Assembly (NCBI GenBank): GCA_025559845.1
Contig: CP048470.1
Location: 1,783,001-1,847,000 of the forward strand
Length of the DNA stretch: 64,000 nt
Source of the DNA: Agrobacterium tumefaciens
GTDB lineage: Bacteria > Pseudomonadota > Alphaproteobacteria > Rhizobiales > Rhizobiaceae
Direction of reading: 5' to 3'
The notes under the pieces are model-generated. The model saw only the letters and a program-made list of their open reading frames with translations, did no database searches and was not told the origin of the DNA. Shown here in pieces: positions 1 through 64,000 of the stretch (its first letter is position 1; every line of letters starts with the position of its first letter). The translations under genes were made by a program, and so were the position numbers.

Positions 1-59
1 GTAGCTGAAAGAGCCATGAGCGCAAATGCGCCGACGGCTTTGATGATGCTGAATGCCAT
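1..59 (-). CDS. Quaternary-amine ABC transporter substrate-binding protein, N-terminal fragment
   Basis: Only the first 19 codons lie in the window, reading leftward off its edge. They encode MAFSIIKAVGAFALMALSA, a typical Sec signal peptide start (one lysine, then a hydrophobic core). An AGAGGAG ribosome binding site lies about 8 bases before the ATG at 57-59. The gene follows two permeases and an ATPase of the OpuB/ProVWX class on the same strand, with a gap of about 67 bases. I infer it is the periplasmic binding protein for glycine betaine, choline or a related osmolyte. The mature protein is not visible, so the substrate cannot be judged. Confidence 0.7.
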   Translation of the reverse strand, partial: MAFSIIKAVGAFALMALSA

Positions 60-126
60 GCAAGCTACTCCTCTGGATTATATAGTCGTCAGGGTGAAAA
101 TGAATTTTGTTTGATGCACGCCGCCC

Positions 127-798
127 TTAATGGCGGCGCGTTAGTCCAGGTGACACCGTAAGCCTCGATATGATGCCGATTGCGAGGTCAACCGCCAGAG
201 CGAGACCTCCGACGAGGACCGCACCTGCGGCCATCTGGTAATAATCGTTTTGGGCACGACCATCGATGATCAGGCGGCCGAGCCCCCCCAGAGACACGTA
301 GGCGGCGATCGTTGCGGTTGATATGATCTGCAGTGTTGCACTGCGCAGTCCCGAAAAGATCAGCGGCAGTGCACAGGGCAGCTCGACATCGAAGAGAATG
401 TCGAGTGGACGTTTGCCCATGCCTCGCGCTGCATCCACCGCCGCAGGATCGACGGCCGCAATCCCGGCATAGGTTCCGCTCATGATAGGCGGCACGGCCA
501 GGAGCACGAGAACGATAATGCTCGGGACGATGAAGGCCATATCGGACGCAAAAACGGGACCGAAAAGGATGACCAGAAGAACGATGAGACCGAGGCTCGG
601 AAGCGCCCGCAACGCATTGGCAAGGCCAGCGATGAAGACGATGCCCCGCCTTGTGTGGCCAACGTAGAGCCCGACAGGCATGCCGATCAGACATGCGAAG
701 AAAAGTGCAATGGCGCTATAGGCCAGGTGTTGTACGATGAGCGCAAAGACACCGTCAGTGCCAGTCCAGTGTGCCGGGTTTGAGAACCAGTCGATCAT
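127..798 (-). CDS. Quaternary-amine (betaine/choline-type) ABC transporter permease
   Basis: 223 residues with about six hydrophobic segments. The binding-protein-dependent permease signature lies near residues 115-145 (AVDAARGMGKRPLDILFDVE followed by LP), the loop that contacts the ATPase. Length and arrangement fit the OpuBB/YehY/ProW-like permeases that import glycine betaine, carnitine or choline across the inner membrane. The start overlaps the end of the preceding permease gene (ATGA, 795-798), indicating translational coupling. It pairs with the gene at 795-1445 to form a heterodimeric channel. The family is clear; the exact substrate is not. Confidence 0.88.
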   Translation of the reverse strand: MIDWFSNPAHWTGTDGVFALIVQHLAYSAIALFFACLIGMPVGLYVGHTRRGIVFIAGLANALRALPSLGLIVLLVILFGPVFASDMAFIVPSIIVLVLLAVPPIMSGTYAGIAAVDPAAVDAARGMGKRPLDILFDVELPCALPLIFSGLRSATLQIISTATIAAYVSLGGLGRLIIDGRAQNDYYQMAAGAVLVGGLALAVDLAIGIISRLTVSPGLTRRH

Positions 799-1445
799 CG
801 CTCAGCGCCTCCCGCCTGCCAGGGTGTCAGGCGACGTGCAATGAACAGGACGATCCCGTCCAGCAGTGCTGCCAGCATGATACATAGTAGAATGCCCGCG
901 ATGATCGGTGTCAGGAAGCGCAACTGCAGCCCCTGTGTGAAAAGCAGGCCGAGTTGCGGCGTGCCGACGAGAGCGGCCACGGAAACAATGCTGACATTTG
1001 ATACCACTGCGACGCGCAGTCCTGCTGCGATGACCGGGACGGCCAGGGGCAGTTCGACGACGAGCAGCCGGGTGAGGCGACGATAACCCATGGCATTCGC
1101 CGCCTGAACGACGTCCGGAGACACGGAATCGAGACCGTCACTGACCGTGCGAACCAGAAGCGCCAGTGCGTAAATTGTCAATGCGACGACGACGTTCAGC
1201 GGATCAAGGATTCGCGTGCCAAGGACAAGCGGCAGAAGCACGAACAGGGCCAGCGACGGAATGGTGTAGAGGAGGCCGGCTGCGCCAAGCATGGTGGAGC
1301 GGAAAAAGCCGGCACGTTGCGCGATCCAGCCCAGCGGCAGCGCGAGGACAAGCCCGATCAGGACAGGGACGACGGAAAGCCCCAGGTGCCAGACAAAGAG
1401 TTCGGCGATCCGTCCGGATTCGCGGTACAGCCAGTCGAACCTCAT
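795..1445 (-). CDS. Quaternary-amine (betaine/choline-type) ABC transporter permease, second subunit
   Basis: 216 residues, multi-spanning, with an ATPase-contact loop (VVQAANAMGYRRLTRLLVVE, then LP). It is homologous in layout to the gene at 127-798, as expected for the two-permease OpuB/YehW-YehY type. Its ATG overlaps the stop of the upstream ATPase gene by four bases (1442-1445), and its own stop overlaps the next permease. The four genes ATPase-permease-permease-binding protein therefore form one tightly coupled operon on the minus strand. Confidence 0.88.
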   Translation of the reverse strand: MRFDWLYRESGRIAELFVWHLGLSVVPVLIGLVLALPLGWIAQRAGFFRSTMLGAAGLLYTIPSLALFVLLPLVLGTRILDPLNVVVALTIYALALLVRTVSDGLDSVSPDVVQAANAMGYRRLTRLLVVELPLAVPVIAAGLRVAVVSNVSIVSVAALVGTPQLGLLFTQGLQLRFLTPIIAGILLCIMLAALLDGIVLFIARRLTPWQAGGAER

Positions 1446-2554
1446 GGTTGCACCGCCAGGCGACCGGTACGTGAAGCCTCGATTGCGGCAACGACATTCG
1501 GCAACGTCACCGTGCCGACCAGTTCGCCCACCGGGCTGACAATCACGCCACGGCCGGACGGCGAGCTGAGCGCAGCGTCCAGTACATGCCGCAGACTGCT
1601 GCCTTCAGCGGCAAGCGTTCCGCTGAGGTTGATATCGCCTTCGCGCAATGGATTTTTGATGCTTTGGACATCTGCCCAGCCAATCGGTCTGTTTTCAGCA
1701 TCGGCCACAAGAACCCACCGATCCGTGGCAATCTCGCGCAGGGCCTCCGGGCTGGTGCCGAGGACTGCCGTCGGTTCCTTTCCAAGGGCGACGCCGTTGT
1801 CGAACTCCGAAAAGCCGAGAATGCGGTAGCCACGGTCGCGCCCAATGAAGTCTGCGACGAAGTCGTCGGCTGGCCGTGCGAGCAGCTCCTGTGGCGTTGC
1901 AATCTGTGCAAGCGTGCCGCCGGTTCGGAGAACGGCGACCTGATCGCCGAGCTTGAGCGCTTCATCGATATCGTGCGTTACCATGATGATCGTTTTGCCG
2001 ATCTCGCGCTGCAGGCGCAGGAACTCATCCTGCAACTGGTTACGCACGACCGGATCGACCGCGCTGAACGGCTCATCCATCAGCATGAATTTCGGATCGG
2101 ATGCAAGTGCGCGGGCAACGCCTACACGCTGTTGCTGGCCGCCCGAAAGCTGCCACGGATAGCGATCCGCAAATGCCGCGGAAAGCCCGACGCGATCGAG
2201 CAGGTCATGGGCGGTGCGAAGAGCCTGTTGCTTGGGCGTCCCGTTCAGGCGGGCCGTTGTGGCAATGTTCTGAACGACCGTTCTGTGGGGAAAAAGACCG
2301 GCGTTCTGGATGACGTAGCCGATCCTGCGGCGCAGCAGGGCGACATCCATTGTGTCCGTGCGCTCACCATCAAGGAGAATAGACCCAGATGTGGGTGCTA
2401 TCAGTCTGTTGATCATCCGCAGCGACGTCGTCTTGCCACAGCCCGAGGGACCGACGAACACAGTCAGTTTTCCGGTTGGGGCCGTGAGCGACAGTTTGTC
2501 GACTGCGATGGTATCGCCGCGGTAGTGCTTACTGACTTGGTCGAAGGTTATCAT
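1442..2554 (-). CDS. Quaternary-amine ABC transporter ATP-binding protein (OpuA/ProV-like)
   Basis: About 370 residues. The nucleotide-binding domain shows Walker A GPSGCGKTT, signature LSGGQQQR and Walker B MLMDEPFSAVDP, followed by the H-loop region MVTHDIDEA. The C-terminal third resembles the paired CBS regulatory modules of ProV/OpuAA, which sense ionic strength or nucleotides. I place the start at the ATG at 2552-2554 because AAGGA lies 8 bases before it. The ATG at 2558-2560 is only two bases from that site, and longer in-frame starts lack a site. It is the first gene of the operon. Confidence 0.88.
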   Translation of the reverse strand: MITFDQVSKHYRGDTIAVDKLSLTAPTGKLTVFVGPSGCGKTTSLRMINRLIAPTSGSILLDGERTDTMDVALLRRRIGYVIQNAGLFPHRTVVQNIATTARLNGTPKQQALRTAHDLLDRVGLSAAFADRYPWQLSGGQQQRVGVARALASDPKFMLMDEPFSAVDPVVRNQLQDEFLRLQREIGKTIIMVTHDIDEALKLGDQVAVLRTGGTLAQIATPQELLARPADDFVADFIGRDRGYRILGFSEFDNGVALGKEPTAVLGTSPEALREIATDRWVLVADAENRPIGWADVQSIKNPLREGDINLSGTLAAEGSSLRHVLDAALSSPSGRGVIVSPVGELVGTVTLPNVVAAIEASRTGRLAVQP

Positions 2555-3041
2555 AAGCATAATCCTTTTTGGCCAGGTGCGGTCGTGTCGACATGCGATG
2601 CCGTCGCGCTTCTGGTTGTCTATACAAGCATGAAGATTGACGTTGCGCAAGCCGCCTTGCCTAAAGAATTTGCGCGAGGCAACTGTGATAAAAAATTATG
2701 CGAAAACGATCGCTTTTCGACATATATTTTGTTGAGAAATCGGATATTTAGGTTCGGAATTCTACGCCTCGTTTGACTGCAATCAGGAGGCATGCTGTCT
2801 GGGGCGAGTTGATCGTCCGACCGTTTCAAATTCCTCAAGGGTTCGCTTGTGAGGCGACGGCGGTTCCTCGATTCAGTCGCGCCTGATGAATGCTGTGGCT
2901 TTGGCAACTTGAGTTTGGGGAAAGTCTCGCGCCGCGTCGCTTTCCACGCTTTAAACTATGCAAAGACACCGCGCCGACGGGCAGCCAATTCTATTGATTC
3001 CTGACTTGCGCTCTTGAGCTCAGCACTGTCGTGCAGGCGCT
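2555..3041. other. Intergenic region without a supported gene
   Basis: This 487-base stretch separates the start of the osmolyte transporter operon from the stop of the lipocalin gene. It must hold the transporter promoter; the AT-rich part around 2690-2760 is the likeliest place. A 95-codon minus-strand reading frame at 2620-2907 has no family resemblance and no good ribosome binding site, so I do not call it. I see no convincing RNA gene or repeat. Confidence 0.5.
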
Positions 3042-3575
3042 TTAACGCGCAGGTGGAAACTCAAGCTTTTGGACATCATAACCGAGTTCGCTCGCCTTGC
3101 GGACCATCTGTTTCAGCTGTGCCTTGGTGGGAACCGTCCTGGAGTAAATCCACAGATCCGACATTGATGGGGTGGCGCTGATGAACCAAGCCTTGTCCGG
3201 CGACTTGTAGAGGACCCAGTAGTTGAAGGTAATCAGAAGCGGATAGCGAACACGCATTTTTGCGTTAGTCGTACCAAAGTCCTCAATCTTCCCGGTTCCA
3301 CGGACTGTCTTTAACCTGCCTGTCGGCGTATCAACGTAGCAGCCGTCCTCCACAATGACCTCATCCGCTTTAGCACCTTTACGGTAGGTCGAATATCCGG
3401 CGACGCACCCATCTGTCAGGAACATCGGCGGTCGTCCAATCTCCAGCCAGGTTCCCCGATAATGATCAGGCCCGACCTTGACAACCTTGGGCGCCGCGCC
3501 GGCATCGGTCGTGAAGCTGGAAACAAGACCAAGTGCGATCAAGAGAAATGTTGGAACGCAAGAACGTGGTCCCAT
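3042..3575 (-). CDS. Secreted bacterial lipocalin (Blc-like)
   Basis: 177 residues. A signal peptide (MGPRSC... through FTTDAGA-A) precedes a lipocalin barrel beginning with YRGTWLEIGRPP, the GxWxExxR hallmark. Two cysteines (in DGCVAGY and EDGCYVD) could form the usual disulfide. WVLYKSPDKAWFISATPS resembles the conserved mid-barrel strand where the family has WVLxxDxxYxYxxVG-like sequence. The C-terminal helix and TVPTKAQLKQMV fit Blc proteins, which bind fatty acids or lysophospholipids in the envelope. The ATG at 3573-3575 has GGAGGA nine bases upstream; the longer frame to 3677 has a basic, non-signal N-terminus and is rejected. No lipobox cysteine was seen, so it is probably soluble in the periplasm rather than a lipoprotein like E. 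coli Blc. Confidence 0.78.
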   Translation of the reverse strand: MGPRSCVPTFLLIALGLVSSFTTDAGAAPKVVKVGPDHYRGTWLEIGRPPMFLTDGCVAGYSTYRKGAKADEVIVEDGCYVDTPTGRLKTVRGTGKIEDFGTTNAKMRVRYPLLITFNYWVLYKSPDKAWFISATPSMSDLWIYSRTVPTKAQLKQMVRKASELGYDVQKLEFPPAR

Positions 3576-3971
3576 CGCGATTTCCTCCAACTGATAAATT
3601 CTTTTAACGACAAATTTCCGGATTGGGTTCAATGGAAAAGTAGCATTCGCGATGACGTGAACCGCGAGAGTCACCAAGTGCCAATCGAGGAACGTGCAGG
3701 AAAAGCCATTTACTTGACAGTATTAGACGGCGATTTGTGTCTGGGCACGCGGCATTTCTGGCTACGTGATGACTTGCAATTGACGATCCTTGCCGTGGCG
3801 TGACCGGATCGCAAAACGCCAGCTTCTCAACTCAGTTCTGATCGTTTGGTTCCGGTTTGCCCGCGTGTGTGACAATTCCTCGTCATCAAAGCTTCACAGA
3901 CGCTTCAACAAACTGTCGCTTGCAATTGCTAATTCTCCGTCATTGCAATTTCGTTTGCAGAGGAGATGCAG
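3576..3971. other. Divergent intergenic region upstream of the ugp-type operon
   Basis: 396 bases between the divergent lipocalin and ugpB-like genes. It contains the promoters of both. Short reading frames here are unconvincing. I looked for a Pho box (direct repeats of CTGTCAT type) because ugp operons are often phosphate-controlled, but saw only poor partial matches around 3875-3905. Confidence 0.5.
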
Positions 3972-5228
3972 ATGTCACGGAAATTTAAAAGCACGGTTGC
4001 TGCCGCACTCGCCCTTCTTGTCAGCGTTGGTGCGGCCGACGCTGCCACCACGGTGAAATTCTGGCACAGCTTCAACAAGTCCAGCGGTCAGGCGCTGGAC
4101 AAGATCATCGCCAATTTCGAGGCTGCCAATCCCGGCATCGACGTCCAAGCCGAGTTCGTCGGCAACTACAATGACATCATTGCCAAGCTACAGGCCGCCA
4201 TTCCCGCCCGCCGCGCGCCGGATGCCGTCATTCTCGAAGTGACCCGCTATGGTCTGTTCGCCAACAACAATATCCTCACAGATCTGACGCCCTATTTTGA
4301 CGCAGATCCGCTGAAGGCCGATCTCTACGACTACGCGCAGGAAGTTGGTGTCATCAACGGCAAGAACTACATCGTGCCGTTCAACTCATCCACGCCGGTC
4401 CTTTATTTCAATAAGGATATCTTCCAGCGGGCAGGTCTTTCTGCCGATACGCCTTTGAAGACTTTTGACGAAATCCTTTCAGCCGCGAAAACGATTAGCG
4501 ACAAGCTTGGCGCGGACGGTGTGTCTGGTATTGCGGCTCCCGGGCAATTTGCTCGCTGGGGTCTGGTCATGGCGAACGACAGCGAACTGGTTGACCCTAA
4601 GACAGGTGAAATCCTGCTCGACAAACCAAACACCATCGAAGCCTATCAATGGATGGCCTCTCTGGTTCACGAGAACAAGGTCGCCTCGCCAGATGGCGTG
4701 ACGGAAGAAGACAATGGTCGCGATGCCTTCCTGGCCAAAAAGGTCGGTATCATGTTCAACTCGACCGGCAATTACGGCGAAGCCAAGAAGGCGATTGGCG
4801 ACAACCTTGTCGTGCGTCCGATGCCTTGCAACAAAACCTGCTCGGTTCCGATCGGTGGCGCCGGCATCGGCATCATGGCGACCTCTCTCAAAGAGGTTCA
4901 GGACGCCGCTTACAAGTTCGTCAGCTATGCGGCGTCTCCGGAAGCGAATGCAGTCTGGTTCGCGGCGACCGGATATCTGCCAATCAACAAGAAAAGCGCA
5001 GATTTGCCTATCGCCAAAGAAGCTCTGACCACCCAGCCCGGTATCGATGTGGCAATCGAGTCCCTGCCAAATGCCCATGGTCGTGCGCGCACGACTGTCG
5101 TCACCTGGATGCGTACCACCGAATACAAGATGTGGCAGGCGATGGCGCTCGGTCAGCGTAAGGTCGAGGAGACGATGAAGGATTTCGCCGAGCAGACGCG
5201 CGCAGAAGAAAAGCGCGTCGGTAACTGA
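3972..5228 (+). CDS. ugpB: Glycerol-3-phosphate-type ABC transporter substrate-binding protein (UgpB-like)
   Basis: 418 residues. A Sec signal peptide of about 24 residues ends ...VGAADA-ATTVKFW. The mature part is a family-1 binding protein; PFNSSTPVLYFNKDIFQRAG is characteristic of UgpB, as are the early FWHSF and the later GGAGIGIMA. UgpB captures sn-glycerol-3-phosphate or glycerophosphodiesters in the periplasm. Two start codons are possible: AGGAG touches the ATG at 3966 and is six bases from the ATG at 3972, so 3972 is chosen. It is the first gene of B-A-E-Q-C-regulator. A strong hairpin follows at 5242-5276. The linked phosphodiesterase supports the G3P assignment, but other polyol phosphates are not excluded. 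Confidence 0.85.
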   Translation: MSRKFKSTVAAALALLVSVGAADAATTVKFWHSFNKSSGQALDKIIANFEAANPGIDVQAEFVGNYNDIIAKLQAAIPARRAPDAVILEVTRYGLFANNNILTDLTPYFDADPLKADLYDYAQEVGVINGKNYIVPFNSSTPVLYFNKDIFQRAGLSADTPLKTFDEILSAAKTISDKLGADGVSGIAAPGQFARWGLVMANDSELVDPKTGEILLDKPNTIEAYQWMASLVHENKVASPDGVTEEDNGRDAFLAKKVGIMFNSTGNYGEAKKAIGDNLVVRPMPCNKTCSVPIGGAGIGIMATSLKEVQDAAYKFVSYAASPEANAVWFAATGYLPINKKSADLPIAKEALTTQPGIDVAIESLPNAHGRARTTVVTWMRTTEYKMWQAMALGQRKVEETMKDFAEQTRAEEKRVGN

Positions 5229-5241
5229 TCTCACGCAAGGC

Positions 5242-5276
5242 TACCGGCGGGCGGGTTGATCCCCGTGCCGCCGGTA
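5242..5276 (+). promoter_or_regulatory. Intercistronic hairpin between ugpB and ugpA
   Basis: A perfect 9-bp inverted repeat, TACCGGCGG (5242-5250) with CCGCCGGTA (5268-5276), plus an inner CGGG/CCCG pairing, sits in the 53-base gap. No T-run follows, so full termination is unlikely. Such structures usually protect the 3' end of the binding-protein message or partially attenuate read-through, giving more binding protein than permease. Confidence 0.65.
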
Positions 5277-5281
5277 CGATT

Positions 5282-6157
5282 ATGGTCATGCTTCGCAAAC
5301 TCACTCCCTACTTGTTTGTGGCACCGTTGATGATTTCCATCGCGGTTTTCACCTATATCCCGATCCTGACGAGCCTCAATCTCAGTGTTCGCGAGTGGAA
5401 CTTCCTGTCGCCGGATATGCCTTTTGTCGGTCTGCGCAACTATGAGCAATTGCTGTCCTCACGTGAGGTCTGGAATTCGCTCTGGGTCACGACGGTCTTT
5501 GCTGTCTTGTCCGTGCCGCTGCGGCTTGGCCTGGCGCTGCTCATTGCCGGCTATCTTGTCAGGGAAACTGTGCATTCGCGTCTTCTGCGAGGCGCGCTCT
5601 TCCTGCCGTCCGTCACATCGACAGTATCGATTGCTGTGGTGTTTTCCTGGGTCTTCTCCACCGATTACGGCATGGTGAATGCTATTCTCGGCACACTTGG
5701 TCTCGGCAAGGTGCAATGGCTGCAAGACCCCTATCTGGCGCTCTGGGTGCTGATCTTCGTCAACACCTGGAAACAGCTCGGCTATGACATCGTGATCTAT
5801 ATTGCCGGATTGCAGGCTATCCCGCGGGAGCTGTACGATGCCGCTGCTGTAGATGGCGGTCGCCGCATGCACGTTTTCCGGCGTGTGACACTGCCACTCG
5901 TCATGCCAACAACCTACTTTCTGCTCGTCATTTCGGTCATTGAAGCATTTCAGGTTTTCACCATCGTCAATGTGATGACGCGCGGTGGTCCGGCAGGTGC
6001 AACGGATATGTTGGTCAACCGGCTCTACGAGATCGGTTTCGTCCTTTTCGATATCGGACGCGGCTCAGCGCTGGCAGTTCTGTTGTTCATCCTGCTCGTC
6101 GCGCTTGCCATTCTCAAATCTCGTATCATCGGCAGGAAGGTACATTATGAAGCCTGA
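5282..6157 (+). CDS. ugpA: Glycerol-3-phosphate-type ABC transporter permease (UgpA-like)
   Basis: 291 residues with six predicted membrane segments. The EAA loop appears as ELYDAAAVDGGRRMHVFRRV, then TLPLV. The N-terminus (LTPYLFVAPLMISIAVFTYIP) is typical of MalF/UgpA-class subunits. It forms the inner-membrane channel with the UgpE-like subunit. ATG is possible at 5282 or 5288; neither has a strong ribosome binding site, so translation may depend on the upstream gene. The stop overlaps the next start by 11 bases. Confidence 0.88.
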   Translation: MVMLRKLTPYLFVAPLMISIAVFTYIPILTSLNLSVREWNFLSPDMPFVGLRNYEQLLSSREVWNSLWVTTVFAVLSVPLRLGLALLIAGYLVRETVHSRLLRGALFLPSVTSTVSIAVVFSWVFSTDYGMVNAILGTLGLGKVQWLQDPYLALWVLIFVNTWKQLGYDIVIYIAGLQAIPRELYDAAAVDGGRRMHVFRRVTLPLVMPTTYFLLVISVIEAFQVFTIVNVMTRGGPAGATDMLVNRLYEIGFVLFDIGRGSALAVLLFILLVALAILKSRIIGRKVHYEA

Positions 6158-6956
6158 AAACCCGCTTCTAGTCGGTCTCGCGCTGGCTGCGGGTATCCTG
6201 TTCCTGTCGCCGGTCCTTTACTCCATCTGGATTTCGTTCCAGACGGCGGATGCCTATTATGCCGGTGATATCGGCTTTACACTGGATAATTACGCCCGGG
6301 CGGTCGGGCAGTACAATTTCGCGCGCTATCTGCTGAACAGCCTCATCGTCTCTGGTCTCGTCACGCTGCTCGGCATCACCTTTGCGACGATGGCCGCATA
6401 TGCCTTTGCACGCTACACGTTCCGGGGTGGCAATCTCCTGTTCGGCGCAACAGTCGCAACGCTGATGATCCCGAGCCACATCAGTCTCATCCCGAACTAT
6501 CTGTCGTTGGCGAAGGTTGGATTGCTAGATACTTATGCTGGTCTCATTCTGCCCGCCATTTCCAATGGTTTCGCGGCCTTCTTTCTGCGCCAGTACATTC
6601 GCGGAATTCCGAAGGCACTGGATGAAGCCGCCTATATGGATGGCGCAAAACCGCTGAAAGTGCTGTGGCGTATCATCGTGCCATTGTCGCGGCCCGCCAT
6701 AGCGTCCATGGCGCTTTATATCTTCATGACCGAGTGGAACAGCTACATCTGGCCGCTGGTGGCCGTCGGCAATCAGGATCTCTACACGCTGCAGGTTGGT
6801 TTGGCGCGTCTCTATCGTATCAATCCCGGCGAAGGGTTGGTTGACTGGCCGCTTGTGATGGCCGCATCGACGATCACCATTCTGCCTGTTCTTCTCGGCT
6901 TTCTTCTGGTGGAGCGACATCTCGTGCGCGGCATCACCATGGGCGCTGTCAAATGA
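6147..6956 (+). CDS. ugpE: Glycerol-3-phosphate-type ABC transporter permease (UgpE-like)
   Basis: 269 residues from the ATG at 6147 (MKPENPLLVG), which overlaps the end of the UgpA-like gene by 11 bases. It is a MalG-class permease with six hydrophobic segments and the EAA loop ALDEAAYMDGAKPLKVLWRI then VPLS. A longer in-frame extension back to 5985 runs through the upstream gene in a different frame and is rejected. The stop overlaps a possible start of the downstream phosphodiesterase. Confidence 0.88.
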   Translation: MKPENPLLVGLALAAGILFLSPVLYSIWISFQTADAYYAGDIGFTLDNYARAVGQYNFARYLLNSLIVSGLVTLLGITFATMAAYAFARYTFRGGNLLFGATVATLMIPSHISLIPNYLSLAKVGLLDTYAGLILPAISNGFAAFFLRQYIRGIPKALDEAAYMDGAKPLKVLWRIIVPLSRPAIASMALYIFMTEWNSYIWPLVAVGNQDLYTLQVGLARLYRINPGEGLVDWPLVMAASTITILPVLLGFLLVERHLVRGITMGAVK

Positions 6957-6973
6957 ATCAAGGACATTTAAAC

Positions 6974-7723
6974 ATGACACGTATCGCATCCCATCGTGGT
7001 GGCACGCTTGAGTTTGGCGACAGTACGCCACACGGTTTTACGGCCACCTCGAAAATGGCTCTCGAGGAGGTCGAGTTCGACGTCCACCCGACAAAGGATG
7101 GCGCAATCGTCGTTCACCATGACGCCACTCTTGACGCCACGACAGATATGAGTGGCGTGATTGCGGAAATGGAACTTGCCGACATCAAGGCCGCAACCAT
7201 CCGCTACGGCGCCAACAGTCATCCCATGACGCTGGAAGAACTTTGTGCGCTTTACCTCCATAGCCATGTTTCTTTTCGCTGTGAGATCAAGCCCGGCGCC
7301 GATGGCACTCCCTATGGCGAATTCGTGCCGCGCGTCGTGTCGGTTCTGCAGGAGCATGGCATGTTGGAGCGCACTGTTTTTTCGTCATTCCTCGTTCGTT
7401 CCATGGATGAGATTGCGGCCGCCACAGGTCGCCCGAGGCTATGGCTGGTCAGCCCGTCAGTTCTTCGGCAGCTTGGCCCGGAAACGGTGATCGAGGTGGC
7501 CAAAGCGCACAATATTCCCGAGATTGGCGTTCACATCGATACGGCCGATGCCGAACTGAAAGCGCTGTTTGCCTCCGCTGGCATTGAATTCGGTTGCTGG
7601 GCGGCACATACGCGGCAGCAGATTGGCCGCGCCCTGGACCTCGGCGTCAAAGTCTTCACTACGGACCGTCCAACATTGGCGATTGCGATCCGCGAAAGCC
7701 GTTGCGGGGGGATCGCCGCATGA
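6974..7723 (+). CDS. ugpQ: Glycerophosphodiester phosphodiesterase (UgpQ-like)
   Basis: 249 residues, a GDPD TIM barrel. The start shows ASHRGG with an acidic residue soon after (catalytic His of the HRG motif). DVHPTKDGAIVVHHDATLD supplies the second His and metal-binding acids; RCEIKPG carries the conserved Glu-x-Lys; GVKVFTTDRP is the usual barrel end (normally TNxP). It hydrolyses glycerophosphodiesters to G3P and an alcohol. No signal peptide is present, so it acts in the cytoplasm on imported diesters. AAGGA at 6960-6964 favours the ATG at 6974; an ATG at 6953 would overlap UgpE by four bases. Confidence 0.87.
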   Translation: MTRIASHRGGTLEFGDSTPHGFTATSKMALEEVEFDVHPTKDGAIVVHHDATLDATTDMSGVIAEMELADIKAATIRYGANSHPMTLEELCALYLHSHVSFRCEIKPGADGTPYGEFVPRVVSVLQEHGMLERTVFSSFLVRSMDEIAAATGRPRLWLVSPSVLRQLGPETVIEVAKAHNIPEIGVHIDTADAELKALFASAGIEFGCWAAHTRQQIGRALDLGVKVFTTDRPTLAIAIRESRCGGIAA

Positions 7724-8775
7724 GCGGAATTTCTCTGAAGAACATCCGTAAATCCTATCCGAACGGACCACAGGTGTTGCATGGCGTGTCGTTCGATATA
7801 GAGCCGGGTGAATTTGTGGTGATTGTTGGCCCGTCCGGGTGTGGCAAGTCCACGCTGTTGCGGCTGATTGCCGGACTTGATCGCTGCGAAGAGGGCAGGA
7901 TTGAAATCGATGGGCGCCTGGCCAATGATCTCGCTCCACAGGATCGCGATATCGCCATGATTTTCCAGAACTACGCGCTCTACCCCCATATGACGGTTCG
8001 GGAAAATATTGCCTTCGGGCTTGAGTTGCGTGGCATGAAAAAGGCCGAGCGCAACGAGCAGGCAGAGAGCGTAGCGAAAATGCTGCAACTCACGACTTAC
8101 CTCGACCGCAAACCGGCGGCTTTGTCCGGTGGTCAACGCCAGCGCGTCGCCATGGGCCGGGCCATGGCACGCAACGCCTCGATTTTCCTGATGGACGAGC
8201 CGCTTTCCAATCTCGACAATGCGTTGCGAATTACGATGCGCACGGAAATCAAGGAACTGCATCGGCAACTCGGTGCAACGATGATTTATGTTACCCATGA
8301 CCAGACAGAAGCGATGTCGCTGGCGGACCGCGTCGCCGTCATGAAGGACGGATATCTCCAGCAGTTCGATCGCCCGGAGGTCATCTACGACAAGCCCTGC
8401 AATCGGTTCGTTGCAAGTTTTCTCGGCATGCCGCCGATCAATTTCCTCGATACGAATGCGCTCCCGGGTTGGCAGGGACCCAAAGGTTTGACGGCGGGCC
8501 TTCGTCCCGATGTGCTGACCGTTCACAGTGACAATCCGGGTGGTACGGCTTTGCCTGCACTGCTGGCAATGTCTGAAATGACGGGGTCGGAGATGCTGTT
8601 GCACTGCGAGACGCCGGCCGGCCGCGTGACTGTAGCAGTGCATCGACGTGATCTTCCAGCCAGCACCGATAGCTTCTGGATATCGTGCGATCTTGACCGC
8701 ACACTGTTTTTCGATAACGAGAGCGGAAACCGTGTGGACATTGTCCATGATGGGCGAGCGATCGCCGCGCACTGA
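7720..8775 (+). CDS. ugpC: Glycerol-3-phosphate-type ABC transporter ATPase (UgpC-like)
   Basis: 351 residues from the ATG at 7720, which overlaps the phosphodiesterase stop (ATGA). Walker A is GPSGCGKST, the Q-loop NYALYPHM, the signature LSGGQRQR and Walker B IFLMDEPLSNLD. A C-terminal TOBE-like region (about 240-351) marks the MalK/UgpC subfamily. It energises the UgpAE channel. The upstream extension of the frame to 7594 lies inside the phosphodiesterase and is not used. Confidence 0.9.
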   Translation: MSGISLKNIRKSYPNGPQVLHGVSFDIEPGEFVVIVGPSGCGKSTLLRLIAGLDRCEEGRIEIDGRLANDLAPQDRDIAMIFQNYALYPHMTVRENIAFGLELRGMKKAERNEQAESVAKMLQLTTYLDRKPAALSGGQRQRVAMGRAMARNASIFLMDEPLSNLDNALRITMRTEIKELHRQLGATMIYVTHDQTEAMSLADRVAVMKDGYLQQFDRPEVIYDKPCNRFVASFLGMPPINFLDTNALPGWQGPKGLTAGLRPDVLTVHSDNPGGTALPALLAMSEMTGSEMLLHCETPAGRVTVAVHRRDLPASTDSFWISCDLDRTLFFDNESGNRVDIVHDGRAIAAH

Positions 8776-8788
8776 GATTGAGGACGAT

Positions 8789-9670
8789 ATGGACAGGCAA
8801 GATGCGCCGCTCGCGTTAAGCGATCTGATCAGCCGCAATTCGGCGCGGCTGACAGATGCGGATACACGTCTTCTGGATGTCCTGATCCAGGATCCAATCC
8901 GCGCGGCTATGGAAAACGGTAAGGACGTCTCGTTTCGCGCCGGGGTGCACCCGGCATCTGCTGTCAGGCTCGCAAGGCGGTTGGGCTTCAAGGGCTATCC
9001 CGAATTTCGGACCTTTTTGCAGTCCAGTCTGACGGAAGGTGGCAATGATTTTGAAAGTCCTGCCGCGCGTATGGCTGCACGACTTGTCAAAGCGGAAGAC
9101 AACGGTCTTCTGGCCTCCGTGCTTGACAGCGAAATCGCTGCGCTCCAGCAGGCAAAGAACAGCGTTTCCGACGCCGACATCAGGGCTTTTTCAGAAAGCT
9201 TGCGCGACAGCAGGAAGATATTCATCTTCGGACGCGGCCATTTTTCTGCACTGTCTGCGCTGATTGCCCTGCGCCTCAACCGCTCTGGCTACGAGGCGGT
9301 GGATATTGCCAGCCAGATGCACCAGCTTCCCGAAGCGCTGTCGACGCTTGCGCCTGGTGATGTTGTCTGGCTCCTTTCCTTCCGCAAGGCGCCGCCATTG
9401 CTCCAGGAGGTCCGAGACATTGCAGCAAGTCGCGGCGTAAAGACCCTGGCTGTTACTGACGTGGGTGGCACGCGCATTGACCCGGCGCCCGATCATCAGA
9501 TCCTTGTTTCGCGAGGCGAGCCTGGTGAGTCGCAGTCGCTCGTTGTTCCCATGACGATCGCCAACGCCGTAATTCTTGATCTCGCTGCCATCGACAATGG
9601 CCGATCCATCAAGGCGCTCTCAGAATTTCGCTCCTTCCGGGCATCCTCGCGTCTTTCGACCCGCGTCTAG
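8789..9670 (+). CDS. RpiR-family transcriptional regulator linked to the ugp-type operon
   Basis: 293 residues: an N-terminal helix-turn-helix (about 20-80, with HPASAVRLARRLGFKGYPEF as the recognition part) and a C-terminal SIS sugar-phosphate-binding domain (about 125-250, with KIFIFGRGHFSALS). The family senses phosphosugars. Start at 8789 with GAGG upstream; only 13 bases separate it from the ATPase gene, so it is co-transcribed. I infer it senses a phosphorylated intermediate, perhaps G3P, and controls this operon. That differs from enterobacterial ugp operons, which are PhoB-controlled. Confidence 0.85.
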   Translation: MDRQDAPLALSDLISRNSARLTDADTRLLDVLIQDPIRAAMENGKDVSFRAGVHPASAVRLARRLGFKGYPEFRTFLQSSLTEGGNDFESPAARMAARLVKAEDNGLLASVLDSEIAALQQAKNSVSDADIRAFSESLRDSRKIFIFGRGHFSALSALIALRLNRSGYEAVDIASQMHQLPEALSTLAPGDVVWLLSFRKAPPLLQEVRDIAASRGVKTLAVTDVGGTRIDPAPDHQILVSRGEPGESQSLVVPMTIANAVILDLAAIDNGRSIKALSEFRSFRASSRLSTRV

Positions 9671-9678
9671 AGACGCGG
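9661..9678. terminator. Possible terminator hairpin between convergent genes
   Basis: CCGCGTC (9661-9667) and GACGCGG (9672-9678) form a perfect 7-bp stem with a TAGA loop that includes the stop of the RpiR gene. It lies between two convergent genes. Neither strand has a clear T-run after it, so it would be a weak or factor-assisted terminator. Confidence 0.4.
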
Positions 9679-9688
9679 ATCGGAGCCA

Positions 9689-10480
9689 TCAACGTTGGGG
9701 CAGTTCGACCCAGCTTGACAGTGCCTGGCTCAGCACGGAGACATCTTCTCCATGAAGATCCGCTGCGGCGAACAGATTGTCGGTAAACATACCGGGGCCC
9801 AGGTCTGTTCGTCGGTCACTGACATGATCGAGGATCGTGCCGGTGTGCAGATCAATGCGCATGGTGTCTGAGATGACCCCATCAGACGAATTGCCATGGA
9901 TGCGCAAGTCGATGGATTGCAACCCGGCTGGCGGGCGTCCGATGACGAGCCCCTGACGTGTCAGCTTCAGCCAGTCGGGCAATGGCTTTCCGTCTGCCAT
10001 AGTAACGCCGAACGTTGCATTTTCGACGTTCCCGGCCGACGACGGCATGATGTAGAGATAGTCTTTGTAGACCATCGTATCGACCTGGAACCAGGTGCTC
10101 TCGGCGCCTTCTCCCGAAAGATGTATGTTGGAGCCACCCTTGAAGAAGCTGGTGGCAATTTTATCAATGATCCGGTCGCTTGTCTGCCAGTCGCCGATCT
10201 GGCGAGCGACATGGATCACGGCCCCTTCTTCCGGCAATGAACCGATACCATTGAGTGAGCGGATGGAATTGACCACGTTGACGATCGGACCTTGCGCAGT
10301 GATGTCTGCGATCCCGTTCAGATCTTTCATGATAGAGGCAGTTAGCGGCGAACCTGCCAGGATTGTTTCCGAGCCTTGCGATGATGGTTGCCACGGGTCG
10401 GTTGGTTCTGCAGAAATCGGCGCCGGCTGGTCGACCTCAAGCGGCGGCCTCGGTTCTTCCGGCTGTTCGACCGGAATGAC
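9689..10480 (-). other. C-terminal domain of the giant protein
   Basis: Residues about 7501-7763 leave the repeat pattern. A Pro/Glu-rich linker is followed by about 240 residues with SLNGIGSLPEEG, ATFGVTMADGKPLPDWLKL and DLRIHGNSSDG. The middle part (GVTMADGKPLPDWLKLTRQG) resembles a putative-Ig/dystroglycan-type module. The end (SVLSQALSSWVELPQR) lacks the glycine-rich nonapeptides and the hydrophobic last residues usual for RTX type I substrates. I do not recognise a family for the whole segment. Confidence 0.55.
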
Positions 10481-13400
10481 GCTGATCGTCACGGTATAGG
10501 CGACAATATTTCTGCCGTCGCTGATTGTGAAGGTAAAGCTGTCGACGCCATTGTAACCGTCCGCGGGTCTGTAGCTGTAAGTACCGTCAGCATTGATGAT
10601 GACTGTGCCGTATTGTGGTCCTGACCCAAGACCATAGACGATGGGCTGTCCTTCCGGATCGGTGGCTGGCGGCAGAGTGCCCGTAATCGTGCCCCCCTCG
10701 TTCACCGAGATGGAGGTGTCGGACGAAACGGGTGGTTCATTTGGCGTATTGACGAGGATAGTGACAGTGTATGTCGTTTCCAGAATGCCATCACTGACAC
10801 TGTAGGTGAAACGGTCTGTGCCATTGAAATCCGCATTCGGCACGTAGATGTAGCTGCCGTCGGAATTGACCGTAACGACGCCATTGGACGCCTGGTTGCC
10901 GAGGCTGTAGAAGATCTCGTCGCCATCCGGATCGGTGGCCGCCGGCAATTGACCGTTATACGGTGTATTTTCGTCGATAGACACCAGGTCGTCACGCCCA
11001 ACCGGGGCATCGTTCACCGGGCTTACCGTGACGGTTACAGTGTAGGTGTTGGTCGCATCACCGTCAGATACGATGTAGGTGAACGTATCTGTGCCGTTGA
11101 AATTCTCATTCGGCGTGTAGGTGTAGCTGCCATCCGCATTGATGATCACAGTACCATGCGAGGGGAGGCTTGTGCCGATCTCGTAGACAACGGTCTGGCC
11201 TTCGGGGTCGATTGCCCGAGGCAACATTCCGCTCGCAGGAACGTCTTCTGTAACCGCAATGCTTGTATTGGAGCCCACAGGAGCGTCATTGATTGCGGCA
11301 ACATTCACCGTGATCGTATAGACAGACGATGCCGTGCCATCGCTGACACTATAGTTGAAGCTATCCGTGCCGCTGAAATTCGCATTCGGTGTATAGGTAT
11401 ATGTGCCATCTGGGTTGACGACGACCGAACCGTTGATGGCATTGCGGCCAAGCGAGTAGGTGATGTCCTGCCCTTCTTCGTCGGTTGCTTCAGGCAGCAT
11501 TCCCGAAAGCGGCTCGTCTTCATTTGTCCCGACGGTCGCATCGGAGGCAACCGGCGGCTGGTTGGCGGGGCCTACGGTCACTGTGACTGTGACTGTGTAG
11601 ATCGTTTCCGCCGAACCATCACTCACCGTGTAGGTGAAGGTATCTGTCCCGCTGAAACCTGACGGAGGCGTGTAACTGTAGCTGCCGTCGAGACCGATGA
11701 TAACAGTGGCACCAGGCGTTACGGTGTCGACTTCGTAAAATACGGAGGATCCTTCCGGGTCGATCGCCGGAGGCAGGTTGCCACTGGCCGTTCCACCATT
11801 CTCTACCGAGATCTGAAGGTCGGAGCCCAGTGGCGCATCGTTTACCGCAGTGACTGTTATGGAAATCGTATAGGTGCTTGTCGCAACGCCGTCGCTGACT
11901 GCGTAGGTGAAGCTGTCGGCGCCGTTGTAATTCGCGGCCGGTTGATAGCTGTAGGTGCCATCCGGATTGATGGTCAGTGACCCATGTGACGGGGGGCTTC
12001 CGACCGTGTAGACGACAGCTACGCCTTCCGGATCAACTGCTCTTGGCAGTTGCCCGCTGAAGATCGTATCTTCCGCTACCGTAAGAGTTCCATCGGAGCC
12101 AACCGGGGGATCATTCACTGGCGAAACGTCGACTGTAATCGTGGCAGTCGTCGTTCCACCGTGCCCGTCACTGACCGTAACGACAAAGACGTCCGTGCCG
12201 TAGAAGTTCGTGCCGGGTGTATAGAGATACTGCCCGCTTGCATCGAGCGTGACACGGCCATTGGCCGGCTGGGCCGAAACAGTGTAGGTCAGCGCATCGC
12301 CGTCGACATCCGAGGCCATGATGGCGCCAGCGACAGGCGTATCTTCCGGCGTTGATATCCGCTGATCGGTCGCAACCGGTGCGTCATTGACCGGATCGAT
12401 GATGAGTGTCGAGGAACTGATCGCCGTCAGCGCTCCACCTGCACCGCTGTTGCCGCCGTCATTTGTCGTCATGGTCAGCGTCACCAACGCGCTGCTGTTT
12501 TCAACAGGCCGATAGATTGGCGCCGTTGTTCCTGACAGCCATGCGTTGATGTTGCCGACAGTGCCGGTCAGCGTCAGAGAACTCGATCCATTGCCCGTAA
12601 CGGTCACGCCGTTACCGGAAGCGGCGATCAGGGATCCAGCATTCACGTCGAGTGTGACCGTGATTGAGGCATCACCGGCATCAACATCTATTATCGCAAT
12701 CCCTGTCAAAGGCAGATCGGTATCTTCAGATCCGTTAAAGCTACCGGGCAGGGTGTTGACTGGTGCATCGTTGATGGGTTGTACGGTTCCTGAGACGGTT
12801 GCGTTGCGGCTTACGATGCCGTCAGAGACGGTATAGGTGAATGAGAGTGGGCCGTTGAAGTCTGGCGCGCCAGTGAATGTGAGGGTCCCGTCGGCATTGA
12901 GTGTGATGGTGCCGCCGGTGACATTGATTGAACTTCCAGCGGCGATGGCCTGATCGTTGATGGCGGTTATGGTGAGTGTATCGCCATCCGGGTCTGTGTC
13001 GTTTGCCAGCACATCGAGGTTGATGGATCCGTCCTCGTCGATGACGAATGTGTCGTTTGTTGCGACGGGCGGATCGTTGATGGCGCCGATGATGATGGTG
13101 ACGGTTGCGGTATCGAAGCCGCCGTTACCATCGGCGACCTGGTATGTGAAGCTGTCTGAACCGTTGAAGAAGGCATTTGGCTGATAGGTGAATGTGCCGT
13201 CGGCGTTGAGGGTGAGGGTGCCGTTTGCCGGGGCGTTGACCAGGGATACGGTGAGGGGATCGTCGTCGGCATCGACGCCGTTGCCATTGTTGGCGAGGAC
13301 ATTGCCGTTGAGGGTCTGCCCTTCATTGATTGCGAATGCATCGTTCTGTGCCTGTGGCACGGGGTTGGTGACGGTCCATGTGAAGCTGCGCTCGACCGAT

Positions 13401-16400
13401 CCGCCATTGCCGTCGACTGCGGTCATGGTGACGGTGAAGGCGTTGGTGCCGGTTGGTCCGGATGCGGATGGATCGATTGTTCCGGTGATCTGGCCTGTTG
13501 CGGGATCGTAGGAGAGGCCTGTCGGCAGACCGGTGATGGTGTAGGAGAGGGTATCGCCATCGACATCGGTAAACAGGTTGCCGAGGTTGATGTTGATGGC
13601 TGCTCCATCGAGATTGGCGCGTGGCGGCAGGGTTGGTGCGACGGGTGCGTCGTTGAGGCCTGTGACTGTGACGGTCAGCGTTGCGGTTGCGGTTGCGCCA
13701 TTGCCGTCGGAGATGGTGTAGGTGATCGCGGTTTTGCGGCTTTCTCCGAGCTGGAGGTCCTGGAAGGCCGATCCGGGATCGAAGCTGTAGGAGCCATCGG
13801 CACGGATGACGAAGCTGCCGCCATTGCTGCCTGCAAGTGTTGCGCCGACACCATTTGTGCCATTGCCGACGCGGATGACGGTGAGGGTATCGCCATCGAC
13901 ATCGCTGTCGCTGCCAATGATGACATTGCCTTCGATGGGTGTGTTCTCATCGGTCTGTGCGACATCATCGACGGCGACGGGCAGATCGTTGACGGGATTG
14001 ATCTGGCCTGCGACCGTTGCGGTCGAGGTGGTTGTGCCATCAAAGACGGTGTAGGTGAAGGAGAGCGGCCCGTTGAAGTTTGCCGCGCCTGTGAAGGTGA
14101 GTGTGCCATTGGCATTGAGGGTGACGGAGCCGCCGGTGACCGCCACGGAGGTGCCAACGGAGATGGCCTGTCCGTCGATTGCGGTGATGGTCAGTGGGTC
14201 GCCATCGGCATCACTGTCATTGGCGAGCACATCGAGAACCGTATTGCCGTCCTCGTTGAGGGTGAAGCTGTCATTGCCAAGAGCCGGTGCATCGTTGACC
14301 GCGCCAACATTGACGATAACGGTATATTCCACCGTGGCTGTTCCGTCGCTCACCGTGTAGGTGAAACTGTCATCGCCTTCGAAGTCGGGATCGGGCGTGT
14401 AGGTGTAGGTGCCATCGGTGTTGACGACGACACGGCCATTGGACGGCTGGCTTGCAGCCGCATAAGTCAGCGGCTCGCCTTCCGCATCGGTGGCGGCAGG
14501 CAATATCCCGCTATAGGGCGTATCTTCGGTCACATTGATCGTGTCATCGCTGCCAACCGGGGCGTCATTGGTGCCCGTGACCGTGACGGTGAAGGTTGCC
14601 GTCGATGTGCCGCCCTGACCGTCCGTGATCGTATACGTGATGCTGGTCGCGCGGGTTTCCCCGGCGGCAAGATTGTCAAAGTCGGTCCCTGGATTGAACG
14701 TATAGCTTCCATCTTCGGCAATGATGAAGCTGCCACCAGCGGTTCCCGTTACGCTTGTTCCGACGCCGGTCGCGTTGCCGTTTACGGCAGCAACAGTGAT
14801 GACATCGCCGTCCGGATCACTATCCGCGCCCGAGCCATTATCAACAAAGACAGAGCCGGTCGCAGGTGTGTTTTCTTCGGTTGTGATTGCGTCGTTCTGA
14901 GCAAGCGGGGCTGGGTTGAAAACGCTAATAGTGAAGCTACGTGTGATAGCGCCACCCGGCTGACCGTCATTGATGGTAACGGTGATCTGATAGATGCCGC
15001 CATTCACTTGTGAGGCATCATTTTCGAGCGTGCCAGAAATAATGCCGTCAGCACTCATTACCAGCCCGACGGGCAAACCAGTCTGGCTGAAAGTCAGCGT
15101 ATCGTTGTCCGGGTCCGTGAAGAACTGCGAGATGTCGAGGGTTACATCGTCGGCATCGTCGAACGCCTGATTGGGGATCTCTCCCGTCGGCGGATCTTCG
15201 ACATTGGCGACATTGACGGCGACAGTGAAGGTGGCGGTCGTACGACCATCATTCACGGTGTAGGTGAATGAGTCCGGACCCGAGAAATTGGCGGCTGGAA
15301 CATAGGTATAGCTGCCATCTGCGCCAATTGTCACCGTGCCGTTTGTGGGCTGACCGAGTACGGCGTAGGTCAGTGCATCGCCATCGACATCGGTCACAGG
15401 CAGGAAGCCTGTCGATGTTTGATCCTCTGTGGCGTTCAGGGTGAAACTGCCACCGACCGGAGCATCGTTTTCGCCCGTTACGGTGATTGTCAGCGTTGCT
15501 GTCGCAGTTCCATTGTCGCCATCGGAAATCGTGTAAATAACGCTTGTCGTACGCGTTTCACCAACCTGAAGGTCGTCAAACTCGGTGCCGGGGTTGAAAG
15601 AGTAGGTGCCATCCGCGTTGATGACGAAGGTGCCGCCATCCGAGCCGGCAATGGCGTCGCCGGGGTTGCCTGATCCCACCGCAATAACGGTTAGCGTTGC
15701 GCCTTCAGCATCCGTGTCGTTCCCAAGGACGGTTGGGCCGTTGATAATCGGTGTGTTTTCGCCCGTGGTGGCCGTGTCATCAACGGCGATTGGAGGGTTG
15801 TTGACCGCCCCAACGCTGACCGTGACGACGGCCGCATTTGTGGCGTTTCCACTATCGATCACGGAAATGGTGAGTGTGCGATCACCCGCGGTCAGATTGT
15901 CGTTGCGGTTTTCATATTGCAGGGCGCGCAACAAAGCACTCGCTGCTTCGTTTGGCATGGGAACGGCGGCACCTGCGGCGTTCTCGAAATGCACCGATGT
16001 GGCGCCATCGTACTGGTAGACGAATGTCGTACCACCGAACGCAATGGTGCCACTCGATGCGGTGCCGAAAATGATGTCGGCAGTGCCGTTCAGATGAATG
16101 ATTTCACTGGCGGAATTGATGAAGCCGGCAAGGCTTATATCGAGTGAGACGATGCTCCCTTCTACGTCGGAGACAAAGGCATCCGGGGTAACAATTCTGA
16201 CTGGTCCGTCACCCTCGGTGAAGGTTACGGAATTATCGGTGCCGCTGGTGGTGCCGTTCAGATCGATCACAGGCACATCGTTGACGGCATTGATATTGAG
16301 CGTCACCGACGCGTCGGAAAATCCGCCGTTGCCGTCACTGATGCGGTAGGTAAAGGCGACTGTGCCGTTGAAATCCGCGGTCGGCGTGAAGGTAAGATTG

Positions 16401-19400
16401 CCCAGGGCATCGTTCAGCGTCACACTGCCGCCCGCGACGGCTATTGTTTCACCAACGCCAATAGGCTGGCCGTCGATCTGGGTGATCGACAGCGGGTCGC
16501 CATCCGGGTCTGTGTCGGCGCCAGCGTTACCGCTGACAGTGCCTGCTCCGGTTAGCGGATTGAAGCTGACGGGCGTGTCTTCCGCCAGGTCGACGACATC
16601 GTTTGCCGCATTGGGTGCAGGGTTGGTGACAGTAAGAGTAAAGCTGCTGGAGGCAGAGGCAATGCCGTCACTCGCCCTGACAATGATTGTGTACGGGCTG
16701 TCTTTCGACGCATCTGGATCGAGGGTACCGGAAATGATGCCGGTCGCCGGATCGAAAGTCAGTTCTGGCGGAAGCCCTTCGACTGCAATGGTCAGCGTCT
16801 GACCATCGACATCACTGAAATAGGGGCGGACATCAAGACTGAATGCGGAGCTATCCACTTGTGCGCTGTCTGGGATAGGTGACGCCACGGGTGCATCGTT
16901 GACCGGGTTGACTGTTACCGTCACCGTCGCCGTGTCGCTACCGCCATTCCTGTCACCGATCGTATAGGTGAAGGATTCCGTGCCGTTGAAGTTCGGGTTT
17001 GGGGTAAAGCGCAGAACTTCGCGTCCGTTCCCGTTGAGAACAAGTTGCACGGAGCCATTGCTGGTCATGACCGCAGGGCCGCCAACCGTAAGATTCACGC
17101 CTTCAACGAGAATGACCGTATCTGTGTCGCCATCGGGGTCCTCATCATTGGCAAGGATGTCTATGTCGACAGGCGTGTCCTCATTCGTGGTGGCCTGGTC
17201 ATTTTCGGCATTCGGGGCCACATTCTTGATCGTATACGTGAAGTCCTGGAAGGTACTCCCACCATCGGGGTCGGTGGCTGTGATCCTGACTGCAAAATCG
17301 CGAAGACCCGTGGGGCCGGATGCGTCGGCGTCGATAACGCCGGATATAATGCCCGTGAGCGGGTCCAGCGTAAGTCCAGGCGGCAGTCCAGTTGCCGTAT
17401 ATGTCAGCGTTTCTCCCTCGGGATCGACAAAATTACCCGAAATGTCGAAACTGATCGTCTCCCCGTCATTGCGCGAAATATCCGCGATCGGGGACGAAAT
17501 TGGTGGATCGTTTACTGCATCGACGGAAACGGTGATGATACCGGTGCTGTAGCCGCCTTGGCCGTCGGTTACGCGATAAACAATGGTGTCGGTGCCGTTG
17601 TAGTTGTCGTTCGGCGTGTAAGTGATGGTGCCGTCCGCACTGACGGTCACCGTACCGTTTCCTGCTACAGGCGGAAAATCGGGGTCAAGGAAAAGCGTGT
17701 CGCCATCGGGGTCGATATCGATGCCATTGTTGCCGCTGGTTGTGCCCTCACCGGTGATCGGGTTGAAGGTCACGGGTTGATCCTCGCCGGTCTCAACCGT
17801 GTCATTTACGGCAATTGGCGCTGGATTGGTCACGGTGAACGTGAAGGTCTCCGCTACCGTGCCGCCGCGGCCATCGTTGGCCGTCACTGTTACAACATAG
17901 ACGCCATCGTTGTTTGGACCGCCCTGGCTGGCGTTGTTGGCGATGATGCCCGAAATCGTCCCGTCTGCCGCCATTTCAAGGCCTTGTGGCAATCCGGTCT
18001 GGCTGAAAGTCAGTGTGTCATTGGCATCGATGTCCTGGAAAAATGCGTCAAGATGCAACGGATGGTCGGTGAGCGATTGGCCGTCCGCGCGGGTGTAATT
18101 TGGGATCTCGTCTGCTGTCGGGTCATCGTTGACGCCGGTGACGGTGACGGTAATCGTTGCTGTGTCGACATTTGTACCGTCGGTGACACGATAGGTTATG
18201 GTTGTCGTGCGGGGCGTATCACCTGCGGACATGTCGTCAAAGTCTGTGCCAGGATCAAACGTGTAGGTGCCATTGGCATTGATGGTGAAGGTGCCGCCAT
18301 TCGAGCCGGCAACCACCACGCCGACATTGGCTCCTGATCCCTCCACCTGATCGACGGTAAGTGGATCTCCATCCGGGTCCTGGTCATTGGTAAGCACATT
18401 GCCGCCACCCGCCGTGTTTTCATCGACGGTTAGTGTGTCGTGGAAGGCCTTCGGTGGAAGGTTGGTAACAATCCATGTGACAATCCGTGTCGTCGTTCCG
18501 CCGTTGCCATCGGAGGCCGTGACTTCAACCGTATATGGATCTGTATTGGATGCGTCTGCGGCCAATGTGCCGGTGATCCGGCCGGCTGCGTCGATGGAGA
18601 GGCCTGGCGGAAGGCCGGTTGCGGTGAATGTCAGCGTGTCTCCGTCGACATCGCTGAAATACGGGCTGACATTATAATCGACAGCTTGGCTGTCGCTATC
18701 ATATTGGTCGGGGATAGGGGTGGAGGTCGGATTGTCGTTGACGGGTGTAATGGTCACGCGCACCGTTGCGGTGGAAACCCCTCCATTGTTGTCAGTGATG
18801 GTGTAGGAAATCGTGTCGACGCCATTGAAATTGAGGGCGGGCACATAGGTCAGAGTGCCATTGGCATTGATGGTTACACTCCCGTTGCCTGCGCTGGCGG
18901 ATACGATCGTCAACGGGTCGCCGTCGGGGTCTGTGTCGTTGGCGAGTGGAGTGATGACAGTCGGAGTGTCCTCGGCAATGGTAATGATGTCGTTGTTTGC
19001 CGTTGGCGCGGGATTGGTGACGGTTAGTTCGAAAGTCTGCGACGGGGTGGACGAGGTACCATCGCTTGCAACAATCGAAATCACATAGACGCCATCACCA
19101 TTCGGACCGCCCTGGCTGGCGCTCTTGTCGATATTGCCAAAGATAAGCCCGGTGGCGGCATCATATTGCAGTCCAGCGGGAAGGCCCGTGATGGTGAAGG
19201 TCAGATTGTCGCCATCGGAATCTGTAAAGAAGTCCGCCACATCATAGGTGAAAGACTGGCCGTCGGCGCGAACCCGGTCTGGGATCGGCTGGGTCGGCAC
19301 GGGGTCATCGTTGACCGGCAATACGGTGACCGTCACCGTCGCCGTTGAAACGCCTCCGTTCCCGTCGGAGATGGAATAGCTGAAGCTTTCCTGTCCGTTA

Positions 19401-22400
19401 TAATCCGCATTCGGCGTGAAGCGCAGGAACTGGGTTCCGTCCGGGTTTTCGATCAATCGGACCGATCCGTTGGTGGTTACGACTGGAGCGCCATTCGGCT
19501 GCAGAACGACGTTGTTGACGCGGATGACCTCGGCGGCATCGCCATCGGGATCGCTGTCATTTGCGAGAATGTCGATATCGACAGGCGTGTCTTCGTCTGT
19601 TGTGACGGCATCATCATTGGCGAGTGGTGGAATATTGAGGACGGTGTAGTTGAAATCGACAAAAGTCGTTCCACCGTTCGGGTCGGTTGCGATGACGCGA
19701 ATACGATAGTTCTTCTCGCCCGTGGGACCTGAGGCATCCGGGGCGATCTGGCCGCTGATTGTCGACCCGGAAAGCACCAGCCCGGGCGGAAGGGGGAAGT
19801 CCGCATCGATTGTATAGGTGAGGGCGCCGCCTTCCGGATCAGAGAAAAAGGCAGAGAGATCAAGGCTGTCGGTATCGCCGTCGTTGCGGGTGCGATCGGC
19901 GATCGGACTACCCGCGGGATCATCGTTGACGGGGGTGATTGTCACGGTGACGGTTGCCGTTGCGGTGCCGCCATTCCCGTCGGAGATCGTGTAGGTGATC
20001 GTGTCGGTGCCATTGTAGTCGGCGGCCGGCAGATAGGATATCTCGCCGTCCGCGAGAATAGTCACCGTTCCATGGGCGGCCGTTGCCGAGACAACGGAGA
20101 GCGGATCGCCGTCTGGGTCACTGTCATTGGCAAGCACATTGATCGTGACTGCGGTATCTTCCGCCGTCGTTACAGTATCGTTGACGGCGACGGGCGCCGG
20201 ATTCGACACGGTCAACGCGAATGTCTGCTGGGCCGTACCACCATTGCCATCCGATACTGTGACCGTCACCGTATAGACGCCGTTGGTTCCACCCTGGCTG
20301 GCATTTCGATCGATGGTGCCGGTGATGACGCCTGCGGCACTGAGGCTGAGACCGTTCGGAAGGCCTGTCTGCGTGTAGGTCAGCCTATCGCCATCGGCAT
20401 CGGAGAAGAAGCTCGAGACGTCAAAATTGACGACGGCGCCGTCATTGGCGGAACGGTCAGGTATCGTTGAGCCGACTGGGTTATCATTGACGTCGCTGAT
20501 AGTGACAGTGACCGTATACTCATTGCGGGCACCACCTGGATCAGTAACAACGAAGCTGAAGCTGTCTGTGCCGTCAAAATCGGAGTTTGGCGTGTAGGTG
20601 TAGGTGCCGTCCGCGTTGATGACAACGGTGCCGTTGGCGGGGGTCGTCATCCCTGCGGAGAATGTAATTGTGTCGCCATCGACATCTGTTGCAACGAGTG
20701 TGCCGGTAAATGGCGTATCTTCGGGCGTGGAGATGCTGATGTCGGACGACGTTGGAGCGTCGTTGACTGGTGTCACCGTACCGGTCACAGTTGCGTTTGC
20801 CGAGGCCGTTCCGTCCGACAGGGTGTAGGTGAAGCTGATTGGACCATTATAGTTGGCGTTCGGCGTGAAGCTCAGACGACCATCAGCATCAAGCCTTACA
20901 GCCCCCCCGGTGATGGTGATTGATTGGCCTGCCGTGATCGCCGTTCCATTGATGGCCGTTACCGTCAGTGCGTCACCATCAGCGTCGGTATCGTTACTGC
21001 GGACATCGAAGGTGATCGTGGTATCTTCAGGCGTCGTGAACGTATCGTTGACGGCGACCGGAACGTCGTTGACAGGGCTTACCGTGCCGTTCACCGTGGC
21101 GGTCGCTGTGCCGCCGTTGCCGTCAGAGACGGTGTAGGTAAAGCTTGGGCTGCCATTGTAATTGGCAGCGGGAGTGAAGGTCAGCGTTCCGTTGGCATTC
21201 AATGTCACGGTGCCGCCGGTGACGGAAACCGTTGCTCCTGTGACGATCCCGGTTCCGTTGATCTGGGTGATGGTCAGCGTATCGCCATCGACGTCACTGT
21301 CATTTCCCCGAACATCCAGCGTGATCGGCGTGTCTTCAAGAGTGGTGAAGCTGTCGTTTACGGCTACGGGGGCATCGTTGACTGCCGTCACAGTTCCATT
21401 GACGGTTGCCGTTGCGCTGCCGCCGCTGCCATCAGAGATCGTGTAGGTAAAGCTTGTGCTGCCGTTATAGTTGGCGGCCGGGCTGAACGTGAGCGTACCG
21501 TTGGCGTTCAGAGTGACTGTGCCGCCTGTAACGGAAACCGTCGCGCCGGTGACAATCGCGGTTCCGTCGATCTGGGTGATGGTCAGCGCTTCCCCATCCG
21601 GATCGCTGTCATTGGCGAGAACGGAAATCGTTGTTGCCGTGTCCTCCGCAGTAATGAAGGTGTCTCCAGTCGCGATCGGGGCGTCCTGTTCCGGCGTGAC
21701 GGTGCCGCTGACGGTCGCCGTTGCAGTGCCGCCTTTACCGTCTGAGATCGTGTAGGTGAAGCTCGGGTTGCCATTGTAATTGGCACCGGGTGCAAAGGTG
21801 AGGGTGCCGTCGGCGTTAAGTGTCACCGTGCCGCCTGTGACCCCGACCGAGCCACCAGACGAAATCGCCAGGCCATTGATCTGGGTCACTGTCAGCGTGT
21901 CACCATCAACATCGAAGTCGTTGCCTCGAACGTCAAACGTAATCGCAGTGTCTTCTGGTGTGGTGAAGGTGTCGTCGATGGCGACGGGTGGGTCCTGAAC
22001 TGCGTTGACCGTGCCGTTGACGGTAGCGGTTGTTGCTCCACCCTGGCCGTCGGCGACGGTATAGGTGAAGCTCAGGGCGCCGTTATAGTTTGCGTTCGGT
22101 GTAAAGGTCAGCGAGCCGTTCGCATTCAGCGAGACAAGGCCACCCGTTACGGCAACCGGATTGCCAATCGAGATTTCGGTGCCGTTTATGGCTGTAACGG
22201 TCAGCGTGCCGCCATCAACATCCGTGTCATTGGCGAGCACGTTAAAGGTGACGGCCGTGTCCTCATTCGTGGTGAAGCTGTCATTCACCGCGATCGGCGC
22301 ATCGTTTTGGCCGGTGACGGTGACGGTCACGGTAGCCGTGGATGTTCCGCCCTGGCCGTCGGATATCGTGTAGGTCACTGCCGTCGTGCGCGTTTGACCT

Positions 22401-25400
22401 GCCGCCAGATTGTCGAAACTTGTACCGGGATTAAAGGCGTAGGTGCCATCGGCATTGATGGTGAACGTGCCACCGTTCGAACCGGCCACTGCAGAGCCGA
22501 CCCCGGCACTGCTGCCGCCGACGGCGGAGACGGAAATCGGGTCACCGTCCGGATCGCTGTCATTGGTTAGCACAGAACCGTTGATCGCGGCGTTTTCCGT
22601 TGTCGTGAATTCGTCGTTGCTCGCGACCGGAGCCGGATTGGCGACCGCCCAGGTGAAGCTGCGACTTGCCTGCGCTCCTGCGAGGTCTGTGGCCGTCACT
22701 GTGACAGAATAGGGACCAGAGACACTGGCGCTGCGGTCGATTGTGCCTGTGATGATACCGGCTGCACTGATCGACAGACCAGGGGGGAGACCGGTTGCGG
22801 TGAAGGTCAGGCTGTCGCCCGCGTCCGGGTCGCTGAAGTTGCCAGCTACATTGAGCGAGACGTTTTGCGCGTCGCTTGAACTCTGGTTGGCGATCGGGGT
22901 CGAAATCGGGGCATCGTTGACGCCGGTTACGGTGATCGTGAAGGTAGCTGTTGCCGTGCCACCGTTACCATCAGCAACTTGATAGGTCACGGATGTCGTG
23001 CGTGTCTGACCAGCAGCGAGATCGGCGAACGCATTGCCGGGATTGAAGATGGCAGCGCCATTGGCGCCGATCGTGAATGCACCGCCGTTTGAGCCCGCGA
23101 CGGCCACGCCGACATTGCCGGCGACGCCATTGACCTGTGAGACAGTCAGCGTATCGCCGTCGACGTCACTGTCATTGGTGATGACGTTCGTGGAGACATT
23201 GCTGTTGGCTGTGGTCTGGGCGCTGTCGTTTACGGCGATCGGTGCGTCGTTGACCGCGTTAACGGTCACCGTAACAGTGTATTCGACCGTCGCCGTTCCG
23301 TCGTTCACGCGGTATCTGAATGTATCCGTGCCATTGAAATTGGCTGTAGGTGTATAGGTGTATGTGCCATTGGCATTGATGGTAACGACGCCGTGGGACG
23401 GTCCCAGTGAGCCAGCCGAATAGGTGAGTGTGTCACCGTCTACATCGGTTGCGACAGGCAAGGTGCCGGAGAAGACGGTATCTTCGTTGATGGTGATTGC
23501 TGCATTGGAGCCAACCGGCGCGTCGTTGACCGGGGTGATCGAAATCGTCGCCGTATCTGTGTCCGAAAGAGCGCCGCCGCTGCCGGTGTTGCCGTTGTCG
23601 TTGGTGACCATGGTCAAGGTCACAGAGCCGTTTGCGTTGGCAAGCGGCGTGTAGATCGGACTTGCGGCTCCTGCAAGAAACGCATTGATATTGGCGACCG
23701 TACCGGTGAGCGTGATGGTGCCTGTGCCGGAACCGGTAACTGTAACGCTGCCGCCATTTGTTGCCGAAAGCGTGCCGGATCCGACCGTAAGCGTAAGGGT
23801 CATATTGCCGTTTCCGGCGTCGACGTCAGAAATTGCGAGGCCCGTCAGGGCCAGCGCGGTATCCTCGTTGGTGACAAAGCTACCCGGTAGAGTGTTGATG
23901 GGCGCGTCGTTGACCGCGGTTACGTTGAAGGTAATTGTGTTCGGGCTGAGGTCAGTATCAACGCCTCCGTTTGCAGTGCCGCCATTGTCACGGACCTGGA
24001 ATGTGAAGGAGGCGAGTGCGGTCCCATTGGTGTTGGCTGAAGGCGTAAAGGTGAGGCTGCCAATATTGGCCGCATTGATAACCTGACCGGCCGTAACAGG
24101 AACGCCGCTGATCGAGAGGGTGCCGTTGGTCGGTAGCGTGTTGATGATGATCGCCGAAAGGGTATTGGCGGGAGAATCGTTTGGATCGGTGAAGCCGAAA
24201 TCTGCGGCCGTAAATGTGTAGCTGCCGTCTTCCGTAAGAGTGATCGTCTTGTCAGCGCCCGCCGGTGCGTCGTTAACAGGGGTGATCGATATCGTTGCGG
24301 TGTCGACATCCGTCAACGCAGGCCCGCCAGTGTTGCCATTGTCATTGGTCGTCATAGTCAGCGTGACGTTGGCGACGGAATTCGCAGCCGGTGTGAAGGT
24401 GGGACGCGAAGTTCCCGACAGGTATGCATTGATGGCGGAAATCGTCCCGGAGAGAACAATCTGGCCGGAGCCGCTGTTGCTTACGGTCACGCCGCCGGAG
24501 GTCGATGCCGTTAGAACGCCGCTATCGACGGAAAGTGTGACCGAGACTGTGCCGGTACCAGCATCCGCATCTGCAATCGACAGTCCAGTCAGGCCAAGGC
24601 CTGTGTCCTCAAGCGTCGTATAGCTGGTCGGCAGGGTGTTGACTGGTGGTGTATTGATGGATGCAACCGCGACGGTGACGGTCGCCGTTTCAGTGACGCC
24701 GCCTGACGTGACCGTATAGGTGAAGGTTGTCACGCCGTTGTAATCGAGCGTCGGGGTGAAAACGAGTTGTCCACCGGCGGTCAACTGCACGGTGCCGTTA
24801 TTGACGGCGACCGTGCCGCCAACGGCAATCGCGGTGCCGTTGATCGCAGTGATCGCACGGCCAGGATTGTCAAAAGTATCGTTGGCGAGAACCGGGATGG
24901 TGACTGCGATATCCTCGTCGGTCGAGACGGAATCGTTGGCAATGTCGGTAACCGCAGTGATCGTCACACCGATTGTGTCTGTGTCGGTAAGGGCTCCATC
25001 GGAGGTGGAAAGCGTGATCTGGGCCGGGCCATTGTAATCGCGGGTCGGCACATAGGTCGCTCCGGCCAATGCTGCATTGATCGCAGCTGTCGTTCCGGAG
25101 AATGTCATCGTGGCATCGGATGTGCCGTCACCTGCCGTAAACGTGAGGCCGGTTATACTGGACAACGAGAATGCGCCATTGGTCACCGTAACGGTTACCG
25201 TCAGTGTTCCATTGTCGATATCTGCCACCGTAATCGCATTACCTGCGGCCGCGGAGAAGGTGATAGTCCCGTCTTCAGAAATCGTTTGTGTGCCCGGAAC
25301 GGTGTTCACGGGCGCGTCGTTGACTGCTGTCACATTGACCGTGACGGTCGCGGTTTCAGTCACGCCGCCTGATGTTACCGTGTAGGTGAAGTTCGTTTGC

Positions 25401-28400
25401 CCGTTGTAGTTTGCAGCGGGTGTAAAGGTGATTGTTCCGTCGGCATTCAGACGCGCGGTGCCATTCGCCACCGTGACCGTTCCATTGACGGCGACTGCGG
25501 TGCCGTTGATCGCGGTGATGGTGTGTGCCGAATTTTCGAATGTATCGTTGGCGTTGACGTTGATTGTAACGGCATTGTCTTCATTGGTTGTCACGGTGTC
25601 ATTGGCGATGTCGGCAACCGCCGTGACCGTGATTGCAATGCCGTCTGTATCGGAGAGCGATCCATCGGACGTGACGAGCGTCAGTTGGGCCGAGCCATTG
25701 TAATCGGCAGTCGGCGTATAGGAGAGCCCGGCGAGTGCTGCGTTGATCTGCGCTGCAGTGCCAGCGATCGTTACTGTAGCCGTGCCATTATTGCTGATCG
25801 TTGCACCGCCGCCTGTGGTCACCGAAAGCGACCCATTCGTGACGCTTACGGTGGTCGTCAACGTGCCGCCATCGATGTCGGTGACGCTGACGCCACCAAT
25901 AGAAAGCTGTGAATCTTCTGCGGTTGTTTGTGCACCCGGCACGGTATTGACCGGTGCATCGTTGACCGGGGTGACATTCACCGTGACGGTTGCCGTTTCA
26001 GTGACGCCGCCTGAGGTGACAGTGTAGGTGAACGTGGTCTGGCCATTGTAGTCGGCCGACGGCGTGAAAGTGAGTGTGCCGTTTGCATTGAGGCGCACCG
26101 TGCCATTTACCACGGCTACCACGCCATTGGCCACGATTGAACTGCCATTGATGGCGGTAATCTGATGGGCGGAATTCTCGAAGCTGTCGTTGGCGTTAAC
26201 GTCTATCGTTGTCGCCGTGTCCTCGTTGGTGGTGGCCGTGTCGTTGGCAATGTCGGCGACTGCGCTGACGGTGATCGTGCGGCTATCGGTATCAGTCAGC
26301 GAACCGTCGCTGCTCGTCATGGTGAGCGTCACGGCGCCATTGAAGTCGGCGACCGGCGTATAAACCGGTTGTGTCGCACTCGCTGCAAGATAGGCATTGA
26401 TGTTGGCGAGCGTGCCGCTCAGCGTGATCGTGCCCGTACCGGACCCCGAAATGGTGACGCCGCCAGCGCTGGTGGCCGCGATGCTACCGGAGTTGACACT
26501 GAGCGAGACAGTCATCGTCGCAGTGCCGGCATCTGGATCGGCGACGGAGAGGCCGCTCAAGGTGAGCGTTGTATCCTCTGCGGTCGTGTAGCTGGCTGGA
26601 AGCGTATTGACGGGCGCATCGTTGACGGAGGTCACTGAGACAGTTGTCACTGCCGTATTCGACACAGCCGAGCCATCGTTGACCGAAATGCTGATCGTAC
26701 GGGCGGTTGAACCTGGATCGTCTGACGTTGATGTGTAGCGGATCTGCTGCAGCGCCGTCTGATAATCGGCCTTGGTGGCGGAACCGGACAGAGTGAGCGT
26801 GTAGGTGCCTGCGTTGTAACTAAAACTGATGCCGGTCGGCAGTGTACCAGCGACCGACAGTGTGTCACCCGCAACCGGGTTGGTGATGACGATCGTCGCC
26901 GAAGACATGTTGGCATTGTCGACGTCGGTGATCAGGACGTCCGTATCGACGATCGCGACACCGGTGCCATTCTCGGTATAGCTGGTTGTGAAACCTGTGC
27001 CTGCACCAGACGCGTCGAGATCGAGGATCGGGGCGTCGTTGACAGGGGTAACGGTGATCGTTGCCGTATCGACATCGGTCAACGTGCCTCCCGAACCCGT
27101 ATTGCCGCCGTCACTCGTGGTCATGGTCAGCGTCACGCTGCCGTTGAAATCCGCGACCGGCGTGAATGTTGGGCGAGAAGCCCCGGCGAGGAACGTGTTG
27201 ATATTGGCAAGGGTGCCGGTGATCGTGATCGTACCTGTTCCTGAACCCGATACCGTCACGCCGTTTGCGGCGCTCGCGGTCAGGGTCCCGGAGTTGACCC
27301 CCAGGGTTACCGTCATCGTACCAGTTGCCGCATCGACATCGCTGATCTGCATTCCGGTCAAACCAACCGATGTATCTTCGACCGTGGAGTAACCGGCCGG
27401 CAACGTGTTGACCGGTGCATCGTTCACGGCATTGATGGTGATCGGTCTGGTATCGACATCGGTCAGTGTCCCGCCGGAGCCAGTGTTGCCGCCATCGCTG
27501 GTGGTCATGGTCAGCGTCACACTGCCATTGGCATTGGCGACCGGAACATAAACCGGGGCTGAAGCGGATGCGAGGTAGGCGTTGATGTTGGCAAGCGTGC
27601 CGGTGAGGGTGATCGTGCTGCCCGAACCGGAAATCGTGACGCCTCCACCGGACGTTGCCGTCAGTGTACCTGCGGTGACGGAGAGTTGGACCGTCATGGT
27701 ACCGGTTGCGGCATCGACGTCGGCAATCGACAAGCCGGTCAACGCGACGTTTGTGTCTTCATTGGTTGCCCAGCCGGAAGCCGGAAGGGTGTTAACCGGC
27801 GCGTCGTTGACGGCGGTAACGTTGACGGTGACGGTTGCGGTTTCAGTGACGCCGCCAGAGGTAACGGTGTACGTGAAACTTGTCTGGCCGTTGAAATTGG
27901 CGGTTGGGGTGTAGGTGATCGTGCCGTCGGCATTGAAGGTGACAACGCCTTGTCCGGACGGCGGTTGGGTAACGGAGGTCAGCGTACGGTTGGCGTTTTC
28001 GAAATTGTCAGCGGAAGCGCCATTGGTACCCGTGATGACATTGAAGCTGAGTGCCGTATCTTCATTCGTGATAACCGTGTCCGGGACGATATCGGCGACG
28101 GGCGTTATGGTGATCGCAACTGTGTCCGTATCGGAGAGCGATCCGTCCGAGGTCACCATCGTCAGGGTGTCAGAACCGTTATAGTCGGGGTTGCCCTGGT
28201 AGCGCACGGAGGCAAGTACGCTGTTTACCTGCGCCTGCGTGCCGGAGATTGTTACGGTGCCTGTACCCGAACCTGTTACCGTACCCGCTATCGTTGACGG
28301 CGATAGGGTGCCGTTTGCAACAGTCAGAGTGACCGTTACGTTCGTCGTGTCTACATCGGTGACGGAAAGGCCGGTAATTGCCGTCAGCACGTCTTCCTGT

Positions 28401-31400
28401 ACGGTCACAGGACCGGGCACAGTGTTGACAGGTGCATCATTGACCGCAATCACATTGACGGTTGCAACTGCCGTGTTGGAATTCGCGGCACCGTCATTGG
28501 TAACGACATTGATCGTGCGGGCGATTGTCGAAGGGTTTTCCGACGTCGAGGAGTATCTGATCGCCTGCAGTGCGGTCTGATAGTCGGCCTTCGTCGCCGA
28601 TCCGGTCAGCGTGAGGGTAAATGTAGCGGCATTGTAGCTAGCGGAGATGCCGGGAACGGTGGTGCTCAAGGCCAAGACGTCGCCCGCCTGGCCGTTAGAG
28701 ATCACGACCGTCAGCGTACTCATATTGGCATCATCGACATCGGCAATGAGCGCGGCAGTCCCGGTGATCGCCACACCAGTTCCGTTTTCCGTATAGCTGG
28801 TCGAATACCCTGTGCCGGTGCTTCCGGTGTCGAGATCGAGAATTGGAGGATCATTGACGGCCGCGATGCTGATTGTGCGGGTATCGACATCAGTCAACGT
28901 GCCACCGGTGCCGGTATTGCCTCCGTCACTGGTGGTCATAGTCAAGGTGACCGACCCGTTTGCGTCTGCAACCGGTACATAGATTGGTGCGGAAGCTGAC
29001 GCGAGGTAGGCATTGATGTTTGCGAGCGTGCCCGTCAGCGTCAGGGTTGCCGTTCCCGATCCTGTGACCGTGACGCTGCCGCCGGATGTCGCGGTGATCG
29101 TGCCTGAGGAGACGCCGAGCGTCACCGTCATGGTGCCGCCGGCGGCATCGAGATCGGCGACCGAAAGGCCTGTCAGGGAGACGCTTGTATCTTCGTTGGT
29201 CGCCCAGCCCGATGCCGGGAGCGTGTTAACAGGCGCGTCGTTGACCGCTGTAACCGCAACCGTCGTTACGGCAGTGTTGGAGGCAAGCGCGCCATCGTTG
29301 ACGGTTACGCTGATCGTGCGACCCGTAACGGTGTTGCCAATTGTCGGATTGTCGGATGTCGAGGAATAAAGGATCTGCGCCAGTGCAGTCTGGTATGCGG
29401 CCTTGGTGGCTGAGCCGGTCAAGGTGAGCGTGTAGGTGGTCGAATTGTAGCTTGCGGTGATACCGGCTGGCAGTGTGCCTGTTGCGGCAAGAACGTCGCC
29501 CGCCTGGCCATTGGTGATTATGATCGTGGCGGACGCAATATTGGCGTTGTCGACATCAACGACGGAATTGTTGCTGGCTGCGATCGCGACGCCAGTGCCA
29601 TTTTCCGTGTAACCGACGGAATAACCGGAACCGGCAGATGAGCCGTCGAGATCGAGCACCGGCGCATCGTTGACCGGATTGATGGTGATGTTGCGAGTAT
29701 CGATATCGGTGAGCGCGCCACCCGTTCCCGTGTTGCCATTGTCGCTGGTGGTCATCGTCAGGACGACCGCGCCGTTGGCGTCAGCGACCGGGACGTAGAT
29801 CGGGGCGGCCGCAGAAGCGAGGTAGGTATTGATATTGGCGATCGTGCCGGTCAGGGTAATCGTGCTCGTGCCGGAACCTGCAATGGTCACGTTGCCGCCG
29901 GATGTCGCTGTGATCGCGCCAGTTGCGACATTCAGCGTGACGGTCATGGTGCCGCTGCCGGCATCGATATCCGCAATCGACAGGCCCGCAAGGGCAACAC
30001 TGGTGTCTTCGTTGGTCGCCCAGCCGCTCGCGGGCAGCGTATTGACCGGTGCGTCATTGACGGCCACGACGTTGATTGTCGAGGTCGCAACCGCGGATGT
30101 GAGGCCGCCATCGTTGACCGTGACATTGATGACACGCGGCGTCGTACCGGGACTGTCGCCACTGTTCGAGAAGGTTATGGCGCGGATTGCGGCTGCGTAG
30201 TTTGCCTTCGTCGCAGATCCACTGAGCGTAACGGTGATCTGGCCAGAAACAGAAGTGTCGACCGTTCCGGTAATTCCGGTCGGGAGGGTGCCAAGATTAA
30301 GGACATCTCCGGCCTGTGCATTGGTCAGCACGATAGTTGCGGAGCGCATATTCGTGCTGTCACGGTCGCGGACGTCCGCGAGGCTACCCGCTGTTGTCGA
30401 TGCTATCGAAACCCCGGCGCCATTTTCGGTATAGGTCGTTGTGTAGTTAACGCCGGCAACGCTATCGACATTCCTGAGTGCGCTGACATTGTCGATGAAT
30501 ATGTCGTCCGTACTGGGCGTCAGCAAGCCGCCCGCCGCCGAGTAGGTGAAGACAAGATCGCCGGTTGCAGCCACGGTAGCAGGCAGATTGAGCGTAACGG
30601 CAGTCCGGATCCATGCCGTGGTGCCTGCCGTTGAGGCGGCTACCGTGGTTGGAGAGCCGCTTGCGCCATTGAAATAGGTGATGGTCGCCGTGTTCGGCGT
30701 TCCGTTCAACGTGCCGGTAGTGATACGTGCGTAGAGAACGCCGCCTATGGTGATGTCGAGCGTCGCCGGTGTGTTGTTGTCATTGGAGACACCGAGCAGA
30801 AGGTTATTGCTCCAGCCCAAATCGAAGGTCAATTGCGCTGCACCGGAAGGCGCAAGTCCATCGTTCCAGCCGGTTACGTTTGCCTGCGTCAGGGTGCCGC
30901 TACCGCCATTGACGGTCCATGCGAAGCCGTCATTGGCAATCGCTCCGCCACTGCCGCCAACCGTCCAGCCTGTCGAACCGGGTGTCCCGCCATTGGTGAT
31001 GATCTGTGTCGGGGTCGTGCCGGAGTTCAGGTCGACCACGGGCGCGATGGCGTTGTAGCCGAAATCCGCGGCAAGACTGCTTGCGCCGATCAGGGTCAAT
31101 GTCGCGGACTGTGTAGTCGCCGTTGTTGCGGTTGCACCGCCAAGAACGCCATTCGTATCGGTGACGCGAACAACATACTGGCCTGGCAAGACACCGGTGA
31201 ACAGGTATTTTCCGTCAGCGCCGGTCGTGTCTGTCGCAAGAACACGTTCACCCGTATCGGCGACACCGTTGCCGTTCACGTCATCGATCAGTTGCACAGT
31301 GACATTGGCGATCCCGACGTCACCGCTATCGAAGGTTCCATTGGTATTGTTGTCGTCGTAAATCTGGTCACCAATCGATCCTATCGGAGGTACCCAGCGG

Positions 31401-32980
31401 GCACCATCGGAAACGGTTCCGATTGCCGTCGTACCGTTGGTGGTGATCGCGATCGCCGAGCCGATCGCAGCGCCGGTCGTGACGTTGATCTGCTGGATCG
31501 ACGAACCTACGAGGTAGGTATTTCCATTGATGTCGCCACCACCCTGCACCAGCGTCGTGCCGGTGGGGTTGGTGAATGAGCTGACGATTGCACCGGTCGA
31601 GAGGTTGTAGCGCGTGATGGTGGAGGCGGCGCCATTGAGGCTGAGCAGATAGTTGTTCGTCGTATCGATTGCGAAGTCGCCCCAGTCATTCGTACCGGTG
31701 ACTGCTGCTCCAAACGTCGAGGCTGAGGCGATGGTGCGGCCGTTACCGCTGAAGGTGATGCGCCATATTTGGTCATCGCCGCTGGCGTTGATGTTTTCAA
31801 TGCCGAGATATAGCGAGCCGTTGTAAAAGGTCGCGGCACCGCTGCCGACACCTCTGTCACCCACCGTGATGCTAAGACCCGTGCCGTTATTGGTCAGATC
31901 GCTGTCGATCAGAATGTGGGTGTTGTTGATGAAGTCATACGCAAAAAGCGCGCGGTTGGCATTCGCGGCATTGCTGTCGGTGTAATAGATAAGCCCGTTT
32001 GCCTGGTCGACGGCGAGCGAGTTCAGCGTATCGCTCAAGCTGACCCCACCTATGGTGGCGGGGGCCGTCGTGATGGCGGTTGCCTTGCCGGTGACGACAT
32101 CGACGCTGTAAAGTGTTCGTCCTGAGACAACGAGAAGGGCACCGTTGCCGACGCTGGCCTGAACGTTCAGCAATTCGGCATATTCGCGCTGGGCATCCAT
32201 GGTGGGAAGGACGCTGGCAGTGATCTCGCCGGTGCGATATTCAAGATCCCAATCGCCGCCGAGATCGGCGCTGCCCGTGGCGTCGGTCGAAGCCGCAATA
32301 TCTGCACCGGTCATGTACCCCATCATGCGGGCCGCATTCTGACCGAGCTCACCACGAGCGAAGTCGCAGCCGTAGATCAGGATATCGGCGTCATCGCTCA
32401 GATAGGATTTGAGGCTTTGCAGCTCGTCGGCATAGTCGCCGGCCATCGATTCAATCGTCAGTTCGGCAGAGCCGAGATAAAGTCGGCCTTCATCCCCATG
32501 CGAGATGATGTGGACTGTCTCCACATCCTTCATGTTCGAAAGCGCTTCGGCCAGTTGCTCGACACCGTCGCGCCCCTGTTCCAGTACCACCACCTCAAAG
32601 TCGCCCTCAATTCCCTGGAGCAGCGTTTCGTAGTCCGGGACGGAACTGTCGACAATCACCACCTGCTTTGACGATATCTCATCAGATGGAACGTCGTCAG
32701 GGGGCGAATCCGTTGCCGCCGTCAATGCTGCGGCGAGAGCGTGTTGGTCCCCATCACCGGTATCGTCCGTTTGATGATGGTCACCACCCTCGCCGCCCTG
32801 TGATGCATGTTCGTCCTGAGTCTGGTCGACGGTCGCAGCGCCAGCGGCATCGAATGCGATGCGCTGCTCGAGCTCCATCAGCATCGAACTCAGTCTGTCC
32901 TGTTTGCCTTTTTTCGACTCAGTCTTTTTTTTCTTACCTGCCGCGGACGACTGATGCCGACGAGGAAAATGCTCGTTCAT
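9689..32980 (-). CDS. Giant DUF4347/cadherin-like repeat surface protein (7763 aa)
   Basis: One uninterrupted frame of 7763 codons; the ATG at 32980 has GGGAG nine bases upstream. Order: basic N-terminus (KKKKTESKKGK); LEQRIAFDAAG motif (residues 38-48), similar to the LEPRxxFD motif of other DUF4347 proteins; acidic linker; DUF4347 (about 105-258); propeller-like repeats (about 275-530); an SdrD B-like domain (about 535-615, GDQIYDDNNTNGTFD); a jellyroll-like stretch (about 640-830); then cadherin/VCBS/putative-Ig repeats to about residue 7500, recognised by recurring VNDAPV linkers, DxDGD turns and YNG..SFTY strands. A proline-rich linker (EQPEEPRPPLE) precedes a distinct 260-residue C-terminus. 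Role inferred: calcium-stiffened adhesin or biofilm matrix protein. No Sec signal and no RTX nonapeptides were seen. The divergent export operon at 33390-39160 is its probable transporter. Confidence 0.9.
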   Translation of the reverse strand: MNEHFPRRHQSSAAGKKKKTESKKGKQDRLSSMLMELEQRIAFDAAGAATVDQTQDEHASQGGEGGDHHQTDDTGDGDQHALAAALTAATDSPPDDVPSDEISSKQVVIVDSSVPDYETLLQGIEGDFEVVVLEQGRDGVEQLAEALSNMKDVETVHIISHGDEGRLYLGSAELTIESMAGDYADELQSLKSYLSDDADILIYGCDFARGELGQNAARMMGYMTGADIAASTDATGSADLGGDWDLEYRTGEITASVLPTMDAQREYAELLNVQASVGNGALLVVSGRTLYSVDVVTGKATAITTAPATIGGVSLSDTLNSLAVDQANGLIYYTDSNAANANRALFAYDFINNTHILIDSDLTNNGTGLSITVGDRGVGSGAATFYNGSLYLGIENINASGDDQIWRITFSGNGRTIASASTFGAAVTGTNDWGDFAIDTTNNYLLSLNGAASTITRYNLSTGAIVSSFTNPTGTTLVQGGGDINGNTYLVGSSIQQINVTTGAAIGSAIAITTNGTTAIGTVSDGARWVPPIGSIGDQIYDDNNTNGTFDSGDVGIANVTVQLIDDVNGNGVADTGERVLATDTTGADGKYLFTGVLPGQYVVRVTDTNGVLGGATATTATTQSATLTLIGASSLAADFGYNAIAPVVDLNSGTTPTQIITNGGTPGSTGWTVGGSGGAIANDGFAWTVNGGSGTLTQANVTGWNDGLAPSGAAQLTFDLGWSNNLLLGVSNDNNTPATLDITIGGVLYARITTGTLNGTPNTATITYFNGASGSPTTVAASTAGTTAWIRTAVTLNLPATVAATGDLVFTYSAAGGLLTPSTDDIFIDNVSALRNVDSVAGVNYTTTYTENGAGVSIASTTAGSLADVRDRDSTNMRSATIVLTNAQAGDVLNLGTLPTGITGTVDTSVSGQITVTLSGSATKANYAAAIRAITFSNSGDSPGTTPRVINVTVNDGGLTSAVATSTINVVAVNDAPVNTLPASGWATNEDTSVALAGLSIADIDAGSGTMTVTLNVATGAITATSGGNVTIAGSGTSTITLTGTIANINTYLASAAAPIYVPVADANGAVVLTMTTSDNGNTGTGGALTDIDTRNITINPVNDAPVLDLDGSSAGSGYSVGYTENGTGVAIAASNNSVVDVDNANIASATIIITNGQAGDVLAATGTLPAGITASYNSTTYTLTLTGSATKAAYQTALAQILYSSTSDNPTIGNTVTGRTISVTVNDGALASNTAVTTVAVTAVNDAPVNTLPASGWATNEDTSVSLTGLSVADLDAAGGTMTVTLGVSSGTITATSGGSVTVTGSGTATLTLTGTLANINAYLASASAPIYVPVADANGSVTLTMTTSDGGNTGTGGTLTDVDTRTISIAAVNDPPILDLDTGSTGTGYSTSYTENGTGVAITGTAALIADVDDANMSTLTVVISNGQAGDVLALSTTVPGISASYNAATFTLTLTGSATKADYQTALQAIRYSSTSENPSTIARTINVVTNDGAANSNTAVATVNVIAVNDAPVNTVPGPVTVQEDVLTAITGLSVTDVDTTNVTVTLTVANGTLSPSTIAGTVTGSGTGTVTISGTQAQVNSVLASVRYQGNPDYNGSDTLTMVTSDGSLSDTDTVAITITPVADIVPDTVITNEDTALSFNVITGTNGASADNFENANRTLTSVTQPPSGQGVVTFNADGTITYTPTANFNGQTSFTYTVTSGGVTETATVTVNVTAVNDAPVNTLPASGWATNEDTNVALTGLSIADVDAATGTMTVQLSVTAGTLTATSGGGVTISGSGSTITLTGTLANINAYLASASAPVYVPVANANGSVTLTMTTSDGGNTGSGGTLTDVDTRPITINAVNDAPVNTLPAGYSTVEDTSVGLTGMQISDVDAATGTMTVTLGVNSGTLTASAANGVTVSGSGTGTITITGTLANINTFLAGASRPTFTPVADFNGSVTLTMTTSDGGNTGSGGTLTDVDTATITVTPVNDAPILDLDASGAGTGFTTSYTENGTGVAIVDTDVLITDVDNANMSSATIVITNPVAGDTLSVAGTLPTGISFSYNAGTYTLTLSGSATKADYQTALQQIRYTSTSDDPGSTARTISISVNDGSAVSNTAVTTVSVTSVNDAPVNTLPASYTTAEDTTLTLSGLSVADPDAGTATMTVSLSVNSGSIAATSAGGVTISGSGTGTITLSGTLANINAYLAASATQPVYTPVADFNGAVTLTMTSSDGSLTDTDSRTITVSAVADIANDTATTNEDTATTIDVNANDSFENSAHQITAINGSSIVANGVVAVVNGTVRLNANGTLTFTPSADYNGQTTFTYTVTSGGVTETATVTVNVTPVNDAPVNTVPGAQTTAEDSQLSIGGVSVTDIDGGTLTTTVSVTNGSLSVTTGGGATISNNGTATVTIAGTAAQINAALAGLSYTPTADYNGSAQLTLVTSDGSLSDTDGIAITVTAVADIANDTVTTNEDNAVTINVNANDTFENSAHTITAINGTAVAVNGTVTVANGTARLNADGTITFTPAANYNGQTNFTYTVTSGGVTETATVTVNVTAVNDAPVNTVPGTQTISEDGTITFSAAAGNAITVADIDNGTLTVTVTVTNGAFSLSSITGLTFTAGDGTSDATMTFSGTTAAINAALAGATYVPTRDYNGPAQITLSTSDGALTDTDTIGVTITAVTDIANDSVSTDEDIAVTIPVLANDTFDNPGRAITAINGTAIAVGGTVAVNNGTVQLTAGGQLVFTPTLDYNGVTTFTYTVTSGGVTETATVTVAVASINTPPVNTLPTSYTTLEDTGLGLTGLSIADADAGTGTVSVTLSVDSGVLTASTSGGVTVSNSGSGQIVLSGTISAINAYLSGTSRPTFTPAANSVANVTLTMTTNDNGNTGGPALTDVDTATISITPVNDAPAGADKTITLTEDGSYTFTAADFGFTDPNDSPANTLSAIIINTLPTNGTLSISGVPVTAGQVINAANIGSLTFTPSANTNGTALASFTFQVRDNGGTANGGVDTDLSPNTITFNVTAVNDAPINTLPGSFVTNEDTALALTGLAISDVDAGNGNMTLTLTVGSGTLSATNGGSVTVTGSGTGTITLTGTVANINAFLAGAASPIYTPLANANGSVTLTMVTNDNGNTGSGGALSDTDTATISITPVNDAPVGSNAAITINEDTVFSGTLPVATDVDGDTLTYSAGSLGPSHGVVTINANGTYTYTPTANFNGTDTFRYRVNDGTATVEYTVTVTVNAVNDAPIAVNDSAQTTANSNVSTNVITNDSDVDGDTLTVSQVNGVAGNVGVAVAGSNGGAFTIGANGAAIFNPGNAFADLAAGQTRTTSVTYQVADGNGGTATATFTITVTGVNDAPISTPIANQSSSDAQNVSLNVAGNFSDPDAGDSLTFTATGLPPGLSISAAGIITGTIDRSASVSGPYSVTVTATDLAGAQASRSFTWAVANPAPVASNDEFTTTENAAINGSVLTNDSDPDGDPISVSAVGGSSAGVGSAVAGSNGGTFTINADGTYAFNPGTSFDNLAAGQTRTTAVTYTISDGQGGTSTATVTVTVTGQNDAPIAVNDSFTTNEDTAVTFNVLANDTDVDGGTLTVTAINGTEISIGNPVAVTGGLVSLNANGSLTFTPNANYNGALSFTYTVADGQGGATTATVNGTVNAVQDPPVAIDDTFTTPEDTAITFDVRGNDFDVDGDTLTVTQINGLAISSGGSVGVTGGTVTLNADGTLTFAPGANYNGNPSFTYTISDGKGGTATATVSGTVTPEQDAPIATGDTFITAEDTATTISVLANDSDPDGEALTITQIDGTAIVTGATVSVTGGTVTLNANGTLTFSPAANYNGSTSFTYTISDGSGGSATATVNGTVTAVNDAPVAVNDSFTTLEDTPITLDVRGNDSDVDGDTLTITQINGTGIVTGATVSVTGGTVTLNANGTLTFTPAANYNGSPSFTYTVSDGNGGTATATVNGTVSPVNDVPVAVNDTFTTPEDTTITFDVRSNDTDADGDALTVTAINGTAITAGQSITITGGAVRLDADGRLSFTPNANYNGPISFTYTLSDGTASANATVTGTVTPVNDAPTSSDISISTPEDTPFTGTLVATDVDGDTITFSAGMTTPANGTVVINADGTYTYTPNSDFDGTDSFSFVVTDPGGARNEYTVTVTISDVNDNPVGSTIPDRSANDGAVVNFDVSSFFSDADGDRLTYTQTGLPNGLSLSAAGVITGTIDRNASQGGTNGVYTVTVTVSDGNGGTAQQTFALTVSNPAPVAVNDTVTTAEDTAVTINVLANDSDPDGDPLSVVSATAAHGTVTILADGEISYLPAADYNGTDTITYTISDGNGGTATATVTVTITPVNDDPAGSPIADRTRNDGDTDSLDLSAFFSDPEGGALTYTIDADFPLPPGLVLSGSTISGQIAPDASGPTGEKNYRIRVIATDPNGGTTFVDFNYTVLNIPPLANDDAVTTDEDTPVDIDILANDSDPDGDAAEVIRVNNVVLQPNGAPVVTTNGSVRLIENPDGTQFLRFTPNADYNGQESFSYSISDGNGGVSTATVTVTVLPVNDDPVPTQPIPDRVRADGQSFTYDVADFFTDSDGDNLTFTITGLPAGLQYDAATGLIFGNIDKSASQGGPNGDGVYVISIVASDGTSSTPSQTFELTVTNPAPTANNDIITIAEDTPTVITPLANDTDPDGDPLTIVSASAGNGSVTINANGTLTYVPALNFNGVDTISYTITDNNGGVSTATVRVTITPVNDNPTSTPIPDQYDSDSQAVDYNVSPYFSDVDGDTLTFTATGLPPGLSIDAAGRITGTLAADASNTDPYTVEVTASDGNGGTTTRIVTWIVTNLPPKAFHDTLTVDENTAGGGNVLTNDQDPDGDPLTVDQVEGSGANVGVVVAGSNGGTFTINANGTYTFDPGTDFDDMSAGDTPRTTTITYRVTDGTNVDTATITVTVTGVNDDPTADEIPNYTRADGQSLTDHPLHLDAFFQDIDANDTLTFSQTGLPQGLEMAADGTISGIIANNASQGGPNNDGVYVVTVTANDGRGGTVAETFTFTVTNPAPIAVNDTVETGEDQPVTFNPITGEGTTSGNNGIDIDPDGDTLFLDPDFPPVAGNGTVTVSADGTITYTPNDNYNGTDTIVYRVTDGQGGYSTGIITVSVDAVNDPPISSPIADISRNDGETISFDISGNFVDPEGETLTYTATGLPPGLTLDPLTGIISGVIDADASGPTGLRDFAVRITATDPDGGSTFQDFTYTIKNVAPNAENDQATTNEDTPVDIDILANDEDPDGDTDTVILVEGVNLTVGGPAVMTSNGSVQLVLNGNGREVLRFTPNPNFNGTESFTYTIGDRNGGSDTATVTVTVNPVNDAPVASPIPDSAQVDSSAFSLDVRPYFSDVDGQTLTIAVEGLPPELTFDPATGIISGTLDPDASKDSPYTIIVRASDGIASASSSFTLTVTNPAPNAANDVVDLAEDTPVSFNPLTGAGTVSGNAGADTDPDGDPLSITQIDGQPIGVGETIAVAGGSVTLNDALGNLTFTPTADFNGTVAFTYRISDGNGGFSDASVTLNINAVNDVPVIDLNGTTSGTDNSVTFTEGDGPVRIVTPDAFVSDVEGSIVSLDISLAGFINSASEIIHLNGTADIIFGTASSGTIAFGGTTFVYQYDGATSVHFENAAGAAVPMPNEAASALLRALQYENRNDNLTAGDRTLTISVIDSGNATNAAVVTVSVGAVNNPPIAVDDTATTGENTPIINGPTVLGNDTDAEGATLTVIAVGSGNPGDAIAGSDGGTFVINADGTYSFNPGTEFDDLQVGETRTTSVIYTISDGDNGTATATLTITVTGENDAPVGGSFTLNATEDQTSTGFLPVTDVDGDALTYAVLGQPTNGTVTIGADGSYTYVPAANFSGPDSFTYTVNDGRTTATFTVAVNVANVEDPPTGEIPNQAFDDADDVTLDISQFFTDPDNDTLTFSQTGLPVGLVMSADGIISGTLENDASQVNGGIYQITVTINDGQPGGAITRSFTISVFNPAPLAQNDAITTEENTPATGSVFVDNGSGADSDPDGDVITVAAVNGNATGVGTSVTGTAGGSFIIAEDGSYTFNPGTDFDNLAAGETRATSITYTITDGQGGTSTATFTVTVTGTNDAPVGSDDTINVTEDTPYSGILPAATDAEGEPLTYAAASQPSNGRVVVNTDGTYTYTPDPDFEGDDSFTYTVSDGTATVEYTVIVNVGAVNDAPALGNDSFTLNEDGNTVLDVLANDSDADGDPLTITAIDGQAISVGTSVAVTGGSVTLNANGTLTFTGAANFNGPLSFTYTVFDGTTTSTATVAGQINPVNDLPVAVDDVAQTDENTPIEGNVIIGSDSDVDGDTLTVIRVGNGTNGVGATLAGSNGGSFVIRADGSYSFDPGSAFQDLQLGESRKTAITYTISDGNGATATATLTVTVTGLNDAPVAPTLPPRANLDGAAININLGNLFTDVDGDTLSYTITGLPTGLSYDPATGQITGTIDPSASGPTGTNAFTVTMTAVDGNGGSVERSFTWTVTNPVPQAQNDAFAINEGQTLNGNVLANNGNGVDADDDPLTVSLVNAPANGTLTLNADGTFTYQPNAFFNGSDSFTYQVADGNGGFDTATVTIIIGAINDPPVATNDTFVIDEDGSINLDVLANDTDPDGDTLTITAINDQAIAAGSSINVTGGTITLNADGTLTFTGAPDFNGPLSFTYTVSDGIVSRNATVSGTVQPINDAPVNTLPGSFNGSEDTDLPLTGIAIIDVDAGDASITVTLDVNAGSLIAASGNGVTVTGNGSSSLTLTGTVGNINAWLSGTTAPIYRPVENSSALVTLTMTTNDGGNSGAGGALTAISSSTLIIDPVNDAPVATDQRISTPEDTPVAGAIMASDVDGDALTYTVSAQPANGRVTLDASGQYLYTPGTNFYGTDVFVVTVSDGHGGTTTATITVDVSPVNDPPVGSDGTLTVAEDTIFSGQLPRAVDPEGVAVVYTVGSPPSHGSLTINPDGTYSYQPAANYNGADSFTYAVSDGVATSTYTISITVTAVNDAPLGSDLQISVENGGTASGNLPPAIDPEGSSVFYEVDTVTPGATVIIGLDGSYSYTPPSGFSGTDTFTYTVSDGSAETIYTVTVTVTVGPANQPPVASDATVGTNEDEPLSGMLPEATDEEGQDITYSLGRNAINGSVVVNPDGTYTYTPNANFSGTDSFNYSVSDGTASSVYTITVNVAAINDAPVGSNTSIAVTEDVPASGMLPRAIDPEGQTVVYEIGTSLPSHGTVIINADGSYTYTPNENFNGTDTFTYIVSDGDATNTYTVTVTVSPVNDAPVGRDDLVSIDENTPYNGQLPAATDPDGDEIFYSLGNQASNGVVTVNSDGSYIYVPNADFNGTDRFTYSVSDGILETTYTVTILVNTPNEPPVSSDTSISVNEGGTITGTLPPATDPEGQPIVYGLGSGPQYGTVIINADGTYSYRPADGYNGVDSFTFTISDGRNIVAYTVTISVIPVEQPEEPRPPLEVDQPAPISAEPTDPWQPSSQGSETILAGSPLTASIMKDLNGIADITAQGPIVNVVNSIRSLNGIGSLPEEGAVIHVARQIGDWQTSDRIIDKIATSFFKGGSNIHLSGEGAESTWFQVDTMVYKDYLYIMPSSAGNVENATFGVTMADGKPLPDWLKLTRQGLVIGRPPAGLQSIDLRIHGNSSDGVISDTMRIDLHTGTILDHVSDRRTDLGPGMFTDNLFAAADLHGEDVSVLSQALSSWVELPQR
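10490..30480 (-). repeat. Coding repeat array of cadherin/VCBS/putative-Ig modules
   Basis: About 20 kb of in-frame repeats of roughly 90-115 codons each. Three module types alternate: long cadherin-like units with TLPASGWATNEDT starts (mostly 23.5-30.5 kb); units with DVRGNDSDVDGDTLT and NYNG..SFTYT (frequent at 12.7-22.3 kb and in the final part); and putative-Ig units with TGLPPGLSIDAAGxITG. Neighbours differ in DNA sequence, so the array is old, except for a nearly regular block at 20.75-22.3 kb. Confidence 0.85.
20755..22300 (-). repeat. Tandem 309-bp coding repeats (about five units)
   Basis: Homologous positions recur at exactly 309-base intervals: for example, the turn before VGDGTxTFTP-type strands begins equivalently near 20853, 21162, 21471 and 21780. 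Each unit encodes 103 residues containing DGDTLT.TQING and NYNG.PSFTYT. Regular spacing plus high DNA similarity indicates recent duplication or gene conversion compared with the rest of the array. Confidence 0.75.
32207..32668 (-). other. DUF4347 domain of the giant protein with a His/Cys pair
   Basis: Residues about 105-258. The domain has an alternating strand-helix pattern with VHIISHGDEG (His161, codon at 32498-32500) and ILIYGCDFARG (Cys205, codon at 32366-32368), each after a hydrophobic strand. A His-Gly after one strand and a Gly-Cys after the next is the layout of clan CD cysteine peptidases (caspase, gingipain, CHAT). Whether this domain is a peptidase is inference. A self-processing role during export is conceivable. 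Confidence 0.7.
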
Positions 32981-33389
32981 TCACATGTCTCCCGCTTCCA
33001 GACCCCAGACAGACCGCGCGGATGGGTGCCCGAGAAGACTCAGGCAACGGCTGTCGGATTAACGAGTTCCAAACTTGACGGTGCGTTCGTTAACAAAAAA
33101 CTAATTTCGGCCGGCAAGCTTTAGCAAGTGAGAATGTATACATAAAACCCTGTGGGGTCGATGTCTTCCTGACTTTTGTCAAGAAAATCTGCATCCTCAA
33201 CGGGAGGGCAATTTTTGCCTGCAAGTATGAAGACCGACGATTTAAGGTCCTGTTAACCATATCCGTCAATCATTTAACGGCCCTTAGGTTTCCGACACAA
33301 CGTTTCTTCTGGTTGAAACGTTGGAGCCGTGCGTTCCCTGGTATTGCTTCTCGCAAGGGTTTCGTAGTGATGACATACGAGGTGACGCG
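32981..33389. other. Divergent control region between the giant gene and its export operon
   Basis: 409 bases, AT-rich from about 33090 to 33300, with no gene. It must hold promoters firing both ways. It contains the inverted repeat at 33298-33323, and a smaller GGCAA/TTGCC hairpin near 33208-33223. I could not assign sigma-factor boxes with confidence. Confidence 0.6.
33298..33323. promoter_or_regulatory. Perfect 9-bp inverted repeat upstream of the export operon
   Basis: CAACGTTTC (33298-33306) and GAAACGTTG (33315-33323) are separated by eight bases and lie 66 bases before the GTG start of the TolC-like gene. Size and spacing fit an operator for a dimeric regulator; in RNA it could form a leader hairpin. 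No regulator for it is adjacent. Confidence 0.55.
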
Positions 33390-34856
33390 GTGAAGTTTCC
33401 ATTTATCTGGACTGTGCCTGTTGTCCTGCTTGCTGCCGGCTGTACGGTGCGGACAGAACCCCTTACGCCAGAGGCAAACGCTGTTTTCGGGCATGAGAAG
33501 CTTGTTAGGGCAACGGCAAATCAGGAACCCATTACCGGTTCGATCGATCTTTATGATGCGATGGCGAGGGCGTTGAAATACAACCTCGACACCAAGGTGG
33601 AGATCATGCAGGCCGCGCTGAAAACGCGCGAGGCTGATCTTGTCAGCTACAGTGCGCTGCCTAAAGTGGTGGCGGGTGCAGGTTATGCAGGACGTGACCA
33701 AGCGGATCCGTCGACACCCTCGACGCGTGACGACAGTATCAGAACAGCAGATCTGACATTCTCATGGAATATCCTTGATTTCGGATTGTCTTATGTTCGA
33801 GCCAAGCAGGCCGCTGATCAGGCTCTCATACAGGAGGAGATGAAACGACGTATCGTCAACAAGGTCATCGAAGATGTGCGTACCGCCTACTGGCGGGCGG
33901 TAAGCTATCAACGTCTGGTTGGTCGAATGCGGGCGCTTGAAGGCCGCGTGGCGCGGGCGTTGCGCGACACCCGTGGTCTGTCATCAAGTGGCGAGAGTTC
34001 ACCGCTGGTGGCGCTGACCTACGAGCGCGAGCTGATCGAAGTGAAACGCGAAGTCGAGATGCTGGAGGGCGAATTGAAGGTTGCCAAGAGCCAGCTTGCA
34101 GCGCTGATGAACGTGACGCCCGGAACGGAATTCACACTTACGGTGCCAAAACGCGCTTCGACCCGTCTGACGGTGCCGGACAATATGCCGGAAATGTTCC
34201 GTATCGCGGTGGAGAACCGACCGGAGATGCGTGAAGTTGCGTACCGCACGAGGATCAACGAGAAGGAAGTCAATGCTGCCCTTCTGGAAATCCTGCCAGG
34301 CTTCAACGTCTATGCTGGAGCAAACTACGATTCCAACGAATTCATTGCCACGAATGACTGGCTGTCATGGGGCGCCAAGGTCAGCTTCAATGCGATGAAG
34401 CTTGCCAGCATGCCGGCGGTCAACAAGAAGATCGAGGCGGAGAAAGAGGTTCTGGACGCGCGCGCATTGTCGGTTGCTATGGCGATCATGACGCAGGTTC
34501 ACATCAGCCGCACGCGCTATGCCCACCTCAACAAATCTTATGGCACGGCGGTAGCGCTCTCCAACGTCTCTCACCGCATCCTCAAGCAGGTACGCGATGA
34601 AACCAACGCCCAGAAGACCAGCGAGCAGATCCTCATCCGTGAGGAAATGAACGCACTTCTTGCCGATGCCAAGCTCGATATGGCCTATGCCGATCTGCAG
34701 AATGCCTACGCCAACATCTATGCCTCCCTTGGCGTAGACCCGTTCCCGGCCGGGCTGTCTACAAGTTCGAGCATAAACCAGATGGCATTGCAACTCAGGA
34801 CAATGTGGACCGATACCGGTGGTCCCGCAAAGATAGAGGTGGCCACCGCCAAATAG
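33390..34856 (+). CDS. TolC-family outer-membrane channel lipoprotein
   Basis: 488 residues. The GTG at 33390 follows GAGGTGA. The N-terminus MKFPFIWTVPVVLLAAGC ends in a lipobox (LAAGC, Cys18), so it is an acylated TolC/OprM-like protein. The body has the long helical regions of the family, with DAMARALKYN, then IVNKVIEDVRTAYWRAVSYQ and a second half repeating the pattern (MTQVHISRTRYAHLN). It would form the outer-membrane exit channel of a tripartite exporter. First gene of a four-gene operon; 33 bases separate it from the next. Starting at the ATG at 33321 would bury the lipobox behind a hydrophilic stretch. Confidence 0.85.
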   Translation: MKFPFIWTVPVVLLAAGCTVRTEPLTPEANAVFGHEKLVRATANQEPITGSIDLYDAMARALKYNLDTKVEIMQAALKTREADLVSYSALPKVVAGAGYAGRDQADPSTPSTRDDSIRTADLTFSWNILDFGLSYVRAKQAADQALIQEEMKRRIVNKVIEDVRTAYWRAVSYQRLVGRMRALEGRVARALRDTRGLSSSGESSPLVALTYERELIEVKREVEMLEGELKVAKSQLAALMNVTPGTEFTLTVPKRASTRLTVPDNMPEMFRIAVENRPEMREVAYRTRINEKEVNAALLEILPGFNVYAGANYDSNEFIATNDWLSWGAKVSFNAMKLASMPAVNKKIEAEKEVLDARALSVAMAIMTQVHISRTRYAHLNKSYGTAVALSNVSHRILKQVRDETNAQKTSEQILIREEMNALLADAKLDMAYADLQNAYANIYASLGVDPFPAGLSTSSSINQMALQLRTMWTDTGGPAKIEVATAK

Positions 34857-34889
34857 CGGGCACCGCTGACGGCGTGAGGGAGGTACGAC

Positions 34890-35642
34890 GTGCAGACATG
34901 GAATGTATTGGGTCTTGTTCTTGCAATCGCGACTGTAACGCCAGGTGGTCATCCTGCTTATGCGCAGGATGACGGCACGGCGTCGCGAGGTATCGTCAAA
35001 GCCGTCAATCAGGCAATGATTGGCACGGACCTCAGCCTTCCGATCGTTTCTCTGCCGTTTCGCGAGGGCCAGGATTTCTCCAAAGGTGATGTTCTGGCCG
35101 CCTTCGATTGCCGCGACCTCGAAGCGCAGGTGAAATCGGCGGAAGCCGTGCTTCGGGCCGAAACAATCACGCATGAAAACAATATGCGTCTCGCACGTTC
35201 AAAGGCCGTCGGCTCCTACGAGGTCGATTTGTCCAAGGCAAAGACAGACCAGGCGGCGGCGGAACTGGAAGCCTTTCGAAGCAAGATGGCACGCTGTGTC
35301 ATCAGGGCCCCCTACGATGGTCGCGTGGCTTTCATGCGCGCAAATGAGCACGAAATACCGGAGCAAAATCAACCGCTTATGCAGGTCGTCAGCACTGGAG
35401 ATCTCGAGATTGAAACGCTTCTGCCCTCTCCCTGGCTACGATGGCTGAAACCTGGAGCGCCGTTCACCATCGCGATCGATGAGACCGGCGAACAGAAAAA
35501 GGCGGAAGTTGCCCGGATCGCTGCAACCGTTGACCCTGTCAGTCAGACGGTCAAGGTAACGGGGCGGTTTTCCGGCGATACAAAAGGAATTTTGCCGGGA
35601 ATGAGCGGGGCGACAAAATTCAACCCCGTGCCCGGGGAGTAA
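34890..35642 (+). CDS. HlyD/RND-type periplasmic adaptor
   Basis: 250 residues. GTG start at 34890 preceded by GGGAGGT. A signal peptide (to about residue 25, ...HPAYA-QDD) is followed by a split lipoyl domain (PFREGQDFSKGDVLAAFDC... and CVIRAPYDGRVA) around a short helical hairpin, then a beta-barrel (about 165-230). It is at the short end of the membrane-fusion protein range. It would bridge the inner-membrane parts to the TolC-like channel. The next start follows three bases after its stop. Confidence 0.85.
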   Translation: MQTWNVLGLVLAIATVTPGGHPAYAQDDGTASRGIVKAVNQAMIGTDLSLPIVSLPFREGQDFSKGDVLAAFDCRDLEAQVKSAEAVLRAETITHENNMRLARSKAVGSYEVDLSKAKTDQAAAELEAFRSKMARCVIRAPYDGRVAFMRANEHEIPEQNQPLMQVVSTGDLEIETLLPSPWLRWLKPGAPFTIAIDETGEQKKAEVARIAATVDPVSQTVKVTGRFSGDTKGILPGMSGATKFNPVPGE

Positions 35643-35645
35643 CGG

Positions 35646-37028
35646 ATGGAACGAGAGATCAAGGCGACGGCTGCTTCATCCCAACGCATCACGACAGATG
35701 CGGGACAGGCCGCGTCCAGGGCATACGAACTGCTTTTGCGTATTGAAGCGGAAGCACGGCATGTGGAAACCGTTGGCGAGTTGGCGTTTCTGATTGCCAA
35801 CGAAACAATCCACATTGCCAAGTGCCGCCAGGTTTTTGTTCTGGCCGGATCTGAAAAGAACCTTGCGGTCAAGGCAGCGACGTCAGTGAGCGGCATTGAT
35901 CGCAACTCGCCTCGTATCCGCTGGATTGAGGCCATCGTGAGCAATCTTCGCAACGACAGAGGTCTCAAGGACGTTTGTGATTTTGCGCTTCCGGCGTTCT
36001 GCCCGTTGAATGATGAGGAGCATAAAACCTATCCCAGCCGTTTCATGGCCTGGTTGCCGTTTCAGCTTCGCGACGGCACGGTGTTCGGCGGCATGCTGAT
36101 CGCCCGCGAAGTCCCCTGGAACGAGCCGGAGCTGACCATTCCACGACGGCTGGCTGCAACCTATTCGCACGCCTGGGCAGCGCTTTCCGGCAAACGTCGC
36201 CTGAAACGTCGGGTCAGGATGAAACCGTTACTCGGTGCGGCGCTGATTGCTGCTATCGCTCTCGGTTTCTACCCCGTTCCGCTCACCGTTTTAGCGCCGG
36301 TTGAAGTGGCGCCTATTTCCCCTCGCATCATTGCGGCGCCAATGGATGGTGTGATTGAGAGCATCATCGTCAATCCCAATCAGATGGTTCGGCAAGGCGA
36401 ACCGCTTCTGAAAATGTCTGACGTCATGCTGCGCAACGAACTCGCTGTGGCAGAGCAGGACGTGCGTGTCGCCGAGGCGAAGCTGATGCAGGTCACACAA
36501 GGCGCGGTTTCCGATCCGAAACTGCGGGCAGATCTTGCTATTACCCGAAGCGAGCTAACGGTTGCCGCCGCAAAACGAAACTATGCCGGCGATATGCTGG
36601 AGCGTTCGGACGTGCGGGCGCCATCGGATGGGATTGCAATCTACACCGACCGGCGCGACTGGATCGGGCGTCCGGTCACAACGGGCGAACGCATCATGGA
36701 AGTGGCAGACCCGACGCGCATGCAGCTACGGATTGATGTGCCGGTTGCAGACGCGATTGCGGTTTCGAAAGGAGCGAAGGTCCGTGCCTTTCTCGATTCA
36801 GATCCGTTGAAACCGGCCAAGGCTACAGTTGAGGCCGTCTCTTTTGAGGCTCGCATGGTGGAAGGTGACGTGCTGGCCTATCGCATCTATGCCGCCCTGG
36901 ATGGTGACAAGCCCGGTATGCGGCTTGGTATTCGTGGAACCGCGCAGATCAGTGGCGATAAGGTGGCGCTGGCCTACTACCTGTTCCGGAAACCAATCTC
37001 CGTTATTCGCCAACGGTTCGGCTTATGA
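35646..37028 (+). CDS. GAF-like/HlyD fusion membrane adaptor
   Basis: 460 residues. Residues 1-185 are cytosolic and GAF-like (ETVGELAFLIANETIHIAKCRQVFV at 41-65, later MAWLPFQLRDGTVFGGMLIAR). A basic patch (KRRLKRRVR) leads into one membrane helix (about 194-210). The periplasmic part is an adaptor with split lipoyl halves (APMDGVIESIIVNPNQMVRQG and SDVRAPSDGIAIYTDR), a hairpin and a barrel. A cytosolic sensor-like domain on an adaptor is unusual; it may sense a ligand or dock the substrate. Its stop overlaps the next start (ATGA, 37025-37028). Confidence 0.82.
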   Translation: MEREIKATAASSQRITTDAGQAASRAYELLLRIEAEARHVETVGELAFLIANETIHIAKCRQVFVLAGSEKNLAVKAATSVSGIDRNSPRIRWIEAIVSNLRNDRGLKDVCDFALPAFCPLNDEEHKTYPSRFMAWLPFQLRDGTVFGGMLIAREVPWNEPELTIPRRLAATYSHAWAALSGKRRLKRRVRMKPLLGAALIAAIALGFYPVPLTVLAPVEVAPISPRIIAAPMDGVIESIIVNPNQMVRQGEPLLKMSDVMLRNELAVAEQDVRVAEAKLMQVTQGAVSDPKLRADLAITRSELTVAAAKRNYAGDMLERSDVRAPSDGIAIYTDRRDWIGRPVTTGERIMEVADPTRMQLRIDVPVADAIAVSKGAKVRAFLDSDPLKPAKATVEAVSFEARMVEGDVLAYRIYAALDGDKPGMRLGIRGTAQISGDKVALAYYLFRKPISVIRQRFGL

Positions 37029-39160
37029 TTACCGCTCAGCCCACCGATGCGCCGCTGCCGATCCTGCGTGAGGATCTACAGATCGTCAGGGTGGGGGCAA
37101 GTTATTCCGGGGCACCCGCCTGGGTGATCTTCGATCCAATCCGGAACCGCTTTTTCCGGATCACGTATGAGATGTTCGAGGTGCTGCGGTTCTGGAATAT
37201 GAGCCGTACAGTCGGAACTCTGCTCAAGACCGTGAATGCCCGCTTTATCGAGCGGATGTCGGAAGACGATATCGGGACGATCGTGCGTATGCTGGAGCAC
37301 AATCTGCTGCTGGTTCAGCCGACCCGGGGCGGGTGGAGGGCTTTGCACCAGAAGGCGCAGCCACGACATTCGATATTCATGCGCCTCATTCACAACTATC
37401 TGTTTTTCAAGATACCGCTCGTCAGGCCTGAGCGGTTTATCCGCGCGACATGGCCGTATATCGGGTTCCTCTTCAGTCGTGCATTCTGGTGTGTGTCTGC
37501 TTTCGCGGGATTGATTGGTCTTTATCTCGTATCTCGCCAATGGGATGCTTTCGTCGGCACGTTCCCCTTCGTGTTTTCGCTTGAAGGTGCCGTAATCTCC
37601 ATCCTTTCGGTGATCTTCATCAAATGCCTGCATGAACTGGGGCATGCCTATGTGGCACATCGTTTCGGTTGCCGCATTCCGACCATGGGCGTTGCATTCA
37701 TGGTGATGGTGCCACTGCTTTACACGGATGTCAGCGATGCGTGGAAACTGAAGTCACGGTGGCAGAGGTTGAGAATCGATTCCGCCGGTATGCTGGTAGA
37801 ATTGACGGTGGCGGCCTACGCACTGCTTGGATGGGTGTTCGTACCGGATGGGCCTTTGCGCAGCGCACTTTTCGTGTTGGCAGCGACGGGTGTCGTTTTG
37901 AGCCTGCTGGTCAATCTCAACCCGTTCATGCGCTTCGATGGCTATTACATTCTGGCGGATTTGCTTGGCGTGGAAAACCTGCAGCCGCGGAGCTTCCGGC
38001 ATATGCGGTGGCGCCTGCGGGACTTCCTGTTCAAGCCTGGCCACCCGGCACCTGAAGTCTTTCCGCCCGCGCTTGATGTCACGCTGACCCTTTATGCGAT
38101 CGCGACGGCGATCTACCGGCTGGCCCTTTATCTCGGCATTGCGGTTCTGGTCTATCACTTCACCATCAAGCTTGTCGGCATTTTGCTTTTCGTCGTCGAG
38201 ATCGGTTTCTTCATCATTCGCCCCGTTTTCATGGAAATGAAGGAGTGGTGGGCCATGCGCAGTGACATTTTTCGTAGCCGTCGAACTTACGTGACGGTTA
38301 CAATCCTCGGATTATTGGTGGCGCTGGCCTTTTTACCGCTTTCCACCCGTGTCACCGCACCTTCCGTCATCTATCCGCAGGAGTTCCTGCGGCTCTATCC
38401 TCAGGAACCGGGACGGATTGAAAGGCTTGATGTTTCTATTGGACAGGCGGTGAAAGCAGGAGATGTCCTGTTTGTCATCGATGCGCCGCAGATCAGTGAA
38501 GAATTGAAGATTGCCGAGGTCGAAATTGAGCTTGCGCGTTCCCGTTTGGCGCGAGTTGCCGCCAACGCTGACGATCTTGCGCAGCGCAGCGTTATTGAGA
38601 GCGAACTTGGCAGCTCGCTGGCCCGAAAGCGCGGACTTGAAGAACGCCGAACGGCTCTCGTCGTCAGGGCACCGTTCGACGGGATGATTACAGACGTCAA
38701 TCCGGAAATTTTGCCCGAACAATGGGTTGGCCGTGCGGAGCAGATCGCCTTTCTTTCCTCCGGCCAAGGCTCAGTGGCTCGCGGATATGTCGCCGGAAAC
38801 GACAGTGCGCGACTGTCGCCCAATGCGGCTGGCTGGTTTGTGCCGGATGACGTATCTCAGCCGAAACTGCCCGTAACACTGGCGACCATTGCTGAAGCCG
38901 GGGCAAGGGAAATCGAGGTTCCGCAACTCTCTTCACAGCACCACGGCGCTATCGCTGTCCATGTTGCGTCAGAAGGAAAGAGACAACGCCTGGTGCCAGT
39001 CTCAGCGCAATATGCCGTTGTTGCCACAATTGATGGTGACATCTTCGTACCGCCACGCTCGGTTCAGGGCGTCATGCTGCTTCATGGCGAAGGTGTCAGT
39101 TTTGCAGAGCGCATGTGGCGGCGTGTCTTGATGGTTCTTTTCCGTGAAGCAGGCTTCTGA
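37025..39160 (+). CDS. PqqD-like/M50 site-2 protease/HlyD fusion protein
   Basis: 711 residues. Region 1 (about 15-100) looks PqqD-like: strands around WVIFDPIRNRFFRIT, then helices ending MLEHNLLLV. Region 2 (about 140-440) is a polytopic M50 metalloprotease core with HELGH (203-207; zinc His203/His207, Glu204) and the second motif NPFMRFDGYY (299-308; Asp305). Region 3 (about 441-711) is a HlyD-like arm with lipoyl halves (EPGRIERLDVSIGQAVKAGD and VVRAPFDGMITDV). It takes the operon position where a type I ABC exporter would be expected; no nucleotide-binding motif is present. Inferred role: recognise, and perhaps cleave, an exported substrate and pass it to the adaptors. Confidence 0.85.
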   Translation: MITAQPTDAPLPILREDLQIVRVGASYSGAPAWVIFDPIRNRFFRITYEMFEVLRFWNMSRTVGTLLKTVNARFIERMSEDDIGTIVRMLEHNLLLVQPTRGGWRALHQKAQPRHSIFMRLIHNYLFFKIPLVRPERFIRATWPYIGFLFSRAFWCVSAFAGLIGLYLVSRQWDAFVGTFPFVFSLEGAVISILSVIFIKCLHELGHAYVAHRFGCRIPTMGVAFMVMVPLLYTDVSDAWKLKSRWQRLRIDSAGMLVELTVAAYALLGWVFVPDGPLRSALFVLAATGVVLSLLVNLNPFMRFDGYYILADLLGVENLQPRSFRHMRWRLRDFLFKPGHPAPEVFPPALDVTLTLYAIATAIYRLALYLGIAVLVYHFTIKLVGILLFVVEIGFFIIRPVFMEMKEWWAMRSDIFRSRRTYVTVTILGLLVALAFLPLSTRVTAPSVIYPQEFLRLYPQEPGRIERLDVSIGQAVKAGDVLFVIDAPQISEELKIAEVEIELARSRLARVAANADDLAQRSVIESELGSSLARKRGLEERRTALVVRAPFDGMITDVNPEILPEQWVGRAEQIAFLSSGQGSVARGYVAGNDSARLSPNAAGWFVPDDVSQPKLPVTLATIAEAGAREIEVPQLSSQHHGAIAVHVASEGKRQRLVPVSAQYAVVATIDGDIFVPPRSVQGVMLLHGEGVSFAERMWRRVLMVLFREAGF

Positions 39161-39188
39161 TAGTCTTTCTATCCTGACAGGTGTTTCA

Positions 39189-40085
39189 TCACGCCAACGC
39201 GTCTTTCGGGAAATTTGCGGCCAAAGCATCGATGAATTTGCGCACAGCGGGTGGAAGGCCACGTCGGGTCGTAAAGACGAGGTGAACAAGTCCCGTCATC
39301 CCGCGCCATGCGGGCAGCACCCGAACGAGCTTGCCCTCGTCGAGGGCCTGTCGGCATGTGTGATCAGGTAGCAGAGCTACACCCAGCCCCGCTATCGCCG
39401 CTGCCCTGACCGCATTGAAGTCCGTACAGCCGATACGTGGTTCATGGCGAAGTGTATCTGTGCGGCCATCGTCAGTCTCCAGAAACCAGTTAACTTCGGC
39501 CTGATCATCGGTCGTTGAGAGTGTCGCCTGACCTGCAAGCTGCTTTATATCGCCAATGCGGCTCGCCATCTGCGGACTTGCGACAAGAATGCGGATCGAG
39601 TTTCCGAGCGATCGCATCGTCAGGGATGCGTCGCTGTCGAGCGAGGTACGGACACGCAGTGCCACATCGATCCGTTCTTCGATCAAATCGACAGGGCGGT
39701 CGATGGCGACCAGTTGTAGGCGTACTTTTGGGTACTGCACCAGAAACTGGTTCACAAGATCGGAAATAGGCTCGACCAAGCCGGTCGGACAACTCATGCG
39801 AATCAGGCCATGCGGCTCTGATTTCGCTTCTGCAGCCAATATTTCCGCACGTTCTGCCTCCGCCAGCATCGCTTTGCATCGCGCATAAACGGACTGCCCG
39901 ACGTCGGTTACGCGAAAACGACGACTGGATCGTTCAATCAGACGGACCCCGAGACGCGCTTCCAACCCCGCGACCCGCCGGCTCAACTTCGACTTTGGTT
40001 CGTTGAGGGCTCTGCCTGCAGCCGCGAAGCCGCCATGGTTCACCACTTCGGCGAAATAAACGAGGTCGTTCAGATCAGTCCGCAT
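39189..40085 (-). CDS. LysR-family transcriptional regulator
   Basis: 298 residues. The N-terminal winged helix-turn-helix (about 4-65) reads [20 protein letters not shown] then [19 protein letters not shown]. The effector domain begins near residue 90 ([14 protein letters not shown]). It belongs to the group controlling neighbouring oxidoreductases (AaeR/DhcR-like). It is divergent from the SDR gene, and the 111-base gap (40086-40196) probably contains shared operator sites. The effector is unknown. Confidence 0.88.
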
Positions 40086-40196
40086 TATCGTTCTACATAT
40101 GGAACGCTGAGTCGTAAAAATGCCGTCTATTTGAGCCAGCGTTCTGCTGCCATGTTCTCTCCAACGGCAACGGGGCCGTCAAGAAGGAACAAGACA

Positions 40197-40949
40197 ATGA
40201 GCAAGAAATTTGAAAACAAGGTCGTGGTCGTGACAGGCGGCACGAGCGGTATCGGTCTCTCAACCGCAAAAGCCTTCGTAGAGGAAGGGGCGTCAGTTTT
40301 TATCACGGGTCGTCGCAAGGATGCGCTTGATGCCGCTGTAAAGGCAATTGGCGGTCGCGTGATCGGTGTGCAGGCTGACATGAGCAAGTTGGCAGATATC
40401 GATCGGCTTTATGATGCAATCCAGCAGAAGCACTCGCACATCGATGTTGTGTTCGCCAACGCCGGCGGTGGCGAGATGGCAGCGCTTGGTGCAATCACCG
40501 AAGAGCATTACCAGAAGACATTCGATACCAACGTCAAGGGGACGTTGTTCACGGTTCAAAAGGCGCTACCGCTGTTGCGGGATGGTGCCTCGATCATTCT
40601 GACGTCTTCCACGACGAGCATCTCCGGCACACCGGCCTTCAGCGTCTATTCTGCAACAAAGGCTGCCGTCCGTAATTTCGCCCGCAACTGGATACTCGAT
40701 CTGAAAGATCGCCACATTCGCGTCAACGCCGTCAGCCCGGGAGTAACGGACACGGCTGGTCTCAACGAATTGTTCGGTAACGGTGAAAGCGCCGAGAACA
40801 CAAAGAATTACCTCGCAAGCCTCATTCCTGCAGGTCGGGTCGGCCAACCGGACGAAATCGCCAAGGCAGTCCTCTTCCTGGCATCGGATGATGCGTCCTT
40901 CGTCAACGGTGTGGAGCTGTTTGTCGACGGTGGCCAAGTCCAGATTTGA
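40197..40949 (+). CDS. Short-chain dehydrogenase/reductase
   Basis: 250 residues from the ATG at 40197 (AAGGA nine bases upstream). Classical SDR: cofactor motif TGGTSGIG (about 12-19), FANAGGG for the NAG motif, catalytic Ser in ILTSSTTS and YSATK for Tyr-x-x-x-Lys. The GRR after the second strand suggests NADP(H) preference. The terminal [16 protein letters not shown] is typical. It is followed after 25 bases by an NTF2-like gene. Substrate unknown. Confidence 0.88.
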
Positions 40950-40974
40950 CGCTCTGTCTCCAAGGAGAACCACA

Positions 40975-41364
40975 ATGGCAGACATCGCTGCACTGCTGGA
41001 ACGGAATCTTCAGGAGCTTTTTGGGGAGGGCGATGACGCCCTCCGCCAGAAAGTTGCCGACGAGATCCTTCACGAGGATGCGGTCTTTATCGAGCCGCAT
41101 GGGATTTATCACGGTCGCAATGAGATCGTACGAATCGCCGGTGTCATTCGCGCCGCGCATCCGACATTCCGATATCAGACACTATCCGCCGCAGAGGTTC
41201 TGCATGAACAGGCGGGTCGGGTGAGATGGGTTGCGGGAGAACCGGGTGAAAAGCCCTCTTATGCCGGCACGGATTTCATCGTCGCTCGTAACGGAAGAAT
41301 CGCCGCGATTTATCTCTTCTTCGACGGCCCTCCTGATCCAACCGGCGCACCAATCCCGGGCTGA
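40975..41364 (+). CDS. NTF2-like/SnoaL-like small protein
   Basis: 129 residues, with AAGGAG before the ATG. An N-terminal helix (LLERNLQELFGEGDD) precedes an alpha+beta cone: EDAVFIEPHGIYHGRNEI, then FRYQTLSAAEVLHEQAGRVRW and FIVARNGRIAAIYLFFD. This fits the SnoaL-like NTF2 family of small ligand-binding proteins or isomerases. It lies 25 bases after the SDR gene, so the two are probably co-transcribed and may act on the same metabolite. Confidence 0.75.
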   Translation: MADIAALLERNLQELFGEGDDALRQKVADEILHEDAVFIEPHGIYHGRNEIVRIAGVIRAAHPTFRYQTLSAAEVLHEQAGRVRWVAGEPGEKPSYAGTDFIVARNGRIAAIYLFFDGPPDPTGAPIPG

Positions 41365-41420
41365 TCCCGTCAGACAGCAGGAATGACGTCGGCGTGTTGG
41401 CGTGATAGAGGTCTCCTACG

Positions 41421-42419
41421 ATGCGACAGGAAATGCTAGGCGTGCCAACACAGTTCGATATGTTTTCAGATGACCAGATACCGGTGCGGGGAAAGCCTGC
41501 CGCCGAGGGCAGGGTAAAAAAAACAACCGCCGCCGCAGTCATGGACGAGGGTGATATGGTTGCGCACCTGGCCGCAACCGGCCGGTACCGCATCCTGAAG
41601 AAACTCGAACCCCGGCAGACTGCTGCCAATGCCCGTTCCGAGTTTCCTCTGAAGGGCGTGATCCTGGACACGGAGACGACCGGCCTCAGCCACCGTAAAA
41701 ACGAGATTATCGAGATCGGGCTGATCGCTTTCACTTTCGACGAACACGGTGCAGTCGGCGATGTCACGGGTATCTACGGCGGATTGCAGCAGCCGAGCAT
41801 CTCCATTCCCGCCGAAATCACGAAGTTGACTGGTATCACCGATGAAATGGTTGCGGGCGAAGTTATAGACTTGCAGGCGGTGCAGTCATTGATTGATCCC
41901 GCAGATTTGATCATTGCTCACAACGCCGGTTTCGACCGTCCGTTCTGCGAGGCGTTCTCGCCGATCTTCGCCAACAAGGCCTGGGCTTGCTCGAATGCAG
42001 AGATCGATTGGTCGGCAAGGGGTTTCGAAGGCACCAAGCTTGGCTATCTGATTGGGCAGGCTGGTTTCTTCCACGATGGTCACCGCGCCGTGGATGACTG
42101 CTTTGCTTTGCTCGAAGTGTTGGATCGGAAAGTCGATGCGGTGAGTTCGACACCTTTTGGCGAGCTTTATCGGGCGAGCCAGCGCTCCCGAGTTCGGATT
42201 TTTGCGGAAAACAGTCCCTTCGAGATGAAGGACCATCTGAAGGCGCGTGGTTATCGCTGGTCCGATGGCAGCGAAGGCCGCCCCAAATCCTGGTGGATCG
42301 AAGTCGACGAGACGGATCTGGAACCTGAGCTTCATTACCTGCGGACCGAAATATACCGATATTCGGAAGCTGACCCGTTAACGAAGCGGTTGACTGCCTT
42401 CGACCGTTTCAGGGCGTGA
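41421..42419 (+). CDS. DEDDh 3'-5' exonuclease (DnaQ-like) with possible clamp-binding peptide
   Basis: 332 residues. The exonuclease domain spans about 77-235 and has all acidic and His residues: Asp83 and Glu85 in DTETTG, Asp172 in HNAGFD, His221 and Asp226 in HRAVDD. Near the N-terminus QFDMF (11-15) resembles the sliding-clamp-binding pentapeptide QL(S/D)LF. The C-terminal region (about 250-332, KDHLKARGYRWSDG then SWWIEVDE) is a separate small domain. Longer than a proofreading epsilon subunit, it is probably a repair or processing nuclease. No operon partner is evident. Confidence 0.85.
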   Translation: MRQEMLGVPTQFDMFSDDQIPVRGKPAAEGRVKKTTAAAVMDEGDMVAHLAATGRYRILKKLEPRQTAANARSEFPLKGVILDTETTGLSHRKNEIIEIGLIAFTFDEHGAVGDVTGIYGGLQQPSISIPAEITKLTGITDEMVAGEVIDLQAVQSLIDPADLIIAHNAGFDRPFCEAFSPIFANKAWACSNAEIDWSARGFEGTKLGYLIGQAGFFHDGHRAVDDCFALLEVLDRKVDAVSSTPFGELYRASQRSRVRIFAENSPFEMKDHLKARGYRWSDGSEGRPKSWWIEVDETDLEPELHYLRTEIYRYSEADPLTKRLTAFDRFRA

Positions 42420-42525
42420 TTGCCTTAAATCATGCACGGTTTTCTGGAGCTTTGCATTTTACGCATGGCTGCGCTGCGGTCTGACCCCTAACGCGATTTC
42501 CGGGATGCTGTATATATCAACTCAA

Positions 42526-42680
42526 CGAAGCGATGTACCTCCTCCCACAGAGCTTCGGGTTTCAGGCGACCCACTCCTCCTCCCAGGGAAGCCTGAGGGA
42601 ACAGCGACACTCCTCCTCCCAGTCGCTGTTCGGTTTTTTTCGAAAGCCTGCCGCACCTCCTCCCGCGGCAGGCTTTTTCG
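42526..42680 (+). ncRNA. alpha-r14/NfeR1-like sRNA locus with four anti-SD hairpin loops
   Basis: Four consecutive stem-loops each display CCTCCTCCC in the loop: 42526-42557 (CGAAGC/GCTTCG), 42562-42596 (TCAGGC/GCCTGA), 42601-42629 (ACAGCGAC/GTCGCTGT) and 42643-42676 (12-bp stem including AGCCTGCCGC). The third is followed by seven T (42634-42640) and the fourth by a T-run, each resembling a Rho-independent terminator. The loops can pair with GGAGG Shine-Dalgarno sequences. This matches the rhizobial alpha-r14 family (NfeR1) and the Rhodobacter CcsR RNAs. TATATA at 42511-42516 could be a -10 box. A canonical three-hairpin RNA may end at the T7 run, with the fourth hairpin as back-up or second RNA. 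Confidence 0.82.
42643..42680 (+). terminator. Rho-independent terminator at the end of the sRNA locus
   Basis: The 12-bp stem at 42643-42654 and 42665-42676, with a 10-base loop, is followed by a T-run to about 42678. It also carries CCTCCTCCC in its loop and lies just before the 3' end of the convergent DinB gene. Confidence 0.75.
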
Positions 42681-42687
42681 TTTCTGG

Positions 42688-43782
42688 CTACAGATTGAAA
42701 TCAAATTGCGGTTGATACTGGGTATCGTGCTGGTCTGTTTCCGTTGAGAGTGATGACAGTGTTACCCCGAGCAAGCGTATAGAGCGTCTGAACGGATGGA
42801 CGCTGGTCAACAGCGCAGACGCAGCCTCGAATACACCCACGGTATTTGCGAAGGGAAGGGTGCCGGTCCGGCTGCGAGTGGCTTGGGTAAAGTCAGAATA
42901 TTTGATCTTCACCGTCACGGTTTTTCCGCTGATCTCTCTCTCCACGCAGTAATTCCATACCTTGTCGACAAGCGGCCGCAACTCAGCAATTGCGAGTTCG
43001 AGATCGTCGATGTCTTTTACGAACGTATCTTCGGCGCCAACGGATTTGCGAACTCGATCTGGTTGAACCTGGCGGTCATCGATGCCACGGGCAATGCCGT
43101 AAAAATACGCGCCTGACTTTCCGAAGTGCTCAGTCAGAAACACCAGCGACTTTGCCTTGAGATCGGAGCCGGTCTCAATGCCAAGCCGGTGCATTTTTTC
43201 GGCTGTCGCCGGTCCTACGCCGTGAAATTTCTTCACCGCAAGATGCTCGACGAATGCGGGCCCATATTTTGGCGTGATCACCGCCTGTCCATTCGGCTTG
43301 TTGAGATCAGATGCCATCTTGGCGAGGAACTTGTTGTAGGAAATGCCTGCCGATGCATTGAGTCCGGTAACGGATTTGATCTTTGCGCGGATTTCCAATG
43401 CGATCTCACTTGCGATCGGCATTGCCTTCAAGTTCTCGGTCACGTCAAGGTAGGCTTCATCGAGAGACAAGGGCTCAATCAGAGGCGTGTATTCTGCAAA
43501 AATCGCGCGAATTTGCTGTGAGACAGCGCGATATACCTCAAATCGCGGTTTCACGAATATGAGTTCAGGGCATTTGCGCGCGGCGGTGACAGAGGGCATG
43601 GCGGAGCGCACGCCAAATTCCCGGGCTTCATAACTTGCTGCTGCAACAACGCCGCGTGCGGCAGCACCTCCGACCGCGACCGGTTTGCCCCGCAATTCAG
43701 GATTATCCCGTTGTTCCACGGAGGCGTAAAACGCATCCATGTCGACATGGATGATCTTTCGGATCTCGGTAACGTCATTCAT
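42688..43782 (-). CDS. dinB: DNA polymerase IV (DinB), Y-family translesion polymerase
   Basis: 364 residues. HVDMDAFYASVEQRDNP near the start gives the first catalytic Asp; SLDEAYLDVT carries the other Asp-Glu pair. The little finger spans about 245-350. FHGVGPATAEKMHRLGI is the helix-hairpin-helix. The C-terminus QPQFDFNL is a plausible sliding-clamp-binding peptide. It bypasses damaged bases with low fidelity. A LexA-type box lies about 45-55 bases before the start, so SOS control is likely. The 3' end abuts the convergent sRNA locus. Confidence 0.93.
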   Translation of the reverse strand: MNDVTEIRKIIHVDMDAFYASVEQRDNPELRGKPVAVGGAAARGVVAAASYEAREFGVRSAMPSVTAARKCPELIFVKPRFEVYRAVSQQIRAIFAEYTPLIEPLSLDEAYLDVTENLKAMPIASEIALEIRAKIKSVTGLNASAGISYNKFLAKMASDLNKPNGQAVITPKYGPAFVEHLAVKKFHGVGPATAEKMHRLGIETGSDLKAKSLVFLTEHFGKSGAYFYGIARGIDDRQVQPDRVRKSVGAEDTFVKDIDDLELAIAELRPLVDKVWNYCVEREISGKTVTVKIKYSDFTQATRSRTGTLPFANTVGVFEAASALLTSVHPFRRSIRLLGVTLSSLSTETDQHDTQYQPQFDFNL

Positions 43783-43824
43783 TGCGGTCTTGGCAGCTTA
43801 GCCGTCTCAGGCGGTATGATATGG

Positions 43825-43839
43825 AAACAAAGAGGGAAC
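43825..43839 (-). promoter_or_regulatory. Candidate LexA box upstream of dinB
   Basis: On the minus strand the sequence reads GTTC-CCTCTTT-GTTT. The alphaproteobacterial LexA consensus is GTTC-N7-GTTC, so one of eight key bases differs. It lies about 45 bases upstream of the dinB start. Confidence 0.6.
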
Positions 43840-43933
43840 ATACTCTCGGTTACCGGAGATCGCAACGCTTAACCGCGAAATCGAATGCCCAATATGTCAG
43901 GGCAGGTTTATTGAGTGGATTTAAAAAGCTGAA

Positions 43934-43962
43934 GCAGATGCGGAATATGTTTCCGCATCTGC
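43934..43962 (-). terminator. Rho-independent terminator of the amidohydrolase operon
   Basis: A perfect 12-bp stem, GCAGATGCGGAA (43934-43945) with TTCCGCATCTGC (43951-43962) and a five-base loop. On the minus strand it is followed by TTCAGCTTTTTAAA. It lies 24 bases past the amidohydrolase stop. Confidence 0.8.
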
Positions 43963-43986
43963 AGGTGCAACACCAGTGTCGCGAGA

Positions 43987-45213
43987 TCAGGATGTCTTGA
44001 CGAATTCGCCGCCCTTGATGATGAACGGCATGTGGCGGCCCTGACCGGTCAGCAGAGAGAGATCTTCCAGCGGGTTGCCATCGACCACGATCAAATCGGC
44101 GAACGCGCCAGCGGCAACGGTCCCGAGCTTGCCCTCATAACCAAGCGCCTTTGCCGCATCGAGCGTGGCTGAGCGGATGACGTCCGCAGCCGGCAGATGT
44201 TCGCCTCTGAGGACAAATTCTTCGGACTGATGTTCGTGCATCTCGCCCAACAGGTCGGTGCCGTAGATCATCGTCACGCCCGCTTCATGCAGAACCTTGA
44301 GTGCGTTGAAACCGGCACTGCGAACATCTTCAATCTTGGCAACCGACACAGGTGGCAGACCGAGTGAAGCGCCATCCTGGGCCAGGCGATCATAGACAAT
44401 GTTGGTGGGAACCACGAACGCACCACGTTCTTTTGCCAGTTTCGCTGTCTCAGGCGTGATCAGGTTGCCGTGCTCGATCGATTTTACGCCGCATTCGACA
44501 GCGCGGCGGATGGCCGCGTCCGTATAAAGATGCGCGGCAACATAGGTTTGAGCGTTTTCGGCCTCCTCGACGGCAGCGAGCAATTCTTCGCGAGAAAAGC
44601 CGAGGTTGGCGATCGGGTCAGTTGGCGATGATACGCCGCCATTTGCCATCAACTTGATGAACTGTGCGCCAGCCTTGATTTCTTCGCGGGAGGCGCGACG
44701 AACTTCGTCAACACCGTCGCAGATGCGGCCCAGCGCACCGAGTTGATCGGGGTAATGCTCAACGGATCTACGGTTGAAGCGGCCGCGATAATCGGTGTGA
44801 CCACCCGTCTGAGACAGCGCCTTGCCACAGATAATCAATCGCGGGCCAATAATCGTTCCTTCCTCCAGGGCCTCAACGAGACCGTGGTCAGCACCACCGA
44901 GATCGCGGACCGTGGTAAAACCGCGCATCAACATCGCTCTCATGATGTTGGCGGAACGCAGTGCCACCAGTGAATTTGGCAGATCCGCATTGGCGCCTAG
45001 ATCGAGCTTGGTGGCAATGACGTGCACATGTCCGTCGATCAGGCCGGGCATAACGATCTTGCCAGCGAGATCGATGATCGTATCGGCCTGTTCGCTCACG
45101 CCGCTGCGGACCTCGACGATCAGCTCATCATGGATCAGGATGTCGACCAAATCCGTTGGCTTATCCTGCGATCCGTCGACCACGCGTGCATTTTTCAAGA
45201 GAACAGTTGTCAT
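43987..45213 (-). CDS. Metal-dependent amidohydrolase (imidazolonepropionase/prolidase-like)
   Basis: 408 residues, amidohydrolase superfamily. Metal ligands: HVH (His62, His64), a probable carboxylated Lys187 in FIKLMANGGV, His228 in AAHLY, His248 in SIEHGN and the Asp of IYGTDLLGE. The N-terminal and C-terminal beta-sandwich halves are present (IVMPGLIDGHVH; AGAFADLIVVDGNPLEDL). These enzymes cleave C-N bonds of cyclic amides or N-acyl and dipeptide-like substrates. Last gene of MFS-GAF-amidohydrolase; it probably hydrolyses whatever the transporter brings in. Substrate unknown. Confidence 0.85.
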   Translation of the reverse strand: MTTVLLKNARVVDGSQDKPTDLVDILIHDELIVEVRSGVSEQADTIIDLAGKIVMPGLIDGHVHVIATKLDLGANADLPNSLVALRSANIMRAMLMRGFTTVRDLGGADHGLVEALEEGTIIGPRLIICGKALSQTGGHTDYRGRFNRRSVEHYPDQLGALGRICDGVDEVRRASREEIKAGAQFIKLMANGGVSSPTDPIANLGFSREELLAAVEEAENAQTYVAAHLYTDAAIRRAVECGVKSIEHGNLITPETAKLAKERGAFVVPTNIVYDRLAQDGASLGLPPVSVAKIEDVRSAGFNALKVLHEAGVTMIYGTDLLGEMHEHQSEEFVLRGEHLPAADVIRSATLDAAKALGYEGKLGTVAAGAFADLIVVDGNPLEDLSLLTGQGRHMPFIIKGGEFVKTS

Positions 45214-45264
45214 TGGTATAAGCTTTCGATCGAATGTGTGGGAATGCGGGATAGGCGCCAGCGG

Positions 45265-45741
45265 CTAGGATTGGCGCGCGGCCTGAAGAAAATAGGGGGC
45301 AAGCCAGGGGGCGAGAGCCTCGACGCGGGCGACGTGGGTTTCGTCATAACTTCCGGCGCGGTGCGTCAGGTTGATAGTACCGATGCACGTCCCATCAAAG
45401 ATGACCGGAACGTTGATCTGCGTACCGCCGCCAAGGCTGGCGATCAGTTCGTGATCGAAAAACGCCCATTTCAGGCCTTCCATGTCCTTGGCCAGAAAGT
45501 TTTTCTGTTCACCGATCACATGTCGGCCCCAAGGCGTGTCCGTCATCGGTTTGCGACCGGAAACGGGATAATGCACGGTGTCGGAGGAGTAGATGCGCAC
45601 AACCTCGCCGCCATCAACAGCAAGCAGGGTGAACAGGATATGGCCGACCTCTTGCTGCAGCAACGAATCGAGAGCCTGGAAGAAGGGCTCCGGCTGATTT
45701 GTCTTTTTCATCGCCTCGTAGAGGTGCATGTCAGTTTGCAT
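45265..45741 (-). CDS. Small GAF-domain protein
   Basis: 158 residues from the ATG at 45739-45741 (AAGGAT upstream). A single GAF-like domain: QQEVGHILFTLLAVDGGEVVRIY, later GGGTQINVPVIFDGTCIGTINL, typical of GAF strands 4-6. No output domain. It lies between transporter and hydrolase genes (gaps of about 70 and 51 bases) and may bind the substrate or assist the enzyme. The frame extends to 45906, but that part overlaps the transporter gene and has no good start. Confidence 0.75.
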   Translation of the reverse strand: MQTDMHLYEAMKKTNQPEPFFQALDSLLQQEVGHILFTLLAVDGGEVVRIYSSDTVHYPVSGRKPMTDTPWGRHVIGEQKNFLAKDMEGLKWAFFDHELIASLGGGTQINVPVIFDGTCIGTINLTHRAGSYDETHVARVEALAPWLAPYFLQAARQS

Positions 45742-45811
45742 CACAGATATCCTTTTGTAATCGTGGGAGCGGCCAACGCCGCCCCCGTAATCGAGATCAG
45801 GAACGTCCTGC

Positions 45812-47182
45812 TCAGTTCGAACTCGCGGCAAACTCTTCCGCTTCGATTTCTTCCAGTGAACGGTTCTTCGTCGGAATGCCGAGCACGAGAACCGACAATG
45901 CGCCAATAAAGAGGATCACCGTGGTCATGCCGAACACGCCGGCGAATCCGCCGATCGGGTAGACCGCGCCGACGAGGATCGGGGCGGCGATGCCACCGAT
46001 GCGGCCGATTGCAGATGCGGTGCCGACGCCGGTTGCACGGATGCGGGTTGGGAACACTTCCGGCGTATAGGCATATTCGCCAGCGGCCACGCCGTTGATG
46101 AAGAACGAGAGCGTCATGGCAAGCGCGATGACCTGCGTGTCGCCGGTGGCAAACGCCAAGGAAAGAGCCGAGATCGCGGCGAGCGCCATGTAAAGGACGA
46201 TCGTGTATGGGCGACCGATCTTTTCGCAGAGCCATGCGGCGGTAAAGTAGCCGGGGATCTGCGCGGCATAGATCAGGATCGAGAACGAGAAGCTTTTGGT
46301 CATCGTCATGCCACGCTCAACGAGCAGGCTCGGAATCCATGTCATGAATGCATAGATGCTGAACGTAACCGATACCCAGAGCAGCCAGGTCATGATGGTA
46401 ATGCGCAGGAAACGCGGCGATAGCAACGCCTTGAAGTTTGCCATCAATGATGTGTTGGGGGTGGAGGCGACCTGCGGAGTGGAGGTGACCGGCGGTAGGG
46501 ACACGCCACGTGCAGTATAATCCTTTTCGATCGCCGTGACGATTTTATGTGCTTCTTCGTGACGGCCCTGGCTTTCCAGCCAACGCGGCGATTCTGTCAG
46601 ACCACGGCGCCACCACAAAACGATCACGACCGGCATGGCCGTAACGATAAGGGCATAACGCCATCCGTCATCCGAGGCCGGTACCAGGAGATAACCCAGC
46701 ACTGCGGAGATCACGAAACCGAACGAGAAGAATGCTGCAAGTGATGCGGTAAACCGGCCGCGATACTTGGCGCCAACGAATTCCGAGAGGAACGGCGCAA
46801 TGATTGCAGCTTCGGCGCCCATTCCGATGCCACCGATGACACGGAGCGCAAAGAACTGGTGCCAATCGTTGACCGCAGCGCCTGCAAGGCTTGCAAGGCA
46901 AAAGAGGACTAGCGCCCAGAGCATGACGTTCTTGCGGCCGTAACGATCACCGATCGCCCCGGCAATCAGCGCGCCAATCAGAAAGCCGACGTAAGTACTG
47001 CTTGCCAGATAGCCGACCTGAAGGCTGGTCAACTGCCACTGCGCACGCAGGGCCGGAAGCAGGAAGGCAATAATGCCCGCGTCCCAGGCTTCAAACATGT
47101 AGCCCAGGCCGCCCATCATCAGCAGCTTATATTGGAAGCGTCCGACTGGCAGCCTCTCAAGTCTTGCAGCAGTATTATACAT
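45812..47182 (-). CDS. MFS transporter (NiaP/sugar-porter-like)
   Basis: 456 residues with about 12 membrane segments. Hallmarks: GDRYGRKN after helix 2, TESPRWLESQGR before the central cytosolic loop, and PEVFPTRIRATGVG near helix 11. This resembles the NiaP/aromatic-acid and sugar porter group. The start at 47180-47182 is chosen because upstream residues are hydrophilic and overlap the divergent control region. First gene of the MFS-GAF-amidohydrolase operon. Substrate unknown; perhaps an N-acylated or aromatic acid. Confidence 0.83.
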   Translation of the reverse strand: MYNTAARLERLPVGRFQYKLLMMGGLGYMFEAWDAGIIAFLLPALRAQWQLTSLQVGYLASSTYVGFLIGALIAGAIGDRYGRKNVMLWALVLFCLASLAGAAVNDWHQFFALRVIGGIGMGAEAAIIAPFLSEFVGAKYRGRFTASLAAFFSFGFVISAVLGYLLVPASDDGWRYALIVTAMPVVIVLWWRRGLTESPRWLESQGRHEEAHKIVTAIEKDYTARGVSLPPVTSTPQVASTPNTSLMANFKALLSPRFLRITIMTWLLWVSVTFSIYAFMTWIPSLLVERGMTMTKSFSFSILIYAAQIPGYFTAAWLCEKIGRPYTIVLYMALAAISALSLAFATGDTQVIALAMTLSFFINGVAAGEYAYTPEVFPTRIRATGVGTASAIGRIGGIAAPILVGAVYPIGGFAGVFGMTTVILFIGALSVLVLGIPTKNRSLEEIEAEEFAASSN

Positions 47183-47283
47183 TTTCGGTCCCCGATATAT
47201 GGTATGACCGCGTCCCGCACATGTGGCGGATCGCAGGCGCGCTGTTTTGTCGCGCAACATTTTTTGCACGGGATGATTTGATA
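47183..47283. promoter_or_regulatory. Divergent promoter/operator region of the MFS operon and RpiR gene
   Basis: 101 bases between divergent starts. It contains the 8-bp palindrome CACATGTG (47218-47225) and GCGCG...CGCGC (47237-47255), either of which could be an operator for the adjacent RpiR-type regulator. Confidence 0.45.
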
Positions 47284-48207
47284 ATGCAATACGCAAAAAA
47301 CGCTGCAGACACTTTTGCAGAGTCCCTGGAGGACTGGTTGCGCAACCTTGACGAGAGATATTCTCTTACTCCGGCAGCCCATGAAGTGGTGCAAGCCGTC
47401 ATCAATGATCCTCGTCATGCCTCGTTTGCATCTGCTGCTGACCTTGCGCAGAAAGCCGAAGTCAATGTCGCCACCATCACTCGAACAGCGCAAAGCCTTG
47501 GTTTTTCGGGGTGGCCGGACTTGCGTCAGGAAATCCGAACCCGTTTCATGAGCAAGCTGTCGGCACCCGAAGTCAGCGTTGTTCATCAACAGGAAAGCGG
47601 AGCCGACCGGCCATTCGACGCGGCACTCAACCGACAGATTGAACAGTTGACCGCGTTGCGCAGACGCACGGACAGGCAATCTGTCCGGGACGTTGCAAAA
47701 GTTATTGCAGGCGGAAAGCGTCGCATCGTGCTTGGCTCAGGCAGTTTTGCATCAATCGCCAATATTCTCGCGCACCACGCGACTCTGTGCGGTTATCGTA
47801 TGGAACTTGCGACAGACGGCGTGATGATCGCAAATGCGTTGGGCGACGTCAAAGAGGGCGACGTCGTCATCATTGTGACCTTCTGGAGGCTCTACAATTC
47901 TGCCATCCGGGCGGCTCGCCAGGCGAAGGCGAGGGGAGCAACCACCTGCATCATCACCGATGCAGCCGTCGATGCGCTGACTGAAAACGGCGACTATGTT
48001 CTCCTGGCACCGGCGGAAAGTACATCCTTCTACACAACGATCATTCCCGGCATCAGCCTGGTTGAAGCAATCTCGGCGGAACTGGGAGCGCTCGATCCTG
48101 AGATGAGCGCGCGCTCCATCGCAAGTTTCGAAGAGCAATGGCAGGATCAGGATCTGCTGTTCACGAAAACGGCTCCGATGGCAGGAAAGCCGTTTGATAC
48201 GCTTTGA
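47284..48207 (+). CDS. RpiR-family transcriptional regulator of the MFS operon
   Basis: 307 residues. N-terminal helix-turn-helix (about 20-95; ASAADLAQKAEVNVATITRTAQ) and SIS domain (about 135-270; RRIVLGSGSFASIANILA, VIIVTFWRLYNSA). Start at the ATG at 47284; a longer frame to 47164 would overlap the transporter gene. It is divergent from the MFS operon, which it probably represses or activates in response to a phosphorylated metabolite. It converges with nagA, with 14 bases between stops. Confidence 0.83.
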   Translation: MQYAKNAADTFAESLEDWLRNLDERYSLTPAAHEVVQAVINDPRHASFASAADLAQKAEVNVATITRTAQSLGFSGWPDLRQEIRTRFMSKLSAPEVSVVHQQESGADRPFDAALNRQIEQLTALRRRTDRQSVRDVAKVIAGGKRRIVLGSGSFASIANILAHHATLCGYRMELATDGVMIANALGDVKEGDVVIIVTFWRLYNSAIRAARQAKARGATTCIITDAAVDALTENGDYVLLAPAESTSFYTTIIPGISLVEAISAELGALDPEMSARSIASFEEQWQDQDLLFTKTAPMAGKPFDTL

Positions 48208-48221
48208 GAGCTGTCAGGATT

Positions 48222-49373
48222 TCAGGTCGCCTCATTCCGCATCAGGAGATTGCCTTGCGTCACCACGCCGGTTGCATTGAGGTGTTCGTCAAAAAGGCTG
48301 AGGTTTGCCGAATATCCTGAGGCAATACGGCCGAACCTCTCCTCGACGCCAAGCGCTCGCGCCGGATTGACCGTCGCCATCTGCAAGGCCGTCACCGCAT
48401 CAACACCTGTGAGCTTTATCAAGGTCTGGAGCGATGTATCCATGGCAATATGGGCACCCGCCAGGGTGCCGTCTGCGCTTGTAAGACGACCATCAGCGAG
48501 GGAGATATATCGACCGTCCAGATCAAAACCGGACGATGTGCCTGCCAAAGTCATCATCGCATCCGTCACAAGGCAAAGCCGGTCAGCGGCGGAACGCACG
48601 GACATTGTCAGGGCTTGCTCGCCGACGTGGAAGCCGTCCGCTATGATGCCGGCGAACAGCCGATTGCCACCCAGGACCTCTGATACTATGCCGGACACGC
48701 GACTGGCTGGCGCAGGCATTGCATTCCAGAGATGAGTAGCGCCGCGGATTTTTGTCAGATCGGCCTGCGTTGCTTCCGAATGCCCCGCAAAAAGGATAAT
48801 GCCGCTCGCAGCGAGACGCTCGAGATGACTTGCGTTTTGGCACTCCGGCGCAAGTGTCAAAAGAATAACACCCGGAAAATCTCGGGCCTGCTGTTCCAGG
48901 GTGAGGACATCCTCTTCCTCGAGCGGCCGTATCGCCGAGGGGTCGTGAATGCCCGGTCTTGCTGGCGAAAGAAAAGGCCCTTCAAGATGGATGCCGATCA
49001 GGCCCGGAACGTCTGAGGAAATCGCCTTCCTCACAGCGTCGATCGCATCAAGGTAGGATTGGCCATGCGCGGTGATGAATGTGGGAAGAATGGAAGCGGT
49101 TCCGCCCTGACGAGCGCCCCAGGCAATTGTTGCCAATGCTTCCGGCGATGGCGAGAAATTGAACTGTGTATCCGCTGCGCCGTTTATCTGGATGTCGATC
49201 ATGCCGGGGCTTGCAACAGCGACCCTGACGGCGTTGCCTGTCAAGCGGTCGTCGTCTGAGGTTGCTTTGACCGATTTGATTTGGCCATCACGAACAACAA
49301 TCGTCTGGTTACCAAGAAATGACGGCGAAACACCGTCATAAAGGCGGTCGCAGAGGATGAGCATGTCAGTCAA
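48222..49373 (-). CDS. nagA: N-acetylglucosamine-6-phosphate deacetylase
   Basis: 383 residues. NagA motifs: PGMIDIQINGA near the N-terminus (the family often has PGxIDxHxHG; here QIN follows the Asp), HLEGPFLSPARPGIHDP with the metal-binding Glu, FAGHSEA, THLWNAMPAP and VTDAMMTLAGT with the catalytic Asp. It converts GlcNAc-6-P to glucosamine-6-P and acetate. Last gene of the sialic-acid operon, overlapping nagB by eight bases. Confidence 0.9.
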   Translation of the reverse strand: MTDMLILCDRLYDGVSPSFLGNQTIVVRDGQIKSVKATSDDDRLTGNAVRVAVASPGMIDIQINGAADTQFNFSPSPEALATIAWGARQGGTASILPTFITAHGQSYLDAIDAVRKAISSDVPGLIGIHLEGPFLSPARPGIHDPSAIRPLEEEDVLTLEQQARDFPGVILLTLAPECQNASHLERLAASGIILFAGHSEATQADLTKIRGATHLWNAMPAPASRVSGIVSEVLGGNRLFAGIIADGFHVGEQALTMSVRSAADRLCLVTDAMMTLAGTSSGFDLDGRYISLADGRLTSADGTLAGAHIAMDTSLQTLIKLTGVDAVTALQMATVNPARALGVEERFGRIASGYSANLSLFDEHLNATGVVTQGNLLMRNEAT

Positions 49374-50148
49374 AGCGTGTTGCCTCCCCGTTGGGATGCA
49401 CGTGATGATAATAATCTGTCAGGCGCAGTTTTGAAGACGCCGCGACATCCAGAATGACTGTCGTGTGAGAATGAAGCTGAAGGGCCGATGCCGGGCAGAT
49501 CGCCGAAAGTGGACCCTCGACCATATCCGCGACAGCTTGCGCCTTCTCAACGCCAGTGGCGAGCAAAAGGCATTTCTGGGCATCGAGAATGGTACCGATT
49601 CCCATCGTGATCGCGTAACGGGGCGTCTCTTCGTCCGCTGAAAAATACTGCCTGTTTGCGTTTCTGGTGTTTTCAGTCAGCGTTTTAACGCGCGTGCGCG
49701 AACCCAAAGACGACGTGGGTTCGTTGAAGCCGATATGCCCGTTCTGACCGATGCCCAGGAGTTGCAGGGTAATGCCACCGACTGCGCTGATGCGTTCCTC
49801 GTATTCCTTGGCTTCGGTGTTTACGCACTCCGGTTTACCGTGCGGCAGATGAGTGCGAGTTTCATCAATGTCGATATGGCTGAAAAGCGCCTCGCTCATA
49901 TAGCTATGGTAGGAGCAGGGGTGTTCAGGGGCTATTCCAACATATTCATCGAGGTTGAATGTCGTGACCTCGGCAAAGGACAGGCGTCCGTCGCGATGGA
50001 GGTCAACGAGACGCTGGTAAAGCGGGAGCATGGTGCCACCGGTTGCAAGCCCGAGAACGGCTTCTGGGTGCGCGGCAACATGTGCCGAAATCACGTCGGC
50101 TGCGCGGTTTATCGCCGCATCGCGGTTCGGACAAATGAGAACTTTCAC
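49366..50148 (-). CDS. nagB: Glucosamine-6-phosphate deaminase
   Basis: 260 residues. Typical NagB: GLATGGTMLPLYQRL (phosphate loop), TFNLDEYVGI with catalytic Asp, GIGQNGHIGFNEPTSSLGSRTR with catalytic His and Glu. It deaminates glucosamine-6-P to fructose-6-P and ammonia. It overlaps nanK upstream (ATGA, 50145-50148) and nagA downstream, so the last steps are translationally coupled. Confidence 0.93.
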   Translation of the reverse strand: MKVLICPNRDAAINRAADVISAHVAAHPEAVLGLATGGTMLPLYQRLVDLHRDGRLSFAEVTTFNLDEYVGIAPEHPCSYHSYMSEALFSHIDIDETRTHLPHGKPECVNTEAKEYEERISAVGGITLQLLGIGQNGHIGFNEPTSSLGSRTRVKTLTENTRNANRQYFSADEETPRYAITMGIGTILDAQKCLLLATGVEKAQAVADMVEGPLSAICPASALQLHSHTTVILDVAASSKLRLTDYYHHVHPNGEATRFD

Positions 50149-51005
50149 TCTTTTTCTCCTTTGGTCAAAAGGACGCCGAGAAGCGCGCTGTCATGGCCAA
50201 GTGCGGCTGGCACGACCGCGACGCGGAATAGCTCCGGCTCCGTTTCCAGATTTGACAGGACACGTTGCAAATATCCCGGAGCAAGCCCGACACTTCCGCC
50301 CAGTGCAACGCGATCGAGCCCGAAAATCGCGTTCAGGTCGGCACAAAGTCTTGCGATGGCTGCCGCGGAGCGATCAATGGCTGCACGCGCGAGAGGGGTG
50401 TCGGCTTCAAATGCGGTCTTCGCATCCGCCGTTTCGGCAGCACGCGCAATGGCCCGCCCTGACGCAGTCGATTCCACGGTTCCCGTACGGCCCGAGCCGC
50501 AAAGGTCTCTTCCAAGCGGGCTCGAAACAAAGCCAAGATGTCCAGCCAATCCATTCGTGCTTTGAACCGGACGACCATTGAGAACGATACCGCCGCCGAC
50601 GCCGGTGGATACGGTGATATAGGCAAAATGATCGACACCCTTGCCGGCCCCCAGGTTTGCCTCCGCCAAGGCCGCCGCCGCCGCATCATTCATGACGCTG
50701 ACATTGTTTCCGAACCTGTGACGCAAGCTTTCAAGCAGGTTTTCGCCGCCAATTTGCGACAGGGTTAGAGCATTGACGGCCTGCCAGCGTCCCGCAGCAT
50801 CGACACGTCCAGCGACTGCAACGCCAAGCTTGTCTCCAGTTTGGAAACCCAGTTTGCCTAGCAGTTCAGCCATCACATCGATCTGTTGGCTGATGGTTGC
50901 ATCACCATTCGTCGGTGCCTGCAAACGTGCGTCGACCCGGCCGGCGGTGACACGTGCAACGGCGGTTTTGGTGCCGCCGAGGTCAATGGCGTATCCTTCG
51001 ATCAT
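50145..51005 (-). CDS. nanK: ROK-family N-acetylmannosamine kinase
   Basis: 286 residues. The N-terminal ATP-binding ROK motif is AIDLGGTKTAVARV. VMNDAAAAALAE holds the catalytic Asp; VSTGVGGGIVLNG is the glycine-rich segment. It phosphorylates ManNAc to ManNAc-6-P. The ROK zinc motif (CxCGxxGCxE) is degenerate: LCGSGRTGTVE keeps only the first cysteine, so zinc is probably not bound as usual. Overlaps nanE and nagB by four bases each. Function rests on family plus context. Confidence 0.87.
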   Translation of the reverse strand: MIEGYAIDLGGTKTAVARVTAGRVDARLQAPTNGDATISQQIDVMAELLGKLGFQTGDKLGVAVAGRVDAAGRWQAVNALTLSQIGGENLLESLRHRFGNNVSVMNDAAAAALAEANLGAGKGVDHFAYITVSTGVGGGIVLNGRPVQSTNGLAGHLGFVSSPLGRDLCGSGRTGTVESTASGRAIARAAETADAKTAFEADTPLARAAIDRSAAAIARLCADLNAIFGLDRVALGGSVGLAPGYLQRVLSNLETEPELFRVAVVPAALGHDSALLGVLLTKGEKE

Positions 51006-51685
51006 GGCGTTACCCGCACAGCATCGGCGAACCAGCCGGTGACGACTTCAAGCCTTGTCAGAGCGCTTCCGACCGTCACTGCATCGGCACCGGCCTGCAT
51101 TGCGAGAGCGGCAAGACCGGGAGAGTTGATGCGGCCCTCGGCCATGACGAAACCGGATCCAAGGGTCTTGAAGGCGCCAATCAGGTCGAGATCGGGGCCT
51201 TCGTTGAGGTTTTGAGTTTCAGCCGTGTAGCCTGACAGTGTGGTCCCGAGGATGGAAGCGCCTGCAGCAAGAGCTCTCTGTCCATCCTCGAGCGTAGCGC
51301 AATCTGCCATGGCGAGGCGTCCCGCTGAAAGGATCGTCGCGAGAACCTGTTCGCGGCTGTCGGTACGCTGTCGCGGCGTGGCGTCATAGGCAATGATATC
51401 GGCTCCCGCTTCGACAAGTGCGAGCGCGTCGGCTTTCGTCACGGTGATGCGTACAGGGCTGTCGGGCAGGTCAGTTTTGACAATGGCGATGATAGGTACA
51501 TCGACAACCGGACGCACGGCACGGAGATTGTCGACACCCTCGATCCGCAATGCGACGGCACCTCCGGCAACTGCAGCCCTGGCCATGGCTGCGACGATTT
51601 CTGGCCGGTCCATTGGGCCGTCGTCCACGGGCTGGCAGGATGCGACCAGTCCACCGCGCATTCGTTCCAAGATGTTCATGTTCAT
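51002..51685 (-). CDS. nanE: N-acetylmannosamine-6-phosphate 2-epimerase
   Basis: 227 residues, TIM barrel. Conserved parts: GGLVASCQPVDDGPMD, VALRIEG, IIAIVKTDLPDSPVRIT (catalytic Lys within IVKTD), AYDAT, LAMADCATLEDG, GTTLSGYT, AEGRINSP. It converts ManNAc-6-P to GlcNAc-6-P, linking NanK to NagA. Start at 51685 or 51679, both reasonable. It overlaps nanK by four bases. Confidence 0.92.
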   Translation of the reverse strand: MNMNILERMRGGLVASCQPVDDGPMDRPEIVAAMARAAVAGGAVALRIEGVDNLRAVRPVVDVPIIAIVKTDLPDSPVRITVTKADALALVEAGADIIAYDATPRQRTDSREQVLATILSAGRLAMADCATLEDGQRALAAGASILGTTLSGYTAETQNLNEGPDLDLIGAFKTLGSGFVMAEGRINSPGLAALAMQAGADAVTVGSALTRLEVVTGWFADAVRVTP

Positions 51686-51755
51686 TTCGAGGTACCTGTC
51701 GATCTCAAGTCAGCGGACGGGCGCGAACCATGTCGCGCCCGTATGGTCTTGCTGC

Positions 51756-52679
51756 TTATTTCAGCAGGCCGACGTCTTTCAGAATTGTGTTGATACGGGC
51801 AAGAACAGGCGCGTCGAGTGGCTTGATCGGCGCAGTCATCGTTGGTGTCGAAAGTAGCCCGATAGCCGCCATCGCTGCCTTGAAGGCGCCTACGCCTGCT
51901 GCGTCACCGGAGCGTCCTGTCGGGCAAAAGACAATTTCAAACAGCCGGTTGAGGTATTCCTGTTCGGCGATTGCAGCCTTGACGTCACCGGACTTGGCCG
52001 CGTTCCACAGGCGGACATAGGCGGCAGCGTCAACATTGGCGAGACCCGGAACAGCGCCGTCAGCCCCAACCAGTGCCATTGCATCAACGACGACCTCATG
52101 ACCGGTGAAGAGTGCAAGCGGGTGTCCTGCGGCTTCGTTCATGGCAATCAGGCGACGGAAACCGACGTCGTCGCCGGAGGAATCCTTCACGCCGGCCAGA
52201 ACGCCTTCGGTGCCGAGATCGACCAGAAGCTTCTGGGAAAGCTTGCGGTGGACGCGCACAGGAATGTCGTAGGCGAAAAGAGGGGCGTCGATGGCGGCAC
52301 GGATGGCTCTGAAATGATCCGCGATCTCGCCCTCGTCACTGATGGCATAGATTGGCGCCGTCGCGACGATTGCATCCGCACCGGCATCCAGCAATTTGCG
52401 GGCGCTTTCGGCCACACGCGCGGCGGTCAGATCTATGGCGCCAGCGATCACTGGAACGCGACCGGCCGTCGTGCGGCAGACGGCTTCGACGATAGCGATG
52501 CGATCGGCATCCGTCAGATAGGCAACCTGACCGGTCGAACCGAGCGGGAAGAGGCCGTTTACGCCAGCGGCGATCAGGTGCTCGACCAATTTCTCCAGAT
52601 CGGCATAGTTCACGCTGCCGTCGGTATTCAGAGGGGTGACAATCGGAGGAATGATTCCGTGGAAGGATGTATGGGTCAT
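51756..52679 (-). CDS. nanA: N-acetylneuraminate lyase (DapA/NanA family)
   Basis: 307 residues of the DHDPS/NAL superfamily: GLFPLGSTGQVAYLT near residues 40-55 (substrate loop), AYDIPVRVH with the catalytic Tyr, and GVKDSSGD with the Schiff-base Lys. It cleaves Neu5Ac to ManNAc and pyruvate. Other members of the family cleave other 2-keto acids and sequence alone does not settle it; the neighbouring nanE, nanK and Sat-type importer make NanA by far the best call. Some 21 bases separate it from the upstream ATPase gene. Confidence 0.85.
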   Translation of the reverse strand: MTHTSFHGIIPPIVTPLNTDGSVNYADLEKLVEHLIAAGVNGLFPLGSTGQVAYLTDADRIAIVEAVCRTTAGRVPVIAGAIDLTAARVAESARKLLDAGADAIVATAPIYAISDEGEIADHFRAIRAAIDAPLFAYDIPVRVHRKLSQKLLVDLGTEGVLAGVKDSSGDDVGFRRLIAMNEAAGHPLALFTGHEVVVDAMALVGADGAVPGLANVDAAAYVRLWNAAKSGDVKAAIAEQEYLNRLFEIVFCPTGRSGDAAGVGAFKAAMAAIGLLSTPTMTAPIKPLDAPVLARINTILKDVGLLK

Positions 52680-52700
52680 GGTGATCCAGATTTTGCGTGG

Positions 52701-53546
52701 TTAAAGAGGAGTGGGAGCACTGAGGGGCGCATGCAGCAGGCTGGGTGCGGCCTCCAGAAGCGTTTTCGTGTAGGCTTGGCTTGGGGTGTCCAGGACCTGA
52801 TTGCTGGGACCGAATTCCACGATCTTGCCATTGCGCATCACGGCGATTTCATCCGATATGTGGCGCACTGTTTGAATGTCGTGCGATATGAAAACCATAC
52901 CCAGTCCGAGCTCTCGCTTCAGATCCTGTAGAAGGTTCAGGATCTGCGCACGTACCGAGACGTCGAGAGCCGAGGTCGGTTCGTCGGCAACAATGATCTG
53001 CGGCTCAAGCGAAAGTGCCCTGGCGATGGCGACACGCTGGCGTTGCCCGCCCGAAAGCTGAGCGGGGATGGCATCCAGCACCGACTGGGGCAGGCCAACC
53101 AGCGACACAAGCTCGGATACTCGGGAGCGACGGCTCGCTGCATTGCCGATACCATGGACCTCAAGTGGGTCTGTCAGCGCGTCGCGCACCAGCATTCGTG
53201 CGTTGAGGGCGGTCGCTGGGTCCTGAAACACGACAGAAACAAGACGTCCCATACGTCGACGGGTGGCAGCATCGAAGCGACGGACCGGTTGGCCGTCAAA
53301 TAGAACCTCACCCGAACTCGGCTGTTGAAGGCCGATCAGCACTTTGGACGCGGTCGATTTGCCAGAACCGGATTCGCCGACGATGCCGAGGGTCCGCCCC
53401 TTGTATACGGCGAATGACACATGATCGACCGCACGAACAAAAACGGGCTTGGAGAATGTTGTGGCCCGGACTCCGAAGTCGACACAGACATCGCGCAATT
53501 CGATGACCGGTTTTACCGCATCTTGTGAGAGGGACTGGATACTCAT
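52701..53546 (-). CDS. satD: Sialic-acid ABC transporter ATPase (SatD-like)
   Basis: 281 residues, DppF/OppF class: Walker A GESGSGKST, signature LSGGQRQR, Walker B IIVADEPTSALD. It ends shortly after the canonical C-terminal region (QAYTKTLLEAAPSLLH). It is the second ATPase of a peptide-type importer and overlaps the fused permease-ATPase gene (ATGA, 53543-53546). Placed between a permease set and nanA, it matches satD of the Haemophilus ducreyi Sat system. Confidence 0.88.
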   Translation of the reverse strand: MSIQSLSQDAVKPVIELRDVCVDFGVRATTFSKPVFVRAVDHVSFAVYKGRTLGIVGESGSGKSTASKVLIGLQQPSSGEVLFDGQPVRRFDAATRRRMGRLVSVVFQDPATALNARMLVRDALTDPLEVHGIGNAASRRSRVSELVSLVGLPQSVLDAIPAQLSGGQRQRVAIARALSLEPQIIVADEPTSALDVSVRAQILNLLQDLKRELGLGMVFISHDIQTVRHISDEIAVMRNGKIVEFGPSNQVLDTPSQAYTKTLLEAAPSLLHAPLSAPTPL

Positions 53547-55549
53547 GCGACGTCCTCCTTCGGTGCGATCGGGTCATCATCTGGATGGGCGGCATAAAAG
53601 TGTCCGGTTTGGCCAACCTGTTTCATGACAGTGATCACACCGGCGTTGCGCAACGGATTTGACGAACGCGGAGCAAACCGGTTGCCGGGCGGAAATTCAC
53701 TGGGAGAAGGGACAGTGCCGCGTATCTGGTGAAGTCTCTCAGCACCGGCTTCGATGCTCAACACAGCGCCCAGCAGACCACGGGTATATTCATGAACCGG
53801 CTGCGCGAGCACGTCGCGGCTTGGGCCTTGCTCAACCATCTGGCCGGCATACATTACGGCGATACGGTGGGAAATCTCCGCAACCAGAGCCAGATCGTGC
53901 GACACGAATACCATGGCAAAACCCAACTCTCGGCGTAGCTTGTCGAGAAGCTCGATAACCTGCTTTTGCACGGTTACGTCGAGTGCGGTCGTCGGCTCGT
54001 CGGCAATGACCAGTTTTGGATCTCGGGTCAGTGCCATGGCGATCAACACGCGCTGCCGTTGCCCGCCGGAAAGTTCGTGCGGGTAGGAGTTCAGCGTGCG
54101 TTCCGGATCGAGGCCGACGAGTTCGAGCAGGTCCTTGGCACTGCGGGTACCGCCTCGCGCTGTGAGCTGCTTCATCTGCGAGCGGATCAGCATCGCCGGA
54201 TTGAGCGAAGACAGCGCATCCTGGTAGATCATTGCAATACCTTTGCCACGCAGGGCATTGCGTTCACGCTCCGTCATTGTCAGGAGATTGCGACCTTCAA
54301 AGAGGATTTCGCCTCGGATGCGTGCTTTGGGGTCGAGCAAGCCCATGATGGCGAGCGACGTGATGGACTTGCCACAGCCCGATTCACCGACGAGAGCGAG
54401 CGTTTCGCCAGGTCGAACGGAGAAGGAAACGTTGTCCACCACATCGACATTGCCATGCCGTGGGAAGGCGATGCTGAGATTTTTCACCTCGAGCAATGGC
54501 TGTTGTTCGCCTTCAAAATGCGGTCGATCGCTACGGGTACGTTCGACTGTGCGTAAAGCGTCAAGACGTTGCTGTAGAGAGGCAGGCTCGTTGAACGAGG
54601 ATGAAGAAACGGTGCGGTCGGGTTGCTGTGCCTGAAAGTTGTCTGTCGCAGCAGCAACTGTTGCTGCATTCACTTTCGAGCGGGCGCGCGGTGCCGCCAT
54701 TGCATCGGTCATGCCTTCTGCCAGAATATTGAGGGCCAGAACAGTCACGGTAATAAGTGCGCCGGCGAAGAAGGTCGGCCACCAGGCTCCCGACATCACC
54801 AGTTGGCGGCCTGCCGCCATAACGTTGCCCCAGGAGGGCTCCGGGTCTGGGACCCCGGCCTGGATGAAGGAGAGCGAAGCTTCGAACACGATTGCGTCGG
54901 CGACAAGTACGGTAGCAAAGACCAGGATGGGGGCCAGACAATTGCGGGCGACGTGCTTGATGAGAATACGTGGCGTTGATGCTCCCATGACCCGCACTGC
55001 GGCCACATAGTCCTCACCGTATTGGCCGATAATATTGGCGCGGATGACGCGCGTTAGCTGCGGGGTGTAGAGGAATGCGATCGTCAGGATCAGAACCGGA
55101 AGAGATTGCCCAAAGACGGTGACGAAAACGACGGCCAATGCAATTCCGGGGAACGACATGATCATGTCCAGGACGCGCATCAGCGCCTCCTTAACCCACC
55201 AGCTTGCGGTGGCCGCGATTGCGCCGAGAACAGATGCCACTAGCAGCGCGACCACTGTCGCTCCGATGCCGATGATCAGAGAATAGCTTGCGCCATAAAG
55301 CAGTCGGGAGAATACGTCTCGGCCCTGCCGGTCGGTGCCAAACCAGTAGGTTGCGTCCGGGGCGGAAGGGCCACGTGTCAGTCCGGTTGCCAGCGGATCG
55401 TGTGTGGCGACCAGGGGGGCCAGAGCCGCCATCAGAAAGATGAACAGCAGGATGGCCAAAGCGATTTTTGACGCAGCCGGGAGCTGGCGCAGGCCTGACA
55501 GGCGCGAGCCGGGTGTCGAAAGCCTTTCTGTGAGTTGAATTCTAAGCAC
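53543..55549 (-). CDS. satC: Fused permease-ATPase of the sialic-acid ABC transporter (SatC-like)
   Basis: About 668 residues from the GTG at 55547-55549 (AGGACGG seven bases upstream). Residues 1-270 are a DppC-type permease (GTDRQGRDVFSRLLYGA, VRVMGASTPRILIKHVA). A linker rich in Ala, Gln and Ser (about 275-340) leads to a DppD-type ATPase (Walker A GESGCGKS, signature LSGGQRQR, Walker B VIADEPTTALD). No stop or frameshift interrupts the join, so the fusion is genuine. The same fusion is known for SatC of Haemophilus ducreyi. An upstream ATG at 55606 would extend into satB and is less likely. Confidence 0.87.
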   Translation of the reverse strand: MLRIQLTERLSTPGSRLSGLRQLPAASKIALAILLFIFLMAALAPLVATHDPLATGLTRGPSAPDATYWFGTDRQGRDVFSRLLYGASYSLIIGIGATVVALLVASVLGAIAATASWWVKEALMRVLDMIMSFPGIALAVVFVTVFGQSLPVLILTIAFLYTPQLTRVIRANIIGQYGEDYVAAVRVMGASTPRILIKHVARNCLAPILVFATVLVADAIVFEASLSFIQAGVPDPEPSWGNVMAAGRQLVMSGAWWPTFFAGALITVTVLALNILAEGMTDAMAAPRARSKVNAATVAAATDNFQAQQPDRTVSSSSFNEPASLQQRLDALRTVERTRSDRPHFEGEQQPLLEVKNLSIAFPRHGNVDVVDNVSFSVRPGETLALVGESGCGKSITSLAIMGLLDPKARIRGEILFEGRNLLTMTERERNALRGKGIAMIYQDALSSLNPAMLIRSQMKQLTARGGTRSAKDLLELVGLDPERTLNSYPHELSGGQRQRVLIAMALTRDPKLVIADEPTTALDVTVQKQVIELLDKLRRELGFAMVFVSHDLALVAEISHRIAVMYAGQMVEQGPSRDVLAQPVHEYTRGLLGAVLSIEAGAERLHQIRGTVPSPSEFPPGNRFAPRSSNPLRNAGVITVMKQVGQTGHFYAAHPDDDPIAPKEDVA

Positions 55550-55550
55550 T

Positions 55551-56516
55551 TCAAACCGTCCTGATACGCGGGTTGACCAACACATAAAGCAGGTCGACAG
55601 CGACATTGATCACCACAAAGGCGAGCGCTACGGTTAACGTTACGCCTTGCACGAGATTGGGTTCGTTATTGGTCACGCCATTCATGATGAGCATGCCCAT
55701 GCCATTGATGTTGAATATGATTTCGATGACGACGGCACCTCCTAGAAGGTAGCCGATGCGCAGGCCAAGCACGGTAATCGGTGTGATCAGGGCGTTGCGT
55801 AGGACATTGCGTGCCACCACGACGCGCCGGGGTATCCCGGCGCCAAGAGCAGTGCGAACATAGTCACGGTCGAGTTCTTCGACCATCGATGTGCGCACGA
55901 CACGCGAGAGTTGGCCGATGACCGGCATGGCCAAGGCAAAGGCTGGCAAAAACATGCGTAATAACCAGCCACCAAAATTGTCCGTCATAGCTGGTAGCTT
56001 TCCGGCGACCGGGAAGATCGAGAACAATCCAACCTTGTGGCCGAGCACCTGGATCAGGAGGATCGCCAGCCAGAAAGATGGGGTAGACAGCGACGCGATC
56101 GACAGCAGGCGAATGGCCTGATCGGGCCAGCGATCGCGATAGACCGCCGCAACGATGCCGAGCGTCAGTGCGAAGCCGACGGCGATGATGAGGCCAAGAA
56201 ACGTCAATTGCAGCGTGACGGGGAAAGCACGGGCGATCTCGTCGATGACAGGCAGTTGGCGGGCCGAATATGTCCCCAGATCCAGTTTCGCCAGTCCGGT
56301 CAGAAACGTCACGTAGCGGGTGGGCAGGGGATCATCAAGACCATGGGCGGCACGATACTCAAGCCGCGCTTCCAGTGAGGCGCCTTCACCTAATGCGGTG
56401 ATGGCTGGGTCCACCTTCGAAAACGACATGATGAAAAACACGAGAAATGTGATCCCGAGGATCATGATCGGCAATTGCACGAGACGGCGACCGATAAGGC
56501 TCAGCACTTTTGACAT
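55551..56516 (-). CDS. satB: Sialic-acid ABC transporter permease (SatB-like)
   Basis: 321 residues, DppB-type permease: N-terminal helix (LVQLPIMILGITFLVFFIMSF), GLAKLDLGTYSARQLPV, and the permease loop RTALGAGIPRRVVVARNVLRNALITP. Six membrane segments are expected. It lies directly upstream of satC; the binding-protein gene is 133 bases further upstream, with a hairpin in the gap. Confidence 0.9.
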   Translation of the reverse strand: MSKVLSLIGRRLVQLPIMILGITFLVFFIMSFSKVDPAITALGEGASLEARLEYRAAHGLDDPLPTRYVTFLTGLAKLDLGTYSARQLPVIDEIARAFPVTLQLTFLGLIIAVGFALTLGIVAAVYRDRWPDQAIRLLSIASLSTPSFWLAILLIQVLGHKVGLFSIFPVAGKLPAMTDNFGGWLLRMFLPAFALAMPVIGQLSRVVRTSMVEELDRDYVRTALGAGIPRRVVVARNVLRNALITPITVLGLRIGYLLGGAVVIEIIFNINGMGMLIMNGVTNNEPNLVQGVTLTVALAFVVINVAVDLLYVLVNPRIRTV

Positions 56517-56611
56517 GCCAAACTAGCTCCTTCGCAAAAGACAATAGAGATCACGGCAGCAGCACTGCCGATGCCGGGCCAAGTGCCCGTCCTATGTCGA
56601 AGAGTTGGCAA

Positions 56612-56640
56612 TTCAGGCGCCGGGTTTTCCAGCGCCTGAA
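56612..56640 (-). promoter_or_regulatory. Intercistronic hairpin between satA and satB
   Basis: A 9-bp perfect inverted repeat, TTCAGGCGC (56612-56620) and GCGCCTGAA (56632-56640), lies just past the satA stop. No T-run follows on the coding strand. Like the one in the ugp operon it probably stabilises binding-protein mRNA or attenuates read-through. Confidence 0.6.
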
Positions 56641-56649
56641 CGTGCCGGA

Positions 56650-58212
56650 TTATTGCTTGACGCCAACGCCAAGGAAGGAAAGGCCGGTCGTCGGCACCGG
56701 TGCAAAGCCTTCCAATTGCTCGGCGTCCCATGCGGTTGGCAACTGGCGATGGAAGAGTGGGTAAAGCGGGACCTCTTCAGAAAGAAGGTCGAACGCCTTG
56801 TTCCATTTTTCTTGCTGATCGGTCCCGGTCAGCCGCTGTGCTTCATTCAGGACACCAGTCAGTTCGCCGTATTTGGCGCTTGCGGACCACTGGAAGCGCT
56901 TGGTCGGCCAGATATTGTCGCCATACCACCATTGCATCAGAATATCAGGATCGTTGCCAAAGACCGAGGGGTCACCAGGCGCGATCATGACCTGCATCTT
57001 GCCGGCATCGACTTTGGTGTATTGGCCACCGGACTGGCCGATATCGAGCGTGGTGTTGAACCCGACCGCGTCAAGCGACTCCTTGATGATCGGCGCCACG
57101 TCCTTGACCCAGCCATGGTCCGTGCTCATCAGCGTGATGTCTAGCTTCGGCGTGCCGGCTTCAGCCAGCAAAGACTTGGCCTTATCAGGATCATAGGTGT
57201 AGACGGTCGAAGCCTGGTGATAGTTCGGATGCGTTTTCGGCAGGAACGATGTTGCTGCGGTCGCATTGTCAAGCATACCCGTGCCGATGATCTTGTCCAT
57301 GTTGAGCGCATAGAAGAATGCCTGGCGGACACGTACATCGTCGAAGGGTTTGGCGGCCGTGTTGAACATGGCAAACAGCAGTCCGAAAGACTGGGTCTTT
57401 TCGAGCGTTGCCGCTGCGGCCACGGCATCGGCGTCGACATAGGGCACATCTTCCATGGCCATAACGGTGCCGGAGGTCAGGGCGTTAACGCGTGCGGTCG
57501 GATCAGCGATCAGGTTCCAGACCATCTCCTTGGCAAGAGCCGGGCGAGGGCCGGTATAGGCATCATTGCGGGTGAACACGATCTGCGCTTCAGGGACGGC
57601 TGAGACCAGCTTGTAAGGGCCGGACCCAATGGGCAGCTTGCCAAACCCGTCCGCGTCCGCTTCCACAGCAGCCTTCGGTACGATCTTCACGGAACCCAGC
57701 CGCTCGCTGAACAGCGAGAACGGGAATTTGGTCGTGATCTTCACCGTATCCGCAGAGACGACTTCGACCTTGTCGATGAAGGATACGAAAGAGCGGAACA
57801 GCGATTTCGACGCGGGGTCCAGAACACGGGTGAACGAAAAAACCACGTCATCTGCCGTGACAGGGGCGCCGTTATGGAAAACAGCGTCTTTGCGCAGCTT
57901 GATGGTGTAGGTCAATCCATCCTGGCTGGTTGGCATTTCAGCAGCCAGAGCCGCGTAGGGTTTGCGTGTTACAGGATCAAGATCGACCAGACCTTCAAAG
58001 ACATGCCAGTTTGCTGCCTGCGTGACGGCACCCGATGCATTCAAGGGATCGAACGTTCCAGACAAACCGTAAGCAATTGCAACCTGGATCGTTGCATCCG
58101 GATTTGTCGTGGCCGATTGCGCCAGCGCACCCGTGCTGCCAATCATGTAGGTTGAGGCAAGTGCTCCTGCCACAAGGCAAAGGGCGCGGCGTGAAATTGC
58201 AAACGTTGTCAT
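56650..58212 (-). CDS. satA: Sialic-acid ABC transporter substrate-binding protein (SatA-like)
   Basis: 520 residues, family-5 (peptide-type) binding protein. The N-terminus has a signal peptide with paired arginines (SRRALCLVAG... to ALAQ-SATT), which could be Tat- or Sec-dependent. Mature features: GTFDPLNASGAVTQAANWHVFEGL..., LRKDAVFHNGAPVTADDVVFSF, a typical family-5 segment. It would capture Neu5Ac or a derivative in the periplasm. AAGGGGAACC precedes the ATG. Peptide uptake cannot be excluded by sequence, but gene order supports sialic acid. Confidence 0.87.
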   Translation of the reverse strand: MTTFAISRRALCLVAGALASTYMIGSTGALAQSATTNPDATIQVAIAYGLSGTFDPLNASGAVTQAANWHVFEGLVDLDPVTRKPYAALAAEMPTSQDGLTYTIKLRKDAVFHNGAPVTADDVVFSFTRVLDPASKSLFRSFVSFIDKVEVVSADTVKITTKFPFSLFSERLGSVKIVPKAAVEADADGFGKLPIGSGPYKLVSAVPEAQIVFTRNDAYTGPRPALAKEMVWNLIADPTARVNALTSGTVMAMEDVPYVDADAVAAAATLEKTQSFGLLFAMFNTAAKPFDDVRVRQAFFYALNMDKIIGTGMLDNATAATSFLPKTHPNYHQASTVYTYDPDKAKSLLAEAGTPKLDITLMSTDHGWVKDVAPIIKESLDAVGFNTTLDIGQSGGQYTKVDAGKMQVMIAPGDPSVFGNDPDILMQWWYGDNIWPTKRFQWSASAKYGELTGVLNEAQRLTGTDQQEKWNKAFDLLSEEVPLYPLFHRQLPTAWDAEQLEGFAPVPTTGLSFLGVGVKQ

Positions 58213-58246
58213 TGGTTCCCCTTTTTTTGGTATTGAAGTCCGGATG

Positions 58247-58969
58247 TCATTTTCCAGTCGGCGGCGTCTTGTTGTGTCGGATGACGCGTTCGATACCGTC
58301 GTAGTGTTTATCGAGCTGCTCCTTGGCCGCCTTGATGTCGCCAGCCTCTATGGCGTCGACGATTGCCGCGTGCTCGCGCCAAGTTTGCATTGGGTCGGCG
58401 TTGCTCAGGTTCACGAAGTCGGATGCCTTGTAGAAAGCGAGCCAGAAGACTTCGAGCAGCCGCAACAGGATTTCATTTTCCTGGCAACGAAAAAGCAGTT
58501 GGTGGAAGAGCCTATCCTCATCGGGGAAGCTTTCGCCCTTTTCTGCCCGCTCACGCATCCTGTCGAGCGCATCGCGCAGTTCCTGGATGTCACGGGGTGT
58601 GATGCTGGCTAAAGTCTTCTCGATCAGTCCGACCTCAAGGGTTCTGCGAATGATGATGACTTCTTCAATCTGCTGCAGGGCGCTACCGAGGCCGTAGGCA
58701 AGATTGTCGAGCAATGGCTCGAATGAAAACGCCTTCACGAAGACGCCAATACCCCGGCGCGATTCAAGGACGCCAACAGATTCAAGCGCCTTGATGCCTT
58801 CTCGGACGGAGTTGCGGCTGACTCCCAGTTGTTGTGCAAGTTCGCCTTCAGGAGGCAGTGGAGAGCCGGCTTTCAGATTGTTGTCGTCGATATAGCTCCG
58901 AAGGCTCTCCTGCACCGATACGTGCAACAGAGGCGCTTTTTGCAGGGGCTTTATCGTTTTCAGGCTCAT
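58247..58969 (-). CDS. GntR/FadR-family regulator of the sialic-acid locus (NanR-like)
   Basis: 240 residues. N-terminal winged helix (about 15-85; LAQQLGVSRNSVREGIKALE, VLESRRGIGVFV) and a helical FCD effector domain (about 95-225; EVGLIEKTLASITPRDIQELR, DEDRLFHQLLF with metal-ligand-like Asp and His). NanR of E. coli is of this class and responds to Neu5Ac. It is the first gene of the minus-strand operon, 34 bases before satA, and is divergent from the NanM-like gene. It probably represses both arms. Confidence 0.87.
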   Translation of the reverse strand: MSLKTIKPLQKAPLLHVSVQESLRSYIDDNNLKAGSPLPPEGELAQQLGVSRNSVREGIKALESVGVLESRRGIGVFVKAFSFEPLLDNLAYGLGSALQQIEEVIIIRRTLEVGLIEKTLASITPRDIQELRDALDRMRERAEKGESFPDEDRLFHQLLFRCQENEILLRLLEVFWLAFYKASDFVNLSNADPMQTWREHAAIVDAIEAGDIKAAKEQLDKHYDGIERVIRHNKTPPTGK

Positions 58970-59181
58970 CGTCCGTCTCCAGGGTTGGTTGGCTTCGGCT
59001 GAAACCTACCCGTTGCTCGTTAATTATCCACTTGTAGGATATCTGTCAACAGGATATTGGGTCTCTATCGTCGATGGGGAGGAACCTCAAGCCTGAGGGA
59101 CGCCATCGAGTGCGGTTGGGATCTGAGTGATTTCCACCTTGGCAAAGCGATATTTGAAGCAAGCAGCAGCAAGAGGACGCG
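58970..59181. promoter_or_regulatory. Divergent control region of the sialic-acid locus
   Basis: 212 bases between the regulator and NanM-like gene. Two neighbouring inverted repeats are the best operator candidates: ATCC-N7-GGAT (59026-59040) and ATATC-TGT..ACA-G-GATAT (59039-59057). They could bind the FadR-type regulator and control both transcription directions. Confidence 0.5.
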
Positions 59182-60312
59182 ATGAGAGCAGTGTTACCGG
59201 ATACGAAATCCGCGCCGAAAGAAGCCCCACAACTGACCGCGTCGCACACTTCAGGGAAATGGCCGGATCTACCCGTGGCGATCAAAGGTGGAATTGGTGT
59301 TCAGTTTGACGACGTCGCCTATGTCGGTCTTGGTTCAGCAGGTCGGGATCTCTATTCACTTGATCTGAAAAATCCTGAAGCAGGTTGGAAAGGGCGAACC
59401 GCCTTTCCCGGTGCGCCGACAAACGGTGCGGCTGCCGCAGCAAGTGGCGGCAGGATTTTCGTATTCAGCGGTAATGGAAAGCAGAGGCCGGACGCCAAGT
59501 CCGCAATCATCTTCGACTGCGTTCATATCTACGACCCTGCAGACGATAGCTGGAGCAGAGTGGAAACGCGCACACCAGTCGGTCTATCTGGTGCAAAAGC
59601 GCTATCATTGTCTAACGGCCGCATTGCCATTGTCGGCGGATACAACAAGCAGCTTTTCGACCGATATCTCGCTGACCTCTCGGTTCTGGACAAGGACGCA
59701 AACCCGTTGGAATTTGACCGACTTGTACGCAGCTACATGAGCATGGCGCCGGACGAGTATCGCTGGAACGGTGACGTGCTTTCCTATGATCCCAAGACGA
59801 ATTGCTGGGGTTTGCTTGGGCAAAATCCGTTTCCGCCGAACTGCGACAGCGCAGCGGTGACGATCGGGCAGGATGATTTTGTCCTCGTCAGCGGCGAGGT
59901 GAAACCGGGTTTGCGAACGGCAGCGGTCAAGAGCGTGTGTTTCAAAGAAAACCTGTGCGATTGGCGACAACTGACAGATCTGCCGAAGCCAGCCTCGGAT
60001 GAGGTGCAGGAGGGATTGGGCGGCGCTTTCGCTGGTTACGTCGGAAAGCAGATTCTGGTTGCCGGTGGCGTCAACTTCAAGGGCGCTCGCGCAAACGCCG
60101 ATGCCGGCAACTGGTATGCGCATGAAGGCCTCACCAAAATCTGGCGTGACGAAATCTACGCATTTGACGGCAAGGACTGGCGTGAGGTTGGAAAACTCCC
60201 GCGCGGCCTCGCTTACGGCATTTCGTTTTCCGTGCCCGACGGACTGCTGATCGTCGGCGGCGAGGATTGTACAGGCAATGCACGCGCAGAAGTCTTTGTT
60301 GTCAACGTCTGA
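59182..60312 (+). CDS. nanM: N-acetylneuraminate epimerase (NanM-like Kelch protein)
   Basis: 376 residues, six-bladed Kelch propeller: repeated GG/GS turns such as [34 protein letters not shown] and [24 protein letters not shown] matches the conserved NanM active-site segment. NanM converts alpha- to beta-Neu5Ac. AGAGGACGC precedes the ATG. No signal peptide is seen, unlike the periplasmic E. coli enzyme, so it probably acts in the cytoplasm on imported sugar. First gene of the plus-strand arm. Confidence 0.88.
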
Positions 60313-60378
60313 AACGGTCGTGGCAGACGATAACAATCAACCTGAACGACATATCTCAACAGCAAATTGGATGGAACG

Positions 60379-61356
60379 ATGAAGCTGGCCTTCTTTGGGG
60401 TAGGACATTGGCATGCAGCGATGCACGCGGAATCTGCGCGGGCATCCGGTGCGCAGATTTTAACGGCATGGGATGCGGACGTCGCGAAAGCGGAGAGATT
60501 TGCAGAGACCTACGGTGCTAAGGTCGTCAGCAGCATTGAAGAGGCGCTGCAACAGGAACCCGATCTGGCTGTCGTCATGGGCAAACCTTTCGAAATGGCA
60601 GATCTTGCCCGGCAACTGATTGCCATCAAAATGCCGATCCTGATTGAAAAACCTGTTGGCGTTTCGGGACAGGTTTTGAAACCGATTGTCGATCTGGCGG
60701 AGGAGACTGGCGCTTTTGTCGCTGTCGCGCTGGCGCACAGCTACAGCCCGCTTCTTGAAGAGTTCCGAAAGCTGAAGGGAGACGGGCGACTTGGACCGGT
60801 TTCCCATTCCCATTTCCGTCTGATCAATGGTCCTCCTCAGCGATATGTCGACGACGGTTGTGAATGGGTGCTGGACGGAGCGATCAGTGGCGGCGGGGCA
60901 TTGCGGAATCTCGGTATCCACGGTGTCAATGCGTTCATCGATGTGGTGGGCGATCAGAAAATCGACGTCGTGAGTGCGTCTTTCGGACCCAAAATGCACG
61001 GGACGTCGGTCGAAGACTATGCCGTGGTGATCCTGCGTGCCGAAGATGGCAGCATCGGCATGGTCGAAGCCGGATACATCTTTGCGTCAATGATCAGGGG
61101 GATTTTCGAATGGCGTGTTTCAACACGCAATGCGAGCCTTTGTGATCGCGGTGATGTGCTGGAGATCGTCACGCTGGATGACGGTTGTGTCCGTGAAGTT
61201 CAAGCAACGCCGGTTGCCAGACGTTACGACGCCATGATGGCGAAAACGATCGATCGGTTACGCGATGGCGGCGAGCCGGCTGTAACGCTCGCGCGCCACT
61301 GGCGCGCGATGGACATTATCGACAGATGCTACGCGTATGCAGGCGGGGAAAAGTAA
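60379..61356 (+). CDS. Gfo/Idh/MocA oxidoreductase, first copy
   Basis: 325 residues from the ATG at 60379. The N-terminal Rossmann fold (KLAFFGVGHWHAAMH, with GxGxxH in place of GxGxxG) is followed by ILIEKPVGVS (the EKP motif with catalytic Lys). C-terminal domain: GGGALRNLGIHGVNAFIDV, with the usual His. The gene follows nanM by 66 bases and abuts a second family member. Sialic-acid loci of this kind encode NanX/YjhC-type enzymes that use NAD to convert 2,7-anhydro- or 2,3-dehydro-Neu5Ac; this is the inferred role. Confidence 0.78.
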   Translation: MKLAFFGVGHWHAAMHAESARASGAQILTAWDADVAKAERFAETYGAKVVSSIEEALQQEPDLAVVMGKPFEMADLARQLIAIKMPILIEKPVGVSGQVLKPIVDLAEETGAFVAVALAHSYSPLLEEFRKLKGDGRLGPVSHSHFRLINGPPQRYVDDGCEWVLDGAISGGGALRNLGIHGVNAFIDVVGDQKIDVVSASFGPKMHGTSVEDYAVVILRAEDGSIGMVEAGYIFASMIRGIFEWRVSTRNASLCDRGDVLEIVTLDDGCVREVQATPVARRYDAMMAKTIDRLRDGGEPAVTLARHWRAMDIIDRCYAYAGGEK

Positions 61357-61357
61357 G

Positions 61358-62341
61358 ATGCTGCAGGTTGGAATTATCGGTGCCGGTCACTTCGGCGCAG
61401 AACATGCGCGTGCCTTGAAACACCTGTCCGGTGTCCGGCTGGTCGCGTCTTGCCGTAATGATCCTGAGGGACTTGCTGCATTTACGGCAGAGTTTGGCGG
61501 CACGGCCTATCTCGACTGGCGCGATCTGCTGGCCGATCCGGATGTCGATGCGGTTGTCATTTCGTTGCCGCATCATCTTCATGCCGAGGTCGCGATTGCG
61601 GCAGCAGATGCGGGCAAGCATCTCATGGTGGAAAAGCCGTTGGCCCCGAATGTGGTCGATTGTGTCAGGATCATCGAGGCGGCCGACAGGGCCGGGGTTA
61701 TATTGATGCCCGGTCACACGATGCGGTTCACCTTGCCGTTCTTGACTGCGAAACGCGCAATGGAAGAAAATGGCCTGGGTGCAATGCGATTTGGCCACAG
61801 CCGCATGATCAAGTTCTGGATGGAGGAAAACCGCCGGCAATGGCATCTTTCACCAGAAATGGGTGGTGGTATGCTGTTTACGGCGGGAATTCATGCGCTC
61901 GACAGATTGTTGGCTTTTGCGCCAACCCCTGCCACTCAAGTCAACGCGATCTCGACCACCGCCTTTCACAAGCAAGGGGCTGATGATGCGGCACTCCTAC
62001 TGCTCAATTTCGGCGGAGCGGCTGCCGGACAGTTGACGAGCATCGGCTTCAGCAATGGTGCCTTCATTTCCGGGGACGAACTGATCTGTGAAAACGGCGT
62101 GATTGTCGTCGACTTCTTCAAGGGTGTTTCGGTTGGACAAGGCAATAAATGGCGCATGCTGGAAAACGCTCTGGAAGAAAATGGCGGCGCCAGAGCTCTG
62201 GTTCGTCAATGGGAAGATTTTTTGGGCGCTGTGAAAGATAGAAAGATGCTGTCAGTTACCGGACAGGATGGCCTGCATGTTGTTGCCTGCATAGAGGCCG
62301 CTTTCGTCGCGTCGAGAGAACGAAGGGAAGTCGTGATTTAG
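61358..62341 (+). CDS. Gfo/Idh/MocA oxidoreductase, second copy (NanX/YjhC candidate)
   Basis: 327 residues; the ATG is at 61358, one base after the previous stop. Rossmann motif VGIIGAGHFGAEHARAL, EKP motif in LMVEKPLAPN, MPGHTMRF and GGGMLFTAGIHALDRLLAF. The start (GxGxFGAEhAR) and the GH-x-M-x-F and GG...H-LD elements recall E. coli YjhC, so of the pair this is the better NanX candidate. The last two genes differ enough to have separate roles or form a heteromer. Exact substrate unproven. Confidence 0.8.
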   Translation: MLQVGIIGAGHFGAEHARALKHLSGVRLVASCRNDPEGLAAFTAEFGGTAYLDWRDLLADPDVDAVVISLPHHLHAEVAIAAADAGKHLMVEKPLAPNVVDCVRIIEAADRAGVILMPGHTMRFTLPFLTAKRAMEENGLGAMRFGHSRMIKFWMEENRRQWHLSPEMGGGMLFTAGIHALDRLLAFAPTPATQVNAISTTAFHKQGADDAALLLLNFGGAAAGQLTSIGFSNGAFISGDELICENGVIVVDFFKGVSVGQGNKWRMLENALEENGGARALVRQWEDFLGAVKDRKMLSVTGQDGLHVVACIEAAFVASRERREVVI

Positions 62342-62371
62342 TTCAGGCTTTCTGTCGGTGCCGTGTCGATA

Positions 62372-62414
62372 AATGAGAAGGGTCGATCCCTTGCGAGGAC
62401 CGGCCCTTCTCATT
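62372..62414. terminator. Bidirectional terminator-like hairpin
   Basis: AATGAGAAGGG (62372-62382) pairs with CCCTTCTCATT (62404-62414), an 11-bp perfect stem with a 21-base loop, between two convergent genes. Confidence 0.65.
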
Positions 62415-62433
62415 CTATCCGGCAGACGTGCTC

Positions 62434-63477
62434 TCAGACAGCGCCGCGGGTCTCGACGTAGAGTGCATAGACCGAGTGGCTGCTCGCCATGTAAAGACGG
62501 TTCTTCTTTGCACCGCCAAAGACGAGGTTCGGGCAACGTTCCGGCAGCTTGATGAAGCCGATCGCCTTACCTTCAGGGTTGAATACCTTGACGCCATCAA
62601 GGTCTTCCGGCTTTGCATCGGGCGCACCATTGGTTCCCCAGCCGCACCAGATGTTGCCATCGATATCGACCTTGATGCCATCAAGGCCGCCATTGTCATC
62701 AGCCGTAACCAGAGCCGTCTTGTTTGACAGTTCCACGCCATCCTTGCTCACGTCATAAGACCATATGATGCGATGCGGAGCTGCACGGCCTTCGACGATG
62801 TAGAGCTTCTTTTCGTCGGGCGAAAACGCCAGGCCGTTGGGGCCTTTCAACTGATCGGTGACGAGATCCAGTTTGCCTTCCGGCGAAATGCGATAAACGG
62901 AATGTGGCAGCTCCGGCGTCGCCTTTTCGCCTTCCCATTCGCCACCGATGCCAAAGGGTGGATCGGTGAACCAAAGCGAACCGTCCGATTTGCAAATGAT
63001 GTCATTCGGTGAATTCAGCTTCTTGCCGTTGAAGTTGTCGGCCAGCACAGTGATGGAACCATCGTATTCCGTGCGCGTCACGCGACGTGTCAGATGCTCG
63101 CAGGACACGAGGCGACCCTGCTTGTCGCGGGTATGACCATTGGTGTAGTTGGCGTTATCGCGGAACACGCTCCAGGTCTCGTTGGCCTCATCATATTTCA
63201 TGATGCGGTTGTTGGGGATGTCGCTGACGAGCAGATAGCGACCATCGCCGAACCAGACCGGTCCTTCCAGCCAGCGTGCGCCTGTTGCAACTTGCTCCAG
63301 GGTGCTGGAGCTGATGCGGTATTTTGCAAAGCTCGGATCAAGGATCTGGACCGCAGGGTCCGGGTAACGTGCGTTCGGTTGGAACGGCATCGCCTGTGCA
63401 GAGGCAAGCTTTGTTGTAACGCCTGTTGCCACGGCGGCAGCAGACAGCGCGAAAATATTGCGGCGTGTAAAATCCAC
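62434..63477 (-). CDS. Tat-exported SMP-30/gluconolactonase-like protein
   Basis: 347 residues. The N-terminus (TRRNIFALSAAAVATG, cleavage near ASA-QAM) is a twin-arginine signal. The mature part is a six-bladed propeller of the SMP-30/gluconolactonase/LRE type: RWLEGPVWF with metal-binding Glu, LNSPNDII with Asn-Asp, GPNGLAFSPDEKKLYI, GGLDGIKVDIDGNIW with Asp. It probably hydrolyses a sugar lactone in the periplasm, using a divalent metal. Convergent with the sialic-acid arm, so regulation is probably independent. Confidence 0.83.
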   Translation of the reverse strand: MDFTRRNIFALSAAAVATGVTTKLASAQAMPFQPNARYPDPAVQILDPSFAKYRISSSTLEQVATGARWLEGPVWFGDGRYLLVSDIPNNRIMKYDEANETWSVFRDNANYTNGHTRDKQGRLVSCEHLTRRVTRTEYDGSITVLADNFNGKKLNSPNDIICKSDGSLWFTDPPFGIGGEWEGEKATPELPHSVYRISPEGKLDLVTDQLKGPNGLAFSPDEKKLYIVEGRAAPHRIIWSYDVSKDGVELSNKTALVTADDNGGLDGIKVDIDGNIWCGWGTNGAPDAKPEDLDGVKVFNPEGKAIGFIKLPERCPNLVFGGAKKNRLYMASSHSVYALYVETRGAV

Positions 63478-63869
63478 GGAAAAGTGCCCTTCAAGATGAT
63501 TTTGATGTCATATCAATCTGCCCGCATAGGGGGAGCCTAGAGCATGGCCCGGGCGGGAATTAACGGCAGTCCATTGTGCGCCGCAACATGACGTGGGCGT
63601 TGACCTCTAGCCATAGTTAAGCAGTTCGGAACGTTGCATTACAAGATTTTGTAAGAGGTTGATATTTTTCGAAAAGGCCATGTTGCATCGCAATAAAAGT
63701 AAGATTTTCTTATCACAATTCTCCTAGCGTTCGAGCCAGGACATATCGATCGATCCCGGTCCCTCGCGCGCATGATGTGCGCCGCCTGCTGCGGCGGTTC
63801 CTGCATTCCTTTCCCGCCTGACGTGTTGCAAAGCGTGCCGTCTCTTCAGCGCCGCTCTGAGGTTTTTCG
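63478..63869. other. Intergenic region upstream of the chemoreceptor gene
   Basis: 392 bases between the divergent SMP-30-like and chemoreceptor-like genes. It is AT-rich around 63640-63720, where promoters are likely. I see no gene, RNA or clear repeat in it. Confidence 0.45.
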
Positions 63870-64000
63870 ATGCTGCAAAATTTAAAGATCAAGACCAAGT
63901 TTCTGATGACAATCGCCATTCTCGGCGTGATTTCGCTTGCTGGGCTGCTGTATGTTACGCACAGTTTCAGTGCTGCAAATCAGGCATATGGCAACTTCCT
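63870..64000 (+). CDS. Probable methyl-accepting chemotaxis protein, N-terminal fragment
   Basis: Forty-three codons before the window ends. The ATG at 63870 has GAGG about seven bases upstream. It encodes a basic cytoplasmic start (LQNLKIKTKFL) and a membrane helix (MTIAILGVISLAGLLYV), then a periplasmic start (THSFSAANQAYGNF). This is typical of rhizobial chemoreceptors, but histidine kinases and diguanylate cyclases can begin alike, so the assignment is tentative. Confidence 0.55.
   Translation, partial: MLQNLKIKTKFLMTIAILGVISLAGLLYVTHSFSAANQAYGNF

Follow-up and report, generated by a model that had tools for sequence, protein, structure and literature searches.

The closest described relative of the locus analysed here is the gene module of Kamneva et al. 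(2015; PMC4452313), in whose account genes for an M50 protease-HlyD fusion (M50-HlyD), a GAF-HlyD fusion and an HlyD protein, sometimes with an OEP gene, lie beside a gene for a secondary SecA_DEAD protein while an ABC gene is absent. That account suggests that the secondary SecA_DEAD protein is the ATPase and that the M50 protein is the membrane part, calls the broader role completely unknown and names no substrate. An ABC-less M50-HlyD exporter is therefore not a new idea. A term search of the paper's main text gave no occurrence of PqqD, DUF4347, giant, adhesin or cadherin, and apart from this paper nothing on a tag or substrate of the module appeared among the titles and abstracts listed in searches of the open PMC literature, preprints excluded. 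The IncHI1 protein RSP is a different case, being exported by a type IV system according to the account in PMC6764697.

Like the module as described in 2015, our locus brings M50-HlyD, GAF-HlyD (with GAF matched in homologues only) and HlyD together; unlike it, neither the locus nor its genome has a secondary SecA that we could find. With the ABC type I secretion of adhesins of the LapA, BapA and SiiE type it shares a giant repeat protein, an HlyD-type adaptor and a TolC-type channel, but the unit has no ABC ATPase, the giant protein has no BapA_N match and the signal is proposed to be N-terminal. There is also a likeness, in predicted fold and in the nearest NCBIfam models, to RRE domains (PqqD, TbiB1, MccB) and to the M50 proteases of RiPP systems (daptide, YydH/LiaK). 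Unlike in RiPP systems, these parts are fused to an HlyD part and the proposed partner is thousands of residues long instead of a small precursor peptide; and unlike in MacA, AcrA or HlyD adaptors, the adaptor part sits behind an intramembrane protease. What is new relative to the 2015 account of the module is the candidate substrate class, the putative N-terminal tag and the predicted RRE-like domain, all identified here from sequence.

A giant repeat gene and four putative exporter genes

The window, a stretch of 64 kb (C2:1783001-1847000) from a 6.3-Mb genome in 4 contigs, holds a five-gene unit in which a giant DUF4347 repeat gene is divergent from genes for a TolC-like lipoprotein, an HlyD protein, a GAF-like/HlyD fusion and an M50-protease/HlyD fusion. 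Rechecking of the coordinates found all five ORFs where a preliminary description had placed them. The giant gene (9689..32980, minus strand) encodes a protein of 7763 aa (780.9 kDa, pI 4.05, one Cys) made up, in order, of a basic N-terminus, a tag, DUF4347, SdrD_B and many Big_9/cadherin-like repeats. The protein begins with a basic stretch and LEQRIAFDAAGA: residues 1-36 (32873..32980, minus strand) are basic and non-hydrophobic, and residues 37-45 (32846..32872, minus strand) form the tag LEQRIAFD-A, which we propose as a putative export signal. The DUF4347 domain (PF14252; 32168..32662, minus strand) was matched at 4.2e-54 (184.6 bits against a cut-off of 24.6), and at 3.5e-53 in a second scan, and is the only DUF4347 match in the source genome. 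An SdrD B-like domain (PF17210; 31133..31378, minus strand) was matched at 6.4e-15. That the protein lacks a classical signal peptide, as first described, was borne out: the best 19-residue Kyte-Doolittle mean in the first 120 windows was 0.65 and a hydrophobic segment is absent. No BapA_N turned up in residues 1-647, which were searched with the Pfam and NCBIfam models at E up to 1.

The C-terminal region (residues 7541-7763; 9692..10360, minus strand) was looked at in an exploratory way. Similar C-termini occur in 23 of 75 homologues, and an FTDNL stretch resembles the FSxQL of other giants with a D-type tag. An FSxQL-like pattern, picked after looking, was present in 26 of 45 D-type giants, against a background of 8%, and in 8 of 22 in a second set. 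Since the expressions were chosen post hoc and the repeat was only partial, we kept this pattern out of the evidence.

The exporter genes, all on the plus strand, are tightly packed, with gaps of 33 and 3 bases and then an overlap of 4 bases. The first encodes the TolC-like outer membrane channel (33390..34856; OEP PF02321, 3.9e-31), a probable lipoprotein. Its original identification stands, but it probably does not start at TTG 33321: the ORF is open from there, but the likely start is GTG 33390, which gives what looks by eye like a lipoprotein-type signal, VKFPFIWTVPVVLLAAGC. It is followed by an HlyD/RND-type periplasmic adaptor (34890..35642; PF13437; TIGR01730 at 107.7 bits, cut-off 94.9), so that the unit contains both the adaptor and the channel typical of type I secretion. 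The next protein (35646..37028), described as a GAF-like domain/HlyD fusion, is indeed an HlyD adaptor with an N-terminal extension; the GAF domain went undetected in the window protein itself and is matched in some homologues (Pfam GAF at E up to 0.1 in 11 of 24 aligned adaptor fusions, 19 of type A and 5 of type B as defined below). The last gene (37025..39160) encodes the M50 protease-HlyD fusion (Peptidase_M50, 33.3 bits, cut-off 27.2). This gene is 98% identical in 'Rhizobium sp. RM', and the N-terminus of the giant protein is 82% identical in 'Agrobacterium sp. AGB01', which places the genome near Rhizobium/Agrobacterium.

Two M50-HlyD types and their association with DUF4347 proteins

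We searched 120 Pseudomonadota genomes for M50-HlyD at E 1e-20 and obtained 129 matches in 46 genomes. These fall into type A, 90 matches of at least 313.7 bits that include the window's own, the others being 29-45% identical to it, and type B, 39 matches of at most 262.8 bits that are 24-32% identical to the window protein. The limit of 300 bits was set after the gap had been seen; G052, at 262.8 bits, was counted as type B and could be a partial A, and a partial match of 142.5 bits in a second sample (G247, family sample) was assigned to neither type. The 120 genomes contain 29 secondary SecA matches (66-337 bits), and one lies within 5 kb of 28 of the 39 type-B genes compared with none of the 90 type-A genes. 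Type B thus fits the system as described by Kamneva et al., and type A would be a sister without that motor. Of the eighteen type-B regions, which were picked round type-B matches, 17 were already known to carry a secondary SecA, and the '18/18' obtained for them is not used here.

Clustering of ORFs of at least 70 aa in 21 type-A loci (20 plus the window) recovered M50-HlyD and HlyD in 21, GAF-HlyD in 20 and TolC in 14, with no recurrent ABC cluster; the giant gene, because of its repeats, formed no cluster in this comparison. We took the other clusters to be antisense ORFs or unrelated families present in at most 4 loci. Among the best 80 of 590 type-A loci, a choice that favours close relatives and in which 51 of the 80 stretches are at least 18 kb long, all 80 had GAF-HlyD, 73 HlyD, 57 TolC and 40 a DUF4347 ORF; 16 had an ABC ORF of any kind and none a secondary SecA. 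They include loci from Pseudomonas, Pectobacterium, Azospirillum, Methylobacterium, Halomonas and Nitrospira; Azospirillum brasilense is one species with a type-A unit. The same gene set thus recurs across many genomes, and the five genes form a unit beyond chance, as had been supposed.

Type A and DUF4347 occur in the same genomes. Both were found in 40 of the 120, type A alone in 2, DUF4347 alone in 5 and neither in 73 (odds ratio 292, p 8e-24); counted by genus, and in the same order, the numbers were 20/1/5/50 (p 9e-13). Both features are sporadic in 297 genomes of the window's own family, and a replicate there gave 16/9/6/266 (p 1e-15) from counts made by hand; all of these co-occurrence p-values ignore relatedness. 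Nine type-A genomes of this family sample have no DUF4347, and the stretches examined in them contained no tagged large ORF. LapB/LssB-type ABC proteins over cut-off were more weakly associated with DUF4347 (23/16/22/59, odds ratio 3.9, p 0.001), and secondary SecA came in between (17/2/28/73, odds ratio 22, p 5e-7). The co-occurrence check proposed in the preliminary description therefore came out above chance for M50-HlyD and weaker for LapB/LssB-type ATPases. Secondary SecA also co-occurs with type A itself (both 16, A only 26, SecA only 3, neither 75).

The two are linked in position as well. Within 20 kb of a type-A gene lie 37 of 116 DUF4347 matches, and the number at this distance from type-B or LssB-model genes is zero; the 53 LssB places compared came from genomes having DUF4347 or type A, and the list misses a below-threshold ABC of G071. 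Measured from the gene edge, at 10 kb, 37 DUF4347 matches are near type A, 6 near type B and 73 near neither. The six type B-linked proteins are very large (6562-14920 aa). Together with the shared N-terminal tag, co-occurrence and linkage strongly support the link between substrate and exporter that was first drawn from gene proximity.

The N-terminal tag and its putative reader

The consensus of the tag is a basic stretch followed by LExRx(L/A/M)(F/L)D(A/G). Among 76 giants found by homology, 55 match LE.R.[LIMVAF][FLY][DS] in their first 200 residues, and the number is the same with a slightly wider pattern. Some of the untagged giants among the 76 have had their start placed later. Directly behind the motif, at a position that the expression does not cover, all 55 have A or G, and the stretch before the tag carries a net positive charge in 44 of the 48 tagged giants with at least 10 residues there. 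In control sets the pattern was matched by 2 of 5000 internal windows, by 6 of 15200 shuffled N-termini and by 7 of 1845 other ORFs with a length of at least 250 aa. All 7 of these ORFs have at least 964 aa; the control ORFs come from stretches L074-L213, mostly exporter loci, and therefore only the size of the 7, not their position, can count as evidence.

In the 120-genome set the tag is present in 99 of 104 readable DUF4347 ORFs of type-A genomes (93 by the strict and 6 by a looser pattern, a single G048 gene being counted once) and in none of 5 from other genomes. The exceptions are in G016, G097, G102 (two) and G117 (one). The family sample repeated this partition, with 23 of 24 tagged (exception G302) against none of 6 new proteins (p 1e-5); of its 26 DUF4347 matches in type-A genomes besides the window's, one (G174 C173) was left out and one (G157) is cut off. 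Among the best 80 of 590 type-A loci all 40 DUF4347 ORFs are tagged. Downstream of the untagged DUF4347 protein of G071 come an ABC exporter (Pfam) and, as judged by eye, an ORF resembling HlyD, and the untagged protein of G090 has by eye a Sec-type signal peptide. Conversely, in G082 a tagged ORF of 4381 aa without DUF4347 adjoins type A. It is thus the tag, not the domain, that follows the exporter. DUF4347 as the signal was considered and dropped, given its untagged copies in non-type-A genomes and the tagged large ORFs without it that adjoin exporters. The tag also differs with exporter type: at the position following the hydrophobic pair, all 36 tagged type-A-linked proteins have D and all 6 type-B-linked ones have S (p 2e-7), the sole untagged type-A-linked entry (G117 C45) beginning at a contig edge.

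We propose that this tag may be read by the N-terminal part of the M50-HlyD protein, an RRE/PqqD-like domain predicted from residues 10-104 (37052..37336, plus strand). Folded alone, these residues are modelled as a winged helix of three strands followed by helices, like the RRE structures of RiPP enzymes; structural comparison with a model of the whole M50-HlyD protein listed only adaptor and biotinyl-type folds. A profile of the N-terminal sequence gave three matches among PDB sequences (E 1.5-2.3), which we take as chance. Pfam PqqD had no match in the window protein, was matched weakly in 5 of 41 type-A homologues (best E 0.0063) and was matched in 10 of 16 type-B proteins (best 1.4e-7).

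Behind this domain the M50 part meets its Pfam cut-off and carries HExxH and NPxxxxDG motifs, from which proteolysis is predicted. In the HELGH motif (37631..37645, plus strand) H203, E204 and H207 are invariant in 40 and in 19 aligned homologues, and so are P300, D305, G306 and Y307 in NPFMRFDGYY (37919..37948, plus strand), presumably the third metal-ligand motif of M50. Alignment A6 is A5 minus three misread rows (L138, L209 and L211). Among NCBIfam models, the daptide protease comes nearest to the M50 part, at 158 bits against a cut-off of 300, and the part scores far under the cut-offs of RiPP M50 proteases. The HlyD/MacA-like adaptor part occupies residues 440-698 (38342..39118, plus strand).

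Mobility of the unit and the proposed route of export

M50-HlyD matches occur in 62 plasmid records (18 Escherichia, 8 Citrobacter), about 33% identical to the window protein. One Citrobacter plasmid encodes a tagged protein of 4465 aa followed by TolC, HlyD, GAF-HlyD and M50-HlyD; GAF-HlyD is annotated there as two genes. When its four exporter genes were compared with 5426 complete E. coli genomes, 24 matched, 22 of them over at least 80% of the query, and 21 of the 25 E. coli places are on plasmids. On one E. coli chromosome the five genes, by themselves, are flanked by transposase genes, and the tagged protein there (tag LESRQLFDGAALA) has 3668 aa. The mobile cargo is the substrate plus four genes, with no ATPase.

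Taken together, the gene content, co-occurrence, linkage, partition of the tag, match of tag to exporter type, RRE-like predicted fold, protease residues and ATPase-less unit lead us to a model in which the five genes are probably a substrate plus its dedicated exporter, of the type A branch of ABC-less M50-HlyD modules, without secondary SecA. The giant protein would be made without a Sec signal. In the cytoplasm, the RRE/PqqD-like domain of M50-HlyD would bind its tag, in much the way that RiPP leader peptides are recognised by RRE domains. Within the membrane the tag is probably cut or released by the M50 domain, which retains its motif residues. The adaptor regions of M50-HlyD, GAF-HlyD and HlyD would form the bridge to the TolC-like channel, through which the chain would exit to the surface. 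Within this sequence of steps we infer tag recognition, tag cleavage and the route across the inner membrane, for which the M50 protease may be the translocation part. We see an even chance that the unit represents a distinct secretion route, in which the RRE/M50/adaptor protein would read LExRxxFDA, exit would be through TolC with neither ABC nor secondary SecA, the two exporter types would read D-A/G and S-G tags and the whole would travel as a mobile cassette.

One possibility, which we think rather doubtful, is that export occurs in two steps: canonical SecA/SecYEG would carry the protein across the inner membrane and the unit would take over in the periplasm, the M50 part removing the tag, the HlyD parts and TolC forming the outer route, and the tag acting as an unusual Sec or membrane-targeting signal. 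The unit itself encodes no ATPase, SecA is present in 119 of the 120 genomes, and the place of type B beside secondary SecA (28/39) suggests a SecA-type motor in the family. On the other hand, none of 54 tagged giants reaches an N-terminal 19-residue hydrophobic mean of at least 1.6, compared with 3 of 13 untagged ones, and the G090 protein bears, by eye, a Sec-type signal peptide instead of the tag.

It is unlikely that export of the giant protein is the task of an ABC type I system encoded elsewhere, with the M50-HlyD unit left to other work such as processing. Pfam and NCBIfam confirmed that no ABC gene is among the five. The nearest listed ABC ATPase (about 7717-8358, inside ORF 7594-8775) belongs, as described, to an import operon, since two BPD_transp_1 permeases and a solute-binding protein precede it; two further ABC ATPases lie in the window at about 1907-2554 and 52782-53435 (converted coordinates, from a search that scored 77 of 276 candidates). 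Elsewhere the genome has 8 ABC type I ATPases over cut-offs, one LssB-, one HlyB- and six PrtD-type, and these, with the G071 arrangement and the weak LssB association, favour such a route. But the G071 protein is untagged, the genome's LssB gene adjoins a BapA_N protein (Pfam) and, by eye, an adaptor, and no LssB-model place is within 20 kb of a DUF4347 match in the list that misses the G071 ABC. Among the nine genomes with type A and DUF4347 that have no secondary SecA and no LssB-model match at 1e-150, six (G004, G023, G041, G064, G088 and G109) have no ABC over the LssB, PrtD and HlyB cut-offs, which argues against ABC dependence in general; G041 and G109 have HlyB-model matches of 596 and 502 bits, short of the 726 set as cut-off, and the G109 genome is 82% complete.

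In another reading, what the unit exports or matures is a small ribosomal peptide, with the giant protein no more than a neighbour. This would fit the daptide protease as closest NCBIfam model and the modelled RRE-like fold; we hold it to be very improbable, as no small gene recurs in the 21 loci (ORFs of at least 70 aa clustered) and a large protein is what the co-occurrence, the match of the tag and the mobility of the five genes as a unit point to. A secondary SecA encoded elsewhere, the motor suggested in the 2015 account, adjoins type B and co-occurs with DUF4347, but it is the least credible explanation here, being absent within 5 kb of every type-A gene and from 24 of the 40 genomes with type A and DUF4347, while our genome has a single SecA_DEAD protein of canonical size. 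That protein (953 aa) is the only one over cut-off in a genome that is 100% complete; relaxing the threshold to E 10 adds three weak matches, none above 21 bits. As the motor in this genome, a secondary SecA is ruled out unless the ATPase is too divergent for PF07517.

For the five-gene exporter that we favour, candidate energy sources are canonical SecA/SecYEG, which is the simplest, the membrane potential and folding outside the cell. With this model the module predicted in 2015 gains a proposed substrate, a proposed signal and a putative recognition part, and the tag may explain why many giant proteins have an N-terminus of the LExR type. If our hypothesis were correct, the first 60 or so residues would predict which large proteins take this route, and bacteria would have a new way to secrete very large proteins without an ABC pump.

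C-terminal ends of the giant proteins

The C-termini of the very large, mostly DUF4347, repeat proteins (giants) were compared according to their N-terminal tag, the proposed export signal, in which D or S follows the hydrophobic pair. A short (F/L)SxQL-like C-terminal pattern, chosen after looking at the sequences, is present in 26 of 45 D-tagged giants against a background of 8%, and in 8/22 of a second set; examples are the window's own giant (9692-9800) and those of loci L082, L086, L168 and L180. DPLPVL-like ends were found in 7 of 18 S/N-tagged giants versus 4 of 45 D-tagged ones. These exploratory patterns recur, and perhaps constitute a second sorting signal.

Neighbours of the type-A and type-B genes

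Type-A units, the M50-HlyD class of the window, occur with LESRQLFDGAALA-tagged Ig-like proteins at L316:5918-23296 and L314:2324-22088, on a Citrobacter plasmid and the E. coli KMi029 chromosome; the latter unit is flanked by transposase genes. Of 5426 E. coli genomes, 24 carry exporter genes near-identical to those of the Citrobacter plasmid. Three loci (L286, L287 and L288, of genomes G319, G256 and G166) carry type-A M50-HlyD, GAF-HlyD and HlyD genes, with no TolC match and no tagged large ORF within the 20 kb examined.

Within 10 kb of type-B genes, the class mostly found beside a secondary SecA, lie six DUF4347 proteins, all very large (6562-14920 aa) and all bearing the S-form tag, e.g. 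LEPRFMLSGEG (L098-L113; G006:C1:2731072, G014:C29:23633).

ABC exporter genes and production in culture

At L114:9288-17272, an ABC exporter and an ORF resembling HlyD by eye lie downstream of an untagged DUF4347-collagen-repeat protein; this locus is a putative natural example of a DUF4347 domain on an ABC route. The window's genome itself holds six PrtD-type ABC genes above the cut-off, and an LssB-type ABC gene (G000:C2:644350-646425) adjoins a BapA_N protein there.

The Burkholderia thailandensis DUF4347 protein BTH_II1339 is reported to be among the most increased stationary-phase proteins (PMC12322963), and DUF4347 proteins of such kind are therefore produced in culture.
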